From positions 1 through 64,000 of the forward strand of contig JAMPKV010000015.1 of the NCBI GenBank assembly GCA_039962225.1: a stretch of DNA of 64,000 bases, written 5' to 3'. The notes beneath the pieces were generated by a model. The model was not told the origin of the DNA and made no database searches. It saw nothing but the letters and a program-made list of their open reading frames with translations. A program made the position numbers and the translations under genes. The DNA is from Microcoleus sp. AS-A8. Lineage in GTDB: Bacteria > Cyanobacteriota > Cyanobacteriia > Cyanobacteriales > Coleofasciculaceae. This document shows positions 1-64,000 of this stretch, piece by piece. Positions within the stretch are counted from its first letter, which is position 1; each line of letters opens with the position of its first letter.

Positions 1-350
1 TTGCTCAGGCTCAATGCACTATTGTCTAAGCCGACCTCTACGCCAGTCTCTAGAGATAATTATATTTTCATTCTGGAGTGTGAGCGCTACGCTCATGGAT
101 GTCTCTTGCAAAAATGTTGAAACCCCATCCTCACCTTCGGCTCCGGCAACCCTCCCCTTAGTAAGGGGAGGGAGTCGGATTTTTCTTGCTTCCCCCTTGG
201 TAAGGGGGACTGACGGGGGTCTTATTTTGACTTTTGCCAGAGGTCTATTAAAAAGCACTACGCTAACTCTCTTGTATTCTGTGTCCTACGAGAGAGGATG
301 CTCACTATACCAGATGGTATACCTAAGGGGAATGCAGTGATTTGAAATTT
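1..350. other. Non-coding stretch with two adjacent GC-rich inverted repeats
   Basis: No convincing gene is seen. The stretch holds a near-perfect palindrome at 150-172 (CCCTCCCC, spacer, GGGGAGGG) and a second at 192-208 (CCCCCTT, spacer, AAGGGGG), plus a small GAGCG/CGCTC hairpin near 87-100. Such CCTCCC/GGGAGG hairpins are dispersed repeats in cyanobacterial genomes; related fragments occur near 41652 and 30247. Reading frames through it are open by chance only. Confidence 0.6.
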
Positions 351-584
351 ATGCCTGCGATCGACCAATCAGAGCTAGCAGATCTGGTGCGTGAAACGCG
401 ACAACGCCTGGAACTCTCACAAGCTAAGTTTGCCGCGAAATTAGGGGTTTCTTTTCAGAGCGTCAATCGTTGGGAGAATGGGCGAACGAAGCCCTTACCT
501 GTCGCATTGAAGCAGATTGAACACTTGCTGCATCAGATGGGCGATACTGGCAAAGATTTGCTCGTCAAATACTTCTCAGAGTGA
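351..584 (+). CDS. XRE-family helix-turn-helix regulator
   Basis: A 77-aa DNA-binding protein that is almost entirely one Cro/C1-type helix-turn-helix. The recognition region is visible as LSQAKFAAKLGVSFQSVNRW followed by ENGRTKP, the usual XRE ending. An upstream TTG at 342 is in frame, but the ATG at 351 is the more likely start. The stop lies 13 nt before the start of the hybrid kinase, so the two are probably co-transcribed. This small regulator-kinase arrangement suggests local control of, or output for, the kinase; which is inference. It has no sensor or effector domain of its own. Confidence 0.8.
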   Translation: MPAIDQSELADLVRETRQRLELSQAKFAAKLGVSFQSVNRWENGRTKPLPVALKQIEHLLHQMGDTGKDLLVKYFSE

Positions 585-597
585 GGACGGACACCCG

Positions 598-3500
598 ATG
601 ATTGATAGCCTCCACCGCTCTGATCTTGTAGGCAAAGATTCACCCCAAAGTTCGCACCCAATCACTGAAGCTGATGTTCTCATGACAGGAGTGCTGGCGA
701 GCCGCCCCGCACGACAGCCCGATTTTGCAGCTGAAAGCCAAGCACTCCGTACCCTTGCCCAACACCTGATGGACGAGCCACAGTCCATGCTGAAAACGCT
801 CGTTCGCCTTGCGCTCGATCTCTGTCGAGCCGATACGGTTGGAGTTAGCTTACTCGAAACTACATCCAATGGGGAATCAGTTTTCCGCTGGGTAGCGATC
901 GCAGGTGCGCTAGAACCGTTTGAGCAAGGCACGACCCCAGGGAGCTTTAGCCCGTGTGGCACGACCCTTGCTTGTAATCAGCCCCAGCTATACAGCTATC
1001 CTGAGCGGTTTTTCACCTATTTATATCACCCGCAGTTTCCCGTTGTGGAAGGATTGCTGATTCCACTCCATGTCAATGATCGCCCCTTAGGGACGCTGTG
1101 GATTATATCCCACACAGATGCGCGTCACTTTGATACGGAGGATCAGCGGCTGATGATGAGCCTGGGAGGCTTTACCGCTGCTGCCCTTTACAGTATGCAG
1201 AAATTGCAACAGACAGCAGCCACGGCATTGCGTCAAAGTGAGCAGTTTAATCAGCAGATTCTTGAGAGCAGCGATGACTGTATAAAAGTGTTGGACTTAG
1301 AGGGGCGAATTGTGCTCATGAGTCCGGCAGGTCAAGCGTTGCTGGGCATCCAAGATATCACGCCCTTCCTCAACACGTCCTGGGCAGAATTTTGGCAAGG
1401 CGCAGATCAGCAAGCGGCAATTGAGGCGATCGCCCAGGCAAGAGTGGGCAAAGTTGCCACCTTTCAAGGATATCGTCCGACCCTGAGCGGCGAACCGAAG
1501 TGGTGGGATAGCAAAGTAAGTTCCATTCGAGGGGCAGAGGGGCAAATTGAACGGTTGCTGTGCATTTCGCGGGACATTACCGAGCGCAAGCAGGCTGAGG
1601 CAGTCCTGCGCGAATCTGAGCGAGAGAGCCAACGGCTGGAAGCGGAGCGTAACAAGCAGCTTGAGATCTTCGACACAGTACTCGCACGTCTTCAGGAATT
1701 TGTGTACCTCTTCGACCTGGAAGGGCGCTTCCGATATGTGAACAAACCTCTCCTGGATCTGTGGGGGCTGACCCTGGATCAGGCGGTTGGCAAGAACTTC
1801 TTCGACCTGGGCTACCCCGACGAGCTTGTTCGGTTGCACGAGGCGCAGATCCGCCAAGTGATCGAGACGGCGCAGTCCTTAGAAGGCGAAGCCACCTACA
1901 CTAACCCAGCAGGCGTAATAGGACAATACGAATACATCTTCGTTCCCCTACTTGCTGCTGACGGCTCGGTTGAGGCAGTGGGCGGTCGAACGCAGATCGT
2001 TACGGAGCGCAGGCTGGCTGAGGCGGCTCTGAGGGCGAGTGAGGCGAAGTACCGCACGCTGTTCAATTCGATGGACGAGGGCTTTTGTATAATCGAAGTT
2101 TTGTTTGATCAAACCGGAAAAGCAGACGATTACCGCTTTCTTGAAGTCAATCCAGCGTTTGAGAAACACACGGGGCTGGTGAACGCGATTGGCAAAACAA
2201 TCTGCGAATTGGTGCCGCAGCACGACGCACATTGGTTTGAGATTTACGGCAAAATTGCGCTAACGGGCGAAGCCGCGCGGTTTGAAAACCGAGCCGAGGA
2301 GCTTAAGCGTTTTTACGATGTTTACGCCTTCCGCATCGGCGAGCCGCACGAGCACAAGGTGGCAACTCTCTTCAACGACATTAGTGAACGCAAACAAGCA
2401 GAAGAGAGGTTGCACCGTGCCGCCAAATTAGATGCTTTTCGCGTCTCTCTCGCCGACGCGCTCCGCCCCCTTGCTGAGCCGGTAGAGGTTCAAGCAACTG
2501 CCGCCCGTGTGCTGGGCGAATATCTCAATGCGAACCGCGTAGCATACTTTGAAGTTCGTGGCGCTAATTACGTTGTTGAGCGCGATTACGTCAACGGTGC
2601 CGCACTACTCGCCGGTGGCTACTCCATTGATTCGTTCGGACCCAAGCTGCTCGCAGCATACCGCGCTGGTCGTACCGTGTGCGTGTCGGATGTGTCAACC
2701 GATGCCAACCTGTCCCCGCAAGAGCGCTCAGCCTATGCCGCCATCCAGATTGGTGCCTACATCGGCATACCACTAGTCAAGGGTGGCGAGTTCGTCGCAG
2801 GACTGGCAATCCACACGTCCGAACCGCGAGTTTGGACGCCGGATGAAGTGGCTCTAGCGGAAGAAGTCGCCGAGCGGACTTGGGCGGCAGTCGATCGCGC
2901 CCGCGCCGAAGCGTTTGTCGCAGCAGACCTAGAAGATACGCAGCTACTCCGCGAACTGGGTGCGCGGCTCGTGACCGAAGGCGACATTCAAACGCTGTAC
3001 CAAGAGATTATGTCTGCTGCAATCGCGCTCACAAAGGCGGATGCCGGAACGGTGCAACTTTTTGACGTAGCGACGCAAGATCTGGTACTGCTCGCCACGC
3101 AAGGCTTTGAGCAAAACATGACCGAGCATTTCTACCGGGTGAATGCAAGTTTTAATACCTCCTGCGGTATTGCCCTTAAGAAGGGGATTCGTAGCTTCGT
3201 TGATTTCGATGTGCCAGAGAGTGAAGACCCCAGCGGTTCAATGCGACTGCATGTGGAGGCTGGGTATCTCTCCGCGCAGTCCACCCCGTTGACCACCCGT
3301 GCAGGCAGACTGATCGGCATGGTTTCCACTCATTGGCATGACCACCACCGACCCAGCGCTCGCGAGTTGCGGTTTCTTGATTTACTCGCTCGCCAAGCGG
3401 CTGACCTAATTGAGCAGCGGCAGACAGCAGCCGAACGGGAACAACTTCTTGCACGCGCCGAAGCTGCACGCGCCGAAGCTGATCGCGCCAATCGCATCAA

Positions 3501-4611
3501 AGATGAGTTTTTGGCGGTGCTCTCCCATGAATTACGATCGCCCCTCAATCCGATTTTGGGCTGGGCAAAACTCTTGCAGAATGGCAAGCTAGACGCAGCA
3601 AAAACCCAGCAGGCATTGAAGACGATCGAACGCAATGCCCAACTGCAATCGGAATTGATTGAAGATCTGCTGGATGTTTCCCGGATTTTACAGGGCAAGC
3701 TCAACCTTAACGTCAGTTCGATCAATCTAGTCTCCATCATTCGAGCCGCGATGGAAACGGTACGGCTGGCGGCAGAAGCCAAATCAATCAAATTAGAAGC
3801 AAGCCTTGAACCAGATGTGGGTTTGGTTTGGGGAGATTCCACCCGGTTGCAGCAAGTAATTTGGAATCTGCTCTCCAATGCGGTAAAGTTTACGCCAGCA
3901 GGGGGACATGTCAACATTCGGTTAGAGCGCTTAGACTCATACGCCCACATTATAGTCAGCGATACCGGACAGGGAATTGAGCCTGACTTTCTGCCCTATG
4001 TGTTTGACTACTTCCGTCAAGCCAACGCGACAACGACCCGAAAGTTTGGTGGCCTGGGATTAGGGCTGGCGATCGTGCGAAACTTAGTCGAACTGCATGG
4101 GGGCACAGCCGGAGTCGAAAGCCTTGGGGTAGGGAAAGGTGCAACCTTTACCGTCAGACTTCCAGTCATGCCCATCCAGTCGTCCGCCAATCAGAACGGT
4201 CAATCATCAAAGCCATCTTCTGATTTGAACGGTATTCAAGTGTTAGTCGTGGATGATGAACCGGATTCACGGGAGTTTGTGGCTTTTGTGTTAGAGCAAG
4301 CGGGCGCAAACGTACTCACAGCAACGACTGCCGATGAAGCATTAACCATGCTCATTCGATCGGAGCCAAATGTGCTGCTGAGTGACATTGGGATGCCAGA
4401 TATGGATGGCTATATGCTGATGCAACAGGTGAGAGCGTTGCCGCCAGACCAAGGCGGACAAGTTTTAGCGATCGCTCTCACTGCCTACGCAGGGGACTTC
4501 AACCAGCAACAAGCACTACGAGCTGGATTTCAACAGCATGTCTCAAAACCCCTAGAACCAGAGACATTGATTCAAGTGATTTCTAGCCTGATTAAGTCCG
4601 CGATCGCTTAA
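598..4611 (+). CDS. Hybrid sensor histidine kinase (GAF-PAS-PAS-PAS-GAF-GAF-HisKA-HATPase-REC)
   Basis: A 1337-aa cytoplasmic hybrid kinase with no transmembrane segment. Visible order, by approximate residue: GAF 64-200, PAS 218-330, PAS 357-470, PAS 485-600, GAF 612-765, GAF 783-938, HisKA 965-1035 with phosphoacceptor His977 in LSHELRSPLNPILGW, HATPase 1080-1190 with N box NAVKFTP and G2 box GGLGLGLAIV, and a C-terminal receiver 1211-1335 with VVDDE and phosphoacceptor Asp1263 in SDIGMPDMDGY. All catalytic boxes look intact. The ATG at 598 was chosen because a GAGGA Shine-Dalgarno sits about 10 nt upstream; the frame is open further upstream but overlaps the XRE gene. It ends 23 nt from a convergent methyltransferase gene. 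GAF2/GAF3 lack the phytochrome chromophore Cys context, so ligand is unknown. Confidence 0.93.
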   Translation: MIDSLHRSDLVGKDSPQSSHPITEADVLMTGVLASRPARQPDFAAESQALRTLAQHLMDEPQSMLKTLVRLALDLCRADTVGVSLLETTSNGESVFRWVAIAGALEPFEQGTTPGSFSPCGTTLACNQPQLYSYPERFFTYLYHPQFPVVEGLLIPLHVNDRPLGTLWIISHTDARHFDTEDQRLMMSLGGFTAAALYSMQKLQQTAATALRQSEQFNQQILESSDDCIKVLDLEGRIVLMSPAGQALLGIQDITPFLNTSWAEFWQGADQQAAIEAIAQARVGKVATFQGYRPTLSGEPKWWDSKVSSIRGAEGQIERLLCISRDITERKQAEAVLRESERESQRLEAERNKQLEIFDTVLARLQEFVYLFDLEGRFRYVNKPLLDLWGLTLDQAVGKNFFDLGYPDELVRLHEAQIRQVIETAQSLEGEATYTNPAGVIGQYEYIFVPLLAADGSVEAVGGRTQIVTERRLAEAALRASEAKYRTLFNSMDEGFCIIEVLFDQTGKADDYRFLEVNPAFEKHTGLVNAIGKTICELVPQHDAHWFEIYGKIALTGEAARFENRAEELKRFYDVYAFRIGEPHEHKVATLFNDISERKQAEERLHRAAKLDAFRVSLADALRPLAEPVEVQATAARVLGEYLNANRVAYFEVRGANYVVERDYVNGAALLAGGYSIDSFGPKLLAAYRAGRTVCVSDVSTDANLSPQERSAYAAIQIGAYIGIPLVKGGEFVAGLAIHTSEPRVWTPDEVALAEEVAERTWAAVDRARAEAFVAADLEDTQLLRELGARLVTEGDIQTLYQEIMSAAIALTKADAGTVQLFDVATQDLVLLATQGFEQNMTEHFYRVNASFNTSCGIALKKGIRSFVDFDVPESEDPSGSMRLHVEAGYLSAQSTPLTTRAGRLIGMVSTHWHDHHRPSARELRFLDLLARQAADLIEQRQTAAEREQLLARAEAARAEADRANRIKDEFLAVLSHELRSPLNPILGWAKLLQNGKLDAAKTQQALKTIERNAQLQSELIEDLLDVSRILQGKLNLNVSSINLVSIIRAAMETVRLAAEAKSIKLEASLEPDVGLVWGDSTRLQQVIWNLLSNAVKFTPAGGHVNIRLERLDSYAHIIVSDTGQGIEPDFLPYVFDYFRQANATTTRKFGGLGLGLAIVRNLVELHGGTAGVESLGVGKGATFTVRLPVMPIQSSANQNGQSSKPSSDLNGIQVLVVDDEPDSREFVAFVLEQAGANVLTATTADEALTMLIRSEPNVLLSDIGMPDMDGYMLMQQVRALPPDQGGQVLAIALTAYAGDFNQQQALRAGFQQHVSKPLEPETLIQVISSLIKSAIA

Positions 4612-4634
4612 ATCCCTTGTAGAAATATCTTGAG

Positions 4635-5435
4635 TTATTTAGTAGCTACCACCGCAATATTCCACGCTAAGCGCTTCATCAGTGGTAATTTCTTCAAGAA
4701 TTTATCTAATTTTTCCAAGCGTAGATAAGTCGGGGCTAATCGTTCTTGTTCCAGAATAATTTTCTTCCAATAACGCTCCTGATTAGGATTAACTTTTTCG
4801 ATCAAATAGAAGCGCAAGAAAATCCAAAGCGTGGCGATCCAAAAGGTATCGTAAGCGGTTTCCGAAAATAGAGATTGTATGTAATTAACAATATTAATAT
4901 CCAGCGGCATTTCATCTTCAGTACGCACTTCAGTTGCCATGCGGCGATAGACATTAATCACCGGGTTATGCTTTAAGGGGTCCCAAAAACAGGCTTTTCC
5001 TCCGGGTTTGAGGACTCGGTGCATTTCTTTTAAAGCGATTTTTGGATCTGGGATATGATGCAATAAATTAGAAGCATAGACTAAATCAAAGGTGTTATCT
5101 GGAAAATCCAGCGCCATTGCATTGGCGGTGCGTCCTTCAATCTTGACTCCATTCGATGCCGCTAATTTGAGCGCCACTTCTACCATTCCTGGTGAATAAT
5201 CTGTAGCTACACAATGCGCTCCTTGTTTGGCAAAATAGACGCTATTTTCACCCGCACCACATCCCAAGTCTAATAGCCGCTTACCTCGGATGTCTCCCAT
5301 CTGGCGTAGAATAAAGCGATTTTCGGGAGCTGTACAAGCTTCAAAATAGTCGGCTACCCGAATTCCATCTACATCAATAGCGGCAGCCCAATTATCATGG
5401 AAGCGTCGCTCTTTTTCCAAGGTTTCGTCTAACAT
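4635..5435 (-). CDS. Class I SAM-dependent methyltransferase
   Basis: A 266-aa protein with a Methyltransf_11/25 core. Motif I is LLDLGCGAGENSV (about residues 54-66), followed by the acidic turn VATDYSPGM, motif II-like DNTFDLVYASNLLHHIPDP and motif III VLKPGGKACFWDP. The C-terminal third (about 170-266) is hydrophobic and basic and may be the substrate-recognition or membrane-contact part. The substrate cannot be read from the sequence; small-molecule or lipid methylation is more likely than nucleic acid. The next gene upstream on the same strand, a large membrane protein, ends 76 nt away, so a shared transcript is possible. Confidence 0.88.
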   Translation of the reverse strand: MLDETLEKERRFHDNWAAAIDVDGIRVADYFEACTAPENRFILRQMGDIRGKRLLDLGCGAGENSVYFAKQGAHCVATDYSPGMVEVALKLAASNGVKIEGRTANAMALDFPDNTFDLVYASNLLHHIPDPKIALKEMHRVLKPGGKACFWDPLKHNPVINVYRRMATEVRTEDEMPLDINIVNYIQSLFSETAYDTFWIATLWIFLRFYLIEKVNPNQERYWKKIILEQERLAPTYLRLEKLDKFLKKLPLMKRLAWNIAVVATK

Positions 5436-5511
5436 TTTGTTTTCAGCACACTTTTGCTAAATGATTTTACATGGATCAATTAGAAATTTCAGGTCAAAAA
5501 TGCATCCTTAT

Positions 5512-8214
5512 TCACGATTTGGGGTTTAATACGTTCAAGGGATTGATTTGGAGCGTACAGGAGTTCACTAAATCATTTTGATCGTAGTTCAGGATATTCA
5601 ATAACAGATAGGCTGAATGTTGACCCCGAACGGATAGGTCAAATTTGGTGATTTTTTGGGGAGTATGACTATAGGCACTTTCTGTTGAGCTCACGATGTG
5701 GCCTTCTGTATCTAACATTGCCACTCGTAGAGATGATCCAACACAGGCTTGATCCAGGTAATTGATTACACCGGAAACTTTGGCCTGGTCTGTCACTGGG
5801 CCGAGATAGAGTAGGGATGTGCCTAGCTGCTGAGTACGGTCTTCACTAGCTTCTTGATCGGGTACATCCGTATTCGCCTGTTCTAATCCTTGGTTCCTCA
5901 GCGCTTTAACGAGGCGCAGCTTGGGCAAGGTGAAGGATGATGAATCGGGCGCTTCTAACCTCGCTCCCCCTAGTTCCTGAGAAGTTGCTACGTTGGAAGC
6001 CAAGGTTCCCCGAACAGTAAAATCACGTCCGTTTGGCAATTGTTCTACAGACAGTGCCGAAGGGGATAGGCTCTTATATCTCTGCCCAGAGGAGGATTGC
6101 AAACCCAGTTCTTTCACTAACGGCGTGGATTCAAACAGGCGGTAGGCTCTCTCCTCCTCACCCCAAGGGTGATCGCGACGGAAAGCAACAACCTGATAAT
6201 TCTGGCTGGAGTTTTGCCTGACGGTTGTGTTGTGTAACCACTGACTCAGAATAATCCAATTTCCCTGGGAACCGGGTCGTTCACCAATTTTCTGCTGCAT
6301 GGCGTGGAGGGTTCGCACGGCTGTCGCCAGAGAGGTAGGACGAAGTCGCTGGTAAATACTCACAACAACCCCGTTCTCAAACTGAAACTCTGTCGGAAGG
6401 CGTTGGAAATCTTGGGCAAACTCCCAATTTTGAGTAAAGGCATCAAACACCACGTTGACAACATCATTTTCTTGATTGGGTAGCCATTCCCCAACCGCAG
6501 GATTTTGAGTGGGGTTACTTGAATAAGCTGGCAACTGACTGGGAACCACCACGTACTGCGCCTCCACCATTTCCTCCAAGGGATAAGAATCGCGAGAGTC
6601 CACTTCGGGCACGGGCAAGGTGTTTAACAGCCTATCGTCTTCTGGGTAGAGGAGGTACTCCGCCGATCGCAGCATATTTCCTGTCAACTGAAGGCGTTGA
6701 AAACCCACCACTAAAATCGGCTCTCCCGCAGGAGTCAGTTGACGCAGGGAGTTCACCAATCGAACGACTTCATCGTAGTCTGTACGCACAAGGGGAGGCA
6801 TGTTGAGGGCAAACAGGGGATGAAAAACACGGCTCATTGTCCCAATTGGAGCCAGCCCAACCATGAAGTTAACCACTAAATAGCCACCCATCACCCCTAA
6901 GATGAGCCATTGCCTTTTCCCCCTCAGCCTGCTCCAAGTTGTCCAGATCAAGGCAACCAACCCGATGACGATAAATGGTGTGACTTGTAAGGAATAAAAG
7001 ACATTGCCGTACCGTAGGACAACCAGCCAGATGCTCAGGGACAAGACACCGGACAACCCCATAAAGCTAACCACGGGTAATGGTAAGCTCCGAGTCACAA
7101 GACTTGCCGAAAACCCCAGTAGCACCAACAGCCACGTTCCCCAGCCATAGAACGAGGCGTATAAGTTGACAATGTCGCTGAAGGGTAAGCTCCAAGAGGT
7201 GTAGAGGTTTTTGTAATTCGTCGTTAAGGCGGCATAGGTAAAGTGGGGTGCCACAATCCATAAGGTAGCCAACGCGCTAGCTGCAATCAGAGCAATCCGC
7301 ACACCAGCCAATAGCAAATTCCCCCACGCCCTAGCATGGGGATGTTTGTCACCCGTTGTCGTCGGTTCTCTCCACCACACCCAAGGCACGAAGGCAGCTA
7401 AGTAGGTTGAAACAGAGGCAAAGCGATAGTTCAAAGACTCTCTCCTCCCCAGCCGCGATCGCAACCATCTCCAGGGTTGGACGATGGGGTTGAGGCTTTC
7501 CCTTACTGATAGCGCCCGTTTCTCATTCACCTGCTGAAGTGGCGGTTTTCCCAGCTCAGCGATAAAGAAGATCAAAGCTTGTAAGCTGATGGCACCGAGG
7601 AACGTTACGCCTGCGTAGACGAATGGACGGCGCAACAAAATCGCCGATCCAATCAAGAATCCGATCAGAGGAATTCGCCACCACGTCCTGAGTCTGACAT
7701 CCTGCAAGTAAAAGAACGTCGCCAGACCCAAAAATACCGCTCCCCCTGTGTCTGGAATGCCCATAAATGTGGGTATCCAGCTTACGGGGATGAGTAAGGT
7801 TAAAAACGCGGTTGCCCAAAAAACCGGGCGTGAATGCGCCCGGATGAGCTGTGTGGCGATCGCTCCCATCACCAAGGCAAATGGTAATAGATAGACCAGT
7901 GCCAGAGCTAGTTCGTAGACAAGGCGGGAACGACCGAAGACTAAAATGAATGGAATGAGCGGCAGCGTGTAGAGTCGATTGCGTTCTGCAATCAAAGACC
8001 GCTGAACCCGTTGTATGGCTTCAGCAGGGGATTCGCACCAAGTTGTGACGATATCCAGGGTTCGCACATACCAGTCAATCCACCAGTGAAAGTTATGTTC
8101 ACTGGAAATGTAGGCAGTGGTGATAATTGTGATCATTAGCGCTAGCAACGCTAGCAGGCCCGCATCCACTAGAAGTTGTTGGCGAACTTCTAGGCGAAAT
8201 TGGCGATTTGGCAT
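5512..8214 (-). CDS. Large polytopic membrane protein, possibly GT-C-type glycosyltransferase-like
   Basis: A 900-aa protein of unknown function. The first ~480 residues contain about a dozen hydrophobic helices (for example LLALLALMITIITTAYI near the N-terminus and PFALVMGAIATQLI further on), with a charged linker around residue 225-260. The last ~420 residues are soluble, mixed alpha/beta, and probably extracytoplasmic. This layout of many helices followed by a soluble tail resembles GT-C membrane glycosyltransferases of the ArnT/PMT type, but no catalytic motif was recognised, so that is only a suggestion. It lies between leuA and the methyltransferase on the same strand, separated from leuA by a terminator-like hairpin. 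Confidence 0.75.
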   Translation of the reverse strand: MPNRQFRLEVRQQLLVDAGLLALLALMITIITTAYISSEHNFHWWIDWYVRTLDIVTTWCESPAEAIQRVQRSLIAERNRLYTLPLIPFILVFGRSRLVYELALALVYLLPFALVMGAIATQLIRAHSRPVFWATAFLTLLIPVSWIPTFMGIPDTGGAVFLGLATFFYLQDVRLRTWWRIPLIGFLIGSAILLRRPFVYAGVTFLGAISLQALIFFIAELGKPPLQQVNEKRALSVRESLNPIVQPWRWLRSRLGRRESLNYRFASVSTYLAAFVPWVWWREPTTTGDKHPHARAWGNLLLAGVRIALIAASALATLWIVAPHFTYAALTTNYKNLYTSWSLPFSDIVNLYASFYGWGTWLLVLLGFSASLVTRSLPLPVVSFMGLSGVLSLSIWLVVLRYGNVFYSLQVTPFIVIGLVALIWTTWSRLRGKRQWLILGVMGGYLVVNFMVGLAPIGTMSRVFHPLFALNMPPLVRTDYDEVVRLVNSLRQLTPAGEPILVVGFQRLQLTGNMLRSAEYLLYPEDDRLLNTLPVPEVDSRDSYPLEEMVEAQYVVVPSQLPAYSSNPTQNPAVGEWLPNQENDVVNVVFDAFTQNWEFAQDFQRLPTEFQFENGVVVSIYQRLRPTSLATAVRTLHAMQQKIGERPGSQGNWIILSQWLHNTTVRQNSSQNYQVVAFRRDHPWGEEERAYRLFESTPLVKELGLQSSSGQRYKSLSPSALSVEQLPNGRDFTVRGTLASNVATSQELGGARLEAPDSSSFTLPKLRLVKALRNQGLEQANTDVPDQEASEDRTQQLGTSLLYLGPVTDQAKVSGVINYLDQACVGSSLRVAMLDTEGHIVSSTESAYSHTPQKITKFDLSVRGQHSAYLLLNILNYDQNDLVNSCTLQINPLNVLNPKS

Positions 8215-8237
8215 AGTCTCAGGCTTGTTCCGATACC

Positions 8238-8260
8238 AAAATGCTCAAAGATGAGCATTT
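8238..8260 (-). terminator. Rho-independent terminator downstream of leuA
   Basis: On the minus strand, after the leuA stop, the stem AATGCTC / GAGCATT closes on a short loop and runs into TTTT. The stem is 8 bp and perfect. It separates leuA from the membrane-protein gene. Confidence 0.6.
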
Positions 8261-8283
8261 GTTAGCAATTGTTAGGAAATCAA

Positions 8284-9957
8284 TCACTGTTGATTAACCC
8301 TCGCTCCCTGAACAACAACCGATTCTGCTGTTATGCCCGATTCATTCGCGCTGGTTTCCCCGCGACCAATCCGTCGTGTTTGGTCGCCTTGCAATGAGCC
8401 ATACAGGCGATTGAGGGCGTTCACATAGGCTTGAGCAGAGGCCACAATGATGTCGGTGTTGGCAGCATGACCGGAGAATACCCGATGATTGTGCCGTAGG
8501 CGAATGGTCACTTCTCCCATGGCATCAATGCCCTTAGTCACGGACTGCACGGAAAACTCGATCAGTTCGTTGGGGACGTTCACCACCCGGTTGATGGCTT
8601 TGTACACCGCATCTACAGGCCCCGTGCCGATCGCCGCATCCATCAATTCTTCACCCCCTGGGTTTCTCAGGCATACGGTGGCAGTCGGACGTGCCTGATT
8701 GCCACAAGAAACCTGTACCAATTCTAGGTGGAACAGTTCTGGAGTTTGTTGGGTTTCATCATTGGCGATCGCTTCCAAATCCCAGTCCGAGATTTCTTTT
8801 TTCTTATCAGCCAGTTCTTTGAAGCGGATAAATGCCTTATTCAACTCGGTTTCCGAAAGCTCAAACCCCAGTTCCCGCAAGCGAGTGCGGAAGGCGTTGC
8901 GCCCGGAGTGTTTGCCCAACACAATCTGATTTTCTGTCAAACCAATGGACTGGGCATCCATGATTTCGTAAGTCAGCCTGTTCTTGAGTACCCCATCCTG
9001 ATGAATCCCTGACTCGTGAGCAAAGGCATTTGCTCCCACAATCGCTTTGTTCGGCTGTACCAACATGCCGGTGAGGTTGGACACCAAGCGAGAGGTTTTA
9101 TAAATCTGCCGCGTGTCAATGTTCGTCAGGGGGGCTTCTGACTCCACAGGACGTCCTAAGAAGGGATTGTAATACTGCCGCCGCACATGCAGCGCCATCA
9201 CCACCTCTTCTAGAGCCGTATTTCCCGCCCGTTCACCGATGCCGTTGATCGCACATTCCAACTGCCTCGCCCCATTCTTGACGGCTTCCAGGAAGTTCGC
9301 CACCGCCAAGCCGATATCATTGTGACCATGGACGGAAATAATCGCTTGGTCAATATTGGGGACGTTGTCTTTGATGCCCTTAATCAGCGCCCCAAATTCG
9401 CTAGGGGTGGTGTAACCCACGGTATCGGGAATATTGATGGTGGTGGCACCGGCTGCGATCGCCCGTTCTAGCACTTGGTAGAGGTACTCTGGATCGGTAC
9501 GGGTGGCATCCATGGTTGAAAATTCCACGTCGTCGGTGAAGCTTTTGGCATACGCGACCATTTCCTCGGCGATCGCCAGTACCTCGGCTTTGGATTTCTT
9601 GAGTTGGTATTCCAGGTGAATGTCTGAAGTCGAGATAAAGGTATGAATTCGACCCTTGGCGGCTGGCTTAATCGCTTCCGCAGCGGCTTGGATATCGCCT
9701 TTAATCGCTCTTGCCAAACTACAGATGACCGGGCCATCCTCTGTCCCCACGGCTTTGGCAATTTTTTCCACCGCCTCAAAATCTCCGGGGCTAGCAAAAG
9801 CGAAACCCGCCTCAATCACATCAACTCCTAGACGCGCTAGTTGCCGCGCAATCACCAGCTTTTCGTCTACATTCAGGGTCGCTCCGGGGCACTGTTCCCC
9901 ATCCCGGAGAGTGGTGTCAAAGATAATAATGCGGTCTGTTTGCGGTTGCTTGTTCAT
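8284..9957 (-). CDS. leuA: 2-isopropylmalate synthase
   Basis: A 557-aa enzyme that condenses acetyl-CoA with 2-oxoisovalerate in the first committed step of leucine biosynthesis. The N-terminal HMGL-like TIM barrel shows [16 protein letters not shown] (about residues 13-28) and the metal-binding [11 protein letters not shown]. The middle linker carries [13 protein letters not shown]. The C-terminal LeuA allosteric domain (about 405-525) supports leucine feedback control. The protein is some 20-30 residues longer than many family members because of a polar tail after the LYGSL segment. A canonical ATG start is used. No leader peptide rich in Leu codons was seen in the 86-nt gap upstream. Confidence 0.97.
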
Positions 9958-10043
9958 AGCTCAGTTTGGCGACAAATGAAGAAATGAAGAATTGATTGTC
10001 CTCAATCTATATAAGATACGAGTTATTTTTTACTCAATTATAT

Positions 10044-10550
10044 TTAATAGTCAATTTTCTCTATCCGATCGCGGATTTCGTTTAAATCTATGTAACGGTC
10101 GGTTGCATTCCTTAATTCCCTGGCAATCATTCCCTCTGTTGAGACTACTGTAATATGTGTATTCTTTGAACGTAGTAATTCAATAGCTCGTTCAAAATCA
10201 CCATCTCCACTAAAAAGAATCACTTTATCGTACTGATCTACTGTATTAAACATATCGACAACAATTTCTATATCTAAATTAGCTTTTTGAGAATAACGAC
10301 CCGAATTATCATCGTAATATTCTTTGAGAATTTTTGTCCGGACGGTGTAACCGAGGCTGATTAGGGCATCTCGAAATCCGCGCTGATCTTGAGGGTCTTT
10401 TAATCCGGTGTACCAAAAGGCATTGACTAATGTTATGTTTGGCTCACCTTTGAAGTAGTCTAATACCCTTCTTGGATCGAAAAACCAGCCGTTTTTTTGT
10501 TGAGCGTAGAACATATTGTTCCCGTCTACAAAAATAGACAGACGGTTCAT
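10044..10550 (-). CDS. NYN-domain (LabA/DUF88-like) protein
   Basis: A 168-aa protein that is essentially one NYN domain, a PIN-like nuclease fold. The acidic residues expected in the active site are visible in SIFVDGNNMFY, in LDIEIVVDMF and in ILFSGDGDFERAIELL. Family members include LabA, a negative regulator in the Synechococcus circadian output pathway, and other proteins presumed to cut RNA. The ATG at 10550 was preferred because the protein then starts MNRLSIFVDGN as in relatives; an in-frame ATG four codons upstream (10562) is equally readable. It is a single gene, with 86 nt to leuA downstream. Confidence 0.88.
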   Translation of the reverse strand: MNRLSIFVDGNNMFYAQQKNGWFFDPRRVLDYFKGEPNITLVNAFWYTGLKDPQDQRGFRDALISLGYTVRTKILKEYYDDNSGRYSQKANLDIEIVVDMFNTVDQYDKVILFSGDGDFERAIELLRSKNTHITVVSTEGMIARELRNATDRYIDLNEIRDRIEKIDY

Positions 10551-10960
10551 GGGGCATGGCATATAAACTAAGACCTAATAGTTCTAGTGAATTTAATTGA
10601 ACTTCTTATTTTAGCAATTTTTATTTAATCATTTGCTAATAGTTACGTTAAAGCGATAACCCTCAAGGGTTCTCCTTCTTTTTACTTCATTTTTTTAACT
10701 CCTCCCTTTAAATCACCCTCAGGCGATAAACCTAAAGGCATGGTTTGCTAACAGGATAACTTCAACTTAAGTATATTTGGTCAGCACACAGTGAAGTCTG
10801 CTGCGGAAGTACTTTATCAAATTTACATTTAAATTGTAGTTCTGAGTGGACTCTCCTCAGCAACCCATCACGATATGGGATTGATCCAAAAAATTTCCGC
10901 GTTGATATTCCGCTTGAACTCATAGAAGCGATCGAGGAGGAGCGAAATGTAGGGAGACAC
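10551..10960. other. Non-coding stretch between NYN gene and sulfurtransferase
   Basis: AT-rich, no gene seen. It contains the small palindrome AACCCTCAAGGGTT near 10660 followed by a pyrimidine-rich run, and a CCCAT/ATGGG hairpin near 10865-10880. The promoter of the minus-strand NYN gene should lie at its left end. Confidence 0.5.
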
Positions 10961-11812
10961 TCAATCAGTTGATTGGGAGGCTTGTGGGGGAGTTAGATAA
11001 GAACACCAGTCACTCCAACCCCCTGCATAGAGCTTGCTTGTGTGAATCCCAGCCAATTCTAGAGAGAGGAGATTGACACAGGCGGTGACTCCAGAACCAC
11101 AATAAACAATAACTTCTGTTTGTGGTGTGATATCAAGCCATCGCTGTTGTTGCTGAGCGATGGGGTACACATAACCTTGAGCATCGGTAACGTCTTGCCA
11201 AGGGTAATTAACGGCACCAGGTATATGACCCGCGATGGGGTCAATCGGCTCTCGTTTCCCTAAATAGCGATCGCGCTCCCGCGCATCGACCACCACTACA
11301 CCCGGCAAATCCTTACGCACTTTGAAGGTGTCAATATCCAGCCACCAATCCGAGCGTATTTGGGGAACAAACATCCCTGGCACTGGCGTCGGAGGTAAAA
11401 CATCTGTAGCGGGGTATCCCGCTGCTTGCCATGCCGTCCAGCCCCCATTGAGCAAGGCAACTTGGTCATGTCCCATGTAACGGAGTAGCCACCACAGACG
11501 CGCCGCAAAACCCAAGCGAGAATGATCGTAAGCGACGACTAGAGTCTGTTGAAAATTCACGCCTATGGCAGCTAATTTCTGCGCTAGCTCATCGATATCC
11601 GGCAACGGGTGACGCCCACCATGAGGCCCTACAGGTGCCGATAGGTCTTTATTTAAATCGAGATAGTGAGCCATGGGGATGTGACTCTCTAAATACTGTT
11701 GATGACCCACTTCTGGCTCAGTGAGTACGAAGCGACAATCCACAATCACCACTTGCGGGTCATCTAAATGTTCCTTAAGGTACTGGGCAGAAACGACAAA
11801 AGAAGAATCCAT
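10961..11812 (-). CDS. Thiosulfate/3-mercaptopyruvate sulfurtransferase (two rhodanese domains)
   Basis: A 283-aa enzyme moving sulfane sulfur to thiophilic acceptors. It has the usual tandem rhodanese layout: an inactive N-terminal domain (about 5-130, VVIVDCRF) and an active C-terminal domain (about 150-275) with the nucleophilic Cys in VIVYCGSGVTAC. The CGSGVT active loop is the form typical of 3-mercaptopyruvate sulfurtransferases (SseA); thiosulfate enzymes usually have CRKGVT, so mercaptopyruvate is the better guess. Length matches the family. Start ATG is preceded by a weak purine stretch. Confidence 0.92.
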   Translation of the reverse strand: MDSSFVVSAQYLKEHLDDPQVVIVDCRFVLTEPEVGHQQYLESHIPMAHYLDLNKDLSAPVGPHGGRHPLPDIDELAQKLAAIGVNFQQTLVVAYDHSRLGFAARLWWLLRYMGHDQVALLNGGWTAWQAAGYPATDVLPPTPVPGMFVPQIRSDWWLDIDTFKVRKDLPGVVVVDARERDRYLGKREPIDPIAGHIPGAVNYPWQDVTDAQGYVYPIAQQQQRWLDITPQTEVIVYCGSGVTACVNLLSLELAGIHTSKLYAGGWSDWCSYLTPPQASQSTD

Positions 11813-11980
11813 TATGCAAGATCACCAATTGGAAAACTTATAAGAGATCTTGCCCTATTCTCAGCCGTTAACAAAACCTATAGACAAGTCTTACTCCTGA
11901 CAATGGGGGAGTGAGGTGAATGGGAGAAATTGTTTAGACGCTTAAATTAAGAGGTCTACCAGTGTGTTTTTTTAGCTCGA

Positions 11981-12886
11981 CTAAGCTATTGGCACAATCA
12001 TTCCTTCGCGGGCTAGGAAGTCATTGGGGAAAACGGACTTAACTTGATCTTCTACCTGATCGAGAAAGTCGTCATCGGAGTCAGGGTTGTAGCGAGACAT
12101 GACGATTCGCTTAACGCCGGCTGCTTTTGCGGTTTCGATTCCCGTCTGCCAGAGATTGTCTTTCCAGAGGCGTGGCGAAGATGGGATGCCACCCTCACAG
12201 AAGGAATTAGGAGCCTTCAAAATCAGCAAATCAGCTTGCCGTGCTAGATGAAGCAGCGCTTTATCGATGTGATCCTCATAACAGAGGCGATCCATGGCGT
12301 AGACAACAGAATGTCCTTGCCAGGTGACTCGATAACCCATTGCCCTGTGTGAGTAGTTGAGAAAGACGGTCTCAACGGTCACATCGTCCAATAAGATAGT
12401 CAATCCAGACGTCAGCTCGTAGAACTTGAGCTCTGAGCGCATTACTTGAAGGGGAACGGGAAAATTGGGGCCGAGCATCTGGCGACTCAGGCGCTGTTCC
12501 ATCGAGGTCCCATCAGATGCCTCTGCCCCGTAAATATGAAAGCAGTTGCCCGGAAGAAGGGCGGGGATGAAAAAGGGAAATCCTTGGATGCTGTCCCAAT
12601 GGCAATTGGTAAAGAAGATGTAGGCTTCCACGGGCATTGATTTGAGCAAATTATTGCCCAACAACCTTAACCCGGTACCGCCGTCAAAAATCAGACGTTT
12701 GTTGCCCACCCGCATTTCGACACAGGATGTATTGCCCCCGTAGCGGATTGTCTCTTTTCCTGGAGTGGAAATTTTATCTCGAACGCCCCAAAATTGAACG
12801 ACAAAATCATCTATAGAGCCAGTTACCATATCGGCTCTAACATTCGATATACGTGGGGTTGGTGCCGCTGGCTGAAAATCTGGCAT
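11981..12886 (-). CDS. Metallo-beta-lactamase-fold protein lacking most metal ligands
   Basis: A 301-aa protein of the metallo-beta-lactamase fold, close to the group whose signature is THTHWDHIQGFPFF. Here that motif reads TNCHWDSIQGFPFF (residues 93-106), so the first and last His of HxHxDH are replaced by Asn and Ser. The later HHDP motif reads SRYNPDSDDDFLD, which again removes His ligands, while the Asp of VVYAMD is kept. The rest of the fold is well conserved and the frame is clean, so it is a real protein, probably a non-hydrolytic relative with a binding or regulatory role. That role is inference. It stands alone with 94 nt or more on each side. Confidence 0.85.
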   Translation of the reverse strand: MPDFQPAAPTPRISNVRADMVTGSIDDFVVQFWGVRDKISTPGKETIRYGGNTSCVEMRVGNKRLIFDGGTGLRLLGNNLLKSMPVEAYIFFTNCHWDSIQGFPFFIPALLPGNCFHIYGAEASDGTSMEQRLSRQMLGPNFPVPLQVMRSELKFYELTSGLTILLDDVTVETVFLNYSHRAMGYRVTWQGHSVVYAMDRLCYEDHIDKALLHLARQADLLILKAPNSFCEGGIPSSPRLWKDNLWQTGIETAKAAGVKRIVMSRYNPDSDDDFLDQVEDQVKSVFPNDFLAREGMIVPIA

Positions 12887-13318
12887 TGTTACAATTTAGT
12901 TAGCCTGGATTAGCAACGCTTCACAGCAGCAGATTTCCACTAAATGATAGTCAGATAGAACGGGCATCGCTGTGTGGGTAACTAGGGCTTTGGGGTCAAA
13001 GGGGCAGAGGTCACATATTTACTAATATAAGAAATCACGTAGGGTGATTTCCTAAAAAAACCTGTAAGATTCCGCACTTCCCCTACGTTGAATTTTCTAG
13101 CACCCTTGGTCTTGGTCAGGAAGTTTTTGTTAGGTCAGTTAATTTTAGCGTTCTTGAAGGAACATAACCTGTGAGTTCCGTCACAAATCGGAGCGGGGGG
13201 CGATAAAGATAGAGAGCGATGGCGCGTAGTACAGGGCTAGAGATGATTGCACTTGCTACCACGCCCTCTCAAGAAGGCTTACCGCTTACCTATTTAGGAT
13301 TCGGCCTAGAGAATCTCT
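12887..13318. other. Non-coding stretch with a perfect 8-bp hairpin
   Basis: No gene seen between the metallo-beta-lactamase-fold gene and ppa, both on the minus strand. A perfect inverted repeat GAAATCAC / GTGATTTC (13031-13051, 5-nt loop) is followed on the plus side by a run of A. It could mark the end of the ppa transcript or a regulator site for the downstream gene; neither is shown. Confidence 0.5.
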
Positions 13319-13831
13319 TCATTTTTCACCAGCTTTGATGCACTTCTCCACCAGTGGCATGACGTGCCCGACATCTTGCCAGCCCAGGATTTCCGTGACT
13401 TTTTTTTCTAGGTTTTTGTAAGTCCTGAAAAATTCAGCAATTTCATCCAATCGATGCGGCGCGATGTCTTGAAGAGATTTGACATGGGTGTAACGCGGGT
13501 CTTTGTCGGGAACACAAAGAATTTTTTCGTCGCGATCGCCTCCATCAATCATCTCTAGCATCCCAATCGGTCGTGCGGCAATCACACACCCTGGAAACGT
13601 AGGTTGATCCATCAATACCATACCATCGAGCGGATCGCCATCATCCGCTAATGTGTTAGGCACGAAACCGTAGTCATACGGATATTGCACAGAAGCATAA
13701 AGTACGCGATCGAGTGCAAAGGCTTCTAAGTCTTTGTCAAATTCGTACTTGTTCTTACTACCCGCTGGAATTTCAATCAGAACGTTGATCAGACCTGGTT
13801 TGGGTTGAGCCGGAATGCGTGATAAATCCAT
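13319..13831 (-). CDS. ppa: Inorganic pyrophosphatase (soluble family I)
   Basis: A 170-aa enzyme hydrolysing pyrophosphate to phosphate, which drives biosynthetic reactions forward. The family signature DGDPLD is present within [16 protein letters not shown], with upstream NKYEFDKD and [11 protein letters not shown] supplying further Mg/PPi ligands. The frame stays open 35 codons upstream, but the ATG at 13831 ([14 protein letters not shown]) matches the known N-terminus of cyanobacterial homologues and gives the standard length. It is transcribed alone. Confidence 0.96.
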
Positions 13832-14195
13832 TACAGAATTTTTAAGCGACACAGCAGATTGGGGGAGCCTTGCAATCAAATACTTTTTGCCACAGGTAGC
13901 CCCAGGAGTAGGCTTTGACCAACCCCCGTGTAGCATTCTAAGCGAAGACAGGTGCGACCGGCTTGTGATTGATCAGATTCCGACTCCCTAGGGAGCGAAT
14001 CTTTGTCAAATCTTCATAAGTTGGGCTTGGCATCGGCAAATCTCAAACAGCCGTTGCCATTAAAAACCAAGCTAGTTTAGGGCTAACCCCTAGCACCGAT
14101 CTGTTGTTTCTGTAACTCCCCCTAGTTGGATCTTGAACTAGGGGGGGTGTTTTGAGTCCTGCATCGCTATGATGTGATCTAAGCTATCTCTGCAA
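13832..14195. other. Non-coding stretch with 10-bp inverted repeat
   Basis: No gene seen. A 10-bp stem CCCCCTAGTT / AACTAGGGGG (14118-14127 with 14136-14145, 8-nt loop) is followed on the plus side by GGTGTTTTG. It lies 50 nt past the end of the small membrane-protein gene and could be a two-way terminator. Confidence 0.5.
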
Positions 14196-14381
14196 TCACT
14201 TTTCGGGTCTGGGTAGCGAGTAAGTCGTCTGTTGCAGAACATCAACTCCGCTTGAAGAGTAATGAGCGATGACGAACAGAGGTAATGTCAAGGTTAATAA
14301 AGCAATTACCGCTCCCATAAACTCTGCCCACCTATAGGGATGGGTATCAGAAGCGTTGGCAGACGGACTACTGGATTCCAT
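14196..14381 (-). CDS. Small single-helix membrane protein
   Basis: A 61-aa protein with a polar Ser-rich N-terminus, one hydrophobic helix (about 20-42, FMGAVIALLTLTLPLFVIAH) and a short polar tail. Composition and layout match small conserved cyanobacterial hypothetical membrane proteins. Function is not known. Its promoter should lie in the 376-nt gap upstream. Confidence 0.65.
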   Translation of the reverse strand: MESSSPSANASDTHPYRWAEFMGAVIALLTLTLPLFVIAHYSSSGVDVLQQTTYSLPRPEK

Positions 14382-14757
14382 AAAAAATTTTTGACTGAAA
14401 CTCGGTCAAATGGTAATGAAAAACAAAGGAAAGAGTTTAATTTCTAACCCATGTACTTCATTTTAGCGATTTATCTGTTTTTGATTGTCTTCTAGAAAAC
14501 AATCTCAAAGAAGTATTGCTAGAGAGAGCTACTGATCTTTTAACTTCATACTTGTGAAAGAGGTGGAAATTTCGGACTGAACCTAGAATCTTTTGGTTTT
14601 AGACGGCAAGGTTAACTGGGGATTCCCCTCACACTTCATAAAAAACCGCCTCTAGAAATAGGGCGGCGTGATTAAGCAATCGGAGGGTAGTACAAGCTTA
14701 CGGTGCAAGTTTGGGTTTTCGTTGTAACGAGGCTTACAAAAACTAACTACCTGTCAA
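14382..14757. other. Non-coding stretch carrying the DUF362 terminator
   Basis: Contains the minus-strand terminator described at 14639-14666 and otherwise AT-rich sequence that should hold the promoter of the small membrane-protein gene. No further gene is seen. Confidence 0.5.
14639..14666 (-). terminator. Rho-independent terminator of the DUF362 operon
   Basis: On the minus strand a CCGCC / GGCGG stem with a ten-to-twelve-nt loop is followed directly by TTTTTTA. It lies about 90 nt after the stop of the DUF362 gene and fits a factor-independent terminator. Confidence 0.7.
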
Positions 14758-15717
14758 CTATCTTTCGGCATAAGCTTTGATGGGTTCTTTGATAAAGCGG
14801 ATGTACAGATGTCTAAAAGTAGACTTAATTACACGAGGCATCCCAAAATCAAGCGGGACTAAAGCATCAGGAAGTCTCCAATCCATCACTTGCAGTTCCA
14901 TTGGTTGCAGGTGGGGAAAATGCATCTCCCTCAGTTCTGGACACAGCCCTAATCGTTGACTGGCGGCTACTGTGGGAACAACGGATGGCTCAACATTGAG
15001 GATGTCTAGCATTGCGCGATCTAGGGCAAAGACATCGGCGGACGCTCCCAAGACATTTAGCGATCGCGGTTCGCCGCCACTAGGGCCATTTCCTTCATGA
15101 CCGATGATACCATCGACAATCGTCAAGTCTGGATTAATCGCCCGTGCCGTTTCCACCAACATTTCCCCAAAGCGTTGTTCATCCTTCCCCGCTTCCATGT
15201 GCCACCAAGCTTTCATTTTGCCGGGGACACAGCCGAATAAGTTCTTGACGCCCAAGGTGATGGTTAACTGCGCGTGAGACTTCACCTTTGGTAGGTTAAT
15301 CACGACATCGGCGTCCATGGCTTCTTTGCACAGTCGCAGATGGTTGAACGTTGTACTCGTTGTTTCGTAACGCTGACCGTGAAATTCTACGATGGGTAAG
15401 TTGAGTTCTTCCATCAGCGGCAGATAGCCGTTTGCCTTGGCAACTCCCCAAGCACTCCCAAAAGCAGGGCTATCTCCGAGAAAGGGTTTGCCTCCTGCTT
15501 CTTGTACCAATTGAGCGACAGTGTAAACCAGCTCCGGACGAGTGATGCATTCTTTGCCAAGACGCCCACCCGTGAGAAGATTGGGTTTGAGCAGGACGCA
15601 ATTACCCCGCTTCACAAAAGCCCCCATTCCTCCCAACGGCTCCAGCAAGGTTTCTAAGGAGGCACGCAGTCGCTGCCGATCATAGGAATCAGCACGAATT
15701 AAACTAACCGTAGACAT
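14758..15717 (-). CDS. DUF362-domain protein
   Basis: A 319-aa protein of the DUF362 family, visible in VLLKPNLLTGG near residue 45, DVVINLPKVKSHAQLT around 135, GVKNLFGCVPG around 155 and GHEGNGPSGGEPR around 200. Relatives occur alone or fused to ferredoxin domains; no 4Fe-4S motif is present here. The reaction is unknown. The ATG at 15717 was chosen because the preceding in-frame ATG (15786) would overlap the upstream gene by 17 nt and adds a non-conserved stretch. It is likely co-transcribed with the 93-aa gene. Confidence 0.85.
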   Translation of the reverse strand: MSTVSLIRADSYDRQRLRASLETLLEPLGGMGAFVKRGNCVLLKPNLLTGGRLGKECITRPELVYTVAQLVQEAGGKPFLGDSPAFGSAWGVAKANGYLPLMEELNLPIVEFHGQRYETTSTTFNHLRLCKEAMDADVVINLPKVKSHAQLTITLGVKNLFGCVPGKMKAWWHMEAGKDEQRFGEMLVETARAINPDLTIVDGIIGHEGNGPSGGEPRSLNVLGASADVFALDRAMLDILNVEPSVVPTVAASQRLGLCPELREMHFPHLQPMELQVMDWRLPDALVPLDFGMPRVIKSTFRHLYIRFIKEPIKAYAER

Positions 15718-15769
15718 GATTTTATTTAGATCGTGAAGTTCGAGTGAATCATCTTTCCAGTCCCCATTT

Positions 15770-16051
15770 TTAGAGCTTGGCTCCATGCGTCAGTGGTGTC
15801 ACTCGCTGGACATCCGTGAGAACACCATTCCCTTGGATTTCGAGCAAGGGCGGTTTCACTTCTATCTTCACAACTTGGGCAGTATGAATGACAACCGTGC
15901 TATCAAATAAGTGCAGGGTCAACCAATCTTGGTTGAGTAAGCCTTGCAGTTGTATCTGGAAGGCTTCTGGAGTTCCGGGAATATCAAAGGATTCTGTTTC
16001 ACCACTCTGATAGTGAAAGGTAACCTGTGTGAAAGTGTCAGCACTTTGCAT
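15770..16051 (-). CDS. Conserved cyanobacterial hypothetical protein, 93 aa
   Basis: A small, soluble, beta-rich protein with no recognised family. The sequence alternates short strands (VTFHYQSGETESFDIP, TVVIHTAQVVKIEVKP) and contains no Cys and no membrane helix. It sits 52 nt upstream of the DUF362 gene and probably forms an operon with it. The ATG start has no obvious alternative. Confidence 0.7.
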   Translation of the reverse strand: MQSADTFTQVTFHYQSGETESFDIPGTPEAFQIQLQGLLNQDWLTLHLFDSTVVIHTAQVVKIEVKPPLLEIQGNGVLTDVQRVTPLTHGAKL

Positions 16052-16714
16052 CGTATTCTTAAACTCTGTATCTAGTGGTTGCCAAAAAAGCGCTTGAGTT
16101 AGCCCTAATCAGGATAAGACTGCTCATTGTATCTCCTGAGTTTCCTAGGAAACGATCTACCTTCAGTCTCTCTGGAGCTAACGCTTTTCAATGTTCTATG
16201 TACCGCAAGTTCTTTCTAGAACCTATGGTTTTGAATCTACCAGATACCAAAACTAACTACAAGCGGATAGGATTTGTAGTTCTCTAGTTAGTTCAAGGTG
16301 GAGTGATGGGGTTGATACTTTTTTTTGAACAATGAGCTAAATTCAACAAGAGTTTATTCAAAAAAAGCTAAATTTCAACAGCCAAATTAAACGGACAAAA
16401 ACTTAAGCCTAATTTAGTCAATTATAGAGAATGGTAGGCTTTTGAAAGATGAGGTTACTTCATAAAATTGATAGTATTATTTTCTCTGATTGAAGTTTAA
16501 TACATTTCAAGAGAAGCCTAAAATTAAAGCCGTTAAAATCTCTGAGCAAAAAATAAATAACCTTACAAAAAATGCTATAGAAATAAGTCTTGCATTCGGA
16601 TTCAGGCCAGTGTGCTAGTAAAAAGGAATTAGGCTCATTGAGCAACTAATGTAATCCTTGATTTCAGGATATTAGTATTGAAATCGAGCAACCTGAACGA
16701 AATAAAATCAAGCT
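16052..16714. other. 663-nt non-coding stretch with an imperfect hairpin
   Basis: No gene seen. A two-part stem (AACTAACT / AGTTAGTT and ACTACAA / TTGTAGT) folds at 16251-16293, about 25 nt before a run of eight T on the plus strand. The right part is AT-rich and should hold the promoter of the TVP38-family gene. Confidence 0.5.
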
Positions 16715-17482
16715 ATGACGCACAAACTGATCAAACGTCAATCCTTGACCAGAAGAGTGATAATGTTTCTCAAACTGGTTGGATTAACGCTACTGGCAGT
16801 CGGCATTGCCATCGGAATTGGTAGCTATCCAGCATTGGCAGAGACATCTTCTGCTGTCAGGGGATTCAATATCCAAGACATGTTGCGGCACACCTTGGCT
16901 TGGATTAATCAGCTAGGGAGTGTGGGAGTACTCGCTTATATTGCACTCTATATTATCGCTACGGTAGCTTTCTTACCGGGATCAATCGTTACTTTAGGAG
17001 GAGGCGCAATATTTGGTGTTGTGTTAGGTTCACTCTACGTTTTTATTGGTGCCTCGCTGGGAGCCACTGCTGCCTTCTTAATCGGACGTTACTTAGCACG
17101 GGATTGGGTTTACAAGCAAATCGCAGGCAATGAAAAATTTCGTAAGATTGACGAGGCTGTTGGTAAAGAAGGATTCAAAATTGTTTTTTTGACGCGACTC
17201 TCTCCAGTTTTTCCATTTAACTTATTGAACTACGCTTTGGGAATTACGGGAGTTTCCTTCAAAGACTACCTCCTTGGCTTCCTGGGTATGATTCCTGGTA
17301 CAGTGATGTACGTTTACCTAGGTTCCTTGGCGGGTGCCTGTACTCAGATTGGTACGACCGATCAGCCCACCAACTTTGCTGTAGAGTGGACAATGCGAAT
17401 TATTGGTTTTATTGCCACTGTTGCGGTGACTGTTTTTGTCACTCGAATTGCTCGGAAGGCTTTAGAAGAGAAAGTTTCTTAG
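16715..17482 (+). CDS. TVP38/TMEM64 family membrane protein
   Basis: A 255-aa integral membrane protein of the SNARE-associated (DedA-related, PF09335) family. It has an N-terminal helix (about 18-40), then the family core: VAFLPGSIVTLGGGAIFG, the GASLGATAAFLIGRYLAR segment, LTRLSPVFPFNLLNYALG, and a terminal helix near 225-245. Members are thought to move lipids or small anions across the inner membrane. The gene is followed after 99 nt by a mercuric-reductase-like flavoprotein, a pairing common in bacteria. An internal ATG at 16763 is a possible later start. Confidence 0.88.
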   Translation: MTHKLIKRQSLTRRVIMFLKLVGLTLLAVGIAIGIGSYPALAETSSAVRGFNIQDMLRHTLAWINQLGSVGVLAYIALYIIATVAFLPGSIVTLGGGAIFGVVLGSLYVFIGASLGATAAFLIGRYLARDWVYKQIAGNEKFRKIDEAVGKEGFKIVFLTRLSPVFPFNLLNYALGITGVSFKDYLLGFLGMIPGTVMYVYLGSLAGACTQIGTTDQPTNFAVEWTMRIIGFIATVAVTVFVTRIARKALEEKVS

Positions 17483-17549
17483 TTCCTGACGATTTCCTTG
17501 TTCTAGGATTGGGGATGAAGCTCTGAATCAAACAACCCATCAAACTCTG

Positions 17550-17570
17550 AAGAGGAAGCCTCTTTTTTTT
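17550..17570 (+). terminator. Terminator-like hairpin just before the flavoprotein start
   Basis: A 6-bp stem AAGAGG / CCTCTT with a 3-nt loop runs into a further six T. It ends about 11 nt upstream of the ATG of the next gene, so it could end the TVP38 transcript or act as an attenuator for the flavoprotein. Confidence 0.55.
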
Positions 17571-17581
17571 CTTAAAGACCC

Positions 17582-19129
17582 ATGTCAAATTCAGCATTCG
17601 AGAATGTTACCGTCGCACCGATGGATGAGTATAACCAGAGGTTGGTTTCCTACGTTCATCCACCGGATTGGGTTAATCCTAAACCCGCTAGCTGTTACGA
17701 CTTAGTGGTGATTGGCGCGGGTACGGCTGGATTAGTCGTGGCGGCAGGTGCGGCGGGTTTAGATTTGGGTTTGAAAGTTGCCTTGATTGAAAAGCATCTG
17801 ATGGGTGGGGATTGCTTGAATGTGGGGTGCGTGCCTTCAAAGTGCATGATTCGATCTTCTCGTGTTGTTGCCGACATGCGAGAAGCCAAAAACTACGGAG
17901 TTCATGTCCCAGAAGAGATTCAAGTGGATTTTCCCGCCGTAATGCAAAGAATGCGTAGAATTCGGGCAAGGATGAGTCCTCATGATTCGGCGGAACGTTT
18001 CCAACAACTTGGGGTTGATGTCTTTTTGGGTAGTGGTCGTTTTTTGGGTGACAACACGATTGAAGTGGGGAGTGAGACTCTCCGGTTTAAGAAAGCGGTA
18101 ATTGCGACGGGGGCTAGGGCAGTACGATTATCAATTGAGGGGATGGAAGAGGCGGGGTATCTGACGAATGAGAGTGTTTTTTCCCTTACCGAACGACCGC
18201 GACGTATAGCATTGATTGGTGGCGGCCCCCTCGATTGCGAATTAGCTCAGGCGTTTCGGCGCTTGGGGAGTGAGGTGGTACTGTTCCATCGGAGTTCTCA
18301 TATCTTGAATAAAGAGGATGCCGAGGCGGCGGAAATTGTTCAGAACGTGTTTATTCGGGAAGGAATTCGCTTAATACTGGATTCCGAAGTGACGCGGGTG
18401 GTCAAGTCTAGTGAAGGCAAGACACTTTACTTTACCAATCAGGGTCAGGAGGAGTCGATTACGGTTGATGAAATTTTGGTGGGTGTCGGACGTGCGCCGA
18501 ATGTGGAAGGGCTGAATTTAGAAGCGGTTGGGGTAGAGTACGACCAGAAGCAAGGGGTGAAGGTAAATGACTACCTGCAAACGACGAACCCCCGAATTTA
18601 TGCCGCAGGCGACATCTGCATGAATTGGAAGTTTACCCATGCGGCGGATGCGGCGGCGCGGATTGTGATAAAAAATACTTTGTTTTCACCGTTGGGTTTA
18701 GGACGTTCTAAACTGAGTAGTTTGGTGATGCCTTGGGTCACGTATACTGACCCGGAGATTGCTCATGTGGGACTGTATGAACGGGAAGCGAAGGAAAAGG
18801 GGATTGAGGTAGAGGCGATCGCAATTCCTTTAAGTCAGGTGGATCGTGCGATCGCAGATGGTGAGGAGGAAGGGTTTGTCAAAATCCTGCATAGGAAGGG
18901 TTCGGATGAGATTTTGGGGGCGACGATTGTGGCTCGTCATGCGGGTGAGATGATTTCGGAAGTGACGACGGCAATTGTGGGTAAGGTGGGTTTGAGTCAG
19001 TTAAGTGGTGTGATTCATCCCTATCCCACTCAGGCGGAAGCAATTAAGAAGGCGGCGGATGCTTATCGCCGCACGTTGCTCACGCCGAATACTAAGCGGT
19101 TTTTGGGATGGCTGACAAAGTTGTCGTAG
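17582..19129 (+). CDS. Mercuric-reductase-like pyridine nucleotide-disulfide oxidoreductase
   Basis: A 515-aa FAD/NAD(P)H flavoprotein. The FAD Rossmann motif is VVIGAGTAGL (about 43-51), the redox-active disulfide is Cys78-Cys83 in GGDCLNVGCVPSK, the NAD-binding loop is LIGGGPLDCELA (about 214-225), and the dimer-domain base is His in HPYPTQAE. It lacks the NmerA metal-binding domain and the C-terminal vicinal Cys pair of true MerA, so it probably reduces another disulfide or quinone-like substrate. Its position after a TVP38-family gene is conserved in many bacteria and suggests a shared transport-linked process. The second residue of the NAD loop (Leu-Asp) departs from the common GGGxIG form. 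Confidence 0.88.
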   Translation: MSNSAFENVTVAPMDEYNQRLVSYVHPPDWVNPKPASCYDLVVIGAGTAGLVVAAGAAGLDLGLKVALIEKHLMGGDCLNVGCVPSKCMIRSSRVVADMREAKNYGVHVPEEIQVDFPAVMQRMRRIRARMSPHDSAERFQQLGVDVFLGSGRFLGDNTIEVGSETLRFKKAVIATGARAVRLSIEGMEEAGYLTNESVFSLTERPRRIALIGGGPLDCELAQAFRRLGSEVVLFHRSSHILNKEDAEAAEIVQNVFIREGIRLILDSEVTRVVKSSEGKTLYFTNQGQEESITVDEILVGVGRAPNVEGLNLEAVGVEYDQKQGVKVNDYLQTTNPRIYAAGDICMNWKFTHAADAAARIVIKNTLFSPLGLGRSKLSSLVMPWVTYTDPEIAHVGLYEREAKEKGIEVEAIAIPLSQVDRAIADGEEEGFVKILHRKGSDEILGATIVARHAGEMISEVTTAIVGKVGLSQLSGVIHPYPTQAEAIKKAADAYRRTLLTPNTKRFLGWLTKLS

Positions 19130-19483
19130 TTTGCGAGCAGTTTTGTCGCGGCTCCTTGGGGAGTGGGATGTAGTCCAGCGCGCCTGCTTAGTGCAACCCG
19201 GCAGAAGTTTTCCACCACTTCAATAGGATTAAAGTAAAAGGTTGCTGCCAGAGATCCCCCGTCCTCGTATGCTCTCCGGCCCTGCTGCCAACTGGTGGGT
19301 TATTTCTGCCTGGGTGTACTAGCGCGGCTCGTTATCCCTCTATTTAGACATGTGAAGAATCCCAGGAATTTCCTCGATTAATTAGTCTTGCTCTGTTTTA
19401 GGTCGGTGAAATTAAATTTTGTTATGAATTTGGTGGTTTCAAGTCAGATACGTTAGGAAAACAAAAAGCTTTTTAGATGTTTT
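19130..19483. other. Non-coding stretch, mostly occupied by the structured RNA candidate
   Basis: No protein gene is seen. The left two-thirds holds the long imperfect hairpin described at 19161-19340; the remainder is AT-rich up to the DUF1816 stop. Confidence 0.5.
19161..19340 (+). ncRNA. Candidate structured RNA with 6S-like architecture
   Basis: About 180 nt fold into one long interrupted hairpin. The strongest part pairs 19189-19206 with 19304-19321 (18 positions, two mismatches, one G-U). A 5x5 internal loop leads to CCACCA (19212-19217) with TGGTGG (19293-19298). Outside, GGGAT (19165-19169) pairs with ATCCC (19334-19338) and AGCGCGC with GCGCGGCT. Inside is a large bubble and a CAGAGA/TCTCCGG terminal stem. 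One long arm with a central bubble and this length is what bacterial 6S RNA looks like, but the match to known cyanobacterial 6S was not tested. The G-U pairs favour the plus strand. Confidence 0.5.
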
Positions 19484-19693
19484 CTAGATTATCCGTTCTC
19501 TCTCCTCTGTGTAACTGGTTAACTCTCTAGGTTGACACTGCTTAATTTGGATAGTAATGCCGTGGGCACCCTCCTGTTTTAAATCTTCACAGTAGCCAAC
19601 TTGAGCATAGTCTGCTTCCTGCCTACTGTTAAACGGACCAAAGTAATATGTACAGTTGGGCACGGCTGTCACAATTTCTACCCACCAGTCCAA
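19484..19693 (-). CDS. DUF1816-domain protein
   Basis: A 69-aa protein of the cyanobacterial DUF1816 family, which shares its fold with the small CpcD-type phycobilisome linker domain. Typical elements are WWVEIVTAVPNCTYYFGPF at the N-terminus, then AQVGYCEDLKQEGAHGI and IKQCQP. Many cyanobacteria carry several such genes, often stress-induced; no specific role is known. It is monocistronic here. Confidence 0.85.
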   Translation of the reverse strand: MDWWVEIVTAVPNCTYYFGPFNSRQEADYAQVGYCEDLKQEGAHGITIQIKQCQPRELTSYTEERERII

Positions 19694-19849
19694 TTCAATC
19701 CGGTTCTCTAGAGTGGAGTGTTTTGAAGGCCTAGAAGCTATCCCTGAGTCTGAATGGAGAGATTTACAAATTTTGACAAATAAACAAATCAGCTAAAGCC
19801 TCAAGATGAAATTATTAATCACTAAACCGATGAGAGAAAAAAGGAGTTT

Positions 19850-20047
19850 TTACTTGTTGATGGTTAACATTCTTTGAGGAAAGATAGGTTTTCGATTTTC
19901 TATGAGTTGATGAAACTCTTGATGAAGAGCTACGCTTTTCCCCTCCAGAACCGGCATGGCCTGTCTACATCGAGAGCAGTACCAATAGATGTGGTTGTGG
20001 CAAATATGACGGAGTAAGCGGTCTGAGCAGCAAGGACAAGTATTCAT
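19850..20047 (-). CDS. Small zinc-ribbon-like protein
   Basis: A 65-aa protein starting MNTCPCCSDRLLRHIC, with a second Cys pair in YWYCSRCRQAMP. Four Cys in CxC(C)...CxxC spacing plus His residues suggest one zinc-bound ribbon or knuckle. Similar short proteins are found across cyanobacteria. The ATG at 20047 puts the Cys motif directly at the N-terminus; a second ATG six codons upstream is in frame but less likely. Function unknown. Confidence 0.75.
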   Translation of the reverse strand: MNTCPCCSDRLLRHICHNHIYWYCSRCRQAMPVLEGKSVALHQEFHQLIENRKPIFPQRMLTINK

Positions 20048-20465
20048 GGGATTTTTTAAAATCAATACTTATGAGACTACTGCTCATATGTCAAATTTTT
20101 GGGCAGGAAATCGGGTAGAAATCGGTAAGAAAGCCAAATAATTAATGAGAAATTGCAAAGAATTATCAACGAGTTGTTGGATATTTGTAACGTTCAGGAG
20201 CTTCGCGAGTTGAGGAATGCACTCTAGCAAAGGTTTTGAATCCCCTGTTGAGGGCTAGAATCTCTTGTTGAGGGCTAGAGATTGGGCGAGATTGGGCGGC
20301 ACGCCAACTCTCAGCTTGACTGAGGGAGGGGGAGGTCAGGATTTTATCGGTTCGCCTTTATCAAATATTATGAATATTTGTAAGATATGCGTATCCTGAC
20401 CTTAATGCCGAGTTTTACTGGCAGTTCGGGGACGGTCGATGGCTCAATAAATCTAATTAAACCGG
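20048..20465. other. Divergent intergenic region with short tandem repeats
   Basis: Lies between a minus-strand small zinc-ribbon gene and the plus-strand rhodanese gene, so it must hold two promoters. It contains a 20-nt unit repeated exactly in tandem (20238-20257 and 20258-20277, three differences) followed by two exact 10-nt units GAGATTGGGC (20278-20297). Confidence 0.6.
20238..20297. repeat. Tandem direct repeats (2x20 nt, 2x10 nt)
   Basis: Both 20-nt units end in TGTTGAGGGCTA and abut; two GAGATTGGGC units follow directly. The array sits in a divergent promoter region, about 170 nt from the rhodanese start and 190 nt from the zinc-ribbon start, so it could be an operator for either gene or a slipped-strand product. 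Confidence 0.6.
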
Positions 20466-20825
20466 ATGTCACATCAATCTTTTAGTCAACCCCTTCCCCA
20501 AATTAGCGTTGAGCAGCTGCGTCAGAGGCTATCCGAATCTCCAGAAAAGCTTCAGTTGATCGATGTCCGAGAGGAAGAGGAGGTGGCAATCGCTCATTTA
20601 GAAGGGTTCGAGAATCTTCCCTTGAGTGCATTTGCCGAATGGTCAAGCCATATCCAAACTCGCTTTGACCTAGACGCTGAGACGCTAGTCCTCTGTCATC
20701 ATGGCAGTCGCTCTGCTCAGATGTGTCAGTGGTTGATTCACCAAGGGTTTACCCAGGTGAAAAACATCGCCGGAGGGATTGATGCCTACTCGCTGATCGT
20801 TGATCGCAGCATTCCTCGCTATTAG
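20466..20825 (+). CDS. Single-domain rhodanese
   Basis: A 119-aa rhodanese-fold protein. The active-site loop is VLCHHGSRSAQMC, with the Cys nucleophile at the usual place, and IDVREEEEVAIAHLEG is the CH2A-type motif. It should carry persulfide sulfur or act in thiol redox signalling. It precedes hrcA by 290 nt; the neighbours may be linked through stress response, though the gap is long for an operon. Confidence 0.88.
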   Translation: MSHQSFSQPLPQISVEQLRQRLSESPEKLQLIDVREEEEVAIAHLEGFENLPLSAFAEWSSHIQTRFDLDAETLVLCHHGSRSAQMCQWLIHQGFTQVKNIAGGIDAYSLIVDRSIPRY

Positions 20826-21115
20826 CTGCCGCTCATGGCAAACCCCTGACCCTAGTTTCTTCTGCTATCTTAAAACTAACGCCAATGAGTCGCCAATAGT
20901 AGCATCTCCATAGTCCGTAGGGCTAGCAACTGCGAGGGTGACTTCTCCAATTGAGGGATTTTCTCTCAGTGCTTTCACTCTTAGTCAGCTTGCTTTAAAT
21001 CAGCCTTTGTCCGGATAGCAGTCGGCAAGGCGTGTAATTCACCATAGCCCTCCCATCCAATTAATAGAATCATTTGCCTCTCTTTAAAATCTGATTAAGA
21101 TCAGCTTTTGTTCAA

Positions 21116-22204
21116 ATGTTTCAGCAAGCCAGTCTGACTAACCGACAACAACAAATCCTGTGGGCTACGATCCGTCATTACATTGCGACCGCAGAACCCG
21201 TGGGTTCCAAAGCGTTGGCGACGGAGTATGACCTCAGTGTTAGCCCTGCAACGATTCGCTCCTGTATGGGCGTTTTAGAAAAAGCGGGGTTCTTGTATCA
21301 ACCTCATACCTCAGCGGGACGAGTTCCCTCGGATTCTGGCTATCGGATTTATGTTGACCAACTGATTACCCCTTCTGACAGCTTGGGGCGTCGAGTTGAG
21401 CATTTACTCGCAGACCATTTGAACTTGGAAGAGGCAGGCTTTGAGGCGATTTTGCGAGAGGCGGCACAAATCCTCGCGACCGTTAGTGGATACATTGCCT
21501 TGATTACGTTGCCTCAGACTCGCACGACGCGCTTACGGCATTTACAGTTGGTACAGATAGAGCCACGGCGAGTCATGTTGATTGTCGTCACCGATTCCTA
21601 TGAGACACAGTCGGTGTTGATGGAACTTCCCCAGTTAGGGGATGAGATGACTCACGACGAGTCGATGATGGAGCGGGAGTTACAGATTTTATCGAACTTT
21701 TTGAATAGTAAGCTGCGGGAGCGATCCCTCAGTGAGCTGGCAACCTTAGATTGGAGTGAAGTAGACCGAGAATTTGCTCAGTATGCTGATTTCTTGAAGC
21801 GATTGCTGACGGATTTGATCCGCCGCACGACGGCACCTGTTCCGACACAAATCATGATTCGCGGTATTTCAGAGGTGTTGCGTCAGCCAGAGTTTTCGGA
21901 GTTGCAGCAAGTCAAGAACTTAGTGCATCTCTTGGAAGAAGAGCAGGATTTACTTTGGCCTGTGATTTTTGAGGTACCAGAGACTCTAGGATTGGAGCGT
22001 CGAGTGAAAGTACGAATTGGCTCAGAAAATCCCTTAGAACCGATGCGTACCTGTACCTTGGTCAGTGCAACTTATCAGCAAGGTCAAGTCCCCGTGGGGA
22101 GTGTGGGAATTTTGGGGCCAACCCGGATGCTGTACGAAAATGCGATCGCTTTAGTCGAAACGGCTGCTAATTATTTGACCGGTGCTTTGAGCGAACCGGC
22201 CTAA
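21116..22204 (+). CDS. hrcA: Heat-inducible transcription repressor HrcA
   Basis: A 362-aa repressor of chaperone genes that binds CIRCE operators. The N-terminal winged helix (about 1-80) reads [20 protein letters not shown] then EPVGSKALA and the family-typical [14 protein letters not shown]. The middle GAF-like and inserted domains follow, ending in the conserved [12 protein letters not shown] near the C-terminus. Length agrees with cyanobacterial HrcA. No CIRCE element (TTAGCACTC-N9-GAGTGCTAA) was found upstream, so autoregulation through CIRCE is not indicated. A strong terminator follows. Confidence 0.95.
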
Positions 22205-22212
22205 GTTCAGTT

Positions 22213-22248
22213 AAAAGCCAAAATTTAAGCTATATTATTTTGGCTTTT
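22213..22248 (+). terminator. Terminator downstream of hrcA
   Basis: A perfect 12-bp stem AAAAGCCAAAAT / ATTTTGGCTTTT with a 12-nt loop follows nine nt after the hrcA stop. The stem is AT-rich and ends in T; it is symmetrical and could work both ways. Confidence 0.65.
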
Positions 22249-22285
22249 ATCCAGCGACTCAAAGGGTCTACCACAACAATTAATC

Positions 22286-22927
22286 ATGAATCGAAAACTT
22301 GGATTTGGGTTACTTTGGGTCAGCTTTGCGGTCTATGCTTTTTTCTTGGCTCCTCCCAACCAACCCGATACCTTTGAACTGATTAAAAACCTTTCTACTG
22401 GCAAGTGGGATGGAATCAATCCTTTGGTGATTGCTTTATTCAACATTATGGGCATCTGGCCGATGATTTATAGCGGCTTGATATTTAGTGATGGCAGGGA
22501 GCAAAAAATTCCGGCATGGCCCTTTGCCGTCGGCTCTTTTGGAGTGGGAGCGTTTGCTTTATTGCCTTATTTAGCTCTACGTGAAGCCAACCCAAAATTT
22601 ACGGGTTCTAAGGATATTGTTTTAAAGATACTTGATTCCCGTTGGCTGGGTGTTGCCCTCACAATCGGTACGCTGGTTCTGTTAAGTTTTGGATTACTCA
22701 AGGGCGATTGGGCAGATTTTATCCAACAGTGGCAAAACAGCCGCTTTATTCATGTGATGAGTCTGGATTTTTGCCTGTTGTGCTTATTGTTTCCCGCGCT
22801 ACTGGGAGACGATATGGCACGGCGAGGACTGAAAAATTCCTCAGTATTTTGGGCGGTGGCGCTGGTGCCTTTAGTGGGTTCACTCCTGTATCTTTGTTTG
22901 CGTCCACAGCTCTTATTTAATGAATGA
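22286..22927 (+). CDS. Polytopic membrane protein of unknown function
   Basis: A 213-aa protein with about six hydrophobic helices: GLLWVSFAVYAFFLAPP at the N-terminus, LVIALFNIMGIWPMIYSGL near 48, AVGSFGVGAFALLPYL near 83, LGVALTIGTLVLLSFGLL near 118, LDFCLLCLLFPALLG near 152 and VALVPLVGSLLYLCL near 190. It resembles conserved cyanobacterial and plastid-related hypothetical membrane proteins. No catalytic motif is visible. Its stop lies 6 nt from the stop of the convergent adenosyltransferase gene. Confidence 0.75.
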   Translation: MNRKLGFGLLWVSFAVYAFFLAPPNQPDTFELIKNLSTGKWDGINPLVIALFNIMGIWPMIYSGLIFSDGREQKIPAWPFAVGSFGVGAFALLPYLALREANPKFTGSKDIVLKILDSRWLGVALTIGTLVLLSFGLLKGDWADFIQQWQNSRFIHVMSLDFCLLCLLFPALLGDDMARRGLKNSSVFWAVALVPLVGSLLYLCLRPQLLFNE

Positions 22928-22933
22928 GCCGCC

Positions 22934-24124
22934 TTAAAAATCTACCCCTCGTTTCAAATCCACTCCCTTTTCACAGTAATGCTTGTGACAAATCATCTCC
23001 GAGTGAACACTCGCCAGGTCAAAATAAGCGGGTTGATTCAAACAGCGACCTGTAATAATCACTTCTGTGTCGCGGGGTTTGCGTAATAGAGCATCCACAA
23101 TTGGCTCGATCTGCAACAGTTCTAAGTCAACGGTAGGATTGAGTTCGTCCATAATGATGGTTTTATACATACCTGAAGCTAAAGCGGCTCTGGCAATTTC
23201 CCAACCTCGTTCGGCTTCCACATAATCGGCAATCTGCTGTTGTCCCCGCCAAACGATCGCATCTCGCCCACAGCGGTGATGATCGACTAAATCCGGATAG
23301 CATTGCTTCAGCGCGGCGATCGCGGCATCTTCTGTATAGCCCGATCCCCCCTTGAGCCATTGAATAATCAGCACTCGGTGGGACTTGTCACTACTAATTC
23401 CCCGACCAATCGCTTGTAAGGCCTTACCCAGAGCATTGGTCGATTTTCCCTTCCCTGCACCGGTGTAAATTTCGATGCCCTCAATCCCCTGTTCCCTAGA
23501 GACTGGATGGTCATGAGGCACAGACTCCGTGTGCAAATCGGCAATATCCAACAGAGCTTGGGGGGTGCCCCGACCTGTAACAATAATTTCTAGGTTGTCC
23601 GGCTTATTTTTCAGGGTCTTAATCACCTCATCTACAGCCAGTAAACCCAAATCTAGGACAGGGTTGAGTTCATCCAAGACAACAACCGAATAAAGGTTAG
23701 AGGCAATCGCTCCCTTGGCGACATCCCAACCGCGTTGAGCCTCAAGCGCATCAAAGCGCGTCACATCCTCTCTAGAAAAAAACGAAGCACGTCCCGTGCG
23801 GACTTGGTCAATCAAGTGAGGAAAACCTCGTTGCAAGGCTTCAATCGCAGCATCCTCATCATAATTACGTCCTGGCCCTTTGAGAAATCTGAGCAACAAG
23901 ACACGGCTGGATGAGAGTCGCGAACCGGCTTGTGTATCCGCATAGTTGGCAGGAGCGAATGCTTCGTCATCAGCGGCATTAATTCCTAGACCAATGGAGC
24001 GCAAAACCACTCCCAAAGCCGCCTGAGACTTGCCTTTTCCCATGCCATCATAGACATGAATCTGACCCGTGATGCGCTCAGAACGCTCAACCGCCGTGCG
24101 AATACCAATACCAGTTCTGGACAT
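22934..24124 (-). CDS. Tandem-fused corrinoid adenosyltransferase-like P-loop protein (CobA/CobO/BtuR family)
   Basis: A 396-aa protein made of two consecutive CobA/CobO-type domains. Copy 1 (about 15-205) has the P-loop YDGMGKGKSQAALG, VVLDELNPVLDL and EIIVTGRG. Copy 2 (about 210-385) has YTGAGKGKSTNALG, IIMDELNPTVDL and VIITGR. This family transfers the 5'-deoxyadenosyl group from ATP to Co(I) corrinoids. Usual enzymes are single domains of about 200 aa that work as dimers; here the dimer appears to be one chain. Both P-loops are kept. It is divergent from fraC with a 243-nt shared promoter region. It might instead be a P-loop protein that has taken on another role. Confidence 0.85.
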   Translation of the reverse strand: MSRTGIGIRTAVERSERITGQIHVYDGMGKGKSQAALGVVLRSIGLGINAADDEAFAPANYADTQAGSRLSSSRVLLLRFLKGPGRNYDEDAAIEALQRGFPHLIDQVRTGRASFFSREDVTRFDALEAQRGWDVAKGAIASNLYSVVVLDELNPVLDLGLLAVDEVIKTLKNKPDNLEIIVTGRGTPQALLDIADLHTESVPHDHPVSREQGIEGIEIYTGAGKGKSTNALGKALQAIGRGISSDKSHRVLIIQWLKGGSGYTEDAAIAALKQCYPDLVDHHRCGRDAIVWRGQQQIADYVEAERGWEIARAALASGMYKTIIMDELNPTVDLELLQIEPIVDALLRKPRDTEVIITGRCLNQPAYFDLASVHSEMICHKHYCEKGVDLKRGVDF

Positions 24125-24367
24125 TCCGAATCCTTGAAACTAATCCCAAACCACAAGTTTACCAAGAACGAGGATACAGCCTTTGGTTGGTGAAAAAATC
24201 TAGAAATGGGGTCATCCCAGCATCGAGAATAATAGGAAGATAAAGTATCAGGCCGAATGGCACTAAGATAACTACAATCAGGCTTAGAGCTAAGCCCTCG
24301 CCTGAACGGCGTACCATGAATCATCAAGCCCTTAACGTCCACCGCCACTCGTAAGGAGCACACCGTT

Positions 24368-24937
24368 ATGACAGAGGCCGTTTTGCCACTACAGACTTTT
24401 TTGTTTCAGTTTCTATTTCTGCTGGTTTCGATCGCCCTGGAATCCAGAGTCTTGTACAGAAGGATGAACATCAGCCGCAGAAGCAGCGTAGAATATTCGA
24501 CCTTCATCAATTTACTAGCCGCGAGTGTTGGTTGGCTGGTTTTTTTTATGATCCAGAATTGGATACCCCTGTATTTAAAAGACCAGATCATTAGTTATAT
24601 TTTCTTTGATCGCCTTCTCGGTCCCCGTCCAGAAGAGTTAACCTTCGTGATTGCGGCAACTGGAGTTGTCATCTTTTTCTCGGCTTTCCTGATTAAACTC
24701 AGCGGCCTTAATCTTCTCGAAGGTTTTCTCGAAGACAGGTCGAAAGAACAAAATGAATCAGCTAAACGGCCTTGGCCCACGTTGCTCCATCGTTTAGACG
24801 AAGCCGTTGCCTCTCCTAAGCCTCATCATGCAACGACCATCCTCTTGGCTAACGCTTATAGCTATAGTGCCATCTCGTTACTTTTATTTCTGCGATTCCT
24901 GCAAATCCACACTCCTATCAACAATCTCAATTTCTAA
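24368..24937 (+). CDS. fraC: Filament integrity protein FraC
   Basis: A 189-aa integral membrane protein with about four hydrophobic segments (FLFQFLFLLVSIALES, INLLAASVGWLVFFMI, FVIAATGVVIFFSAFLI and a C-terminal AISLLLFLRF). It was recognised from size, membrane layout and its place as first gene of a fraC-fraD-fraE set. In Anabaena sp. PCC 7120 FraC is needed for long filaments and for septal junction communication. Its stop is 5 nt before the GTG start of fraD. Confidence 0.82.
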   Translation: MTEAVLPLQTFLFQFLFLLVSIALESRVLYRRMNISRRSSVEYSTFINLLAASVGWLVFFMIQNWIPLYLKDQIISYIFFDRLLGPRPEELTFVIAATGVVIFFSAFLIKLSGLNLLEGFLEDRSKEQNESAKRPWPTLLHRLDEAVASPKPHHATTILLANAYSYSAISLLLFLRFLQIHTPINNLNF

Positions 24938-24942
24938 CTAAC

Positions 24943-26004
24943 GTGAAATATCTCCTCACTCTTTACAATTGGCTACGAAAAGAAGTTCGTCTTCCCAGTG
25001 CCTTTTCCTGGGAAACTCTCATTGTTTTGAGCGTGTTTTCCTACTACATGGCAATCCTGGCCAATGATTGGGTCAGAGACTTTATTGTTAATTTTGGCTG
25101 GATTTTCTTAATTTTGGGCGTCTTCTGGGGGACGACGGCTTCTAACCAGCTGAGAATCGGTTACAAAGACCCATCAAGACCCGGTTTTCCCTTGAGTCCC
25201 TGGATTACCGGCGCACTCGTGAGTATTTACATTTTTGGTGTTGTTGCTGACGATGAGACCGGTGAAATCTCACGCAACATGCTGATTTACTGGCCAATTA
25301 TCTCAGCGATTATTGCCGCTATCCCTGAATATGTGGGAGTGGGGTTAAAGATCAAAATCCCGCCCCGGGAGAAGCGCAAAAACCAGTTTCTTTTATTTGC
25401 TAGCCAAATTCTTCTCAGTTGTTGGTTCCAATTTCACTTCCTGATTCAGGACTACGTAGCGCAATATCCGACAATGGTCGCTGATGACTTTCGCAAGAGT
25501 GCTTTTGTGGTGAAATGGGAAGCGCCACTGTCCACCCAAACCCCCAGAGGTGCCGAAATTTTAGATGCCATGGGAGTTCAGTTAAGAGAGCCGTTGAATG
25601 CTAGACGCTGGTCCGATGTCGAGCGATTACTCTTACCCAAAGAACTCAAAAATTTGATTGGCACGACCCAAAAGCAAGTGAAGGAAAGACTTTCACCGGT
25701 TTGGGAAGATGATTTATGGGAGGTGAGCTTAGCCGGAGGAAAGGCTACAGCTAGGGATGCTGGAGGGTATAATCTACCCCTGCAAGCAATTTGGAGAGGG
25801 CCTCGCTCTAGCACTCAACCCTATACCGTGACCAAGAATTGTCAAATTATTCAGATTTCCCCAGCCGCCAGCGCGGCAACGAAGGCTCTGAACACCCCGA
25901 TCAATGCTCAGCCTGTCCCCGTTAGCCGTTTTGAGTGTCAAGAGGTTAAAGGTTGGGGGGTCGATCAACCCAGAAACCGACCGGATAGCTTTATCCGTAC
26001 TTGA
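24943..26004 (+). CDS. fraD: Septal junction / filament integrity protein FraD
   Basis: A 353-aa membrane protein with five hydrophobic helices in the first ~170 residues (for example WETLIVLSVFSYYMAIL and NFGWIFLILGVFWG) and a soluble C-terminal half that should face the septal periplasm. This matches FraD of Anabaena PCC 7120 (343 aa), a component of septal junctions needed for their plug and cap. The start is a GTG at 24943, 5 nt after the fraC stop, consistent with translational coupling. It marks the host as a filamentous strain. Confidence 0.85.
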   Translation: MKYLLTLYNWLRKEVRLPSAFSWETLIVLSVFSYYMAILANDWVRDFIVNFGWIFLILGVFWGTTASNQLRIGYKDPSRPGFPLSPWITGALVSIYIFGVVADDETGEISRNMLIYWPIISAIIAAIPEYVGVGLKIKIPPREKRKNQFLLFASQILLSCWFQFHFLIQDYVAQYPTMVADDFRKSAFVVKWEAPLSTQTPRGAEILDAMGVQLREPLNARRWSDVERLLLPKELKNLIGTTQKQVKERLSPVWEDDLWEVSLAGGKATARDAGGYNLPLQAIWRGPRSSTQPYTVTKNCQIIQISPAASAATKALNTPINAQPVPVSRFECQEVKGWGVDQPRNRPDSFIRT

Positions 26005-26115
26005 CGTTCCCCTGATTACAATTCAGGAGATTATGGGTTGAGCAACTCGCGTTAGAGGGCAAATCGGCCAAACAAGGAATCAGTCGCTCAGAAAACATCA
26101 GGTTGGAGGTAGTAA

Positions 26116-26889
26116 GTGAGCTTTGGGCGGATTTGGGCTATCGCCTCGAATGGATTTCGGGAAGTGATTCGCGATCGCATCTTATATCTGATTGGCTTGT
26201 TTACTCTGCTGTTGCTTCTGGCACTACGGCTTTTGCCGGAAATAGCAGCCACCACACAGGACAAAATTTTTCTAGATGTCGGTCTAGCCGCAATTGAACT
26301 GTTGAGTGTTTTCGTGGCTGTGTTTGTCGGTACCAGTTTAATTAACAAGGAAATCGACAAACGCACGGTCTTACTCTTAATTCCTAAGCCCGTAACACGC
26401 GCCGAATTTATTATTGGCAAACACTTGGGGCTGTCTGGTGTTCTGGCCGTTTTGATGATTTCACTGACACTCGTCTACCTAATTTTGCTGAGTTTCAGTC
26501 AAATAGAATACCCTTTAGCCAGTATTCTCGTTTCAACCCTTTATCTATTCTTAAAGCTGTCTTTGCTGATCGCGGTGGCGCTGTTGTTTGGCGTTTTTAC
26601 CAGCTCAGTTTTAGCCACCCTGCTCACCTTAGCCGTTTATTTCTTGGGAAACTTGACCCGTGATATCGTAACCGTTGGCAACTTAAGCCGCAACTCAAAC
26701 CTTGAGAGCTTAACTCATACTCTGTACCTCGTTTTACCCGATTTATCTCGCCTCAATTTAAAGAATGAGGCTGTTTATGGCATACTGCCAGCACCACAAA
26801 CTCTATTGAGTAATGGGGTGTATGGGGTGTTCTATACGGTATTGCTTTTAGCGATCGCTATCCTCATTTTTTCGCGCCGTGAGTTTTAA
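26116..26889 (+). CDS. fraE: ABC-2-type permease, FraE
   Basis: A 257-aa permease with six hydrophobic helices and the ABC-2 motif LINKEIDKRTVLLLIPKPVT after the second helix. The position directly after fraC-fraD identifies it as FraE, which in Anabaena is required for filament integrity and heterocyst maturation. No ATPase partner is encoded nearby, so it must use one encoded elsewhere. The start is GTG at 26116 with a GGAGG Shine-Dalgarno six nt upstream. The 111-nt gap from fraD is longer than the fraC-fraD junction. Confidence 0.85.
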   Translation: MSFGRIWAIASNGFREVIRDRILYLIGLFTLLLLLALRLLPEIAATTQDKIFLDVGLAAIELLSVFVAVFVGTSLINKEIDKRTVLLLIPKPVTRAEFIIGKHLGLSGVLAVLMISLTLVYLILLSFSQIEYPLASILVSTLYLFLKLSLLIAVALLFGVFTSSVLATLLTLAVYFLGNLTRDIVTVGNLSRNSNLESLTHTLYLVLPDLSRLNLKNEAVYGILPAPQTLLSNGVYGVFYTVLLLAIAILIFSRREF

Positions 26890-27047
26890 GGGAGTTGCAC
26901 ACCCGACTCGGTTTTTCCTCGGTAGGATGAAGAGGAGTGAATGTATTAGCGCTCAAAATCTCACACCAAAGGCTTGGCGTACCTAGACACAAACCTCTGA
27001 GACTGAAAGCCGTTAAAAAAAGTGAGAATTGCCGCGTGTTGGAAAGA

Positions 27048-27875
27048 ATGTTAGAGCAAAAACGAGAGAAACTAAAAGCAATATTTTCGGAAATGGAGCG
27101 GGCATTGATTGCCTATTCCGGGGGTGTGGATAGCACTTTAGTCGCCAAGATCGCCTACGATGTTTTAGGCGATCGCGCTTTAGCGGTTACGGCGAAGTCT
27201 CCTTCACTGTTACCCGAAGAACTGGAAGACGCCTGCATTCAAGCGGCGGCGATCGGCATTCCTCATGAGATTATTGAAACTCATGAGATGAACAATCCCC
27301 ATTACACCTCAAACCCCGTTAACCGTTGTTATTTTTGTAAAAGCGAACTTCACGATACCCTCAAACCCCTGGCACTGGAGCGAGGTTACCCCTATGTGGT
27401 GGATGGCGTCAATGCGGATGATTTGAGAGACTATCGACCTGGAATTCAGGCTGCTAAAGAAAGAGGGGTGCGATCGCCTTTAGCCGAAGTGAACGTCACC
27501 AAAGCTGAAGTGCGCCAACTCTCCAAACAATTGGGACTTTCCTGGTGGGATAAACCGGCTCAACCTTGTCTGAGTTCGCGCTTTCCTTATGGCGAAGAAA
27601 TCACCGTCACCAAGCTGCAACGGGTGGGACGTGCCGAGATTTATCTGCGTCGGTTAGGTTTGTCTAATCTGCGAGTGCGTTCAGAAGGCGATACCGCCCG
27701 AATTGAGTTACCGCCAGAGCAAATTAAGGAGTTTGTCTTAACGACAGATTTACCGACTCTGGTATCTGCCTTCCAGGAATTTGGCTTTGTCTACGTCTCC
27801 CTGGATTTAGAAGGATATCGCAGTGGCAAGTTGAATCAGGTGTTACAGCAGGAAGAATTGAGCGTTAAATCCTGA
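27048..27875 (+). CDS. larE: ATP-dependent sacrificial sulfur transferase LarE
   Basis: A 275-aa PP-loop enzyme that adenylates the nicotinate carboxylate and donates sulfur during synthesis of the nickel-pincer cofactor. The PP-loop is LIAYSGGVDSTLVAK (about 20-34). Cys residues sit in NRCYFCKSEL and in KPAQPCLSSRFPYG; the latter is the position of the sacrificial Cys in Lactiplantibacillus LarE. The extra CxxC could allow an iron-sulfur cluster as in some homologues, which is a hypothesis. The ATG at 27048 gives the usual length; an in-frame GTG at 26937 adds 37 non-conserved residues. larB and larC are not in the window. Confidence 0.88.
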   Translation: MLEQKREKLKAIFSEMERALIAYSGGVDSTLVAKIAYDVLGDRALAVTAKSPSLLPEELEDACIQAAAIGIPHEIIETHEMNNPHYTSNPVNRCYFCKSELHDTLKPLALERGYPYVVDGVNADDLRDYRPGIQAAKERGVRSPLAEVNVTKAEVRQLSKQLGLSWWDKPAQPCLSSRFPYGEEITVTKLQRVGRAEIYLRRLGLSNLRVRSEGDTARIELPPEQIKEFVLTTDLPTLVSAFQEFGFVYVSLDLEGYRSGKLNQVLQQEELSVKS

Positions 27876-28009
27876 CGCAGGAACAAGCGGTGAGTGGATA
27901 AGTCGGCGTGTGGCAATCTATACCCTGATCAAAGTCGCTGAGAAGACTCCCCTCACAGTAAGAGTGATACCGACTCCGTTGGCATTGGAATCATATTTTT
28001 TTTTAACGC

Positions 28010-28050
28010 AGAGATCGCAGAGGGGGACGCTGAGGTACGCAGAGGTTTTT
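28010..28050. repeat. Dispersed AACGCAGAG-type repeat
   Basis: Imperfect direct copies of CGCAGAG (AACGCAGAG, TCGCAGAGG, TACGCAGAGG) follow a run of nine T. A related degenerate array (ACACAGGCACAGAGAACACA) occurs near 59420. Such arrays are scattered between genes in many cyanobacteria. Confidence 0.5.
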
Positions 28051-28120
28051 GCATGATTCCGATGCAAATGGAAATGATAGGAGAGGAGAGGGAGGGGTTT
28101 CAAGTATTGAGGCAATAAGG

Positions 28121-29770
28121 TCAATCTTTGCCTAAAAATTGATTCCGACAAAAAGCACTTCGGGGTAACACTCGCAACACCTCCTCAACCGTTGTTGCAC
28201 CCGTTGTTACCTTTTGTCTTGCCGCTACGCCAAAGGAAGCAAACTTGATTTCCTTGAGATAGTGATGCAATTGGGTCATTGTCCCTTCATAGATAATTTC
28301 CCGTACCCGGTCATCGATATCCAGTAACTCGACAATCGCTTCCCGCCCCAGGTAGCCGGAATTGAAACATTTATCACAGCCCTGGCCCCGTTTCCAAGAA
28401 CCCAAATTGGTATGATTTTGTAAGCCGAGTGTTTGCAACTCTTGTTCTGTCGGCGTGTGCGCTTGAGCACAGTGGGGACACACGCGACGCACTAAACGCT
28501 GCGCCACAATTCCGAGTAGGGCATCACTAATTAAAGCGGGGTCTGGGCCAATATCTTTAATTCGGGGAATGGCACCAATCGCATCATTTGTATGGAGTGT
28601 GGTAAATACCAAATGACCCGTCAAGGCTGCGCGTACAGCGGTTTCAGCCGTTTCACTATCTCGAATTTCCCCTACCATAATGATGTCGGGGTCTTGGCGC
28701 AAAATTGACCTTAATCCTGCCGCAAAGGTCATTCCGGCACGTTCATGCACCTGAGTTTGGGTGATGCCCGGTAAGATATACTCCACTGGGTCTTCTACGG
28801 TTACCACATTGACATGTTCTGTGGCGACGTGTTGCAGGCTGGTGTAAAGTGTACTGGTTTTCCCGGAACCCGTCGGGCCGGTGAGGATAATCATGCCTTG
28901 GGGCTGCTGCAACCAACTGCCGTAGATGGAAAGTGTTTTCTCCGAGAAGCCCAAGTCTTCAATTTTGGAAAAGGGGTTTTGTCTGGGCAGTAAGCGAATC
29001 ACCGCTTTTTCGCCACCCACACAGGGGAGAGTACTCACTCGCATATCCATGCCCAATTCGGCATCTTCATTGCCTGCATACTTTTCGCCAATCCGGCCAT
29101 CTTGAGGGCGGCGACTTTCCGCAATGTCCATGCCAGACATGACTTTGAGGGCGACAATCACCTTACGGCTGATATCGAGTTTGAGTTTGGTAATATCCCG
29201 CAAGACTCCATCAATGCGATAGCGGACTCTCAATCCGTCGGGCATGGGTTCGAGGTGAAGATCGCTGGCGCGGTTGCGTAATGCCCCAGAAATCAGCGTT
29301 TTAATTTTACCAATCTGGTCAACGGCTTTTGCCAGGTAGGCTTCTGTGGTTTCTGAGATGTCCTCTTTTTCGAGTTCCCCCGTGAGAGGATTCACCAAAG
29401 GGATAGCACTAATGCGGTTCGGGTCGAGGTTTTGGGTGTGAAACCAGACGCGAAAGCTTTTATTGCTGATGGGGATGACTTTAATTTCGGTGAGGGCGCG
29501 ATCGCTCAGGTCTTGAATCGTCTGTGTCGATAGCGTCACTGGGCTTCCCAGGTAGTAGCAGCCTCGCCAAAGTAACAGGGGAATCACAGGGGGTAAGGTC
29601 TTGCGATCGGGGAAATGCCGAAAGAATCGGTGAGTCACTTCCTGATCCAGCCCTTCCCGGTTCACCGTCCCTTGGTCATCCACCAAGAGCGAGAGGGCTT
29701 CTTCGCAGCTAATTTCGTGATTTCTCAGCTTTTGCCAAGCCGAGGGCAATGAGGCAGAAATCGTTTGCAT
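28121..29770 (-). CDS. GspE/PilB-type secretion or pilus assembly ATPase
   Basis: A 549-aa hexameric ATPase of the type II secretion/type IV pilus family. Visible motifs: Walker A LTGPTGSGKTSTLY (about 295-305), Asp box VEDPVEY, Walker B DPDIIMVGEIRDSE, His box GHLVFTTLHTNDA, and two zinc-binding Cys pairs CPHC (about 430) and CDKC (about 464) that mark PilB/GspE rather than PilT. The N-terminal part is shorter than in the main cyanobacterial PilB (about 670 aa), so this looks like a second copy. No other pilus gene is next to it. Start ATG at 29770. Confidence 0.9.
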   Translation of the reverse strand: MQTISASLPSAWQKLRNHEISCEEALSLLVDDQGTVNREGLDQEVTHRFFRHFPDRKTLPPVIPLLLWRGCYYLGSPVTLSTQTIQDLSDRALTEIKVIPISNKSFRVWFHTQNLDPNRISAIPLVNPLTGELEKEDISETTEAYLAKAVDQIGKIKTLISGALRNRASDLHLEPMPDGLRVRYRIDGVLRDITKLKLDISRKVIVALKVMSGMDIAESRRPQDGRIGEKYAGNEDAELGMDMRVSTLPCVGGEKAVIRLLPRQNPFSKIEDLGFSEKTLSIYGSWLQQPQGMIILTGPTGSGKTSTLYTSLQHVATEHVNVVTVEDPVEYILPGITQTQVHERAGMTFAAGLRSILRQDPDIIMVGEIRDSETAETAVRAALTGHLVFTTLHTNDAIGAIPRIKDIGPDPALISDALLGIVAQRLVRRVCPHCAQAHTPTEQELQTLGLQNHTNLGSWKRGQGCDKCFNSGYLGREAIVELLDIDDRVREIIYEGTMTQLHHYLKEIKFASFGVAARQKVTTGATTVEEVLRVLPRSAFCRNQFLGKD

Positions 29771-30517
29771 GAGAAAAGCGAGCTGTTGAGCGAATAGGAG
29801 GGGAATTCCAGTTTAAATAGAGATTGCAGCGCTATTGATAGGAGATGCAGCAACGATAACCTGAGCGTTTTGATGCTCTGTACTCCGCTATATTAGACGG
29901 AATTCACAGGACTGCCCATTATAAGCTAATCGGCATTCAATTTTCAGGGTAAGAAGCTGGAGACGCTGGGGAGGATGGGGGAGCTGGGAGAGAAGATTGT
30001 GCAATGTTTTATTCACATCAGCTGAGCCGAACCGATGAAAAGCCTTGTAGGAGGGCGGACGTTGATCTGCTATCTTTGCAACGAAATAGATTAGAAAATA
30101 ACTATCTATTTTTCTGCGATTTTAAAAAATTTCAGCTCTAAACTCTAAGCGATAAAAAATACATTCAATTGATACCAAACATCAACCCTGGTATTTTTGC
30201 CACCCCATACAAACAGAAGAATAGAGATATATAGGGACACAAGAAATAGCCCTTCCCTGAAAAAAGGAGGGCTACGCGTAAGTCCTGTATTAGCTATCAC
30301 CCTGTTCTTCAGAATTTATGCAAGCGATGCCATAAGCCTGGGAGCGAGTGAAATTTGAGTGTAGCGCCGGAGTTTGATTGAGGATGTAACTCGGCTCAAA
30401 GGCTGGAGAGTTAGGTGATTGCCTTCATCGATTCTGATTCTCAATAGCCACGCAGTCCGGATTTAATGTTGGATGGGTCGTAGAGATAATCGTTGTCGAG
30501 CTGAAATTTAGCTCCCT
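29771..30517. other. 747-nt non-coding stretch with repeat remnants
   Basis: No gene seen. It holds a G-rich low-complexity segment near 29960-29990 and, at 30247-30287, a hairpin TAGCCCTTCC/GGAGGGCTA followed by CGCGTAAGTCCTG, the same end sequence as the MITE-like element at 42633-42715. Confidence 0.5.
30247..30287. repeat. Hairpin plus solitary MITE end
   Basis: The stem TAGCCCTTCC / GGAGGGCTA encloses CTGAAAAAA and runs into CGCGTAAGTCCTG. That tail differs by one base from the end of the element at 42633-42715, so this looks like an eroded insertion or a hairpin repeat joined to one. Confidence 0.5.
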
Positions 30518-31042
30518 ATGGAACCAACGATATTTTGGACAATTGTAGGAATTATCGCTATTATTATCCTGATTTTAGGTTATCAGGTATGGCAGCGAAA
30601 CAACTCTTCAGCATCGTCTAGACGTTCCCGAAAGAGAAGCTTAGTCGATGAACGAATGCAGTATTCGCGTTCCCAACAGGAGAATGGAAGTTCAGTCGGC
30701 GACTTGAAGGGGTCGAAAGCTTCCCCACAGGGCTATTCAGCCCACAATCCAATCCAGACAGGGTCTTCTCATCAAGGAAATACCGCAGACGAGTGGAGTT
30801 ACCCACCTCAACATCCCCGAACGGAAAATACTGGAGACGAGCCAACTCACCTTGGGTCTTCTCAGAAGGGAAATGCCGCCAAGGAGCAAACGCACATTAA
30901 GCCTGCGGGTCGGGGAAAGAGCGCAAACAAACAAACTTACATTGGGTCTTCCCAAAAGGGAGATTCAGCAGACGAACAAACGTACATGGGACGCAACCGA
31001 AATAAAAATGTGATGCCAGAAGATGACCGCACAGTGTTTTGA
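30518..31042 (+). CDS. Single-pass membrane protein with 15-residue Thr-containing repeats
   Basis: A 174-aa protein with one N-terminal helix (about 5-24, FWTIVGIIAIIILILGYQVW), a basic stretch (RRSRKRS) and a long polar, disordered tail. The tail repeats a 15-residue unit of the form GSSQKGNxADEQTYIG; the Thr recurs at exact 15-residue spacing in EPTHLG, EQTHIK, KQTYIG and EQTYMG, and the protein ends EDDRTVF. It precedes an FHA-domain gene by 93 nt. Because FHA domains bind phosphothreonine, the repeats could be phospho-docking sites for that neighbour; this is inference. No known family. Confidence 0.7.
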   Translation: MEPTIFWTIVGIIAIIILILGYQVWQRNNSSASSRRSRKRSLVDERMQYSRSQQENGSSVGDLKGSKASPQGYSAHNPIQTGSSHQGNTADEWSYPPQHPRTENTGDEPTHLGSSQKGNAAKEQTHIKPAGRGKSANKQTYIGSSQKGDSADEQTYMGRNRNKNVMPEDDRTVF

Positions 31043-31135
31043 AGCCAATTTAACAGAGTTAACCTTACTCAGTAAGTCGTTTACCTAAAATTTAACGGTC
31101 TAATCATTGGGGTTAAAACTGAAATTGTAGGAGAT

Positions 31136-31807
31136 ATGATCAAATTCCTAATCATCGATGACCAAACAGGCGAGTCTTTGGAAGAAAACCTGACACCAGA
31201 AACTATAATTCAAGGCGGAGGCTTGATTGGCCGACACCCTAGTTGTGATATCGTTCTGAACAGTCGTGAAGTGAGTCGCGTCCATGGCAGGATTCTGTAC
31301 CGAGAAGGACATTATTACTTTACTGACCTGGGGAGTACAGGGGGTTCCCATGTGAACAAACAAGAGGCTTCGACCAATGAAAACTTCCTGCTGAAGCCGA
31401 ATGATATCATCCGAATTGGTGGATTTATCCTCCTCGTCAAAGAGGTGCCGATGAATGATCATAGTACCCTACAACAACCAGATAAAGCCCCAGCGTTGCC
31501 TGTAGAACCACGTCAAATTGAACAGTTAATCTTTAAATCAGAAGAAATAAAAGCTCAGGGTCTAATTAATCCAATCACGGCTGAGTTTGTTTTTCAGGGC
31601 AAGCTGCTAGCAGAGGGTTTATCGTTTTCCCCTCGCTTCCGGCAAAAGGCTATTGATCTGTGTCAAACAGAGCTTAATGCAGGTAAATTTTGTTTATTGG
31701 TGGAACACTCTGACCATGTCACGATTTGGCAGGAAGAACAGGTCGAGAAACAAAGCAATATTCCTCAGCCTCTACCATTAAACCCACTTAAAATCGGTGG
31801 GATATAG
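31136..31807 (+). CDS. FHA-domain protein
   Basis: A 223-aa cytoplasmic protein. Residues about 1-105 form an FHA domain that binds phosphothreonine: GLIGRHPSCDIVL, REVSRVHGRILY and DLGSTGGSHVN carry the conserved GR, S-R-x-H and N positions. The C-terminal ~100 residues (from about 120) are a separate alpha/beta region of unknown function, with FSPRFRQKAIDLCQ. It follows the Thr-repeat membrane protein and is probably its transcript partner. No kinase is encoded in the immediate vicinity. Confidence 0.85.
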   Translation: MIKFLIIDDQTGESLEENLTPETIIQGGGLIGRHPSCDIVLNSREVSRVHGRILYREGHYYFTDLGSTGGSHVNKQEASTNENFLLKPNDIIRIGGFILLVKEVPMNDHSTLQQPDKAPALPVEPRQIEQLIFKSEEIKAQGLINPITAEFVFQGKLLAEGLSFSPRFRQKAIDLCQTELNAGKFCLLVEHSDHVTIWQEEQVEKQSNIPQPLPLNPLKIGGI

Positions 31808-32186
31808 GGAAAATATTACCTTGAAAGCATTTTCCAAGCGATATAACATTCAACATATTTAGCTTGGCAGGGTTCATTCAAGGTAGTAGTTAATCCCTAA
31901 TTTTCTGCTATAAACTCTTTTGTCGCTTCTCTATACCTCTAGCCAATCGCCTCAACTCTGGCAAAGTTATGTACCATCCACTTTCCGCACTATATAGCAA
32001 TCTTATTTGAGTTACAAACTTTGGCTGTTCAGCTCCCCGACTTCTTCAAGAAGTCGGGAATCTTGGCGTTTACTCCAGGACTACTCTAATAGTGCCATTT
32101 TATAGATTTCCCACAAGCCATTGTCTAACTCTCAGCAATCCAGGATTATGAAATTCAATCTGTGCATGAACTCATAGCTCCCATCC
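31808..32186. other. Non-coding stretch with dispersed palindrome
   Basis: No gene seen. An 11-bp inverted repeat (CCCGACTTCTT / AAGAAGTCGGG, one central base) spans 32036-32058, and CTATATAGCAATCTTATTTG (31990-32009) closely matches a segment near 59380, so both belong to a dispersed repeat family. Confidence 0.55.
32036..32058. repeat. Perfect 11-bp inverted repeat
   Basis: CCCGACTTCTT and its complement AAGAAGTCGGG are separated by a single base. It could act as a terminator for the FHA gene, but lies 230 nt past its stop; it looks more like a dispersed intergenic palindrome. Confidence 0.6.
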
Positions 32187-33332
32187 ATGTCCCACGCGCA
32201 ACTAAAACCCTCCAAGCGTCTCACATCCCTCGATGTATTTCGCGGGATTACCATTGCTGGCATGATTCTTGTCAATACGATCGGGGTAGCAGGCGAAAAT
32301 AATGTATATCCTCCCCTACTTCATGCCGACTGGAACGGTTTCACCCCCACGGATTTGGTGTTTCCTTTCTTCCTGTTCATTGTCGGTGCGGCAATGGCAT
32401 TTTCCTTTTCTAAATATAAAGAGGGATACAAACCAGCCCCTACTGTTTATTGGCGCATTATCCGCCGCAGCCTAATTTTGTTTGCACTGGGAATACTCCT
32501 GAATGGTTTTTGGGAATACAACTGGAGTAGCATCCGCCTCATGGGTGTGTTGCAGCGCATCAGTCTCACTTATCTAATCGCCTCCCTCATCGTTCTCAAC
32601 GTACCGCGAAAAGGGCAATGGGCGATCGCAGCATTTTTACTCGTTGGTTACTGGTTCGCCATGTCCCTAATCCCAGTTCCGGATTATGGCATGGGTAACT
32701 TGACGCGAGTAGGGAATTTAGGCGCTTATTTTGATCGCTTAATCATCCCTACAGCGCATCTGTATAAGGGAGATGATTTCAACGGAATGGGTGATCCAGA
32801 AGGGTTACTCAGCACTCTCCCGGCTGTAGTGAGTGTTTTATTCGGTTACATTACCGGAGATTGGCTACGTCAACAACCCATCAAGTCCAGCACCAGCATG
32901 GATTTGGTACAGCTAGGTTTAAGTTGCTTGGTGATTGGGCAAATTTGGGACTTCTGGTTTCCCATCAATAAAAAATTATGGACGAGTTCTTACGTCATGT
33001 TCACGACAGGTTGGGCGTTGCTGTTACTGGCGGCTTGTTATGAATCCATTGAAGTACGTCAACGACAACGCTGGACAAAGCCGTTTGAGATGATGGGGTT
33101 AAATGCTATCTTCATCTTTGTCGCTTCGGTTTTGCTGATTAAAATTCTGGTTAAAACTAAAATAGGCACTGGCGAAAACGCGCCAACAACCTTCATTTGG
33201 ATTTATAATCATTTCTTTATGCCTTTGGTAGGTGCGATGAATGGTTCCCTATTATTCGCCTTGGTAACCGTTTTGTTGTGGTGGCTCGTTAGCTACGCGA
33301 TGTATCGCCAGAACTGGTTTTTTAAAGTTTAA
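32187..33332 (+). CDS. HGSNAT/DUF5009-like membrane acyltransferase
   Basis: A 381-aa protein with about ten hydrophobic helices. The start RLTSLDVFRGITIAGMILVN and the following FTPTDLVFPFFLFIVGAAMA are the hallmark of the heparan-alpha-glucosaminide N-acetyltransferase (HGSNAT/NagX) family, membrane enzymes that pass acetyl groups to sugars. The second hallmark GLLSTLPAVVSVLFGYITGD is near residue 210. The natural substrate in cyanobacteria is unknown; cell-wall or glycan acetylation is plausible. It is a single gene. Confidence 0.85.
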   Translation: MSHAQLKPSKRLTSLDVFRGITIAGMILVNTIGVAGENNVYPPLLHADWNGFTPTDLVFPFFLFIVGAAMAFSFSKYKEGYKPAPTVYWRIIRRSLILFALGILLNGFWEYNWSSIRLMGVLQRISLTYLIASLIVLNVPRKGQWAIAAFLLVGYWFAMSLIPVPDYGMGNLTRVGNLGAYFDRLIIPTAHLYKGDDFNGMGDPEGLLSTLPAVVSVLFGYITGDWLRQQPIKSSTSMDLVQLGLSCLVIGQIWDFWFPINKKLWTSSYVMFTTGWALLLLAACYESIEVRQRQRWTKPFEMMGLNAIFIFVASVLLIKILVKTKIGTGENAPTTFIWIYNHFFMPLVGAMNGSLLFALVTVLLWWLVSYAMYRQNWFFKV

Positions 33333-34029
33333 GCGATGATCTGAAGGAATGGTGCTAACGGCGATCGCTTCGGGTGCAGACGAAAGAAAAATAAAACTGA
33401 TGTAGCATCTACCCACAAACCCCTACCGTTAAGGGTTAGAGTGCCTTATGTCAGTGCCAAAAAACAGGCGATCGCTTTTGGGCTACACCTCATTTCTGAG
33501 CCATACACAAAGATGCGGCTAAGTACCTACAACCCAAGTGTCCAGTGGGAACATTGCCGATTTTAAATGTTCTAGATCTACTACAGGAATCCTGGATAGC
33601 TGGGACTGAAGGAGTAGATATTGGGTGTATCCCTATTCCAAAAGATACGCCCTTTCATTACTAACCGAAGTCAAGCTGTTTCGTAGAATCATTATTCCTT
33701 AGTTATGTAGTCATGCGTTGACTAATCCTACTAAGAAAGTGTGGTTTTACGAAGTCCAAGATTCCTTACTTTTTTTGTCCAGTCGGAGGAAGGAGAGATG
33801 AACCTAAAACCACTAAACTAATCCTGATCAATCCAACTCAATCTTCTAGCAAAAGATTAATTGGCTACCGTACCGTGATGATACCCTTTAGATTTAAGCT
33901 TGCCACTTTTGAATCCCTGAAACTCTTGATTAACCAAGGATTCATCCTCCAAAATCCTCCATTAAAAGGGTATGGATCGGCGATAGACGCGTTGTATAGA
34001 TGAATTGTAAACACCATGAGGATTAAGAC
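33333..34029. other. 697-nt non-coding stretch
   Basis: No gene seen on either strand. It contains one small AACCC/GGGTT hairpin near 33419-33438 and AT-rich sequence before the pentapeptide-repeat gene, whose Shine-Dalgarno GAGGA lies at about 34017. Confidence 0.5.
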
Positions 34030-34320
34030 ATGAGGCGCAGATTCCTAGCTATTACCATCCTATTGACGACGATTGGCTTAACAGCTCCTGCTATCGCTAA
34101 AAGTTATGAACCCGATCACCTCAAGCGTTTACTGGAAACCAAACAATGTCCAGGATGTGACTTGAGTAGTGCCGATTTGCGGGGAGCTAACCTGAGTTAT
34201 GCGGATTTGCGAGGTGCTAACTTGAGTAAGGCCAATCTGAGCAATGCTGATTTGCGGGGGGCTAACCTAACGGGAGCCAATCTCACCAAAGCCAATCTTA
34301 AGGGAGCAAAACTGCCTTAA
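34030..34320 (+). CDS. Secreted pentapeptide-repeat protein
   Basis: A 96-aa protein with a Sec signal peptide (about 1-24, cleavage after the AIA-K type junction), a short region with a CPGC motif, and about ten pentapeptide repeats of the A(D/N)LxG type ([19 protein letters not shown] and so on) that should build a right-handed quadrilateral beta-helix. Export to the periplasm or thylakoid lumen is likely. The two Cys at about 40-43 could form a disulfide. Function unknown. Confidence 0.85.
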
Positions 34321-34595
34321 GATTTGCCATGAACTAAGAATGAATGAATAATAGATTGACAGAAACTACTCACTGCAATTAGGCGTCAGTAGTAATTTTA
34401 GGTTCGCCTCAATTCATCGGATTCAATGATAGCTGCAAAAGCCCTAAATCTTGCTGCATCAAGGTTTATTGCTTCTGTAATTGTTATTCTTTTTCATTCT
34501 TAGTACTTAAATTAACTCTATCTTGGCTTATGCATAAAGCTCTGTCAACAAAATTTGAAATTTAAATGTTCCACTTGAGCTGATGGGGATCGGAA

Positions 34596-37500
34596 TTAAT
34601 CACAGATATAGCGATTCTCTTCTGGTTTGATATTCGCCTGAGAATTTTTTAGGTAGTCATTGAGCAAACTACAGCCACGCACTAGTAGATCATTGAGATC
34701 GAAATTCCACAGAATCACGACTTTTTCATCACTAGCGGAAGCAATCGTCTTGCCGTCGGAGGAGAAACTCACGCTGTTGACACTACTGCGGTTACCTTCC
34801 AATGTTCTCAGGACATTTCCATCTAAGCTCCAGAATTTAAGCGTGTTGTCCGCACTCGCTGAAGCCAGGGTATAACCATCCGGGTGAAATCTGACGCTGG
34901 TAACTCGACCTAAATGTCCATAGAGGGTCGTGCGTAATGTCCCGTCTTTGTTCCAAAGTTTAATGGTGTTGTCAGCACTGGCAGAGGCAATGAGTTCCCC
35001 CTCGGGACTGAAACTCACGTCATTGACACTACTGGTATGTTTCTTTAAGGTATTGAGTTCAGTACCCTCAAGACTCCACAGTTTAACTGTCCTGTCGTTA
35101 CTCGCAGAGGCAATCGTCTTGCCATCCGGCGAGAAACTCACGCTATTCACCCAATCGCTATGCCCTGTTAGGGTTTTTTGTAATTTGCCATCCAGATTCC
35201 AGAGTCTAATCGTTTTGTCCGCACTGGCAGAGGCAATCGTCTCGCCATTCGGCGAGAAACTCACGCTATTCACCCAATAAGTATGCCCCGTTAGGGTGTG
35301 GAGTAACTGACCCTTAATGCTCCAAAGTTTAACCGTTTGATCAGCACTAGCAGAGGCAATCATCTGGCCATCCGGCGAGAAAGTCACGCTATTAACTATC
35401 CCATTGTGACCCGTGAGGGTGTGGAGTAATTGACCGTTAACGCTCCAAAGTTTAATTGTTTTGTCCGCACTGGCAGAGGCAATCATTTGACCATTAGGGC
35501 TGAAACTGGCACTCGTCACCTTCTGCTCGTGCATTTTAAGGGTTTGGAGTGGGATACGGTTAACGCTCCAAAGTTTAATGGTGTTGTCTGCACTCCCAGA
35601 AGCAATGGTTGTACCGTCTGAGGAGAAACTCACGCCTTGCACCCAATTGGCGTGCCCTTCTAGAGATTCCAGTAAGGTGCCATTGCTGTTCCAAAGTTTG
35701 ACCGTTTTGTCAGTACTCGCAGAAGCAATCGTCTTGCCATCTGGGCTAAACCTAACACTATTCACCCAATCTGTGTGCCCTTCGATAGTTCTTAGGAAAG
35801 TACCATCAAAACTCCAGAGTTTGACGGTTTTGTCATTACTACCAGAAGCAATCCGCTTACCATCCGGGCTAAAACTAACACTATTCACCCAATCTTGGTG
35901 TCCTGTCAGGGTTTTTACTTCAGTGCCATCAGCACTCCAGAGTTTGATGGTTGTGTCGTTACTACCAGAGGCAATCTGCTTGCCATCCAGGCTAAAACTA
36001 ACACTATTCACCCAATCTTGGTGTCCTGTCAGGGTTTTTACTTCAGTGCCATCAACACGCCAGAGTTTGACCGTTTTGTCATGACTCCCAGAGACAATTT
36101 TCTGGCTGTCGGGCGAGAAACTCACACTTTTAACCCGCCCCTGATGCCCTGTGAAAGTCCTTAACAAGGTACCATCAATGCTCCAGAGTTTGATGGTATT
36201 GTCATCACTCGCCGAGGCGATGAGCTTGCCATTGGGGCTAAAGCTGACACTATTGACGATCCCATTGTGTCCTTCGAGGGTTTTGGGTAAGGTGTTATCG
36301 AGCCTCCAGAGTTTAATCGTAGTATCCGCACTAGCAGAGGCAATCATTTTGCCATCCGGTGAGAAACTGACACTATTGACAATGCCGTTGTGCTGCTCTA
36401 AGCGGTTGCGTTCTTGAACTCTGTAGACCGACTGCTGTAGGCTACCTAAGGTTTGAAGTCGGATATCGGATGAAATCCTGCGACTCCTAAACGTAAATAA
36501 GGAGGTTCTTAACTCGTGTTCTAATTCCTTGAGGCGTTTACCGACTTTGACACTTTCAACTAATGCTCCAAGCTGATTGTCGGAGAGTAATAGCGCTGAA
36601 GATAAGGAACTGAGCGCTCTAATTTCAGCTATTTCTGCTCGTTTTCGTTGAGATTCTGCCAGCAGCGCCAATCCCCCCGCCATGAGGGCAAATACCGTTA
36701 CCACAATCACGGCAACGCCGACTTGCCTGCGCTGTCGGGAAACACGAGTTAGTTGTTGTTCGGTTAGTTTGCGTTGATTTCTTTCCCGTTGGAGTGCAGC
36801 TTCTAATCCTACCTCTGCGTCCTTTTTTTGACGGATGAAAGAGACTAAATAATCATGAACGAGTTGATAGCGATCGGCGGGGGCATCTGGCAGTAACATT
36901 AATAAGCCTGATTTGGTCAGGATTTCTAACACCAAATCGAGCTGTTCGTCCTTAGATTCTAATTCGGCATCCTCTAATTCCCCTGCTAACTCCGCACGAG
37001 TTTTAGGAGGACGTGTCCCATTTTCTTCGGTTAGCAAGTATAAAACCAGGAGAGCCGCCCGTGCATTGGGAGGGCCGCAATCTTTAATCGCTTCTTGTAA
37101 AAATCGCTCGACTAATTTTTGTTTAGGATTGAAACCCAGACGCTGATAGTCTTCTAAATTGACAATGGCCTCGGCGTGGAGTTGCGCTCCTACAACCTGT
37201 AATTCAATTGGGCTAACATCTCCTGTATCTTGCGCTAAATCTCGGACTAATTCATCAATTAGCGCGGATTCTAAGTAAAACTGAGAACGTTCATTTAAGC
37301 TATGGATAACGGCTTTCGCATCTTTGGGGGAAAAATTTCCTAAGTAATAGCGAATTTTTTTATCCAGAATATTGTTGTTGATGATATCTAAATTAGTGCA
37401 GCGTTCGCATTCTAATAAATAGTGGAGATAGTCTTCCCGTAAAGAGAGAATTACTTTGACATAAGGAATTTCCAGGCAGTCTCGCAGAAAATTATAAAGC

Positions 37501-39512
37501 AGACACCGGGTGCTTGGCTCGGAATAAATAAAGAAAAATTCTTCAATCTGATCGAAGATTAAAATCGTTAACAGATTTCGGTCTGCATTTTTCCGCAACT
37601 GGTTAATAATAAATTTAGGGATGTCATCTGGAATCCCTAAGTTGATGTCTCTAATTTCACTGAGAGCATCGACTAATGATACGCCTAAATCCCTCAATAA
37701 GGATTGACCCAAATCGTTGATCCAATTGGTGTAACCGCGCAAAACAATGGGGAGAGCATCGCGATCGCCGATTGCTTTTTGCTCTAAAGCGGGTACTAAC
37801 CCTGCTGTTACCAGAGAACTTTTGCCGACTCCTGAAGGGCCGTGAATGACGGTTAATTTATAATCTGTGCGACTAATGCGTTCAATTAAGCGATTAATAT
37901 CTTGTTGCCGACCGGAAGCTGCAATTTCTTGGGCAATGGTACTGAGTGTATCGACGGGGGCAATGGCTGGGTTAGCAACTTGGCATCGAGGCCGCAACTG
38001 ACTCGCACCGATAAAGGCTCGGAACCCATATTGATACTCAATTTCGCTTTGTTTTTGCTTAATCCGAAAGGCGTCTAGATAGCGGCCTTGGTTCCAATAG
38101 AGCGATCGCAACTCTACCAAAATCCGAATATAAAGAGATGGATCGATTTGAGGATTGCTTTTCGTTTTAGCAATTTCTAACAGTTTAATCGCTTGTGGAA
38201 CTTGACCTAGGTGCTTTTGGGCTTGGGCTAGCAATAATAGATATAAATTTTGATCGTGTCGTTGTGACCAGACATTATCGATGTTTTTTGTGAGTAAATC
38301 ACAGGATAATCGCGTTGATTTAGCATTTGTTTGTAAGGCTAGTTTGGCAAATTCTCTGGCTACCTTCCAAGCTCGATTGGAGAGCGCTAATTCAGCTAAT
38401 AGACCATAGCCATAAGAGAGTCGAATGGGATCGCAATAGGTTTGGTGTAATTGAACCGCTAATTTAGCGATCGCTTCTAGTTCATCCCACTGCTCTAGTT
38501 TTTGCAGGGTTTCACCCAAAGAGTTGATAAACTGACCCATCAAGTCAGGGCGATTACCCCGTTTAAAAACCTCAATACACTGTTGAAAATAATCCTTAGC
38601 TTGACTACAAGCAAAACGATATTCAGAGCGGCGTAGTGTTGCATATTTACGCCACCACAAGCCCAGATAGTACAGCAAACATCCAACGCGTTCAAATAAT
38701 TTAGGATTGAGCGATTGAGAGGGGGCATTCAATCGAATCGCTTCTGATTCCTGAGTTTTGAGTTGCTCTAACCAAAACGCTAGGCTACGCTCATAATATT
38801 GCCGAGACTCCTCCATGCGATCGTTGGTATCAGCATCCAGACCAATCAGAAATTGCAAATCTGCTTCTAACGCTGGCTCTAATACATCACCTCGATTTTG
38901 TAAATCTTTCAATGCTGACTCTAACTCTAAGCGGCGACGGGAACCCATCTCCAAATTCAGGTCAGTATTGTTGAGAAATTTACCCGAACCCGTTTTTAAG
39001 ATAGCCTCAAAGACCGATTCTGCATTTTGCTCTAGTGCTTTGATTAAGTCAGGAGTGGCAATGCTAAATCCAATGGGAGTGGCAGCCCAACTGGTAAAAT
39101 CGGGAGCCACCCGCATGAATTTTTGCAGCACCTCATCGGTTACCCACAACACTAAAGGGAACGAGAAATGTTTCCGAAACTCATCCCTGGCATGATTAGA
39201 GGCAATCAATAACCCCTCTAGATCGTTCACCAATTCCAATCCAGAAACGATAACGGCGTTGGGTTCTTCGTCGTCTAGTGCAGCACGAATCGTTGTATAA
39301 AGGGTTCGGGTAGAGGGTTTGAGAGTAATTTCTTTGAGTTCAACCGCACAGCGTTCTCGCAACTGTTGGAGCAAAGGCTGTCGCAATGACTGATAATTAC
39401 AGCGAGCTAAAACGAGGGAAAAAAAACCTTGAGATAGCGCGATCGCTCGTGCCAGAGTCCTTAATGATTCGTTATTTTTGGCATTGACATTGTCTAGGTG
39501 GCTCTCCATCAT
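34596..39512 (-). CDS. STAND NTPase with 14 WD40 repeats (module A)
   Basis: A 1638-aa signalling protein. N-terminal ~170 residues form a domain shared with the paralogue at 47519-52627 (FPLVLWVTDEVLQKFM, APDFTSWAATPI) that looks like an NTPase fold without a P-loop. Residues ~200-500 are TPR-like helices. The STAND-type NTPase follows with Walker A IHGPSGVGKSS (about 554-564) and Walker B ILIFDQIEEFFF. One hydrophobic helix (VAVIVVTVFALMAGGLALLA, about 930-950) precedes 14 WD40 repeats (about 1035-1605), enough for two seven-bladed propellers. STAND proteins act as ligand-triggered switches. It follows the module A ATPase by 121 nt on the same strand. No effector nuclease or protease domain is visible. 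Confidence 0.9.
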   Translation of the reverse strand: MMESHLDNVNAKNNESLRTLARAIALSQGFFSLVLARCNYQSLRQPLLQQLRERCAVELKEITLKPSTRTLYTTIRAALDDEEPNAVIVSGLELVNDLEGLLIASNHARDEFRKHFSFPLVLWVTDEVLQKFMRVAPDFTSWAATPIGFSIATPDLIKALEQNAESVFEAILKTGSGKFLNNTDLNLEMGSRRRLELESALKDLQNRGDVLEPALEADLQFLIGLDADTNDRMEESRQYYERSLAFWLEQLKTQESEAIRLNAPSQSLNPKLFERVGCLLYYLGLWWRKYATLRRSEYRFACSQAKDYFQQCIEVFKRGNRPDLMGQFINSLGETLQKLEQWDELEAIAKLAVQLHQTYCDPIRLSYGYGLLAELALSNRAWKVAREFAKLALQTNAKSTRLSCDLLTKNIDNVWSQRHDQNLYLLLLAQAQKHLGQVPQAIKLLEIAKTKSNPQIDPSLYIRILVELRSLYWNQGRYLDAFRIKQKQSEIEYQYGFRAFIGASQLRPRCQVANPAIAPVDTLSTIAQEIAASGRQQDINRLIERISRTDYKLTVIHGPSGVGKSSLVTAGLVPALEQKAIGDRDALPIVLRGYTNWINDLGQSLLRDLGVSLVDALSEIRDINLGIPDDIPKFIINQLRKNADRNLLTILIFDQIEEFFFIYSEPSTRCLLYNFLRDCLEIPYVKVILSLREDYLHYLLECERCTNLDIINNNILDKKIRYYLGNFSPKDAKAVIHSLNERSQFYLESALIDELVRDLAQDTGDVSPIELQVVGAQLHAEAIVNLEDYQRLGFNPKQKLVERFLQEAIKDCGPPNARAALLVLYLLTEENGTRPPKTRAELAGELEDAELESKDEQLDLVLEILTKSGLLMLLPDAPADRYQLVHDYLVSFIRQKKDAEVGLEAALQRERNQRKLTEQQLTRVSRQRRQVGVAVIVVTVFALMAGGLALLAESQRKRAEIAEIRALSSLSSALLLSDNQLGALVESVKVGKRLKELEHELRTSLFTFRSRRISSDIRLQTLGSLQQSVYRVQERNRLEQHNGIVNSVSFSPDGKMIASASADTTIKLWRLDNTLPKTLEGHNGIVNSVSFSPNGKLIASASDDNTIKLWSIDGTLLRTFTGHQGRVKSVSFSPDSQKIVSGSHDKTVKLWRVDGTEVKTLTGHQDWVNSVSFSLDGKQIASGSNDTTIKLWSADGTEVKTLTGHQDWVNSVSFSPDGKRIASGSNDKTVKLWSFDGTFLRTIEGHTDWVNSVRFSPDGKTIASASTDKTVKLWNSNGTLLESLEGHANWVQGVSFSSDGTTIASGSADNTIKLWSVNRIPLQTLKMHEQKVTSASFSPNGQMIASASADKTIKLWSVNGQLLHTLTGHNGIVNSVTFSPDGQMIASASADQTVKLWSIKGQLLHTLTGHTYWVNSVSFSPNGETIASASADKTIRLWNLDGKLQKTLTGHSDWVNSVSFSPDGKTIASASNDRTVKLWSLEGTELNTLKKHTSSVNDVSFSPEGELIASASADNTIKLWNKDGTLRTTLYGHLGRVTSVRFHPDGYTLASASADNTLKFWSLDGNVLRTLEGNRSSVNSVSFSSDGKTIASASDEKVVILWNFDLNDLLVRGCSLLNDYLKNSQANIKPEENRYICD

Positions 39513-39633
39513 GACTCAAAAAGTATGAAGTATGAATTGTTGGTATGTACCCCGTTTTCCTAGTCGCTAAATTTTGTCCTCCTTAAGGTTTATTTTGACG
39601 TTTGCCAATTCGCTACCGCTACCCTATCTTTGT

Positions 39634-40992
39634 TCACACTTCAGACTTGAGTTGTTTGGCTTCTCCTAAGATGGGGTTAATACGAAACCATCCCCCTTGA
39701 TCATCCTGATATTCAAAGACAAACAAACTGCGTAATAGAGTTTGGTATTCGTCCTCTCCTCTCACCATTTGGTTGTGTCCGACTTGCCGTAACAATTCCC
39801 ATTCATCATCATCAACGGCACGAACGAGAGCATCGCGTTGTCTTCTAATGATTTCTTCCAAACACTCACGAGAAAAAGGAGGGTCTTGCTGCTGAAGACA
39901 GCCATACATTAGCCCTAACAAATTCCGGGGATGTCCGCCACTAACTAGACAAAGACGGTCTAAGGTTTCAGAGGAATCAAACACCTCTGTTATGAATTGT
40001 AGGCGTTGTGCAGGTAAAACATCCGGGAAGGCTCTGGCGAGTACCATTTGCCTCAATAGTTCCATCCCATGCTTACATTCGCTGTCATCGCGCGATCGCA
40101 CCCGCACCATCGGCAACAATTTCGGGTCTACACCAAAGCGATTGCGTAGCCTCCCCCATTCGTTGGAAAAAATTAACACCAGGGGAATCGTATAAACAAC
40201 ATGACAATTCAGCTGTTTGAGCTGTTCGCCCCGGTCTACAAACAGATACTCGGGCTGAAGGCGACCTGTCGGTTTTAACGTGTTATCAACCCGGTCGAGG
40301 CTATCAACAATCACGACTAAACCGGTTTTTCCCTGTTTCTTGAGTTCTTGGATGGCAGGTTCTAATAACTCTTGGTTAATCGCGTCTAAAATGCCATCGG
40401 TGCGCGGTTCTAAATATTGCCTGAGTTGGGAACGAAATTTAGGGCTATTTTTAGCTTTTGCTGAGATTTTACCCAGACCGAAACCGAGGGAAAGTTCTCC
40501 TTCTGTACTCGCCTTAATTTCTCCTAATCCAGGCACAGAACCTTCTGCCGAAAGTTCAATTTCTGTTTGCATTAATTCGGTTACGCCTTGCAGTAACGCC
40601 CTGAAGCCTCGTGGTTTGAGATTGACTTTAGCTTGCTCCAAACTTTCCGTTACTTTGCGAGCAATGGCTAGCAAAATATCGGTTACGTCAACGTCCGCCA
40701 TCACCAAGTCTTTGCTGGAGTCGAAGTAGACGACATGAGAGCCTTGCCTTTCTAACTCGGCTTTGAGGAGTAACAACTCGGTCGATTTCCCACAGCCAAT
40801 ATGCCCTGTAAATAATTGGCACGTTGGCTCATTGGGAGCCAGGCGGGTAATCGTTCGTCCAAACTCTTGGATAATCTTGCCACCCCGAACCGGGGAGAAA
40901 TCGATATAATACTTCCGCTCCTCGGCATCCCCCACCGATACGGTGATGCTGGGATTACATGCCTTGTAAAATTTCTGCAAGTCGAGTTTCAT
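39634..40992 (-). CDS. P-loop ATPase of the island (module A)
   Basis: A 452-aa AAA-like ATPase with Walker A GHIGCGKST (residues 63-71) and Walker B LVVIVDSLDRVD (about 225-236). The N-terminus (DLQKFYKACNPS, RKYYIDFSPVRG) and the ATPase core are shared with the genes at 52573-53934 and with the first half of 43075-46020. After the ATPase core come HPRNLLGLMYGCLQ and a C-terminal winged-helix-like part. It is the first gene of module A, upstream of the STAND-WD40 gene. It probably works with that protein, as the same order recurs in module B. Its substrate is unknown. Confidence 0.85.
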   Translation of the reverse strand: MKLDLQKFYKACNPSITVSVGDAEERKYYIDFSPVRGGKIIQEFGRTITRLAPNEPTCQLFTGHIGCGKSTELLLLKAELERQGSHVVYFDSSKDLVMADVDVTDILLAIARKVTESLEQAKVNLKPRGFRALLQGVTELMQTEIELSAEGSVPGLGEIKASTEGELSLGFGLGKISAKAKNSPKFRSQLRQYLEPRTDGILDAINQELLEPAIQELKKQGKTGLVVIVDSLDRVDNTLKPTGRLQPEYLFVDRGEQLKQLNCHVVYTIPLVLIFSNEWGRLRNRFGVDPKLLPMVRVRSRDDSECKHGMELLRQMVLARAFPDVLPAQRLQFITEVFDSSETLDRLCLVSGGHPRNLLGLMYGCLQQQDPPFSRECLEEIIRRQRDALVRAVDDDEWELLRQVGHNQMVRGEDEYQTLLRSLFVFEYQDDQGGWFRINPILGEAKQLKSEV

Positions 40993-41412
40993 TGTTCCCT
41001 GTTCTGACAGCGCTGCTTCTATTGTCTACCGTTGCTATTTTAATCATTCCGTAAATCTTGCATCGAAGTGACTGCTACTTTGAGCATTCACGAGCATGGA
41101 GATACCTGTATCATCGGGCAAGCGGTGTCGATGGCTCCAGTTCTCTCTGAATAAGTTTGTTGGACGAGGGTTGATTGGAAAGGTTTCCCCAATAACGGTA
41201 ATTGTTAGGAAATTATTGATGGATAGCTATTTGTGGCTTTTGCGTCACTCTTAGATAATGAAAATTTAATAGAAAATGCTGTCTCATCCATTCAAAAAAG
41301 AGATGAGAAATTTTATGAGGATTGATATCAATTATATCATTTTTTCGATTTATCTATTTACAAAAATTTTTATCTTTAATAACATCATTATGTTGTTTAT
41401 TTAAATTTAGAT
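40993..41412. other. Non-coding stretch upstream of module A
   Basis: No gene seen. AT-rich, especially 41280-41400; should contain the promoter for the module A ATPase (minus) and for the 70-aa gene (plus). Confidence 0.5.
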
Positions 41413-41625
41413 ATGGAAGCCATTCATCAAGTCATTCGACTGAATTACACCTGTATCTCAGAGTGCATTCAAGCGGAGTTAACGTTTCTGTCTGAAGTTT
41501 CTGAACTCACGGATGATGAACGGTTCAGGCAGTCAATTGCGGAGGTGATTTACAGCCTCAATGATTTGTCGGATACCTTAACTTTGCAACGACGCTATCT
41601 GAAGTTTCGCTTTGATGCTGAGTAA
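41413..41625 (+). CDS. Small hypothetical protein, 70 aa
   Basis: A small acidic, helical protein (for example LTFLSEVSELTDDERFRQSI). No family is recognised and there is no membrane helix. The ATG is preceded only by AT-rich sequence without a strong Shine-Dalgarno. Amino-acid composition is protein-like, so it is listed with reserve. Confidence 0.5.
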   Translation: MEAIHQVIRLNYTCISECIQAELTFLSEVSELTDDERFRQSIAEVIYSLNDLSDTLTLQRRYLKFRFDAE

Positions 41626-41982
41626 CGGTTAGCTCGTTCGGCTTTTGTTTACCCCCCTAACCCTCCTCACTAAAGCTCCGGTTGCTAAGGGGGGAACAGG
41701 AAGTGGAAAATGCCATTCTCTTGCCTTTTTTTCCTTTTTAAGGGAGCGTCGGGCGGTTAACAAAGGCTGAGGGTATTCATGCGATCGGCTTTGTCGGTGC
41801 CTCTTGGGCGATCGCTTAATGAGTTCAAAGTAGAATGGCGTGATGACTTGCGATGCCGAAGGCAGTATGCTCTTCGACCATGCTTTGCAAACGCTTCGCG
41901 ACCATTGCCTGTCGAAATTCAGGCTAGGATTTAGAGTGTGGGTCGAAAAGTCTGCTTGGATAAAAGTAGGGAGCAATTCAAT
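41626..41982. other. Non-coding stretch with C-rich/G-rich repeat
   Basis: No gene seen. CCCCCC (41652-41657) can pair with GGGGGG (41689-41694) around CTCCTCACTAAAGCTCCGG, a relative of the hairpin repeats at 150-208. Confidence 0.5.
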
Positions 41983-42609
41983 ATGGCATACAGCGATTTT
42001 ACGACTCTCAGCAAAGTCAGAACAACATTTAATCTAACTATTGACGAAACAACCCGTCTTTTTCCCGACGTTGCCCCTATTGAACCTAGCGACTATCTCA
42101 AAACTACTCTGAATGAGTTTTTACCTCTTGCTAATGCTATCAATACCGAAAAAGCTCGCTCTGAGTTAATTATTGCCCCTGTTTTATTAGAAGTACGGCG
42201 ACACTTTAGCTTTCAAATCGGCTTTTTTTCGGGTACGGATTTTAACGTAGACCCTAAAGTTGGACTAAGCGGATACTGTGACTATATTCTCACTGCTTCT
42301 AAAGAAATGTATGAAATCTACGCCCCAGTAGTCACTCTTGTAGAAGCTAAAAACGAAAATATTAAAAGTGGATTAGGACAATGCATTGCTGAGATGGTGG
42401 CTGCCCAACGTTTCAACCAGCAAAGGGAAACTGCAATTGATACTATCTATGGAGCTGTAACCACAGGAATGATTTGGAAGTTTCTCAAGCTGGTTAATCA
42501 AACAGCGTTTATTGACCTTGACGATTACTTTATTAAAGAAATTGATCAAGTTTTGGGGATATTATCCGCTCCGCTGAGTCAGTATGTATCGAATAAAAAT
42601 AACCTATGA
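41983..42609 (+). CDS. PD-(D/E)XK-like nuclease-fold protein
   Basis: A 208-aa protein with the elements of a PD-(D/E)XK nuclease: an N-terminal helix carrying Glu (ARSELIIAPVLLEVRR), then Asp in LSGYCDYILT and the E-x-K element in VVTLVEAKNENIKSGL, followed by a helix with a Gln (GQCIAEMVAAQRF). This order fits a Mg-dependent DNA-cutting core. Similar short proteins are common in cyanobacteria and annotated as hypothetical. The ATG at 41983 was chosen because an AGGGAG Shine-Dalgarno lies about 8-13 nt upstream. It sits between the module A ATPase and the fused ATPase gene. Confidence 0.75.
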   Translation: MAYSDFTTLSKVRTTFNLTIDETTRLFPDVAPIEPSDYLKTTLNEFLPLANAINTEKARSELIIAPVLLEVRRHFSFQIGFFSGTDFNVDPKVGLSGYCDYILTASKEMYEIYAPVVTLVEAKNENIKSGLGQCIAEMVAAQRFNQQRETAIDTIYGAVTTGMIWKFLKLVNQTAFIDLDDYFIKEIDQVLGILSAPLSQYVSNKNNL

Positions 42610-43074
42610 GTTCATCCAAAAGTTACCTTAAAACTTACGCACAGCCTCTATCTGTAAAGTGTGTGACGGTGGCATAACGCGCCATTGCCGCTATATATAG
42701 TGTCACTGCGTAAGTCCTGACATTCAACATCGCTGCTATTAACGCTGATCACATCCTAGTATTCAGGATATGGGTTGGAGTGCGATCGCTCTTTGGTTGT
42801 GCCAACGGCATCTGAAACTAAGTTCCGCAATGCTCCTGTTGAAGCTAGGTTACAGCTTACCGAACTAGATGCGAGAGAAAGGGGGGCATCGCATCACCTC
42901 TTCCTTAGAACATCACTCCCTCATTCTCATCGTCAGACCAGTAGGTTATCTTTGAGTAGCAAGCTTGGGAAGGGCGGCAACTACTAAAGCCAGAACCCTC
43001 GATCAGACAGCGGTTTTAGATGTTTCCTTACCTTGCTCACCCCTCAGATGGGTTAGTTATTCATAAAAACTATC
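42610..43074. other. Non-coding stretch carrying a MITE-like element
   Basis: Contains the element at 42633-42715. The rest (42716-43074) has no convincing gene; a short open frame at 42775-42987 has no family and unlikely composition. The promoter of the fused ATPase gene should lie in its right part. Confidence 0.5.
42633..42715. mobile_element. MITE-like element with 9-bp terminal inverted repeats
   Basis: ACTTACGCA at 42633-42641 and TGCGTAAGT at 42707-42715 are perfect complements that bound an 83-bp segment without coding capacity. These ends match the common cyanobacterial MITE/IS end AGGACTTACGCA, seen on the right side as TGCGTAAGTCCTG. No target duplication is clear. It lies between the nuclease-like gene and the fused ATPase gene. 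Confidence 0.65.
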
Positions 43075-46020
43075 ATGACACTAAATTTGCCGCAGTTTTA
43101 TAGGGCATCCAATCCAAGCAAACCCCTTAACCTAGGGAAAGCTCAAGATCGTAAGTATTATATAGATTTTTCCTCTGTAACAGGTACGCCAATTCGCCAA
43201 AAACTGGAGCGCACCATTACCCATATTTCTCCTGATGAGCCGACTTTTCAGTTGTTTACCGGACATATTGGCTGTGGCAAGTCTACCGAGTTGTTGCGGC
43301 TGAAACATGAACTAGAGAAGCAAGGATATCATGCGGTTTATTTTGAGTCCTCTCAGGATCTCGATATGGCAGATGTGGATGTTGTCGATATTCTACTATC
43401 AATCGCTTCTCATGTAACTGAAAGCCTGGAATCAATCAAAATCCGACTAAAACCAGGGTATTTTGCCAAGCTGTTGCAAGAAAGCATTGAGTTTTTGACA
43501 ATACCAATAGAGCTAGGTACTGAGGCAGAATTATCTTTCCACATGGGTAGAATCACTGCCAAAACGAAAGAGAGTCCTAAGCTACGTTGTCAGTTAAGGC
43601 AATACTTGAGACCTCTAACCGAAAATATTCTGGAAGCCATTAATGAAGAAATATTCGGAGCCGCGATTAAGGAACTAAGGCTGCGTGGAAAAAAAGGATT
43701 GGTGATGATTATTGATAACCTGGATCGGGTGGATATACGTCCTCTACCTTCTGGGCGCTCACAGCCAGAATATTTATTTATCGACCGAGGTGAGTACTTA
43801 AAAAGGCTCAAGTGTCATATAGTGTGCACCGTACCCCTAGCGTTGATTTTCTCGAACGAAGTGGAAACGCTGAAGAATCGCTTAGGGGGCGGTATACCTC
43901 CATCGGTATTGCCTATGGTGCCGTTGAAATTGCGGGATGGCAGTGAGTGCGCTGAGGGCATAAATCTATTGCGACAAATGGTGTTAATTAGAGCCTTCCC
44001 TGATTTAGCTCCAGAGCAACGGATAGATTTAGTTACAGAGATTTTCGATAGTCCTGAAACCCTAGAGCGGTTGTGCCGTATCAGTGGCGGTCATGTGCGG
44101 AACTTGCTGGGGCTTTTATTTGGTTGTCTCAGGCACGAAAATCCCCCCTTTTCTCGTGAGACTTTAGAAGGTGTGATTCGAGAAAGCCGCAATTACCTTA
44201 CTTCATCAATTGACGATGATGACTGGGAGTTGCTGCGGCAAGTAGCAGAAACGCAAAGAGTCAGAGGAGAGCAGGAATACCAAACCCTGCTGCGAAGTAT
44301 GTATGTCTTTGAATACCGCGACCTCCAGGGGTCTTGGTTTGATATCAATCCGGTGCTAGCAGAAGTATTGGCAGAAGTAATAGAGGCAAAGGCGAAACCG
44401 CAGGAATTAGTTGACAAGGCACTAGCCAAAGTTCAGCAGTTCTTCAGACAGACAGGTGCAACAACTAGTCAGGAAGAGAATGTGCTGCAAGTTACATCAG
44501 TTTCAGGTAGGCTCAAGTCCTACACGCCATTGCCAGTGATGTTTGCTGAGCAGCCAGTTGATCAAAATGTGACTGAGTTGATTCAATACTCGGCACAGTT
44601 GGCTGGAAATAGCCAGTACAAAGTTAGTATTCTTCTCTACCGTAATCCACCAGATACTTCAACTCGGCTCCAAATGGCTCAAGTGCGAGCGCGTGATCAT
44701 TTTGTCCTTATCCCGATTCCTTTTGCAGCAGTAGAACAAGCATTGACGGATGAAGCTACCTCAATCGGGTTGCTTGCCCAGTATAGCGAGCGTTATCTGC
44801 CTGGTGCCGATCTGTTTGATGACCGCAATGCAATTGGTGATACCCTTTGCTTCTTTGGACGAGGAAACCTAATGCATAGCTTGGAAGAAGACCTCCGTCG
44901 CATCCAGGGGATTGGGCTATTTGGACTGCGTAAATCTGGGAAGACTTCTTTGTTACTCCAGTTGGGTTTCGCAATGCGGCAGCACCCAGTCGTTCACATT
45001 GACCTGCAACGTTATGGTGGTAAACTGCATTATGGTGCTGAACTATTTAATCAAATTCTCGAAGAACTTTCAAAGTTACTTAAGAAGCGTACTCCTAGCT
45101 CAGTAATCAGTTTTGAATCTTTTGAGCGCGATCGCCCTGCGGCAGATTTAACTACTGATTTTGCCAGAAAGGTGCGTGACTTTGATAAGCTTCTGATAGA
45201 AGCTGGATATCAGCAACCTATCCTCTTATTTTTAGATGAGATAGAAAGAATTCTTCCTACTGAGGTAGATCCACGAGAACGGGTAGAGGAATTTAATGCT
45301 TTCTTCGGCGTGCTGCGGGAACTGAGTCAGATACAGCAGATGCTCTCTCTTCTAATTGCTGATGTACATCCTGACTTCAACCGTATTAATCAATGGTCTC
45401 AAGTAGGTGTACCAACTAATCCAGTATTTAGCTTTTTTAAAGAAGTTTTCGTTTCTCCTTTCTCCCAAGAAGAGACAACAGAAATGCTCACTGAAATCGG
45501 AAAACTGATGGGCGTGGCATTTGACGAGGAATCCTTGGTAGCGATCCATCGAGAGAGTGGCGGACATCCCTTTATTGCTCGACAGTTGGCAAGTTTGTTG
45601 TGTAAAAAAGTGGATAAAGAGAAGAGCGACAAAGGTGAATTGATTACCCTATCATCAGCAAAGCGCTATCTCAATAGACCATTTAAGCATTCTGGTATTT
45701 TAAAAGACTACTTTGAGCAGAACATTTGGGCTGATCTACAAAAGCGTAACTTTGCCTCAGCGATGGCGCTCTTACAGCTTCTTACCTGCAATGAAGAGTC
45801 AGGAGAGGGAATAAAAGAGGAAACCTTACTAGAGCGACTTAGTGATTATTTCAGTGAGAGCGAATGTACAGACGCCCTTCTGTGGTTAGAAGCAGTGGGA
45901 TTAGTGGCACGAGAAGAGTTAGAGGATGATGATAGTTACCGAATTCAAGTACTGCTGATGTCACGCTGGCTACGGATGCAAATGAAACCGGAGGAGATTC
46001 ACCAATGGCAGCTCAAATAA
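43075..46020 (+). CDS. Double P-loop protein: island ATPase fused to a second NTPase
   Basis: A 981-aa protein. Residues ~1-440 are a full copy of the island ATPase (NLPQFYRASNPS, Walker A GHIGCGKST at 63-71, Walker B LVMIIDNLDRVD). Residues ~460-600 form a linker domain of unknown fold. A second P-loop NTPase begins at CFFGRGNL, with Walker A GLRKSGKTS (617-625) and Walker B PILLFLDEIERILP (about 715-730), then a winged-helix-like tail. The second NTPase is related to the one encoded by the next gene, which starts inside the last 16 nt of this one. The fusion supports a direct physical link between ATPase types in this island. Confidence 0.85.
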   Translation: MTLNLPQFYRASNPSKPLNLGKAQDRKYYIDFSSVTGTPIRQKLERTITHISPDEPTFQLFTGHIGCGKSTELLRLKHELEKQGYHAVYFESSQDLDMADVDVVDILLSIASHVTESLESIKIRLKPGYFAKLLQESIEFLTIPIELGTEAELSFHMGRITAKTKESPKLRCQLRQYLRPLTENILEAINEEIFGAAIKELRLRGKKGLVMIIDNLDRVDIRPLPSGRSQPEYLFIDRGEYLKRLKCHIVCTVPLALIFSNEVETLKNRLGGGIPPSVLPMVPLKLRDGSECAEGINLLRQMVLIRAFPDLAPEQRIDLVTEIFDSPETLERLCRISGGHVRNLLGLLFGCLRHENPPFSRETLEGVIRESRNYLTSSIDDDDWELLRQVAETQRVRGEQEYQTLLRSMYVFEYRDLQGSWFDINPVLAEVLAEVIEAKAKPQELVDKALAKVQQFFRQTGATTSQEENVLQVTSVSGRLKSYTPLPVMFAEQPVDQNVTELIQYSAQLAGNSQYKVSILLYRNPPDTSTRLQMAQVRARDHFVLIPIPFAAVEQALTDEATSIGLLAQYSERYLPGADLFDDRNAIGDTLCFFGRGNLMHSLEEDLRRIQGIGLFGLRKSGKTSLLLQLGFAMRQHPVVHIDLQRYGGKLHYGAELFNQILEELSKLLKKRTPSSVISFESFERDRPAADLTTDFARKVRDFDKLLIEAGYQQPILLFLDEIERILPTEVDPRERVEEFNAFFGVLRELSQIQQMLSLLIADVHPDFNRINQWSQVGVPTNPVFSFFKEVFVSPFSQEETTEMLTEIGKLMGVAFDEESLVAIHRESGGHPFIARQLASLLCKKVDKEKSDKGELITLSSAKRYLNRPFKHSGILKDYFEQNIWADLQKRNFASAMALLQLLTCNEESGEGIKEETLLERLSDYFSESECTDALLWLEAVGLVAREELEDDDSYRIQVLLMSRWLRMQMKPEEIHQWQLK

Positions 46021-47216
46021 GAACTCGCCCCTTTGATAACTTTAGACTAGCAATCACCGACCCCCTCTACTTCTTCGGACGCTGCGATTTACTTTCAGAA
46101 ATTCAGCGATCGCCCTTTGAGGTGCGGGTTATTTTGGGTGGAAGTCGTATGGGCAAAACTAGCGCTCTCAATGGTGTCCGATTACATTTTCTAGACACTG
46201 GAAGCCAAAAGTCTTTTCGAGCATTTCCCATTTTGTTTGACTTCCAACGAGAGCAACCTAAAAGCCTGGAGAACTTTCTCTATCTTCTAATTGCCCGATT
46301 GCGGGAAGCAATTGCTAACCCTCAACAAGAACCCAGCTCAGAATCGAATTGGCGACAAACCTACCGCCGATTCTTGAGGCAATTATCAGGAGCAGAAGTT
46401 GGAATCTTTGGAATCAAACTCAACGTCACAAATCCAAACCAGGAACGTTGCTTAGTTCAAGAAGACTTTCGCCAAGATTTACTAGCAATTATCAAGCAAC
46501 TACAGAAGCATGAATTTGAAGGAGTTTGCTTCCTGTTCGATGGAGCAGAATTTATCATCAGCCAAGATTGGGCGAATCATGCTTGGAGTTATCTGCGATG
46601 GTTAAAGGATATGGACACTGCCATCAGCCCCTTTTTGGGGCTGGTATTATCTGGTTATCGTGACTTAAAAAATTACCAGCAGCGCACGGGTTCCCCATTG
46701 TTGAATATTGCTAAAGTCGAGTGGTTAAGCCTATTAACTGAATCAGAAATACGGACACTGATTGCCCGTCGTTGTGAGAATGAGCAAATTCAGCTTACTG
46801 AACAGGTAGTGAATGCAGTTATAGTGTGGGCAGGGTGTCATCCCTACTTAACCCAACAGATGCTCAACGCTATCTTTGATAATCGCCGTCTGGACAAATC
46901 TCGCTCTCCCAAGGATTTAATCCGTCACCTGATTAGGCAGCAGCACGATAAAGATTTTTCAGCTTTGTGGGACGGCAAGACAAAGAGTTATGGCTTCAGT
47001 GAAAAGGAGCAAGCAGTTTATCTAGCACTGGTTAAACAAAGGCAGGGAAGCGGTGAAACTTTAGCATCACAAGTTCAGCTAAGTTTTGGAGAAGTGGAAG
47101 ATACGCTTGAGGTGCTTGCAGGCACTGGTGTAATTCGGCAGTTAGATGATGAGCGGTATGCAGTGGGCGCAAAGCTCTTTGAGCAGTGGGTTGCACAGGA
47201 TAGACGCTTACCTTAG
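46005..47216 (+). CDS. AAA-like NTPase partner
   Basis: A 403-aa P-loop NTPase starting DPLYFFGRCDLL, the same FFGR lead-in as the second domain of the upstream protein. Walker A is GGSRMGKTS (45-53); the Walker B strand is GVCFLFDGAEFI. The C-terminal ~100 residues (KDFSALWDGKTKSYGFSEKE onward) look like winged helices that may bind DNA or a partner. The ATG overlaps the upstream stop by 16 nt, so translation is coupled and a complex between the two products is likely. Family resemblance to cyanobacterial AAA-like proteins is clear; function is unknown. Confidence 0.83.
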   Translation: MAAQIRTRPFDNFRLAITDPLYFFGRCDLLSEIQRSPFEVRVILGGSRMGKTSALNGVRLHFLDTGSQKSFRAFPILFDFQREQPKSLENFLYLLIARLREAIANPQQEPSSESNWRQTYRRFLRQLSGAEVGIFGIKLNVTNPNQERCLVQEDFRQDLLAIIKQLQKHEFEGVCFLFDGAEFIISQDWANHAWSYLRWLKDMDTAISPFLGLVLSGYRDLKNYQQRTGSPLLNIAKVEWLSLLTESEIRTLIARRCENEQIQLTEQVVNAVIVWAGCHPYLTQQMLNAIFDNRRLDKSRSPKDLIRHLIRQQHDKDFSALWDGKTKSYGFSEKEQAVYLALVKQRQGSGETLASQVQLSFGEVEDTLEVLAGTGVIRQLDDERYAVGAKLFEQWVAQDRRLP

Positions 47217-47257
47217 GTAAGAAAAGAGGGTACTTGATTAAATTTTAAAAACATGTG

Positions 47258-47476
47258 GCTATCTTTAGTCCTAGACGTAATCTTGGCAATGCAGACAGAA
47301 AACTCCACATCGCTGATTTCCACAGGCGTTTGCAAAATCTCGCCAATCTCGCGAAACAGATTCACAAAGTTCCAGGTTTCAGGTTAATTTGAATCGCTTC
47401 CAGACTTTCACTGACTGAACGTGCGATCGCAAGCATGATATCCGTCACACCGACATCCGCCATTTCCAACACTTGG
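47258..47476 (-). pseudogene. Decayed fragment of a fourth island ATPase
   Basis: On the minus strand the sequence reads MADVGVTDIMLAIARSVSES, LEAIQINLKPG, then after a one-base frameshift near 47373 VNLFREIGEILQTPVEIS and IAKITSRTKDS. Intact copies read MADVDVTDILLSIAGQVSES, KLKPGYFANLF and GKITAKTKESP at the same places. Only about residues 95-185 of the family remain; Walker A is absent upstream and the core is missing downstream. It is therefore a remnant of a deleted or recombined copy lying just after the module B STAND-WD40 gene. Confidence 0.85.
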
Positions 47477-47512
47477 CCTTTTGCCTTCTGCCTTCTGCCT
47501 TTTGCCTTCTGC
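47473..47512. repeat. GCCTTCT / GCCTTTT heptamer tandem repeat
   Basis: Five to six consecutive 7-nt units (GCCTTTT, GCCTTCT, GCCTTCT, GCCTTTT, GCCTTCT) separate the ATPase relic from the stop of the STAND-WD40 gene. Heptamer arrays of this kind are typical of filamentous cyanobacteria and prone to slippage or recombination. Confidence 0.75.
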
Positions 47513-47518
47513 TATACC

Positions 47519-50500
47519 TCAAGGTTTTGGCAGAAATTCACTAGAAACCCCTTGAATCCCCTCACACAAACCACGAGAGTCCCCAGAAATTGCTGAAGTT
47601 CCTAACCCCGCCGCGTCAACACTATCCGGCACTCCTACGCTAATCGCATCGCTAATACGGAGACGGTTGGGATTCTTCAGATAATCATGCAGCCAAGTAC
47701 AACCCTGCTGGAGCAAATCCTCCAAATCCAAATTCCACAGAATTACACTTGTATCTGCACTAGCCGAAGCTAACCACCTGCCATCTGGACTAAAACTCAC
47801 CCCATAAACCTCAGCGCTGTGACCCTGCAACGTCTTAATCAAATTGCCGTCCCGACTCCAAAGATTCACCTTTCTATCTTCACTGGCGGAAGCAATTAAC
47901 TTCCCATCGGGGCTGAAACTTACCCCATTAACGGCACCATTATGTCCCTTCAAGGACAGGATTGGCTGTTCCTTACGACTCCAACTGTCCCACTTCCAGA
48001 GGTTGACGGTTCCATCACTACTCGCCGAAGCCATCAACTTCCCATCAGGACTAAAACTCACCCAATTGACAGCATCATTATGTCCCTTCAACGTCGTCAG
48101 CAACTTACCGTCATTGCGCTGCCATAGTTTCACGGTTTTGTCTTCGCTAGCAGAAGCGATTAACTTCCCATCAGGACTGAAACTCACGCCCCTCACGTCA
48201 CTATCATGACCGGTTAACGTTTGCTGAAAAGAGCCATCCGCTTTCCAAAGCTTCACCGTATTATCAGCACTACTAGAGGCAATGAACTCACCGTCGGGAC
48301 TAAAACTTACACTCGTCACCGCCTCCTCATGCCCGACTAAGGTGTTCAGCAACGTGCCATCCGCTTTCCAAAGCTTCACCGTTTTGTCGTCACTGGCTGT
48401 AGCCAGAGTCTTGCCGTCGGGCGTCCAACTCACATGATTGACGGTATCCTGATGCGCCTGAAAACTGACGAGTAATCGACCATCTTGATGCCAAAGTTTT
48501 ACCGTTTTATCGTCACTGGCTGTGGCAATTGTCTTGCCGTCGGGCGTCCAACTCACATGATTGACGCTATCGCTATGACCCTTGAGGGTTTTAAGTGAGC
48601 GGCTCTTGATGTACCACAGTTTAATAGTATTGTCGGCACTGGCACTCGCCAGAGTCTGACCCTGGGGACTGAAGCTCACTCCTTGAACCAAATTCCCATG
48701 CCCTTTCAGGGTTTCTATCAAGGTGCCGTCCCGACGCCAGAGTTTAACCGTGTTATCCGCACTGGCACTCGCCAACATCTGACCATCGCGGCTGAACGTG
48801 ACATTGACCACCCAATTATTATGTCCCCTCAAGGTTTGCATCCGAACACCGTCACGACGCCAGAGTCTAACGGTTCTGTCGGCACTCGAACTCGCTAGCA
48901 CCTGGCTATCTGGACTAAAACTGACACTCATCACGGCGGCATCATGAGCCTTCCAGCTTTTGAGGAAAGTGCCATCCCGACGCCAGAGGGTGATAGTCTG
49001 ATCTTTACTCGCAGAGGCAATTAGCTGACCATCCGGGCTGAAACTCACCCCCATCACCCGATCCGTATGTCCGGTTAGGGTTTTCAGCAACACACCATTC
49101 GTGTTCCAGAGTTTCACCGTGCCGTCCCAACTGGCAGAAGCCATGATGGTGTTGTCGGGGCTAAAACTCACCATCGAGACGGGAGCGGTATGACCGTTCA
49201 AGGTGTTGAGTAGGACACCGTCACTCCGCCACAACTTGACGGTTGTATCTTCACTGGCAGAGGCGATTAGCTTACCATTTGGGCTAAAACTGACGCTATA
49301 CACCCCAGCCTGATGACCCGGTAAGTTTTTCACGAAGGTGCCATCTGCTTGCCACAGTTTGAGCGTGGTATCCTTACTGCCTGAAACCAGGAGTTGACCG
49401 TCAGGACTCCAACTCACGCTACTCACCCAATCGGTATGCCCCTCCAAGCGGTTGTACTCTCTCACCCCATACACTGTCTGCTGTAGAGCCGTAATCACTC
49501 GTGTCCGAGTTTCCGCCGTTGCCCCTAAAGACCGTTTCAAATCTCGACCGGCGCGGATACTTTTGAGCAAGGCATCAAACGGTCGGTTCGTGGCTACGAG
49601 TGCTTCTGAGGAAGCACTCAACGCATTGAGCTGGGCATTCGTTTCGCCAATTACGGCGCGTAACCCCAATCCTAGGGCAATGATTGTAATCGTGAAAAGC
49701 GCGAGGCCAACGTAACGTGCTTCTCGCAGACTTTTTTTCAGGACTTGATTGAGTTGTTCCTCAGTTTTCCGCTGTTTGGCTGTGGCTTGTGCGAGTTTGC
49801 CTCGCAGTTCTTTTTCTCTGAGTTCGGCGCGCAGTTGTTCAATCTCACTTTGACTGAGTTTGTCTTTTTGGCGGAGTTCCTCTAATTCATTTTGGATTCT
49901 TAATTGCTTCTTTTGGCGGATAAATTCGACTAAATAATCATGTATTAGTTGATAGCGGTTAGCTGGAACTTCGGGCAACAAAAAAACTAAACCCGATTTC
50001 TCTAAAATTTCTAAAATTAAATCAAGTTGTTCAGATTCAATAGCTGATTCGGCGGCTAATTCAGCACGGGTTTTCAGCGGACGATTGTCATTTTCATCGG
50101 TGAGTAAGTGCAGCACCAGCCAGGCCGCATATTCATTTTCCGGCCCACAATCTTGAATCGCTTTTTCTAAAAATCGCTCAACCAGCCTTTGCTTCGGACC
50201 CGATTGTCGATACCGCTCCAGGGTGGTAATGTTCTCCTCTTGCAGTTGTGCACCGACCACTTGTAACTCAATGGGACGAACGGCACCCAATCCGTCTGCT
50301 AAATCCTGCACTAATTCATCAATGAGCGAGGATTCTAAATAAAAATGAGCCCGCTCTGTTAAACTTTGGATGACGGCACGGGCATCTTCTAAAGAAAAGT
50401 TTCCTAAAGGATAACGAATGGATCGGTCTAGAATGTTATTATTAATAACTTCTAGTTCGTTGACTTGTTCAATTTCTAATAAATAATGCAGGTAATCTTC

Positions 50501-52627
50501 CCGAAGGGAAAGAATAACTTTCACAAAAGGAATATTGAGACAAGCATTTAAGAAATCATAAAACAGGAAGCGCTGGAAGATAGTAGAAACAAAGAAAAAT
50601 TCTTCAAATTGATCGAAGATCAGAATTGTTAATAAGTTATGTTCGGCGTTTTGTCGTAACTTTTCGAGGATGGTTTGGATGGTTTGTTGAGCATCTTGAC
50701 GGGGTTTTAAGCGCAAGTTAATCGGTTGCTCAACGGCATTGTTGTCAAAGTCATAAAGCGCTTGAGCCAAAGCGTTTCTCAGTTCCCCGATCCAATCGGT
50801 GTAATAGGGGGGGACTATCGGCAATGCCATGCGATCGCCCAATGAGCGGTGTTTCAACGCTGGGATTAACCCTGCCATCACAATTGAACTCTTCCCCACC
50901 CCAGATTGACCATGAATCACGGTCAATTTCTGGTCTGATCGCGTCATCCGTTCAATTAAGCGTTGCACATCGTGCTTGCGCCCAGATGCTTCAATTTCCT
51001 GAGCCACAATCTCTTGTTGCTCGACAGGTGCCAAGGTGGGGTTTGTTAAAGGTCTGCGGGGCTGGAGACGAGCCGCACCAATAAAGGCTCTAAAGCCATA
51101 CAACTGCTCAACCGCCCGTTGTTCTTGCTTAACCTGAAAGGCTTCTAAGTATCGACCTTGCTCAAAATAAAGGTGACGCAGTCCTTCGAGTAAGTGCAGG
51201 TAACGCTGGGGTTCGTAGTGATGCTCACTGGCTGTGATCGCCTGTTGCAGTCCCACACTGGCGACTTCCAGGTGCCGCCCTGCTTCCTCCAGTTGACCCA
51301 GTTGGCGCAGCGCTTGCACCAAAAATAATAAATATAACTGGGCGAGTAAGAATCGGTGTAAGCCCTGATTCTGACTCGGCGGAGCACTGACTTCGGCCAA
51401 AATGGAGATGGCTTGTTGAGCATAGTTGTTCGCTTGGGCCCACTGCGACTGCCGGATTGCTACCTGCGCCAGAAAGCCGTAATCCTGAGCCAGTTGTGCC
51501 TTGGAACCATAAGTTTGATGTAATTTCAGAGACTTGTGCGCCACCTGTTTGAGCACATCCCAAGCTTCTAGGCGTTCAAGCACCTCCGCCAGTTGAGTGA
51601 TAAACTGAGCCACTAAATCGGAACGTTTGGCCTGCTCAAACGCCTCCACACATTGCTGAAGATAAGGCCATGCTTCTTCTAAGTTGCGGTGTCGTTGCGT
51701 CCGATGCAAGTCACCCTGGCGGCAATAACATAAGCCCAGATGAAACAACAGGACTCCCTGCCGTTCTAAATGATGGCTGGCACGCCAAAACCGCAAGCTT
51801 TTTTGGTAACGAGCGCTCGCAGAATCAATCAGGTCGCTGGCATAATCATATTGTCCCAGGACGAATTCTAAACCCGCTTGTAATTCGGGTTCGATTACTT
51901 GTCCGCGACATTGCAAATCTTTGAGGGCAGAATCGAGTTCGAGGCGCGATCGGCAATCGGTGGCTAGATTCAGGAAGGAATGATGTGTACAAATCCGCCA
52001 AGGTGCATATCGACCCGAACCCCCATGTAACACGGTTTTGAACAGGGAATTTGCCTTTTGGCGCAGGAAATCAATTAACTCGCTGGTGGCAATTTCAAAC
52101 TTAATCGGCGTGGCAGCCCAACTGGCAAAATCCGGGGCAAACCGTACCAGTTTTTGCAGCACCTCATCATTCACCCACAAGATTAAAGGAAAAGGAAGTC
52201 GTTTGCGAAACTCATCTCGCACTTGATTGGTAGAAGTGAGTAAGTCTTCAAGCGCGTCTACAGACTCTAGTCCCAGGATGAAGAGGGCGGGGGGAGTGGG
52301 AGAGGGGGGGAGTGATTCCGCTTGTGTGTCTTTCGGATTCCCTTGTCCCCCTGCTTTTTGTCCCGTCTCTAGTCCGCCGTGACTATAAACTTGGATTGTG
52401 GTGTAAAGCGTTGTTACTGATGTCGGGAGTTCTAACTGACGAATCTCGTAGCGGTTCTCGGAAAGTTCTTGCAGTTGACGCAGGATGCGCTCTCGCAGGC
52501 GCTTATAGTTACAGCGCACTAACACCAGGGAAAATTCGCCTTCGGAAAATGCGATCGCGCGATCGAGCGCTGTTAAGGAGCGTTCGTTGTATACCGCAAC
52601 CTCTGATGGTCGTTGTGTTTCAACCAT
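47519..52627 (-). CDS. STAND NTPase with 14 WD40 repeats (module B)
   Basis: A 1702-aa paralogue of the module A protein with the same order: degenerate N-terminal domain (FPLILWVNDEVLQKLV, APDFASWAATPI), TPR-like helices (about 240-520), STAND NTPase with Walker A IHGQSGVGKSS (about 570-580) and Walker B ILIFDQFEEFFF, a coiled coil (RQKDKLSQSEIEQLRAELRE), one hydrophobic helix (LALFTITIIALGLGLRAVI), then 14 WD40 repeats. The N-terminal region carries a low-complexity insertion absent from module A. The start overlaps the end of the module B ATPase by 55 nt, which implies coupling. The C-terminal ~60 residues after the propeller are unique. Likely a ligand-triggered switch; the trigger is unknown. 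Confidence 0.9.
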   Translation of the reverse strand: MVETQRPSEVAVYNERSLTALDRAIAFSEGEFSLVLVRCNYKRLRERILRQLQELSENRYEIRQLELPTSVTTLYTTIQVYSHGGLETGQKAGGQGNPKDTQAESLPPSPTPPALFILGLESVDALEDLLTSTNQVRDEFRKRLPFPLILWVNDEVLQKLVRFAPDFASWAATPIKFEIATSELIDFLRQKANSLFKTVLHGGSGRYAPWRICTHHSFLNLATDCRSRLELDSALKDLQCRGQVIEPELQAGLEFVLGQYDYASDLIDSASARYQKSLRFWRASHHLERQGVLLFHLGLCYCRQGDLHRTQRHRNLEEAWPYLQQCVEAFEQAKRSDLVAQFITQLAEVLERLEAWDVLKQVAHKSLKLHQTYGSKAQLAQDYGFLAQVAIRQSQWAQANNYAQQAISILAEVSAPPSQNQGLHRFLLAQLYLLFLVQALRQLGQLEEAGRHLEVASVGLQQAITASEHHYEPQRYLHLLEGLRHLYFEQGRYLEAFQVKQEQRAVEQLYGFRAFIGAARLQPRRPLTNPTLAPVEQQEIVAQEIEASGRKHDVQRLIERMTRSDQKLTVIHGQSGVGKSSIVMAGLIPALKHRSLGDRMALPIVPPYYTDWIGELRNALAQALYDFDNNAVEQPINLRLKPRQDAQQTIQTILEKLRQNAEHNLLTILIFDQFEEFFFVSTIFQRFLFYDFLNACLNIPFVKVILSLREDYLHYLLEIEQVNELEVINNNILDRSIRYPLGNFSLEDARAVIQSLTERAHFYLESSLIDELVQDLADGLGAVRPIELQVVGAQLQEENITTLERYRQSGPKQRLVERFLEKAIQDCGPENEYAAWLVLHLLTDENDNRPLKTRAELAAESAIESEQLDLILEILEKSGLVFLLPEVPANRYQLIHDYLVEFIRQKKQLRIQNELEELRQKDKLSQSEIEQLRAELREKELRGKLAQATAKQRKTEEQLNQVLKKSLREARYVGLALFTITIIALGLGLRAVIGETNAQLNALSASSEALVATNRPFDALLKSIRAGRDLKRSLGATAETRTRVITALQQTVYGVREYNRLEGHTDWVSSVSWSPDGQLLVSGSKDTTLKLWQADGTFVKNLPGHQAGVYSVSFSPNGKLIASASEDTTVKLWRSDGVLLNTLNGHTAPVSMVSFSPDNTIMASASWDGTVKLWNTNGVLLKTLTGHTDRVMGVSFSPDGQLIASASKDQTITLWRRDGTFLKSWKAHDAAVMSVSFSPDSQVLASSSADRTVRLWRRDGVRMQTLRGHNNWVVNVTFSRDGQMLASASADNTVKLWRRDGTLIETLKGHGNLVQGVSFSPQGQTLASASADNTIKLWYIKSRSLKTLKGHSDSVNHVSWTPDGKTIATASDDKTVKLWHQDGRLLVSFQAHQDTVNHVSWTPDGKTLATASDDKTVKLWKADGTLLNTLVGHEEAVTSVSFSPDGEFIASSSADNTVKLWKADGSFQQTLTGHDSDVRGVSFSPDGKLIASASEDKTVKLWQRNDGKLLTTLKGHNDAVNWVSFSPDGKLMASASSDGTVNLWKWDSWSRKEQPILSLKGHNGAVNGVSFSPDGKLIASASEDRKVNLWSRDGNLIKTLQGHSAEVYGVSFSPDGRWLASASADTSVILWNLDLEDLLQQGCTWLHDYLKNPNRLRISDAISVGVPDSVDAAGLGTSAISGDSRGLCEGIQGVSSEFLPKP

Positions 52628-53934
52628 AATTTAAATTGCTGCGTCTCTGCTAAAGCCGGATTGAGTCCAAACCACGTTCCATCCTTGTCGCGGTATTCAA
52701 ATACAAACATGCTACGCAACAGGGTTGTGTATTCTGTATCTCCCCGGACGGTTTGATTTTGCACCACCTGAAACAGCAACTTCCACTCATTCTCATCAAT
52801 AGATGAGGTTAAGTAATCGCGGCTTTCTCGAATCACGCTCTCCAAACACTCACGCGAGATCGGTGGATTTTCATGTCTGAGGCAACCAAACAGCAACCCC
52901 ATTAAGTTCCGCACATGACCCCCACTAATACGGCACAAGCGGTCTAGTGTATGGTGAGTATCAAACACGGATGTGATCAACTGTAGCTGTTTTTCCGTTG
53001 ACTCGTTGGGGAAGGCTCTCACCATCACCATCTGCCGTAAAAGCGCCATACCCTCTTCACATTCTGTGCCATCCCGCCGTTGCACCGGCACCATCGGCAA
53101 GATTGTGGGAGGGATGCCACCCCCTAAACGATTTTTCAGGGTTTCGCAATCATTGGAGAAGTTCAACGACAGGGGAATCGTATAAACCACATGACAATTG
53201 AGTTTTCGCAACTGTTCCCCCCGATCCACAAAAAGATACTCCGGTTGTGTGCGTCCGGAGGGGAGGGTGCGAATATCCAGGCGATCGAGGTTGTCTACAA
53301 TCACGACTAATCCCGCTTGTCCCCGTCGCTTCAGTTCGGTTGTGGCGCGATCGAGAAGTTCGTTGTTAATGGATTGTAAAATCCCCGCTGTGCGAGGTTC
53401 CAAATATTCCCTCAAGCGCCGTCGCAGTTTGGGACTTTCTTTGGTTTTGGCTGTAATTTTGCCAATTCCAATGGATAACTCGGCCTCGGTTTCAAAGTCA
53501 ATCGGGGTTTGCAAGAAATCGGCAATTTCTGTAAACAAATTGGCAAAGTAACCGGGTTTGAGTTTAATTTTAATTTGCTCCAGACTTTCACTCACCTGAC
53601 CGGCGATGCTCAGCAAAATATCTGTCACATCCACGTCAGCCATGTCTAAGTCTTGAGACGACTCAAAATAAACCACCAGGAACCCTTCTTGCTCTAACTC
53701 GGCTTTTAGTTTGAGCAATTCTGTGGATTTTCCACAACCAATATGTCCTGTAAATAATTGACAGGTTGGCTCATCTGGCGAAATTAGGGTAATCGTTCGC
53801 TTCAGTGACTCAATGATTTTTTTGCCTCGGACTGAGGAAAAATCAATATAGTACTGTCGGTCTTCACTCTTCCCCATGACGAGGGGTTTGCTGGGATTAC
53901 AGGCTCTATAAAATCTCGGTAGATCGAGTCCCAT
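52573..53934 (-). CDS. P-loop ATPase of the island (module B)
   Basis: A 453-aa paralogue of the module A ATPase, closer in sequence to the first half of the fused protein (QYYIDFSSVRG, VYFESSQDLDMADVDV). Walker A is GHIGCGKST (about 63-71), Walker B LVVIVDNLDRLD. The region around DNRLGG, HVRNLMGLLFGCLRHENPP and the C-terminal winged-helix-like part are conserved in the fused copy too. It is first in its module, and its 3' end overlaps the start of the STAND-WD40 gene by 55 nt, so the two proteins are probably made in fixed ratio. Confidence 0.87.
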   Translation of the reverse strand: MGLDLPRFYRACNPSKPLVMGKSEDRQYYIDFSSVRGKKIIESLKRTITLISPDEPTCQLFTGHIGCGKSTELLKLKAELEQEGFLVVYFESSQDLDMADVDVTDILLSIAGQVSESLEQIKIKLKPGYFANLFTEIADFLQTPIDFETEAELSIGIGKITAKTKESPKLRRRLREYLEPRTAGILQSINNELLDRATTELKRRGQAGLVVIVDNLDRLDIRTLPSGRTQPEYLFVDRGEQLRKLNCHVVYTIPLSLNFSNDCETLKNRLGGGIPPTILPMVPVQRRDGTECEEGMALLRQMVMVRAFPNESTEKQLQLITSVFDTHHTLDRLCRISGGHVRNLMGLLFGCLRHENPPISRECLESVIRESRDYLTSSIDENEWKLLFQVVQNQTVRGDTEYTTLLRSMFVFEYRDKDGTWFGLNPALAETQQFKLWLKHNDHQRLRYTTNAP

Positions 53935-54021
53935 GAGTAGTCATCTTCCTTCTTCAATAGATTTGAGCGTGCCTGTCTTGTTAAGTCCAAGCTAGCTCGA
54001 TGCAGAAAAAAAGATGCCCCT

Positions 54022-54264
54022 TTATTTCTTTTTATCTTTACCATCACATAAACCCAGCCACTGACACTCCTTTTTTTTATCGTCTTTCCCTGCTAGGTAA
54101 AATGGTGGTGGCTGTTGAGTACCCAGTCTAGCCTGATCAATTTTCTGACTTAGTCTAGATAAGTGCCAATTTTCGAGATGATTAGACCTAACACTTGCTA
54201 GGACTTGACCCGATCCCATTAGCAACATCGGCACGATACTGAGACTCAACAATTTGGCGTTCAT
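54022..54264 (-). CDS. Small secreted protein
   Basis: An 80-aa protein with a clear Sec signal peptide (LSLSIVPMLLMGSGQVLA, cleavage about residue 24). The mature part is short, polar and ends in a Lys/Asp-rich segment with two Cys (KKECQWLGLCDGKDKKK) that could form a disulfide. It lies 87 nt upstream of the module B ATPase on the same strand and might share its transcript. No family is recognised. Confidence 0.65.
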   Translation of the reverse strand: MNAKLLSLSIVPMLLMGSGQVLASVRSNHLENWHLSRLSQKIDQARLGTQQPPPFYLAGKDDKKKECQWLGLCDGKDKKK

Positions 54265-54766
54265 CCTTTTCCTGCAACTTTCAGCGCAGCTGAGTACATT
54301 TCGTATTTCTCAGCCCTTTACTTACCAATATTCCTTTGGTAATGCCGGGACTCAGGATGATTTTGTGATGATTTTGTAAAGATATGGTGTATTTCCATTT
54401 GGGAGATGCTAAATTGAAAGATTATTCTAGTTCTTCTTTAAATTAGCAAAACCTCTAGGGAAAGTCTTTGTATTAAGACTCTGCTAGCACTGGCAAAGTG
54501 TCCGGTGTTCGGCACTTCTTTGCCCAGCCCAGGTTCATCGCTGCTGAGGCGAAGCTGTCGTGCTTTTAATTTGCACTGGGCGGAGGGGCTTTCCGGCTCA
54601 TCCTACAAGAGTTTTAAATGTACCGAACACAACTGTTCATCTGGCTTGCCGAGGTGGATGTTGAGATTATCTTGAGCCAGACTAGTGAACGAGTATTCAT
54701 GACTCCCCTCGTTCGGGTTAGTCGTATGAGGCGCTGCACTATTTTTGTTTAATCTACAATCTCACG
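54265..54766. other. Non-coding stretch with a structured element
   Basis: Divergent gap between the small secreted protein and the HEPN-ParA gene. It should hold both promoters. It contains the inverted-repeat element at 54492-54630; no protein gene is seen. Confidence 0.5.
54492..54630. other. Structured element of unknown type
   Basis: GTGTTCGG (54505-54512) and CCGAACAC (54623-54630) are perfect complements closing a 126-nt segment; inside, TGCCCAG (54521-54527) pairs with CTGGGC (54577-54582). Alternatively GGCAAAGTG (54492-54500) can pair with CACTTC-TTTGCC. This could be a regulatory RNA, a leader of the HEPN-ParA gene, or a worn repeat element. Confidence 0.4.
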
Positions 54767-54871
54767 ATGACAAGTAACCACGAACTAGTCGGCAGAGCAT
54801 TAGGGCTTCTACATCAGGGTTTGTATCCCTTCATAGAGCGAGAAATGTGTTCAGTTTATGGCGATCGCTGA
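54767..54871 (+). pseudogene. Detached 5' end of the HEPN-ParA gene (frameshift)
   Basis: From the ATG at 54767 the reading frame gives TSNHELVGRALGLLHQGLYP and FIEREMCSVYGDR, then a TGA at 54869. This is the typical N-terminus of Swt1-like HEPN domains (NHExVGxAL...FVERE...YGDRW). The next frame continues with IMEATPSVPKDP. Adding a single G after CGCTG would give DRWIMEAT and join both frames, so a one-base deletion (true or from sequencing) is the simplest reading. Confidence 0.8.
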
Positions 54872-56097
54872 TTATGGAGGCAACGCCCAGTGTACCGAAA
54901 GATCCGAATCTGAAGCGCACTGTTACAGAAATTTTGCGGCAGGATGTTTCTGCTCTGCTGTTAGTGATGTGGGATCAATGGAATGATGTCTTCCGAAGAA
55001 CTCTCAGTCCTGATGAACGTGCCTTGGTTAGACAACTACGCACTACCCGCAACAACTGGGCACACAATCATACATTCTCTGAGAAAGAGACTTTTCGTGC
55101 CCTTGACAGAATGGAGGAACTTCTCCGCGCAATCGATGCCTCTGAACAAGCAGACATAATTCTTAAATGGATTGAAAATCCACCACCACCGCCGCCACCT
55201 CCTTCCCAAATGCGTACAATTGCGATTCATGCAGCCAAGGGAGGCGTTGGTAAAACTACTTTAGTCGTGAATCTTGCCTATGAACTCGCAAAAAAGGGTA
55301 AACGGGTTTTAGTTGTTGACCTGGATGATTCAGCCAATACCAGTCTATTGTTAGGAGTTAACAAAGCTGATCTAATTGAGCAGGCTAATGATTTAGAAGA
55401 AATTGAGCAGGTTTTACATTCTTTTGGTAATAGACCCGAACTGATAGATTTTTTGATAGAATCGGCTGGAAAAGATTTTAAGGCGAACAAGTACATACAC
55501 TCCAGTTCGTTTAACAACTATTTGAATAACCAGGGTACACTCGACGTAATACCTAGCAGTTATAGAACTAAAGTTCAGGAATTACTGATTAGTACTCATC
55601 CAAGGAAAAGACTGGACTGGGGGCTTAAATGTCTGACAGGTCAGTACGATTTTGTCATCATTGATACACCTCCTACTAAAGATGTCATTAGCGATAACGG
55701 ACTGTATGCTGCTCAATATTTGTTAATTCCATCTCAGATGGAATACCTTTCCATTTATGGAATATTTGAGCCACTAAGAAGGTCAAAATTAATTCAAGAA
55801 CAGACAAACCAAAAGGGAGGTAATATTCTTGGTATCGTACCGATGATGACAGATGCTAAACTTGTCCTTCACAAAAGAATCAAAAAACTCGTAGAAAACA
55901 CGTTTCCTGATATTAAAGTCTTTTCGGATGTCAAGCGTTTCACCCATGTAGGAATGGCTTTATCCTCTCGCCAACCCGTATCGGTGTATTCTAAGCAAAA
56001 TAACCAAGTTCCTAGTGAGATCGGGAATATGTTCTCAGAAATTACCGAAGAATTGTTGAAAGAAATTCAAGTAATTGAAAGTAAGAAAACTAAATAA
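54847..56097 (+). CDS. HEPN (Swt1-like) - ParA/MinD fusion ATPase
   Basis: A 416-aa frame from the GTG at 54847 (first ATG 54874); the true N-terminus probably lies at 54767, see the frameshift entry. Residues ~15-115 complete a HEPN domain with the RNase motif R-x4-H in RNNWAH (codons at 55048 and 55063). A proline run (about 118-125) links to a ParA-type ATPase with deviant Walker A AAKGGVGKTTLV, VLVVDLDDSANTS and FVIIDTPPT. ParA proteins segregate DNA or position cargo; Swt1-like HEPN domains are RNases or RNA-binding parts in conflict systems. The stop is 1 nt before the start of a ParB-like gene. Confidence 0.82.
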   Translation: MFSLWRSLIMEATPSVPKDPNLKRTVTEILRQDVSALLLVMWDQWNDVFRRTLSPDERALVRQLRTTRNNWAHNHTFSEKETFRALDRMEELLRAIDASEQADIILKWIENPPPPPPPPSQMRTIAIHAAKGGVGKTTLVVNLAYELAKKGKRVLVVDLDDSANTSLLLGVNKADLIEQANDLEEIEQVLHSFGNRPELIDFLIESAGKDFKANKYIHSSSFNNYLNNQGTLDVIPSSYRTKVQELLISTHPRKRLDWGLKCLTGQYDFVIIDTPPTKDVISDNGLYAAQYLLIPSQMEYLSIYGIFEPLRRSKLIQEQTNQKGGNILGIVPMMTDAKLVLHKRIKKLVENTFPDIKVFSDVKRFTHVGMALSSRQPVSVYSKQNNQVPSEIGNMFSEITEELLKEIQVIESKKTK

Positions 56098-56098
56098 T

Positions 56099-56659
56099 AT
56101 GGCTGAATTATACGATGAGATTGAAACTAGACCCTATCTTCTCTATCTGAATCAAATCAATCTCCCTGAAGCAAGTTCGGAGCTTCCAGAAGCTGAGATT
56201 AATAATATTGCTGAAGGTTTGGGAAAGAAGGGAATTAACTTTGCTCTTCCTTTAGTTTGCCTTACTGAGGAAGAAGACCAGTATCAGTTACTAACTGGAC
56301 TGCCAATCTATAAAGCGGCTGAGGCGGCTGAGGTTCCGAAGATTTGGGTATTTCTTATTGCAGCAAAGCAACCAGAGGCAGAGGAAACTGTTGAACAAGC
56401 TATTTTGCAGTCAAGGCACAATCAGAGAGTAGGAAAGACTCCAGATGAGCCTTCAGTTCCTAAAAAAGACTTCTTAGAGTTTGTTAATGATGAAAACTCT
56501 GACCTTACTTTAATTTCTGGAATTGGCAAAACCTCTGCTAAACGGATTGCGGATAATCGCCCTTACACGTCTCTGGAAGATATGCAGAAGAAGCTTAGTT
56601 CTAAGGCACCTTTGAAGAAGTGGCTAAAAGCATATCAGCAGAATGACAATCTAAAGTAA
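56099..56659 (+). CDS. ParB-like protein with helix-hairpin-helix
   Basis: A 186-aa protein. The N-terminal half resembles a ParB/sulfiredoxin-like fold (YLNQINLPEASSELPEAEIN, LVCLTEEEDQYQLLTGLPIY). The C-terminal half carries a helix-hairpin-helix of the form LTLISGIGKTSAKRIADNRP, a non-specific DNA-binding unit. No classic ParB KorB-type HTH is seen. The ATG at 56099 follows the ParA stop by one nt, so the two form a tight partition-like pair. It may deliver the HEPN-ParA to DNA; that is inference. Confidence 0.75.
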   Translation: MAELYDEIETRPYLLYLNQINLPEASSELPEAEINNIAEGLGKKGINFALPLVCLTEEEDQYQLLTGLPIYKAAEAAEVPKIWVFLIAAKQPEAEETVEQAILQSRHNQRVGKTPDEPSVPKKDFLEFVNDENSDLTLISGIGKTSAKRIADNRPYTSLEDMQKKLSSKAPLKKWLKAYQQNDNLK

Positions 56660-56692
56660 TAGGGGTGGACATCTTGCCCGCCCTTGCTGAGT

Positions 56693-56905
56693 CTACTCCT
56701 GCAAAATCTCAACCAAGTCCTCAATCATCACATCAAACGTCCGTGCCAACTTGTAGATGGCAGTATAGTCTATCATTGCCATTCCCGGAGATCGGGCATA
56801 GTGCCTTACCGTACTGTAGACTAGCCCAGAGCGGTCAGATACTTCTTTGAGAGTCCATCCTTTTTCATCTGCAAACTCTCGAATCCGCAACCTCACTAAG
56901 CCCAT
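56693..56905 (-). CDS. Small XRE-family regulator
   Basis: A 70-aa helix-turn-helix protein: VRLRIREFADEKGWTLKEVS, DRSGLVYSTVRHYARSP, then ARTFDVMIEDLVEIL, the usual end of XRE domains. The ATG at 56905 removes an unrelated N-terminal extension that the open frame allows. It faces the HEPN-ParA/ParB pair tail to tail and could regulate this or the next gene. Its own ligand domain is absent. Confidence 0.75.
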   Translation of the reverse strand: MGLVRLRIREFADEKGWTLKEVSDRSGLVYSTVRHYARSPGMAMIDYTAIYKLARTFDVMIEDLVEILQE

Positions 56906-57056
56906 AAATATATTGACAGACGATAAGATTATATCATTAAATAGATAGTCTGAATTTAAAAGCGATCGCCCTCCCAGTCTCGCAAACTCAAGAGCGATCA
57001 CCACAAAGCCCCACTCAATGGGAAGCATTCACTTCATTAAATGGGAAGCATCTTCC

Positions 57057-57539
57057 ATGGTATCAACACCGAAGGCGAAAACGCCCGTCCTCAGGGAATC
57101 AAAAATCAATCATAAGTCACCCATCCTGCACCCACTGGCGCGATTCGTGACAGAAGAGACTGCTTCTACGCTGTTAAATCTAAAACCAGACGAGATTTAT
57201 CGCATCGACTGCTGGCGGCATGTCGTCTATGTACTGGGCAAGGGTGTAAGTAAGTTTGTCAGTTATGCCGACTTTCCCCCAATTTTAGGAGTCGAGGCAC
57301 CCACCGATCAAGACTTCGTTCGCTGGCGCAAGCGTTGGCGAAAGCAATGGAAAAGCCTACAGGCACCGACATTTTGGACACAATTTTACCAGCATCACTT
57401 CCATCACGCCGCTACAGAATCTCACTTCCTAGCTTGGGGAAAATTAGTCGCCGTCATTAAGACGATATTCTCTGTCGCAGCCGTAGAACAACTGCGAGAA
57501 GCCTACAGACACGAGAAGTACTATTGGGAGAACTTTTAG
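57057..57539 (+). CDS. Hypothetical protein, 160 aa
   Basis: A soluble basic and aromatic-rich protein with Trp/His clusters (FVRWRKRWRKQWKSLQAP, FYQHHFHHAATESHF). No family is recognised. Its C-terminus contains VAAVEQLREAYRHEKYYWEN. Start at 57057 is preceded by a GGAAGC purine stretch; an in-frame ATG at 57018 would lengthen it by 13 residues and overlap the promoter of the antisense XRE gene. Location between the XRE and the HEAT protein gives no clear hint. Confidence 0.6.
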   Translation: MVSTPKAKTPVLRESKINHKSPILHPLARFVTEETASTLLNLKPDEIYRIDCWRHVVYVLGKGVSKFVSYADFPPILGVEAPTDQDFVRWRKRWRKQWKSLQAPTFWTQFYQHHFHHAATESHFLAWGKLVAVIKTIFSVAAVEQLREAYRHEKYYWENF

Positions 57540-57647
57540 GCATAGTACTTATTGATGAAGTCAGTTGGAAATACAAAACTTTGAGTCAGAGCGATCGCAT
57601 GTCGTAAGATAATATCACTCAATCATCGCTAAACTCAGGAGCTACTT

Positions 57648-59261
57648 ATGGAAGCATCTCTAATACTGTCAATTATAGCACTCGTCGGAGTCGGCTTAAC
57701 CTACTGGTTCCTGCAAGAAAAAATCGAAAAGCAGAAGCAACGGTTTCGCAAAAGATTGCAAGAATTAGAAGATAGGCATGAGTCTCGAATTCTTGAAATT
57801 ATCGAGTCTATGCAAATTAACTATCAGGTGCAATTAAAACAGGCGACTGAGGAATTAAAGCAACAGTTTGAGGCTCGTTTACAGGAAACAATCAACTTTC
57901 AGCCAGAAAATGACCAAAATCAGACAATCCAAAAGACTGATGAATTAGAAGAAATCTACCCTGCTAAACTGCAAAATACAATTAATTCATTAAAAGAAAA
58001 TGATAAAAATCAACTCTTAGAGCAATCTACAGAGAATACTCTTATTGATTCAGAAGACAATCTAAATTTCCCTGTTCTAGAGCCGCCCATTCCGGAAATC
58101 CCATCCGTAGAAACCTCTTTTGTTAGTAATTTACAAGGCGATGAGCAGGTAGAACAAGAGGTTGTAGCGCCATTGACTCCGGAAATACAACCCACTCCCC
58201 TAGAAATTCCTGCGGTTAGTACTTCTTCAGAAAATTCTGAACTAGGACAAGAAATTTCAGATCCCTGGAGTGAGGAAACGCAACTAACCCCAATAGACAC
58301 TTTTGTTGAGAGTACTTCTCCAGCGTTTGTTGAGCCAGAACAAGATATTGTCGAGTTGTCCATCCAGGAAACGCAACCAACCCCAATAGAAACTGATGTT
58401 GAGAGTACTGCTTCAACGGTTGTTGAGCCAGAACAAGATATTGTCGAGCTGTCCATCCAGGAAACACAACCAACCCCAATAGACACTTTTGTTGAGAGTA
58501 CTTCTTCAGCGGTTGTTGAGCCAGAACAAGATATTGTCGAGTTGTCCATCCAGGAAACACAACCAACACAGATAGAAACCTCTATTGAGAGTACTTCTTC
58601 AGCGGTTGTTGAGCCAGAACAAGATATTGTCGAGTTGTCCATCCAGGAAACACAACCAACACAGATAGAAACCTCTCCCTTTAGTATTTTCCCCGAAAAT
58701 ATTGAACTCGAAGAGGAGCTTCGTGCCCAGTCCAATCAGGAAATTCAACAGGAAATCGATCAAGCACTAAGAGAACTCATTTCTGTGATTACTCCTCTAA
58801 CAGATTCTGAGGATACGGCTCAAAGTGTCAACCCAACTACCAGCCAAAAAGCGCAAGATATCACTGAAAAAATAATAGCAATGGGAAAATCAAGTCAAGT
58901 TGCTTATATTCCCAAACTAACTGAGTACGTTAATCATTCCGATAGCCGTATTCGAGAATTAGTTGCATCATCATTAGGTAACATTGCGGCTATCCAAAGC
59001 CAGAAACCAGAAGTTCAAAGAGCAATCCATCTATTAGGAAAATTAAGCCGCTCTCCAGAACCGTCTGTGCGTCAGTCTGCTGTTGAAGCTCTCGGAAAGA
59101 TTAAGAGTGAGTCCGTGATACCCTATCTCAAACAGGCATTGCGCGATTCAGCTCCCAATGTAGTTAAATTAGCTAGTACGGCCATCAGTAAATTTAAGTT
59201 TTATCCCATCAATCAAGGAACTAAACAAACTAAAATGCCTGCAAAAATACTCAAGCGTTAG
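57648..59261 (+). CDS. Membrane-anchored coiled-coil protein with 31-residue tandem repeats and C-terminal HEAT repeats
   Basis: A 537-aa protein. One N-terminal helix (LSIIALVGVGLTYWFLQ, about 6-23) is followed by a basic coiled coil (about 25-110), a long acidic disordered region with a 31-residue tandem repeat (EPEQDIVELSIQETQPT core, about 220-345), and C-terminal HEAT repeats (about 420-525: YIPKLTEYVNHSDSRIRELV, SPEPSVRQSAVEALGKI, DSAPNVVKLASTAISK). It resembles a scaffold that ties a HEAT adaptor to the membrane. A GGAG Shine-Dalgarno precedes the ATG. Function unknown. Confidence 0.8.
   Translation: MEASLILSIIALVGVGLTYWFLQEKIEKQKQRFRKRLQELEDRHESRILEIIESMQINYQVQLKQATEELKQQFEARLQETINFQPENDQNQTIQKTDELEEIYPAKLQNTINSLKENDKNQLLEQSTENTLIDSEDNLNFPVLEPPIPEIPSVETSFVSNLQGDEQVEQEVVAPLTPEIQPTPLEIPAVSTSSENSELGQEISDPWSEETQLTPIDTFVESTSPAFVEPEQDIVELSIQETQPTPIETDVESTASTVVEPEQDIVELSIQETQPTPIDTFVESTSSAVVEPEQDIVELSIQETQPTQIETSIESTSSAVVEPEQDIVELSIQETQPTQIETSPFSIFPENIELEEELRAQSNQEIQQEIDQALRELISVITPLTDSEDTAQSVNPTTSQKAQDITEKIIAMGKSSQVAYIPKLTEYVNHSDSRIRELVASSLGNIAAIQSQKPEVQRAIHLLGKLSRSPEPSVRQSAVEALGKIKSESVIPYLKQALRDSAPNVVKLASTAISKFKFYPINQGTKQTKMPAKILKR
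58300..58680 (+). repeat. 93-nt in-frame tandem repeat
   Basis: The segment TGTTGAGCCAGAACAAG recurs at 58328, 58421, 58514 and 58607, exactly 93 nt apart. About four copies encode a 31-residue acidic unit. Near identity of the last two copies points to recent expansion by unequal exchange or slippage. Confidence 0.9.
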
Positions 59262-59318
59262 ATTAGATTACTGTAGGCCATTTTTATAGCAATTCTCAAT
59301 TTTGTGTATATAGAGTGA

Positions 59319-59338
59319 GGGCACGACATGTCGTGCCC
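59319..59338. repeat. Perfect 20-bp palindrome in repeat-rich gap
   Basis: GGGCACGACATGTCGTGCCC is fully self-complementary. It lies in a repeat-rich gap (59262-59542) where TATAGCAAT occurs twice and an AACACAGAG-type array follows. The palindrome is a known kind of dispersed cyanobacterial intergenic element; a transcript would form a strong hairpin after the HEAT gene. Confidence 0.7.
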
Positions 59339-59542
59339 CTACATGATTGCTGTATTCCATCCAAGTCAGAACCGCTATATAGCAATCCTATTTGATTTGT
59401 GAGAAGTTTTAATAAACCACACAGGCACAGAGAACACAGAGAGAGTTAAGAGGAGAATGTTTTTATCTCATAAATGATTGAGGAGTGCTATAGTACCGAT
59501 TACAGATATATGCCCAGTGATAGCAAGACTATAATTTCTCAA

Positions 59543-60322
59543 TTAATCCAATAATCGAGCAATCCAAACAGTAACTATAGTTAAAATAGAAACACTACAA
59601 AATCCCCACAAAGCTGCACTTTTCCAGGTAGAACCAAATCCAAGAATGTAATGTGATATAACGCCTCCTGAGCTCCCAACAAGGATGCCCATTAAAATAG
59701 CTAAAATGATTGATACAGCTAGGGTTTCTTGATTGTTCCTTGATTGCCTTATGCGAAAATTCTTTGTTTGTCTCTTTTTATTAATAATTTGATTAATTTG
59801 TTCTTTTTTCTGCTCTCGTTTCTCTTCTTCTTGTCTCTCTGGAGTGTAACAAATCTTGTGAGCATAGAGGGTTTCTGTAACCCAACCCTCTAAAAATTGA
59901 CGAGGTACTTCTTTGATAGCAACCTCTAATCTTGTGTTTAATGGGAAGTCACAGTAACAGCAAGACGCAAATGAAGGTTTTTCTAACTTTGTCAAAATAT
60001 GATGTCCACAATTAGGACAATTCACAGAACTGCTTGTATCAAATTCAATCCCGTGTTTGCAGACTGGACAACTTGTTCTTGACCTTCCAATTCGGACTTG
60101 ACTCACTTGCTTATAACAAGCATGATGAAAAAATCGAACAATATTTGGCTGCTCAGTTTCACCGTAATCTCTGACAAATTTAAGGGCTTCTGAGCGTTTG
60201 AAAAATTTACAACAAACCGTACACTTAACCCCAAATGGATACTTGGTTGAGCAACGCGGACATTGGGAAGCTTTAGAGCTAACGGTTCCGCCACATTCAA
60301 TACACTGTAAGAGAATAGCCAT
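59543..60322 (-). CDS. Multi-zinc-ribbon membrane protein
   Basis: A 259-aa protein with at least six Cys pairs in the first ~125 residues (CIECG, CPRCS, CTVCC, CPVCK, CPNCG, CCYCD), which should form three zinc ribbons or LIM/FYVE-like zinc sites. A charged coiled stretch (EEEKREQKKEQINQIINKKR, about 165-185) leads to two C-terminal membrane helices (VSIILAILMGILVGSSGG and FCSVSILTIVTVWIARL). The zinc part should be cytoplasmic. No named family was recognised; adaptor or ubiquitin-like-linked roles seen for other zinc-ribbon membrane proteins are speculation. Confidence 0.75.
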   Translation of the reverse strand: MAILLQCIECGGTVSSKASQCPRCSTKYPFGVKCTVCCKFFKRSEALKFVRDYGETEQPNIVRFFHHACYKQVSQVRIGRSRTSCPVCKHGIEFDTSSSVNCPNCGHHILTKLEKPSFASCCYCDFPLNTRLEVAIKEVPRQFLEGWVTETLYAHKICYTPERQEEEKREQKKEQINQIINKKRQTKNFRIRQSRNNQETLAVSIILAILMGILVGSSGGVISHYILGFGSTWKSAALWGFCSVSILTIVTVWIARLLD

Positions 60323-60409
60323 AGGTTTTTGAAGAAGAGAGTCCGCAGCCCGAATAATTCTAATTAGGAAGATTTTAAAATATTTAGCGGTTTAATTGTG
60401 CCTGCCAGA

Positions 60410-60835
60410 TTATAGCCATTGCCCACCTTTGAAACGCCACCGGGGAAACACAATCCGCATCAGTGCCTGAGAGGTAATGTAAACTCCCAGCCACACTAAG
60501 CTGTAGTGAAAAATAAACCCATTGAGCGGTAATTCTCGCGGTACATTAGGCAAGCCAAATAGCTTCACCACAGCAGCAATAAAAATACTTTCCCAAATTC
60601 CAGCCAGTAGTTGAAACGCACCCGGCCAATCCCGATCCCAACGAAACTTCTGGAGGTAGTTATAAAGAACGTCCCACAGTAAACCAAACAGTGCTACATA
60701 TCCAAGTATCCAGAAGAATTCCGAACTAGCGCCAGAACCGATAATGCCCAAAGAAAAGGGCAATGTGATCAAGACGCCTACTGTAGCCAGTAGTAATAAG
60801 CGAGTTTGCCAGCGACCGAATAGAGTAGGAGTCAT
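60410..60835 (-). CDS. Small polytopic membrane protein
   Basis: A 141-aa protein with about four hydrophobic segments (TRLLLLATVGVLITLPFSLG, FFWILGYVALFGLLWDVLY, LLAGIWESIFIAAVVKLF, YSLVWLGVYITSQALM). No catalytic motif. It is the third minus-strand gene of a run that begins with two FHA-domain genes, 85 nt after the FHA-flavoprotein gene, and may belong to the same transcript. Confidence 0.7.
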   Translation of the reverse strand: MTPTLFGRWQTRLLLLATVGVLITLPFSLGIIGSGASSEFFWILGYVALFGLLWDVLYNYLQKFRWDRDWPGAFQLLAGIWESIFIAAVVKLFGLPNVPRELPLNGFIFHYSLVWLGVYITSQALMRIVFPRWRFKGGQWL

Positions 60836-60920
60836 AACTCAAGGCTGAAGGATTAAGGATTAAGGATGAAAATTTTTGATCCTTCCTAGACTTGACAATT
60901 CATACTTCATCCTTTTTGGT

Positions 60921-62900
60921 TTAGGGGGATTGGTTAGCGACCCATTTTCCCCATTGGAATAAGGAATTAAGTCCATTCAAACGACGGATTCCTGATGCTT
61001 TGTTGGTGGTCATCGCATCTACTGCCCTGAGTGCCGCATACTGTAAGCCCAAAAAGCTATCCACAGCCGCATAAGAGCCACCTAATGTAATTGCACCCGC
61101 CGCATACATCCGACCCTGTGACACACGCATTTCTACCAATTCAAAATCATTACTCACACTTAGACGCCCCAAAGGATTAAGCGGTAAGTTGTAATGCGTG
61201 ATCAGGTCGTTGAGGAGAGGACTGGCGGTTACCTTGGCATCCAGTCCTGTGGCATCAATAATAAAGTCGGCTTCTAGACGTATTTGTCCTTTAAAGTCCT
61301 TCTCCTGAATGTAACTGATAATCCTACTAGACTCGCGTTCAACCCGTTCGACTTCTCCAAACTCAATTTTGTACCAGCCTAACTTTAACCCTTGCTCGAC
61401 AATCCACTGCCAATCGTGGCGAAGAGCCGTTGTTGTACCCCCCCAATCGGCGAGTAAGCGTTGTCGCTCATTGGGGTCAGCTTTTTCTAGCATCTCCCGC
61501 AGTTCCCCACTCCAGCAAGCTTTGGGCCAGTTGAAGGGTTGAAATTCGTAGTGGTGTTCTACCCGTCGTTGGGAGGTGCCAAATTTGTTGCCTTGGGGTT
61601 TGGGCGATCGCATTAAATGCACTAACCGAATATTCGAGTTGCGTAGCCTTGCTTCATACACTCGCTGTACAATCCGCGATGCCACAATCCCACGACCGCG
61701 AATCATCACCGTACCGCCATATTCTTCCAAATATTGATAAACGTGGTCATGAAGTTCGTAAGCATTCACTACTGACTTAAAATCTTGGGTTTTCTCCCGA
61801 TAGGCTTGCAAATCCGGGAGAAACTTAATCGCCGGATAGCCTGTTGCTAAGTGAACGAAACGAGCCACTAAGAAGGCATGGTTACGGTATCCTGTGGTGG
61901 TTCGGGAATAGGCGATCGCATAACGTCCATCTGTAGTCTTACGAATCGCCCGAACGCTTCCATAACGAAACATTTGCTCCCAACCAATCCGCTGCACCTC
62001 CCGATCCAGGGAAGCAAACACATTCTGGGCGCGAGGCGTGTAGGTTTGGGCAAACGTTGGCTCAGCAAACACCTGCCACAAATAGCCGAATGCTGTCCCC
62101 CAATGCCCCCGCACCGCATTGTGCCATGCCTCCCGCACAGCATAACTAGGCCAACCCCAAATATTATCAGGACAAGAATCCGAATTAGACCTTAATCGCT
62201 CATGCAGGGGAATTTGGGAATTGAGACAAAGCTGCTTATACCGACTATAGGGCTGTGGAGCAATCCCCAAAGCCGCAATCTGAGAACTCTTCACCCCGGA
62301 AATTCTCAATAAATCCGCCCAAACAAAGCTACCCAACCCCGCTCCCACGGTTGCATAATCCACTTCTTCCACCGGTAATCCTGTAGCATGAAGGTCTTGT
62401 ACAGCCACTTCCAATGCCTGAAACAGGGGTGGAGGAAAATTACGAGTAGTAGTTACCACCGGGATCGCTGGGGGTGGACTCGGATCGGGCAACCCGGTAT
62501 TCGGGTTAAAGACAATCTGTGAATTCCTGGAAGGGGCAGACAATTGTATCCTCGCACCAAAGGCGATCGTAATTTGGTAAGGCCCAATTTGTAACGAATC
62601 GCCATTAGCCAACAACGTGCGCCCATTTGTAGCAACACGCTGACCATTGACAAAAGTACCATTGCGGCTGTTTTGGTCGATGACAACTAACGCGCCACTG
62701 TCTGTATCAATCAGCACATGGAAGCGAGAAACCTCAAGACTATTGAGAACCATCCGAGAGACAGGACGCCCTTGAATTTGGGCAGGCATGGCATTGAAGT
62801 CGCGCCCCAGTGCAATTGGAATACCCAGCGTCGGTTCTCGCCTCTCTCCGGTGGCGGGGTTATCCCAACTCAACTGAATTCGCAAAGGGGCAGAATTCAT
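60921..62900 (-). CDS. FHA domain fused to FAD/NAD(P)-binding oxidoreductase
   Basis: A 659-aa fusion. Residues ~1-120 are an FHA domain (VSRFHVLIDTDSG, DQNSRNGTFVNGQ) that should read phosphothreonine. After a Pro-rich linker comes a flavoprotein: VDYATVGAGLGSFVWADLL (about 180-198) as dinucleotide-binding turn, a second turn MIRGRGIVASRIVQ, FIIDATGLDAKV and GRMYAAGAITLGGSYAAVDS near the C-terminus, like class B monooxygenases or lysine/ornithine hydroxylase relatives. Substrate unknown. The start is 11 nt after the stop of the FHA/zinc-ribbon gene, so both are co-transcribed. Phospho-dependent targeting of a redox enzyme is the likely point of the fusion (inference). Confidence 0.83.
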   Translation of the reverse strand: MNSAPLRIQLSWDNPATGERREPTLGIPIALGRDFNAMPAQIQGRPVSRMVLNSLEVSRFHVLIDTDSGALVVIDQNSRNGTFVNGQRVATNGRTLLANGDSLQIGPYQITIAFGARIQLSAPSRNSQIVFNPNTGLPDPSPPPAIPVVTTTRNFPPPLFQALEVAVQDLHATGLPVEEVDYATVGAGLGSFVWADLLRISGVKSSQIAALGIAPQPYSRYKQLCLNSQIPLHERLRSNSDSCPDNIWGWPSYAVREAWHNAVRGHWGTAFGYLWQVFAEPTFAQTYTPRAQNVFASLDREVQRIGWEQMFRYGSVRAIRKTTDGRYAIAYSRTTTGYRNHAFLVARFVHLATGYPAIKFLPDLQAYREKTQDFKSVVNAYELHDHVYQYLEEYGGTVMIRGRGIVASRIVQRVYEARLRNSNIRLVHLMRSPKPQGNKFGTSQRRVEHHYEFQPFNWPKACWSGELREMLEKADPNERQRLLADWGGTTTALRHDWQWIVEQGLKLGWYKIEFGEVERVERESSRIISYIQEKDFKGQIRLEADFIIDATGLDAKVTASPLLNDLITHYNLPLNPLGRLSVSNDFELVEMRVSQGRMYAAGAITLGGSYAAVDSFLGLQYAALRAVDAMTTNKASGIRRLNGLNSLFQWGKWVANQSP

Positions 62901-62911
62901 CTTTCCTATCC

Positions 62912-63457
62912 CTAATTACTATTGGGCGACATTAAAACACTAGTCGCTGCTGCCAAAGAGGTGCCACACCATTGACACCCCCACTCCAATCGTTCATAAG
63001 GAGAAACTCGATGGCATTTGGGGCACTCCAAACCATAGGAGACAGTACCCGGTGCAGGTTGATTGGCGGCTGCTGGAGGTTGGGGCGGAAGTAGAATGGT
63101 TGGCGGAATCCCGTTGTTAGGTTTCTCAAGAGAAATCTCAACGACTTTGAGTTCGAGTTGTCCCAACGCAATGATGCTACCCTGCCTTAAAGGTACCTCC
63201 GCGGCGACAATTTGCCTGTCATCTACAACTGGGGGATTCGTATGACGGAGGTTCCGCAGGCAAAAGGTTTGGGATGAAGGATTAAAAAAAATCTCAACAT
63301 GCAACCCTGAGACAGTGGGGTCAGTCAAAATGATGTCGCACTCCTCTGGATTACGACCAATCCGAACCGTTCCCGGAGACTTACTAAGCTGTGGGTGACG
63401 AATTGTTTCTCGTCTGAGCTGACCAGCTTGGAGCCACTCTAAAGTTAATTCACACAT
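62912..63457 (-). CDS. FHA-domain protein with C-terminal zinc ribbon
   Basis: A 181-aa protein. The FHA domain spans about 1-110 (VRIGRNPEECDIIL, VSGLHVEIFF; the usual R in SRxH is Gly-Leu here). A Pro-rich linker leads to a zinc ribbon CPKCHRVSPYE...CQWCGTSL near the C-terminus. The ATG at 63457 was preferred over an in-frame ATG 12 codons upstream because it begins at the FHA strand. It directly precedes the FHA-flavoprotein gene. It may act as phospho-reader partner of that enzyme. Confidence 0.8.
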   Translation of the reverse strand: MCELTLEWLQAGQLRRETIRHPQLSKSPGTVRIGRNPEECDIILTDPTVSGLHVEIFFNPSSQTFCLRNLRHTNPPVVDDRQIVAAEVPLRQGSIIALGQLELKVVEISLEKPNNGIPPTILLPPQPPAAANQPAPGTVSYGLECPKCHRVSPYERLEWGCQWCGTSLAAATSVLMSPNSN

Positions 63458-63681
63458 AGCCCTGAATTTTGAACCTTCTAATAAGAACTCCAACTGATAA
63501 CTTTAGAATTCCCATTACGATTCTGGCTAGCTAAGCACGAGTTGACCATTGTATGGCACGGAACGTAATATGGATTCCCAGGAATACACTGGGATGAGAT
63601 CACTGAAGGGGTGATTCATCAAGCCTTCAGGCCATCCCTCCTGAAACTATGTGCAAGTCTTTTTGCCATTGCTGGCCTATC

Positions 63682-64000
63682 TCAATCATCCACTGCCCCT
63701 AGTGCTTTCAGCGTCGCTTTCTGGGCATCCGTCAAACCTGTAACGCCTGTAATGTTCATGCCTTCGTAGGGTTTGGGGACTGGTAGCGTTTTTAGGCAAT
63801 CACCTGTCTTTGCATCCCAAAGCTTAATCGTCTCATCTTGGCTGGCACTGGCTATGCTGTGACCATCCGGACTGAAGGCAACTGACCAAACCCAATTGTC
63901 GTGTCCCTGGAGAACTTTCAGCCATTCACCAGTACTAACCTCCCACAACCTCACTGTTTGGTCGTGACTGCCACTTATCAGCCTCGTGCCATCAGGACTG
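63682..64000 (-). CDS. WD40-repeat protein, C-terminal end (cut by window edge)
   Basis: Minus-strand frame open to the window edge. It encodes the last WD40 blades ([19 protein letters not shown], then [20 protein letters not shown] and [18 protein letters not shown]) and the C-terminal tail [20 protein letters not shown], which is the usual end of cyanobacterial NB-ARC/STAND-WD40 proteins. The N-terminal part lies outside the window, so its NTPase class cannot be read. It differs in repeat sequence (LWDAKTG) from the island WD40 proteins. Confidence 0.88.

Follow-up and report, generated by a model that had tools for sequence, protein, structure and literature searches.

Two modules flanking a fused ATPase

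The 64,000-nucleotide stretch of Microcoleus sp. AS-A8 DNA analysed here (the window) carries two gene pairs, each combining an ATPase with a large STAND-WD40 protein, which raises the question of whether both products of a pair act together and in what process. Multicellular cyanobacteria encode an abundance of STAND proteins with WD40 repeats, whose partners are, to our knowledge, mostly unknown. Hereafter, A denotes the partner ATPase and N the N-terminal domain (~165-220 aa) of the large STAND protein. The seven ORFs described in an earlier note on this DNA were all found in place, and the features of the locus are the following:

34596..39512, minus strand: S1, large protein of module 1, N-TPR-nSTAND1-TM-WD40x14, 1638 aa (ORF, profiles, hydropathy)
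34683..36407, minus strand: S1 WD40 region, 14 repeats, end approximate (profile matches)
36660..36716, minus strand: S1 predicted transmembrane segment, residues 933-951 (hydropathy only)
36840..37913, minus strand: S1 nSTAND1 domain, residues 534-891 (105.5 bits, cut-off 27.1)
38868..39512, minus strand: S1 N domain, first ~215 aa, without Walker A (profile and motif search)
39634..40992, minus strand: A1, ATPase partner of module 1, 452 aa, Walker A GHIGCGKS (ORF and profile searches)
43075..46020, plus strand: F, fused ATPase, 981 aa, A-type ATPase (residues 1-431) followed by FC, an AAA_16/nSTAND1-like P-loop region (ORF, profiles)
46005..47216, plus strand: T, third P-loop protein, 403 aa, TrmB-like C-terminus (ORF, profiles)
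47255..47478, minus strand: remnant, in two pieces, of a further A-type ATPase gene, a stop lying inside one piece (sequence search)
47519..52627, minus strand: S2, large protein of module 2, N-TPR-nSTAND1-TM-WD40x14, 1702 aa (ORF, profiles, hydropathy)
47693..49453, minus strand: S2 WD40 region, 14 repeats, end approximate (profile matches)
49649..49705, minus strand: S2 predicted transmembrane segment, residues 975-993 (hydropathy only)
49850..50983, minus strand: S2 nSTAND1 domain, residues 549-926 (113.1 bits)
51953..52627, minus strand: S2 N domain, first ~225 aa (profile and motif search)
52573..53934, minus strand: A2, ATPase of module 2, 453 aa (ORF and profile searches)

The two minus-strand modules, which that note had described as paralogous and equal in gene order, proved to be so, with 60% identity between A1 and A2, and 41% (N-terminal region) and 52% (nSTAND region) between S1 and S2. 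The combination of a STAND domain with 14 WD40 repeats was likewise borne out, since both large proteins passed the nSTAND1 (PF20703) cut-off and each gave 14 WD40 matches. The A2 and S2 ORFs share 55 bp. Three further full paralogues (C9, C2 and C38) are encoded outside the window. A2 is closer to a Symplocastrum ATPase (82-83% identity) than to its window neighbours, indicating that the modules are old paralogues and not the product of a fresh local duplication. At the same time, the local duplicates, the fusion and the decayed copy suggest turnover in the window.

Between the modules, the earlier description of an ATPase fused to a second P-loop domain and coupled to a third P-loop gene also held. 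The first 431 residues of F are of the same ATPase type (69% identity to A2), and profile searches assigned FC. The P-loop of T was read by eye (AAA_35 at E 0.018 only), T is weakly related to FC (22% identity, E 2e-5), and the F and T ORFs overlap by 16 bp. F has no adjoining N gene of its own. Among 244 genomes searched, the FC-T pair was found in just one more (G030), where FC is preceded by what looks by eye like the start of a HEAT-like lipoprotein in place of the ATPase, and the 17.7-kb piece concerned yielded neither A nor N. FC-T was thus rejected as a constant component of the A-N system, and we treat F as having arisen locally by fusion of A to an independent FC-T pair.

A is usually coupled to N in cyanobacteria

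Of 292 cyanobacterial genomes, 65 encoded A, 67 encoded N and 64 both (Fisher p 1e-59, a statistic that ignores relatedness). Among the 150 A hits listed, 130 had an adjoining N gene, in one case in reversed order; of the other 20, seven lay at a contig edge and 13, including F and this genome's C2 paralogue, had no N even though the sequence continued. Conversely, 103 of the 150 N hits listed were preceded by an A gene on their own strand at a distance of at most 5 kb, where chance would give ~0.2 in 6-Mb genomes, and three more had one in the fetched flanks; the remaining 44 had no adjoining A in the fetched flank (21 stand-alone and 23 longer genes, contig ends truncating three of the longer ones).

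The earlier note had suggested looking for the ATPase beside STAND-WD40 genes in other cyanobacteria. Among the 80 best relatives, a partner gene lay behind the ATPase in 77 (66 complete N-nSTAND-WD40 proteins, 7 cut by a contig end and 4 others), two of the three exceptions being contig ends, and the two ORFs overlapped in 72 of the 77 close pairs, so that the gene order is not unique to this genome. In more distant A-N pairs, N was joined to TPRs only or stood alone; overall it occurs alone, ahead of TPRs, or ahead of TPR-nSTAND1-WD40. The proposal of a distinct two-component NTPase system therefore stands as regards conservation far beyond this genome, with the amendment that the constant partner of A is the N domain and not the STAND-WD40 part.

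Operons with extra copies bear on the same point. Where two A genes precede a single N protein, that protein carried tandem N domains (three of three operons), whereas tandem N was impossible in all 88 one-A-one-N operons. Judged by sequence, A and N numbers are matched in most double operons. The three tandem-N cases amount to about two independent events, because two of these operons, one of them on a Calothrix plasmid with A, A-TIR and N-N-STAND genes, are homologous and carry an A-TIR fusion (TIR_2, E 1.5e-33 and 1.2e-31). Four operons with the order N-A-N depart from a 1:1 ratio, and a further one contains A-A but no N. An adaptor-like tail suspected by eye after the TIR domain had no Pfam match and is not put forward.

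It could be argued that A and N are neighbours for the sake of co-expression only and that each acts alone, as the existence of orphan A and orphan N genes would allow. We consider this highly improbable, given that the genome sets of A and N are near-identical, that both were duplicated in step in three operons, and that they coexist even where unlinked: in all eight A-bearing genomes of one family (f7), an A gene without adjoining N coexists with an N-STAND-WD40 gene without adjoining A, although in one of them (G195) this A gene stops at a contig edge. Cognate A/N distance profiles beat swapped ones in 13 of 14 within-genome comparisons, several narrowly, and the A-N mirror-tree correlation was 0.96, a value that linked inheritance alone could give.

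As protein families, A and N differ sharply. Walker A was intact in all 189 A domains and missing from all 278 N copies. No Pfam family common to N members was found, N had no match among PDB sequences, and its profile search against solved structures was empty up to E 5, whereas the A profile gave six matches (E 0.012 to 0.94), mostly to P-loop proteins. Since profile comparison of N with A revealed no similarity, a decayed-ATPase origin of N is only a suggestion. A2 had no match among 50,697 phage records, and none of the 47 stretches matched by pattern in an IMG/VR scan was a relative; a phage origin was consequently rejected.

The large protein is a predicted membrane receptor

By hydropathy, 94 of 104 large proteins have a hydrophobic segment in the linker from nSTAND1 to WD40, which suggests a membrane receptor; in 81 of the 94, the inner side is the more positively charged one. 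Matches outside this linker occurred in 77 of the 104 proteins at a threshold of 1.6, in 25 at 1.8 and in 1 at 2.0; at 2.0 the linker segment still scored in 77 of 104.

Across 22 Nostoc orthologues, conservation of the WD40 region (0.83 and 0.82) was about that of N (0.80) and TPR (0.83), though below that of nSTAND (0.89) and A (0.93). In rapidly diversifying WD40 recognition receptors of the HET-E-like kind, repeats are more alike within one protein than by position between orthologues. The Nostoc repeats behaved otherwise, with a similarity of 0.83 at the same position versus 0.54 at other positions and the best match at the same position in 93%; the pattern was looser in 12 Coleofasciculus/Moorena-type orthologues (0.68, 0.56 and 51%). 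The position-wise conservation of WD40 in Nostocales orthologues, together with a fixed chromosomal place, argues against fast-evolving recognition.

Defence, envelope regulation or a versatile switch

The fixed places are of two kinds. One group of pairs lies divergently adjacent to ftsQ-ftsZ (29 loci from 8 families plus two named contigs, including the C9 copy of this genome), and a second lies beside tatC (37 of 65 loci). Overall, copies of the pair adjoin cell-division or photosynthesis genes or sit on plasmids. If the pair were a conserved regulator acting in the cell envelope or in division, with the extra window copies as lineage-specific paralogues, these neighbourhoods would be accounted for, and in favour of this are also the high identity of A in Nostoc, the predicted membrane receptor, and the fact that only 10 of 19 loci share the gene on the far side of ftsZ, which looks thiD-like by eye. 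Nevertheless, we find this reading distinctly unlikely: a neighbourhood may be inherited without function, the loci were collected via A, which biases the comparison, among the 29 loci on the ftsQ side, one (G229) lacks N beside its A and two are truncated, the window copies adjoin neither ftsQ-ftsZ nor tatC, and plasmid-borne pairs and A-TIR fusions are at odds with a purely housekeeping function.

Those same plasmid and TIR copies speak for an anti-phage or conflict system, in which WD40 would sense an invader, STAND would fire, and the ATPase, or an effector fused to it, would kill the cell or arrest it. One A-TIR operon is on a mobilizable plasmid and A-N pairs were found on one conjugative and two other plasmids; copies in the window have expanded and decayed; HEPN-ParA and PD-DExK type genes lie near the window modules; and STAND proteins are predicted conflict sensors, according to PMC7159879 and PMC10907252. 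Set against this are the fixed loci and the WD40 conservation described above, and profile searches recognised no effector domain in A1, S1, A2 or S2. As regards the conflict or self/non-self role put forward in the earlier note, PADLOC gave the ATPases only weak, seemingly unspecific matches (A1, F and A2 matched mad8 with E values from 1e-7 to 2e-5, and a ParA-type neighbour did so with 5e-5; A1 matched PDC-S20 with E 5.7e-5) and matched the large proteins through their WD40 repeats only (HEAT-ARM_XIII, E 4e-54 for S1 and 8e-47 for S2). Two NCBIfam hints far under their cut-offs were set aside, one relating S1 to SLATT_4 (E 0.019) and the other relating A1 to an anti-phage model (E 0.061), and the PD-DExK gene at 42 kb (41938-42609) was discarded as an effector, as its five matches in the first locus set included three to the window's own gene and showed no A-N link. 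As a general account, the conflict reading is possible but doubtful; the A-TIR fusions and plasmid copies keep open a defence role for some members, which is plausible for some copies and unproven for those in the window.

The usual A-N coupling, the varied genomic places and the two TIR-bearing copies lead us to favour a two-part molecular switch, and we put the probability that the window modules are two-protein NTPase (STAND) switches at about 0.55. The large protein would be sensor and switch. Its WD40 propellers, most likely across the membrane from nSTAND1, would bind a signal, and nSTAND1, as the inner-side ATPase, may convert binding into oligomerisation. At the opposite end, the N domain would hold A by direct binding, so that clustering of N would gather A subunits, and A, with active Walker A and B, could produce the output by remodelling at the expense of ATP or, in the rare members with a TIR fusion, through that domain.

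Relation to known systems and meaning

In plant sensor/helper NLR pairs, one receptor senses and one executes, sometimes with TIR. The A-N system resembles them in its co-working NTPases, divided into sensing and executing, and in the occasional TIR, but uses a KAP/AAA-like ATPase as partner, homology having been compared for STAND/TIR only. KAP P-loop NTPases typically have a membrane segment inside the P-loop domain; at the threshold applied, 179 of the 189 A domains lack a hydrophobic segment and 10 have one, while A2 (29.1 bits) and F (30.9) pass the KAP cut-off (PF07693, 20 bits) and A1 (18.7) falls below it. Like nSTAND1-WD40 STAND/NLR-like receptors, S1 and S2 have nSTAND1 above the cut-off and a C-terminal repeat sensor, but where a known effector would be expected they carry N, which belongs to no Pfam family; they are also coupled to an ATPase gene of its own and contain the hydrophobic segment. 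MoxR-vWA ternary conflict systems of the iSTAND type, as described in PMC7159879, similarly have several NTPase components per operon, one without catalytic motif, and are enriched in multicellular bacteria; the core here is instead the A-N dyad, none of the 19 window proteins scanned had a MoxR or vWA Pfam match, and a distant A-type domain beside a MoxR gene was seen once, on a Nostoc plasmid. Searches of open-access literature, and passages of PMC7159879, PMC10907252, PMC4365693, PMC8195603 and PMC5587647, gave no description of the A-N pair.

A bolder proposal, which we regard as unlikely, is that the dyad forms an undescribed signalling core at an ancient ftsQ-ftsZ envelope/division checkpoint, in which a dead docking N and a dedicated A would sit on a membrane-spanning STAND-WD40 receptor; the dyad would later have become plasmid-borne and acquired TIR effectors. 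If true, one switch would serve cell biology as well as defence. For STAND-WD40 proteins, the recurrent partner ATPase and the common domain of docking type provide a concrete handle, the predicted membrane topology is open to test, the A-TIR variant offers a directly testable defence hypothesis, and the ftsQ-ftsZ neighbourhood hints at where a phenotype may lie.

Duplicated modules in the window

The seven ORFs claimed by the earlier note were all recovered by ORF calling, in their expected places. The features of the region are as follows (A, P-loop ATPase; N, N-terminal domain of about 165-220 aa; numerals denote modules 1 and 2).

34596-39512, minus: S1, large N-TPR-nSTAND1-WD40 protein of module 1
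39634-40992, minus: A1, ATPase of module 1
41938-42609, plus: PD-DExK-type protein between the modules (PADLOC model, E 4e-53)
43075-46020, plus: F, fused ATPase gene
46005-47216, plus: T, third P-loop gene
47255-47478, minus: remnant of an A-type ATPase in two decayed pieces, between T and S2
47519-52627, minus: S2, large N-TPR-nSTAND1-WD40 protein of module 2
52573-53934, minus: A2, ATPase of module 2
54847-56659, plus: ATPase of ParA type that starts with a Swt1-like HEPN domain (E 5e-27; PADLOC PDC-M28B, E 1e-12); the adjoining gene matches ParB_N and helix-hairpin-helix models weakly

Domain matches gave S1 and S2 the same layout, N followed by a TPR-like region, nSTAND1 and 14 WD40 repeats, and identified A1 and A2 as P-loop ATPases to which the AAA_22, ATPase_2 and KAP models match weakly. 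The two genes are separated by 121 bp in module 1 and overlap by 55 bp in module 2. The proposed paralogy of the modules was borne out, A1 and A2 sharing 60% identity and S1 and S2 41% and 52% over two regions. As had also been described, F joins an A-type ATPase (69% identical to A2) to a second P-loop region, nSTAND1/AAA_16-like (FC), and T adds another P-loop protein, the end of which is TrmB-like. Six full A genes are present in the genome, three in the window and one on each of contigs C9, C2 and C38. An FC-T pair was seen in another genome (G030, L303:8567-12774), where FC is fused behind a HEAT-like lipoprotein start and not behind an ATPase.

The N domain is the regular partner of A

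On C38, the gene behind the ATPase encodes a TPR protein of 681 aa instead of a STAND-WD40 protein. The start of this TPR protein aligns to the N domains of S1 and S2 with 24% identity, and separate profiles were therefore made for A and N. The constant pairing of the ATPase with STAND-WD40 proteins proposed earlier stands only in part: a partner gene is regular, but its constant part is N. Profile searches of 292 genomes spread over the phylum found A in 65, N in 67 and both in 64, with A lacking N in G097 and N lacking A in G235, G282 and G038. Since about 5 (A) and 10 (N) candidates were scored per genome and 150 matches were listed for each, copy numbers are lower bounds. Among the 150 N matches listed, 103 were preceded by A at a distance of up to 5 kb on the same strand. 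The flanks of every match left unpaired (47 N, 48 A) were then fetched, and a gene-by-gene recount added 3 N pairs, 27 A pairs and one A pair in reverse order. Altogether, 130 of the 150 A matches listed adjoined an N gene; the other 20 comprised 7 at contig ends and 13 with room, including F and the C2 copy. N remained without A in 44 of the 150 matches listed, 21 being stand-alone genes and 23 longer ones (3 of the latter at contig ends). These stand-alone genes (about 165 aa, no A nearby; among L165-L194) include one in the window's own genome (C1:404788-405255, L166), and 10 have close by a gene whose sequence, judged by eye, looks SLH-like and glycoside-hydrolase-like.

That the ATPase plus STAND-WD40 order extends beyond this genome was confirmed among close relatives. 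One contig scan yielded 286, and the best 80 of these, all from records titled cyanobacteria (e.g. Coleofasciculus, Moorena, Symploca, Calothrix and Nostoc), were analysed. A complete N-nSTAND-WD40 gene lay behind A in 66 of the best 80; in the others N was cut by a contig end (7) or differently arranged (4), the sequence ended within 300 bp (2), or N was lacking (L013). The A and N ORFs, taken from the first start codon, overlap in 72 of 77 close pairs. The A-N pair is real and widespread in cyanobacteria, and N carries no name in the libraries searched.

A and N as proposed complementary partners

When 13 N domains were scanned against Pfam, the first had no match and the others matched 12 families, each by one member; against PDB sequences N had no match up to E 5. 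All 189 A domains (a set without sequences below 330 aa) have an intact Walker A, and none of the 278 N copies has the motif. The strand-helix pattern of N, read by eye from sequence, suggests a decayed P-loop domain; an N-A profile comparison found no similarity. Of 201 operons, the 155 that did not run up against an end of the fetched sequence were counted: 88 had one A and one N, 39 N only, 19 A only, 4 N-A-N, 4 two of each (three A-A-NN-STAND, one with two consecutive A-N modules) and 1 A-A. The mirror-tree correlation over the 88 A-N pairs was 0.96, a value that linked inheritance alone could yield, and within genomes cognate A and N scored better than swapped ones in 13 of 14 comparisons. 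The reading on which we settle is a STAND switch made of two proteins, where N would dock A. At L061:7089-9974, another P-loop and TPRs precede the A-type ATPase within one fused protein, and behind it come a normal A gene and a gene for a tandem-N STAND protein.

In the linker from nSTAND1 to WD40, 94 of 104 distinct N-STAND-WD40 proteins have a hydrophobic stretch of 19 residues at a hydropathy threshold of 1.6, at which 77 of the 104 also score outside the linker; raising the threshold to 2.0 leaves 77 proteins scoring in the linker and 1 elsewhere. The nSTAND1 side was the more positive in 81 of the 94, and the positive-inside rule for membrane proteins would place N, TPR and nSTAND1 in the cytoplasm and WD40 on the other side. 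Of 68 proteins, 63 have 14 repeats, 3 have 13 and 2 have 15.

Possible defence or envelope functions

A role in defence is supported by A-TIR fusions in Calothrix sp. NIES-4101 plasmid4 (L247) and in G024 (L281), each with an N-N-STAND gene behind it; a search of 386 genomes gave no additional full-length A-TIR among the matches listed. Plasmid records with A number 9, of which 8 are cyanobacterial and one is acidobacterial, and 6 of the 9 were examined; the A-N-STAND-WD40 pair is carried by a conjugative Acaryochloris plasmid and two Nostoc plasmids, and in the acidobacterial record the gene behind a shortened A-like one encodes a TPR protein that N matches weakly and over a short stretch (E 6.5e-5). 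On Nostoc sp. C057 plasmid p057_J, a MoxR ATPase gene immediately precedes L252:3796-6720, whose product, annotated as SAV_2336 N-terminal domain-related, has an A-type domain at its C-terminus; the arrangement is possibly a link to MoxR conflict systems. In the main group, 22 Nostoc orthologues argue against fast-evolving recognition: their WD40 repeats are 0.83 identical at the same position versus 0.54 at other positions, and their mean domain identities are 0.93 (A), 0.80 (N), 0.83 (TPR), 0.89 (nSTAND) and 0.83 and 0.82 (WD40). This argument is less strong for module 2, because the positional signal is weaker in 12 Coleofasciculus/Moorena sequences including S2 (same position 0.68, other 0.56, best match at the same position in 51%).

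Chromosomal neighbourhoods may point to a role in the envelope or division. Of 65 Nostocales-like loci (L024-L088; 40 include a full 9 kb to either side), 37 have tatC upstream on the opposite strand (TatC confirmed by Pfam); a Rieske-type gene and cytochrome f, both recognised by eye, accompany it in 29 and 28. In 29 loci, from 27 genomes of 8 family codes and two named contigs, members of one A group, the C9 copy among them, have ftsQ as divergent neighbour, with ftsZ beyond ftsQ; FtsQ-type POTRA and FtsZ were confirmed in L089. N follows A in 26 of these 29 loci, two being cut by contig ends and one lacking N (G229, L211), and a thiD-like gene (by eye) lies beyond ftsZ in 10 of 19 readable loci. 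The neighbourhood was assessed for 167 of the 189 distinct A sequences: 29 were beside ftsQ, 37 beside tatC and 101 beside neither, the last an upper bound since many stretches are short. A single clade of 25 holds 21 of the 29 ftsQ-side sequences. There is evidence both for a defence role and for one in the envelope or division, possibly in different groups.
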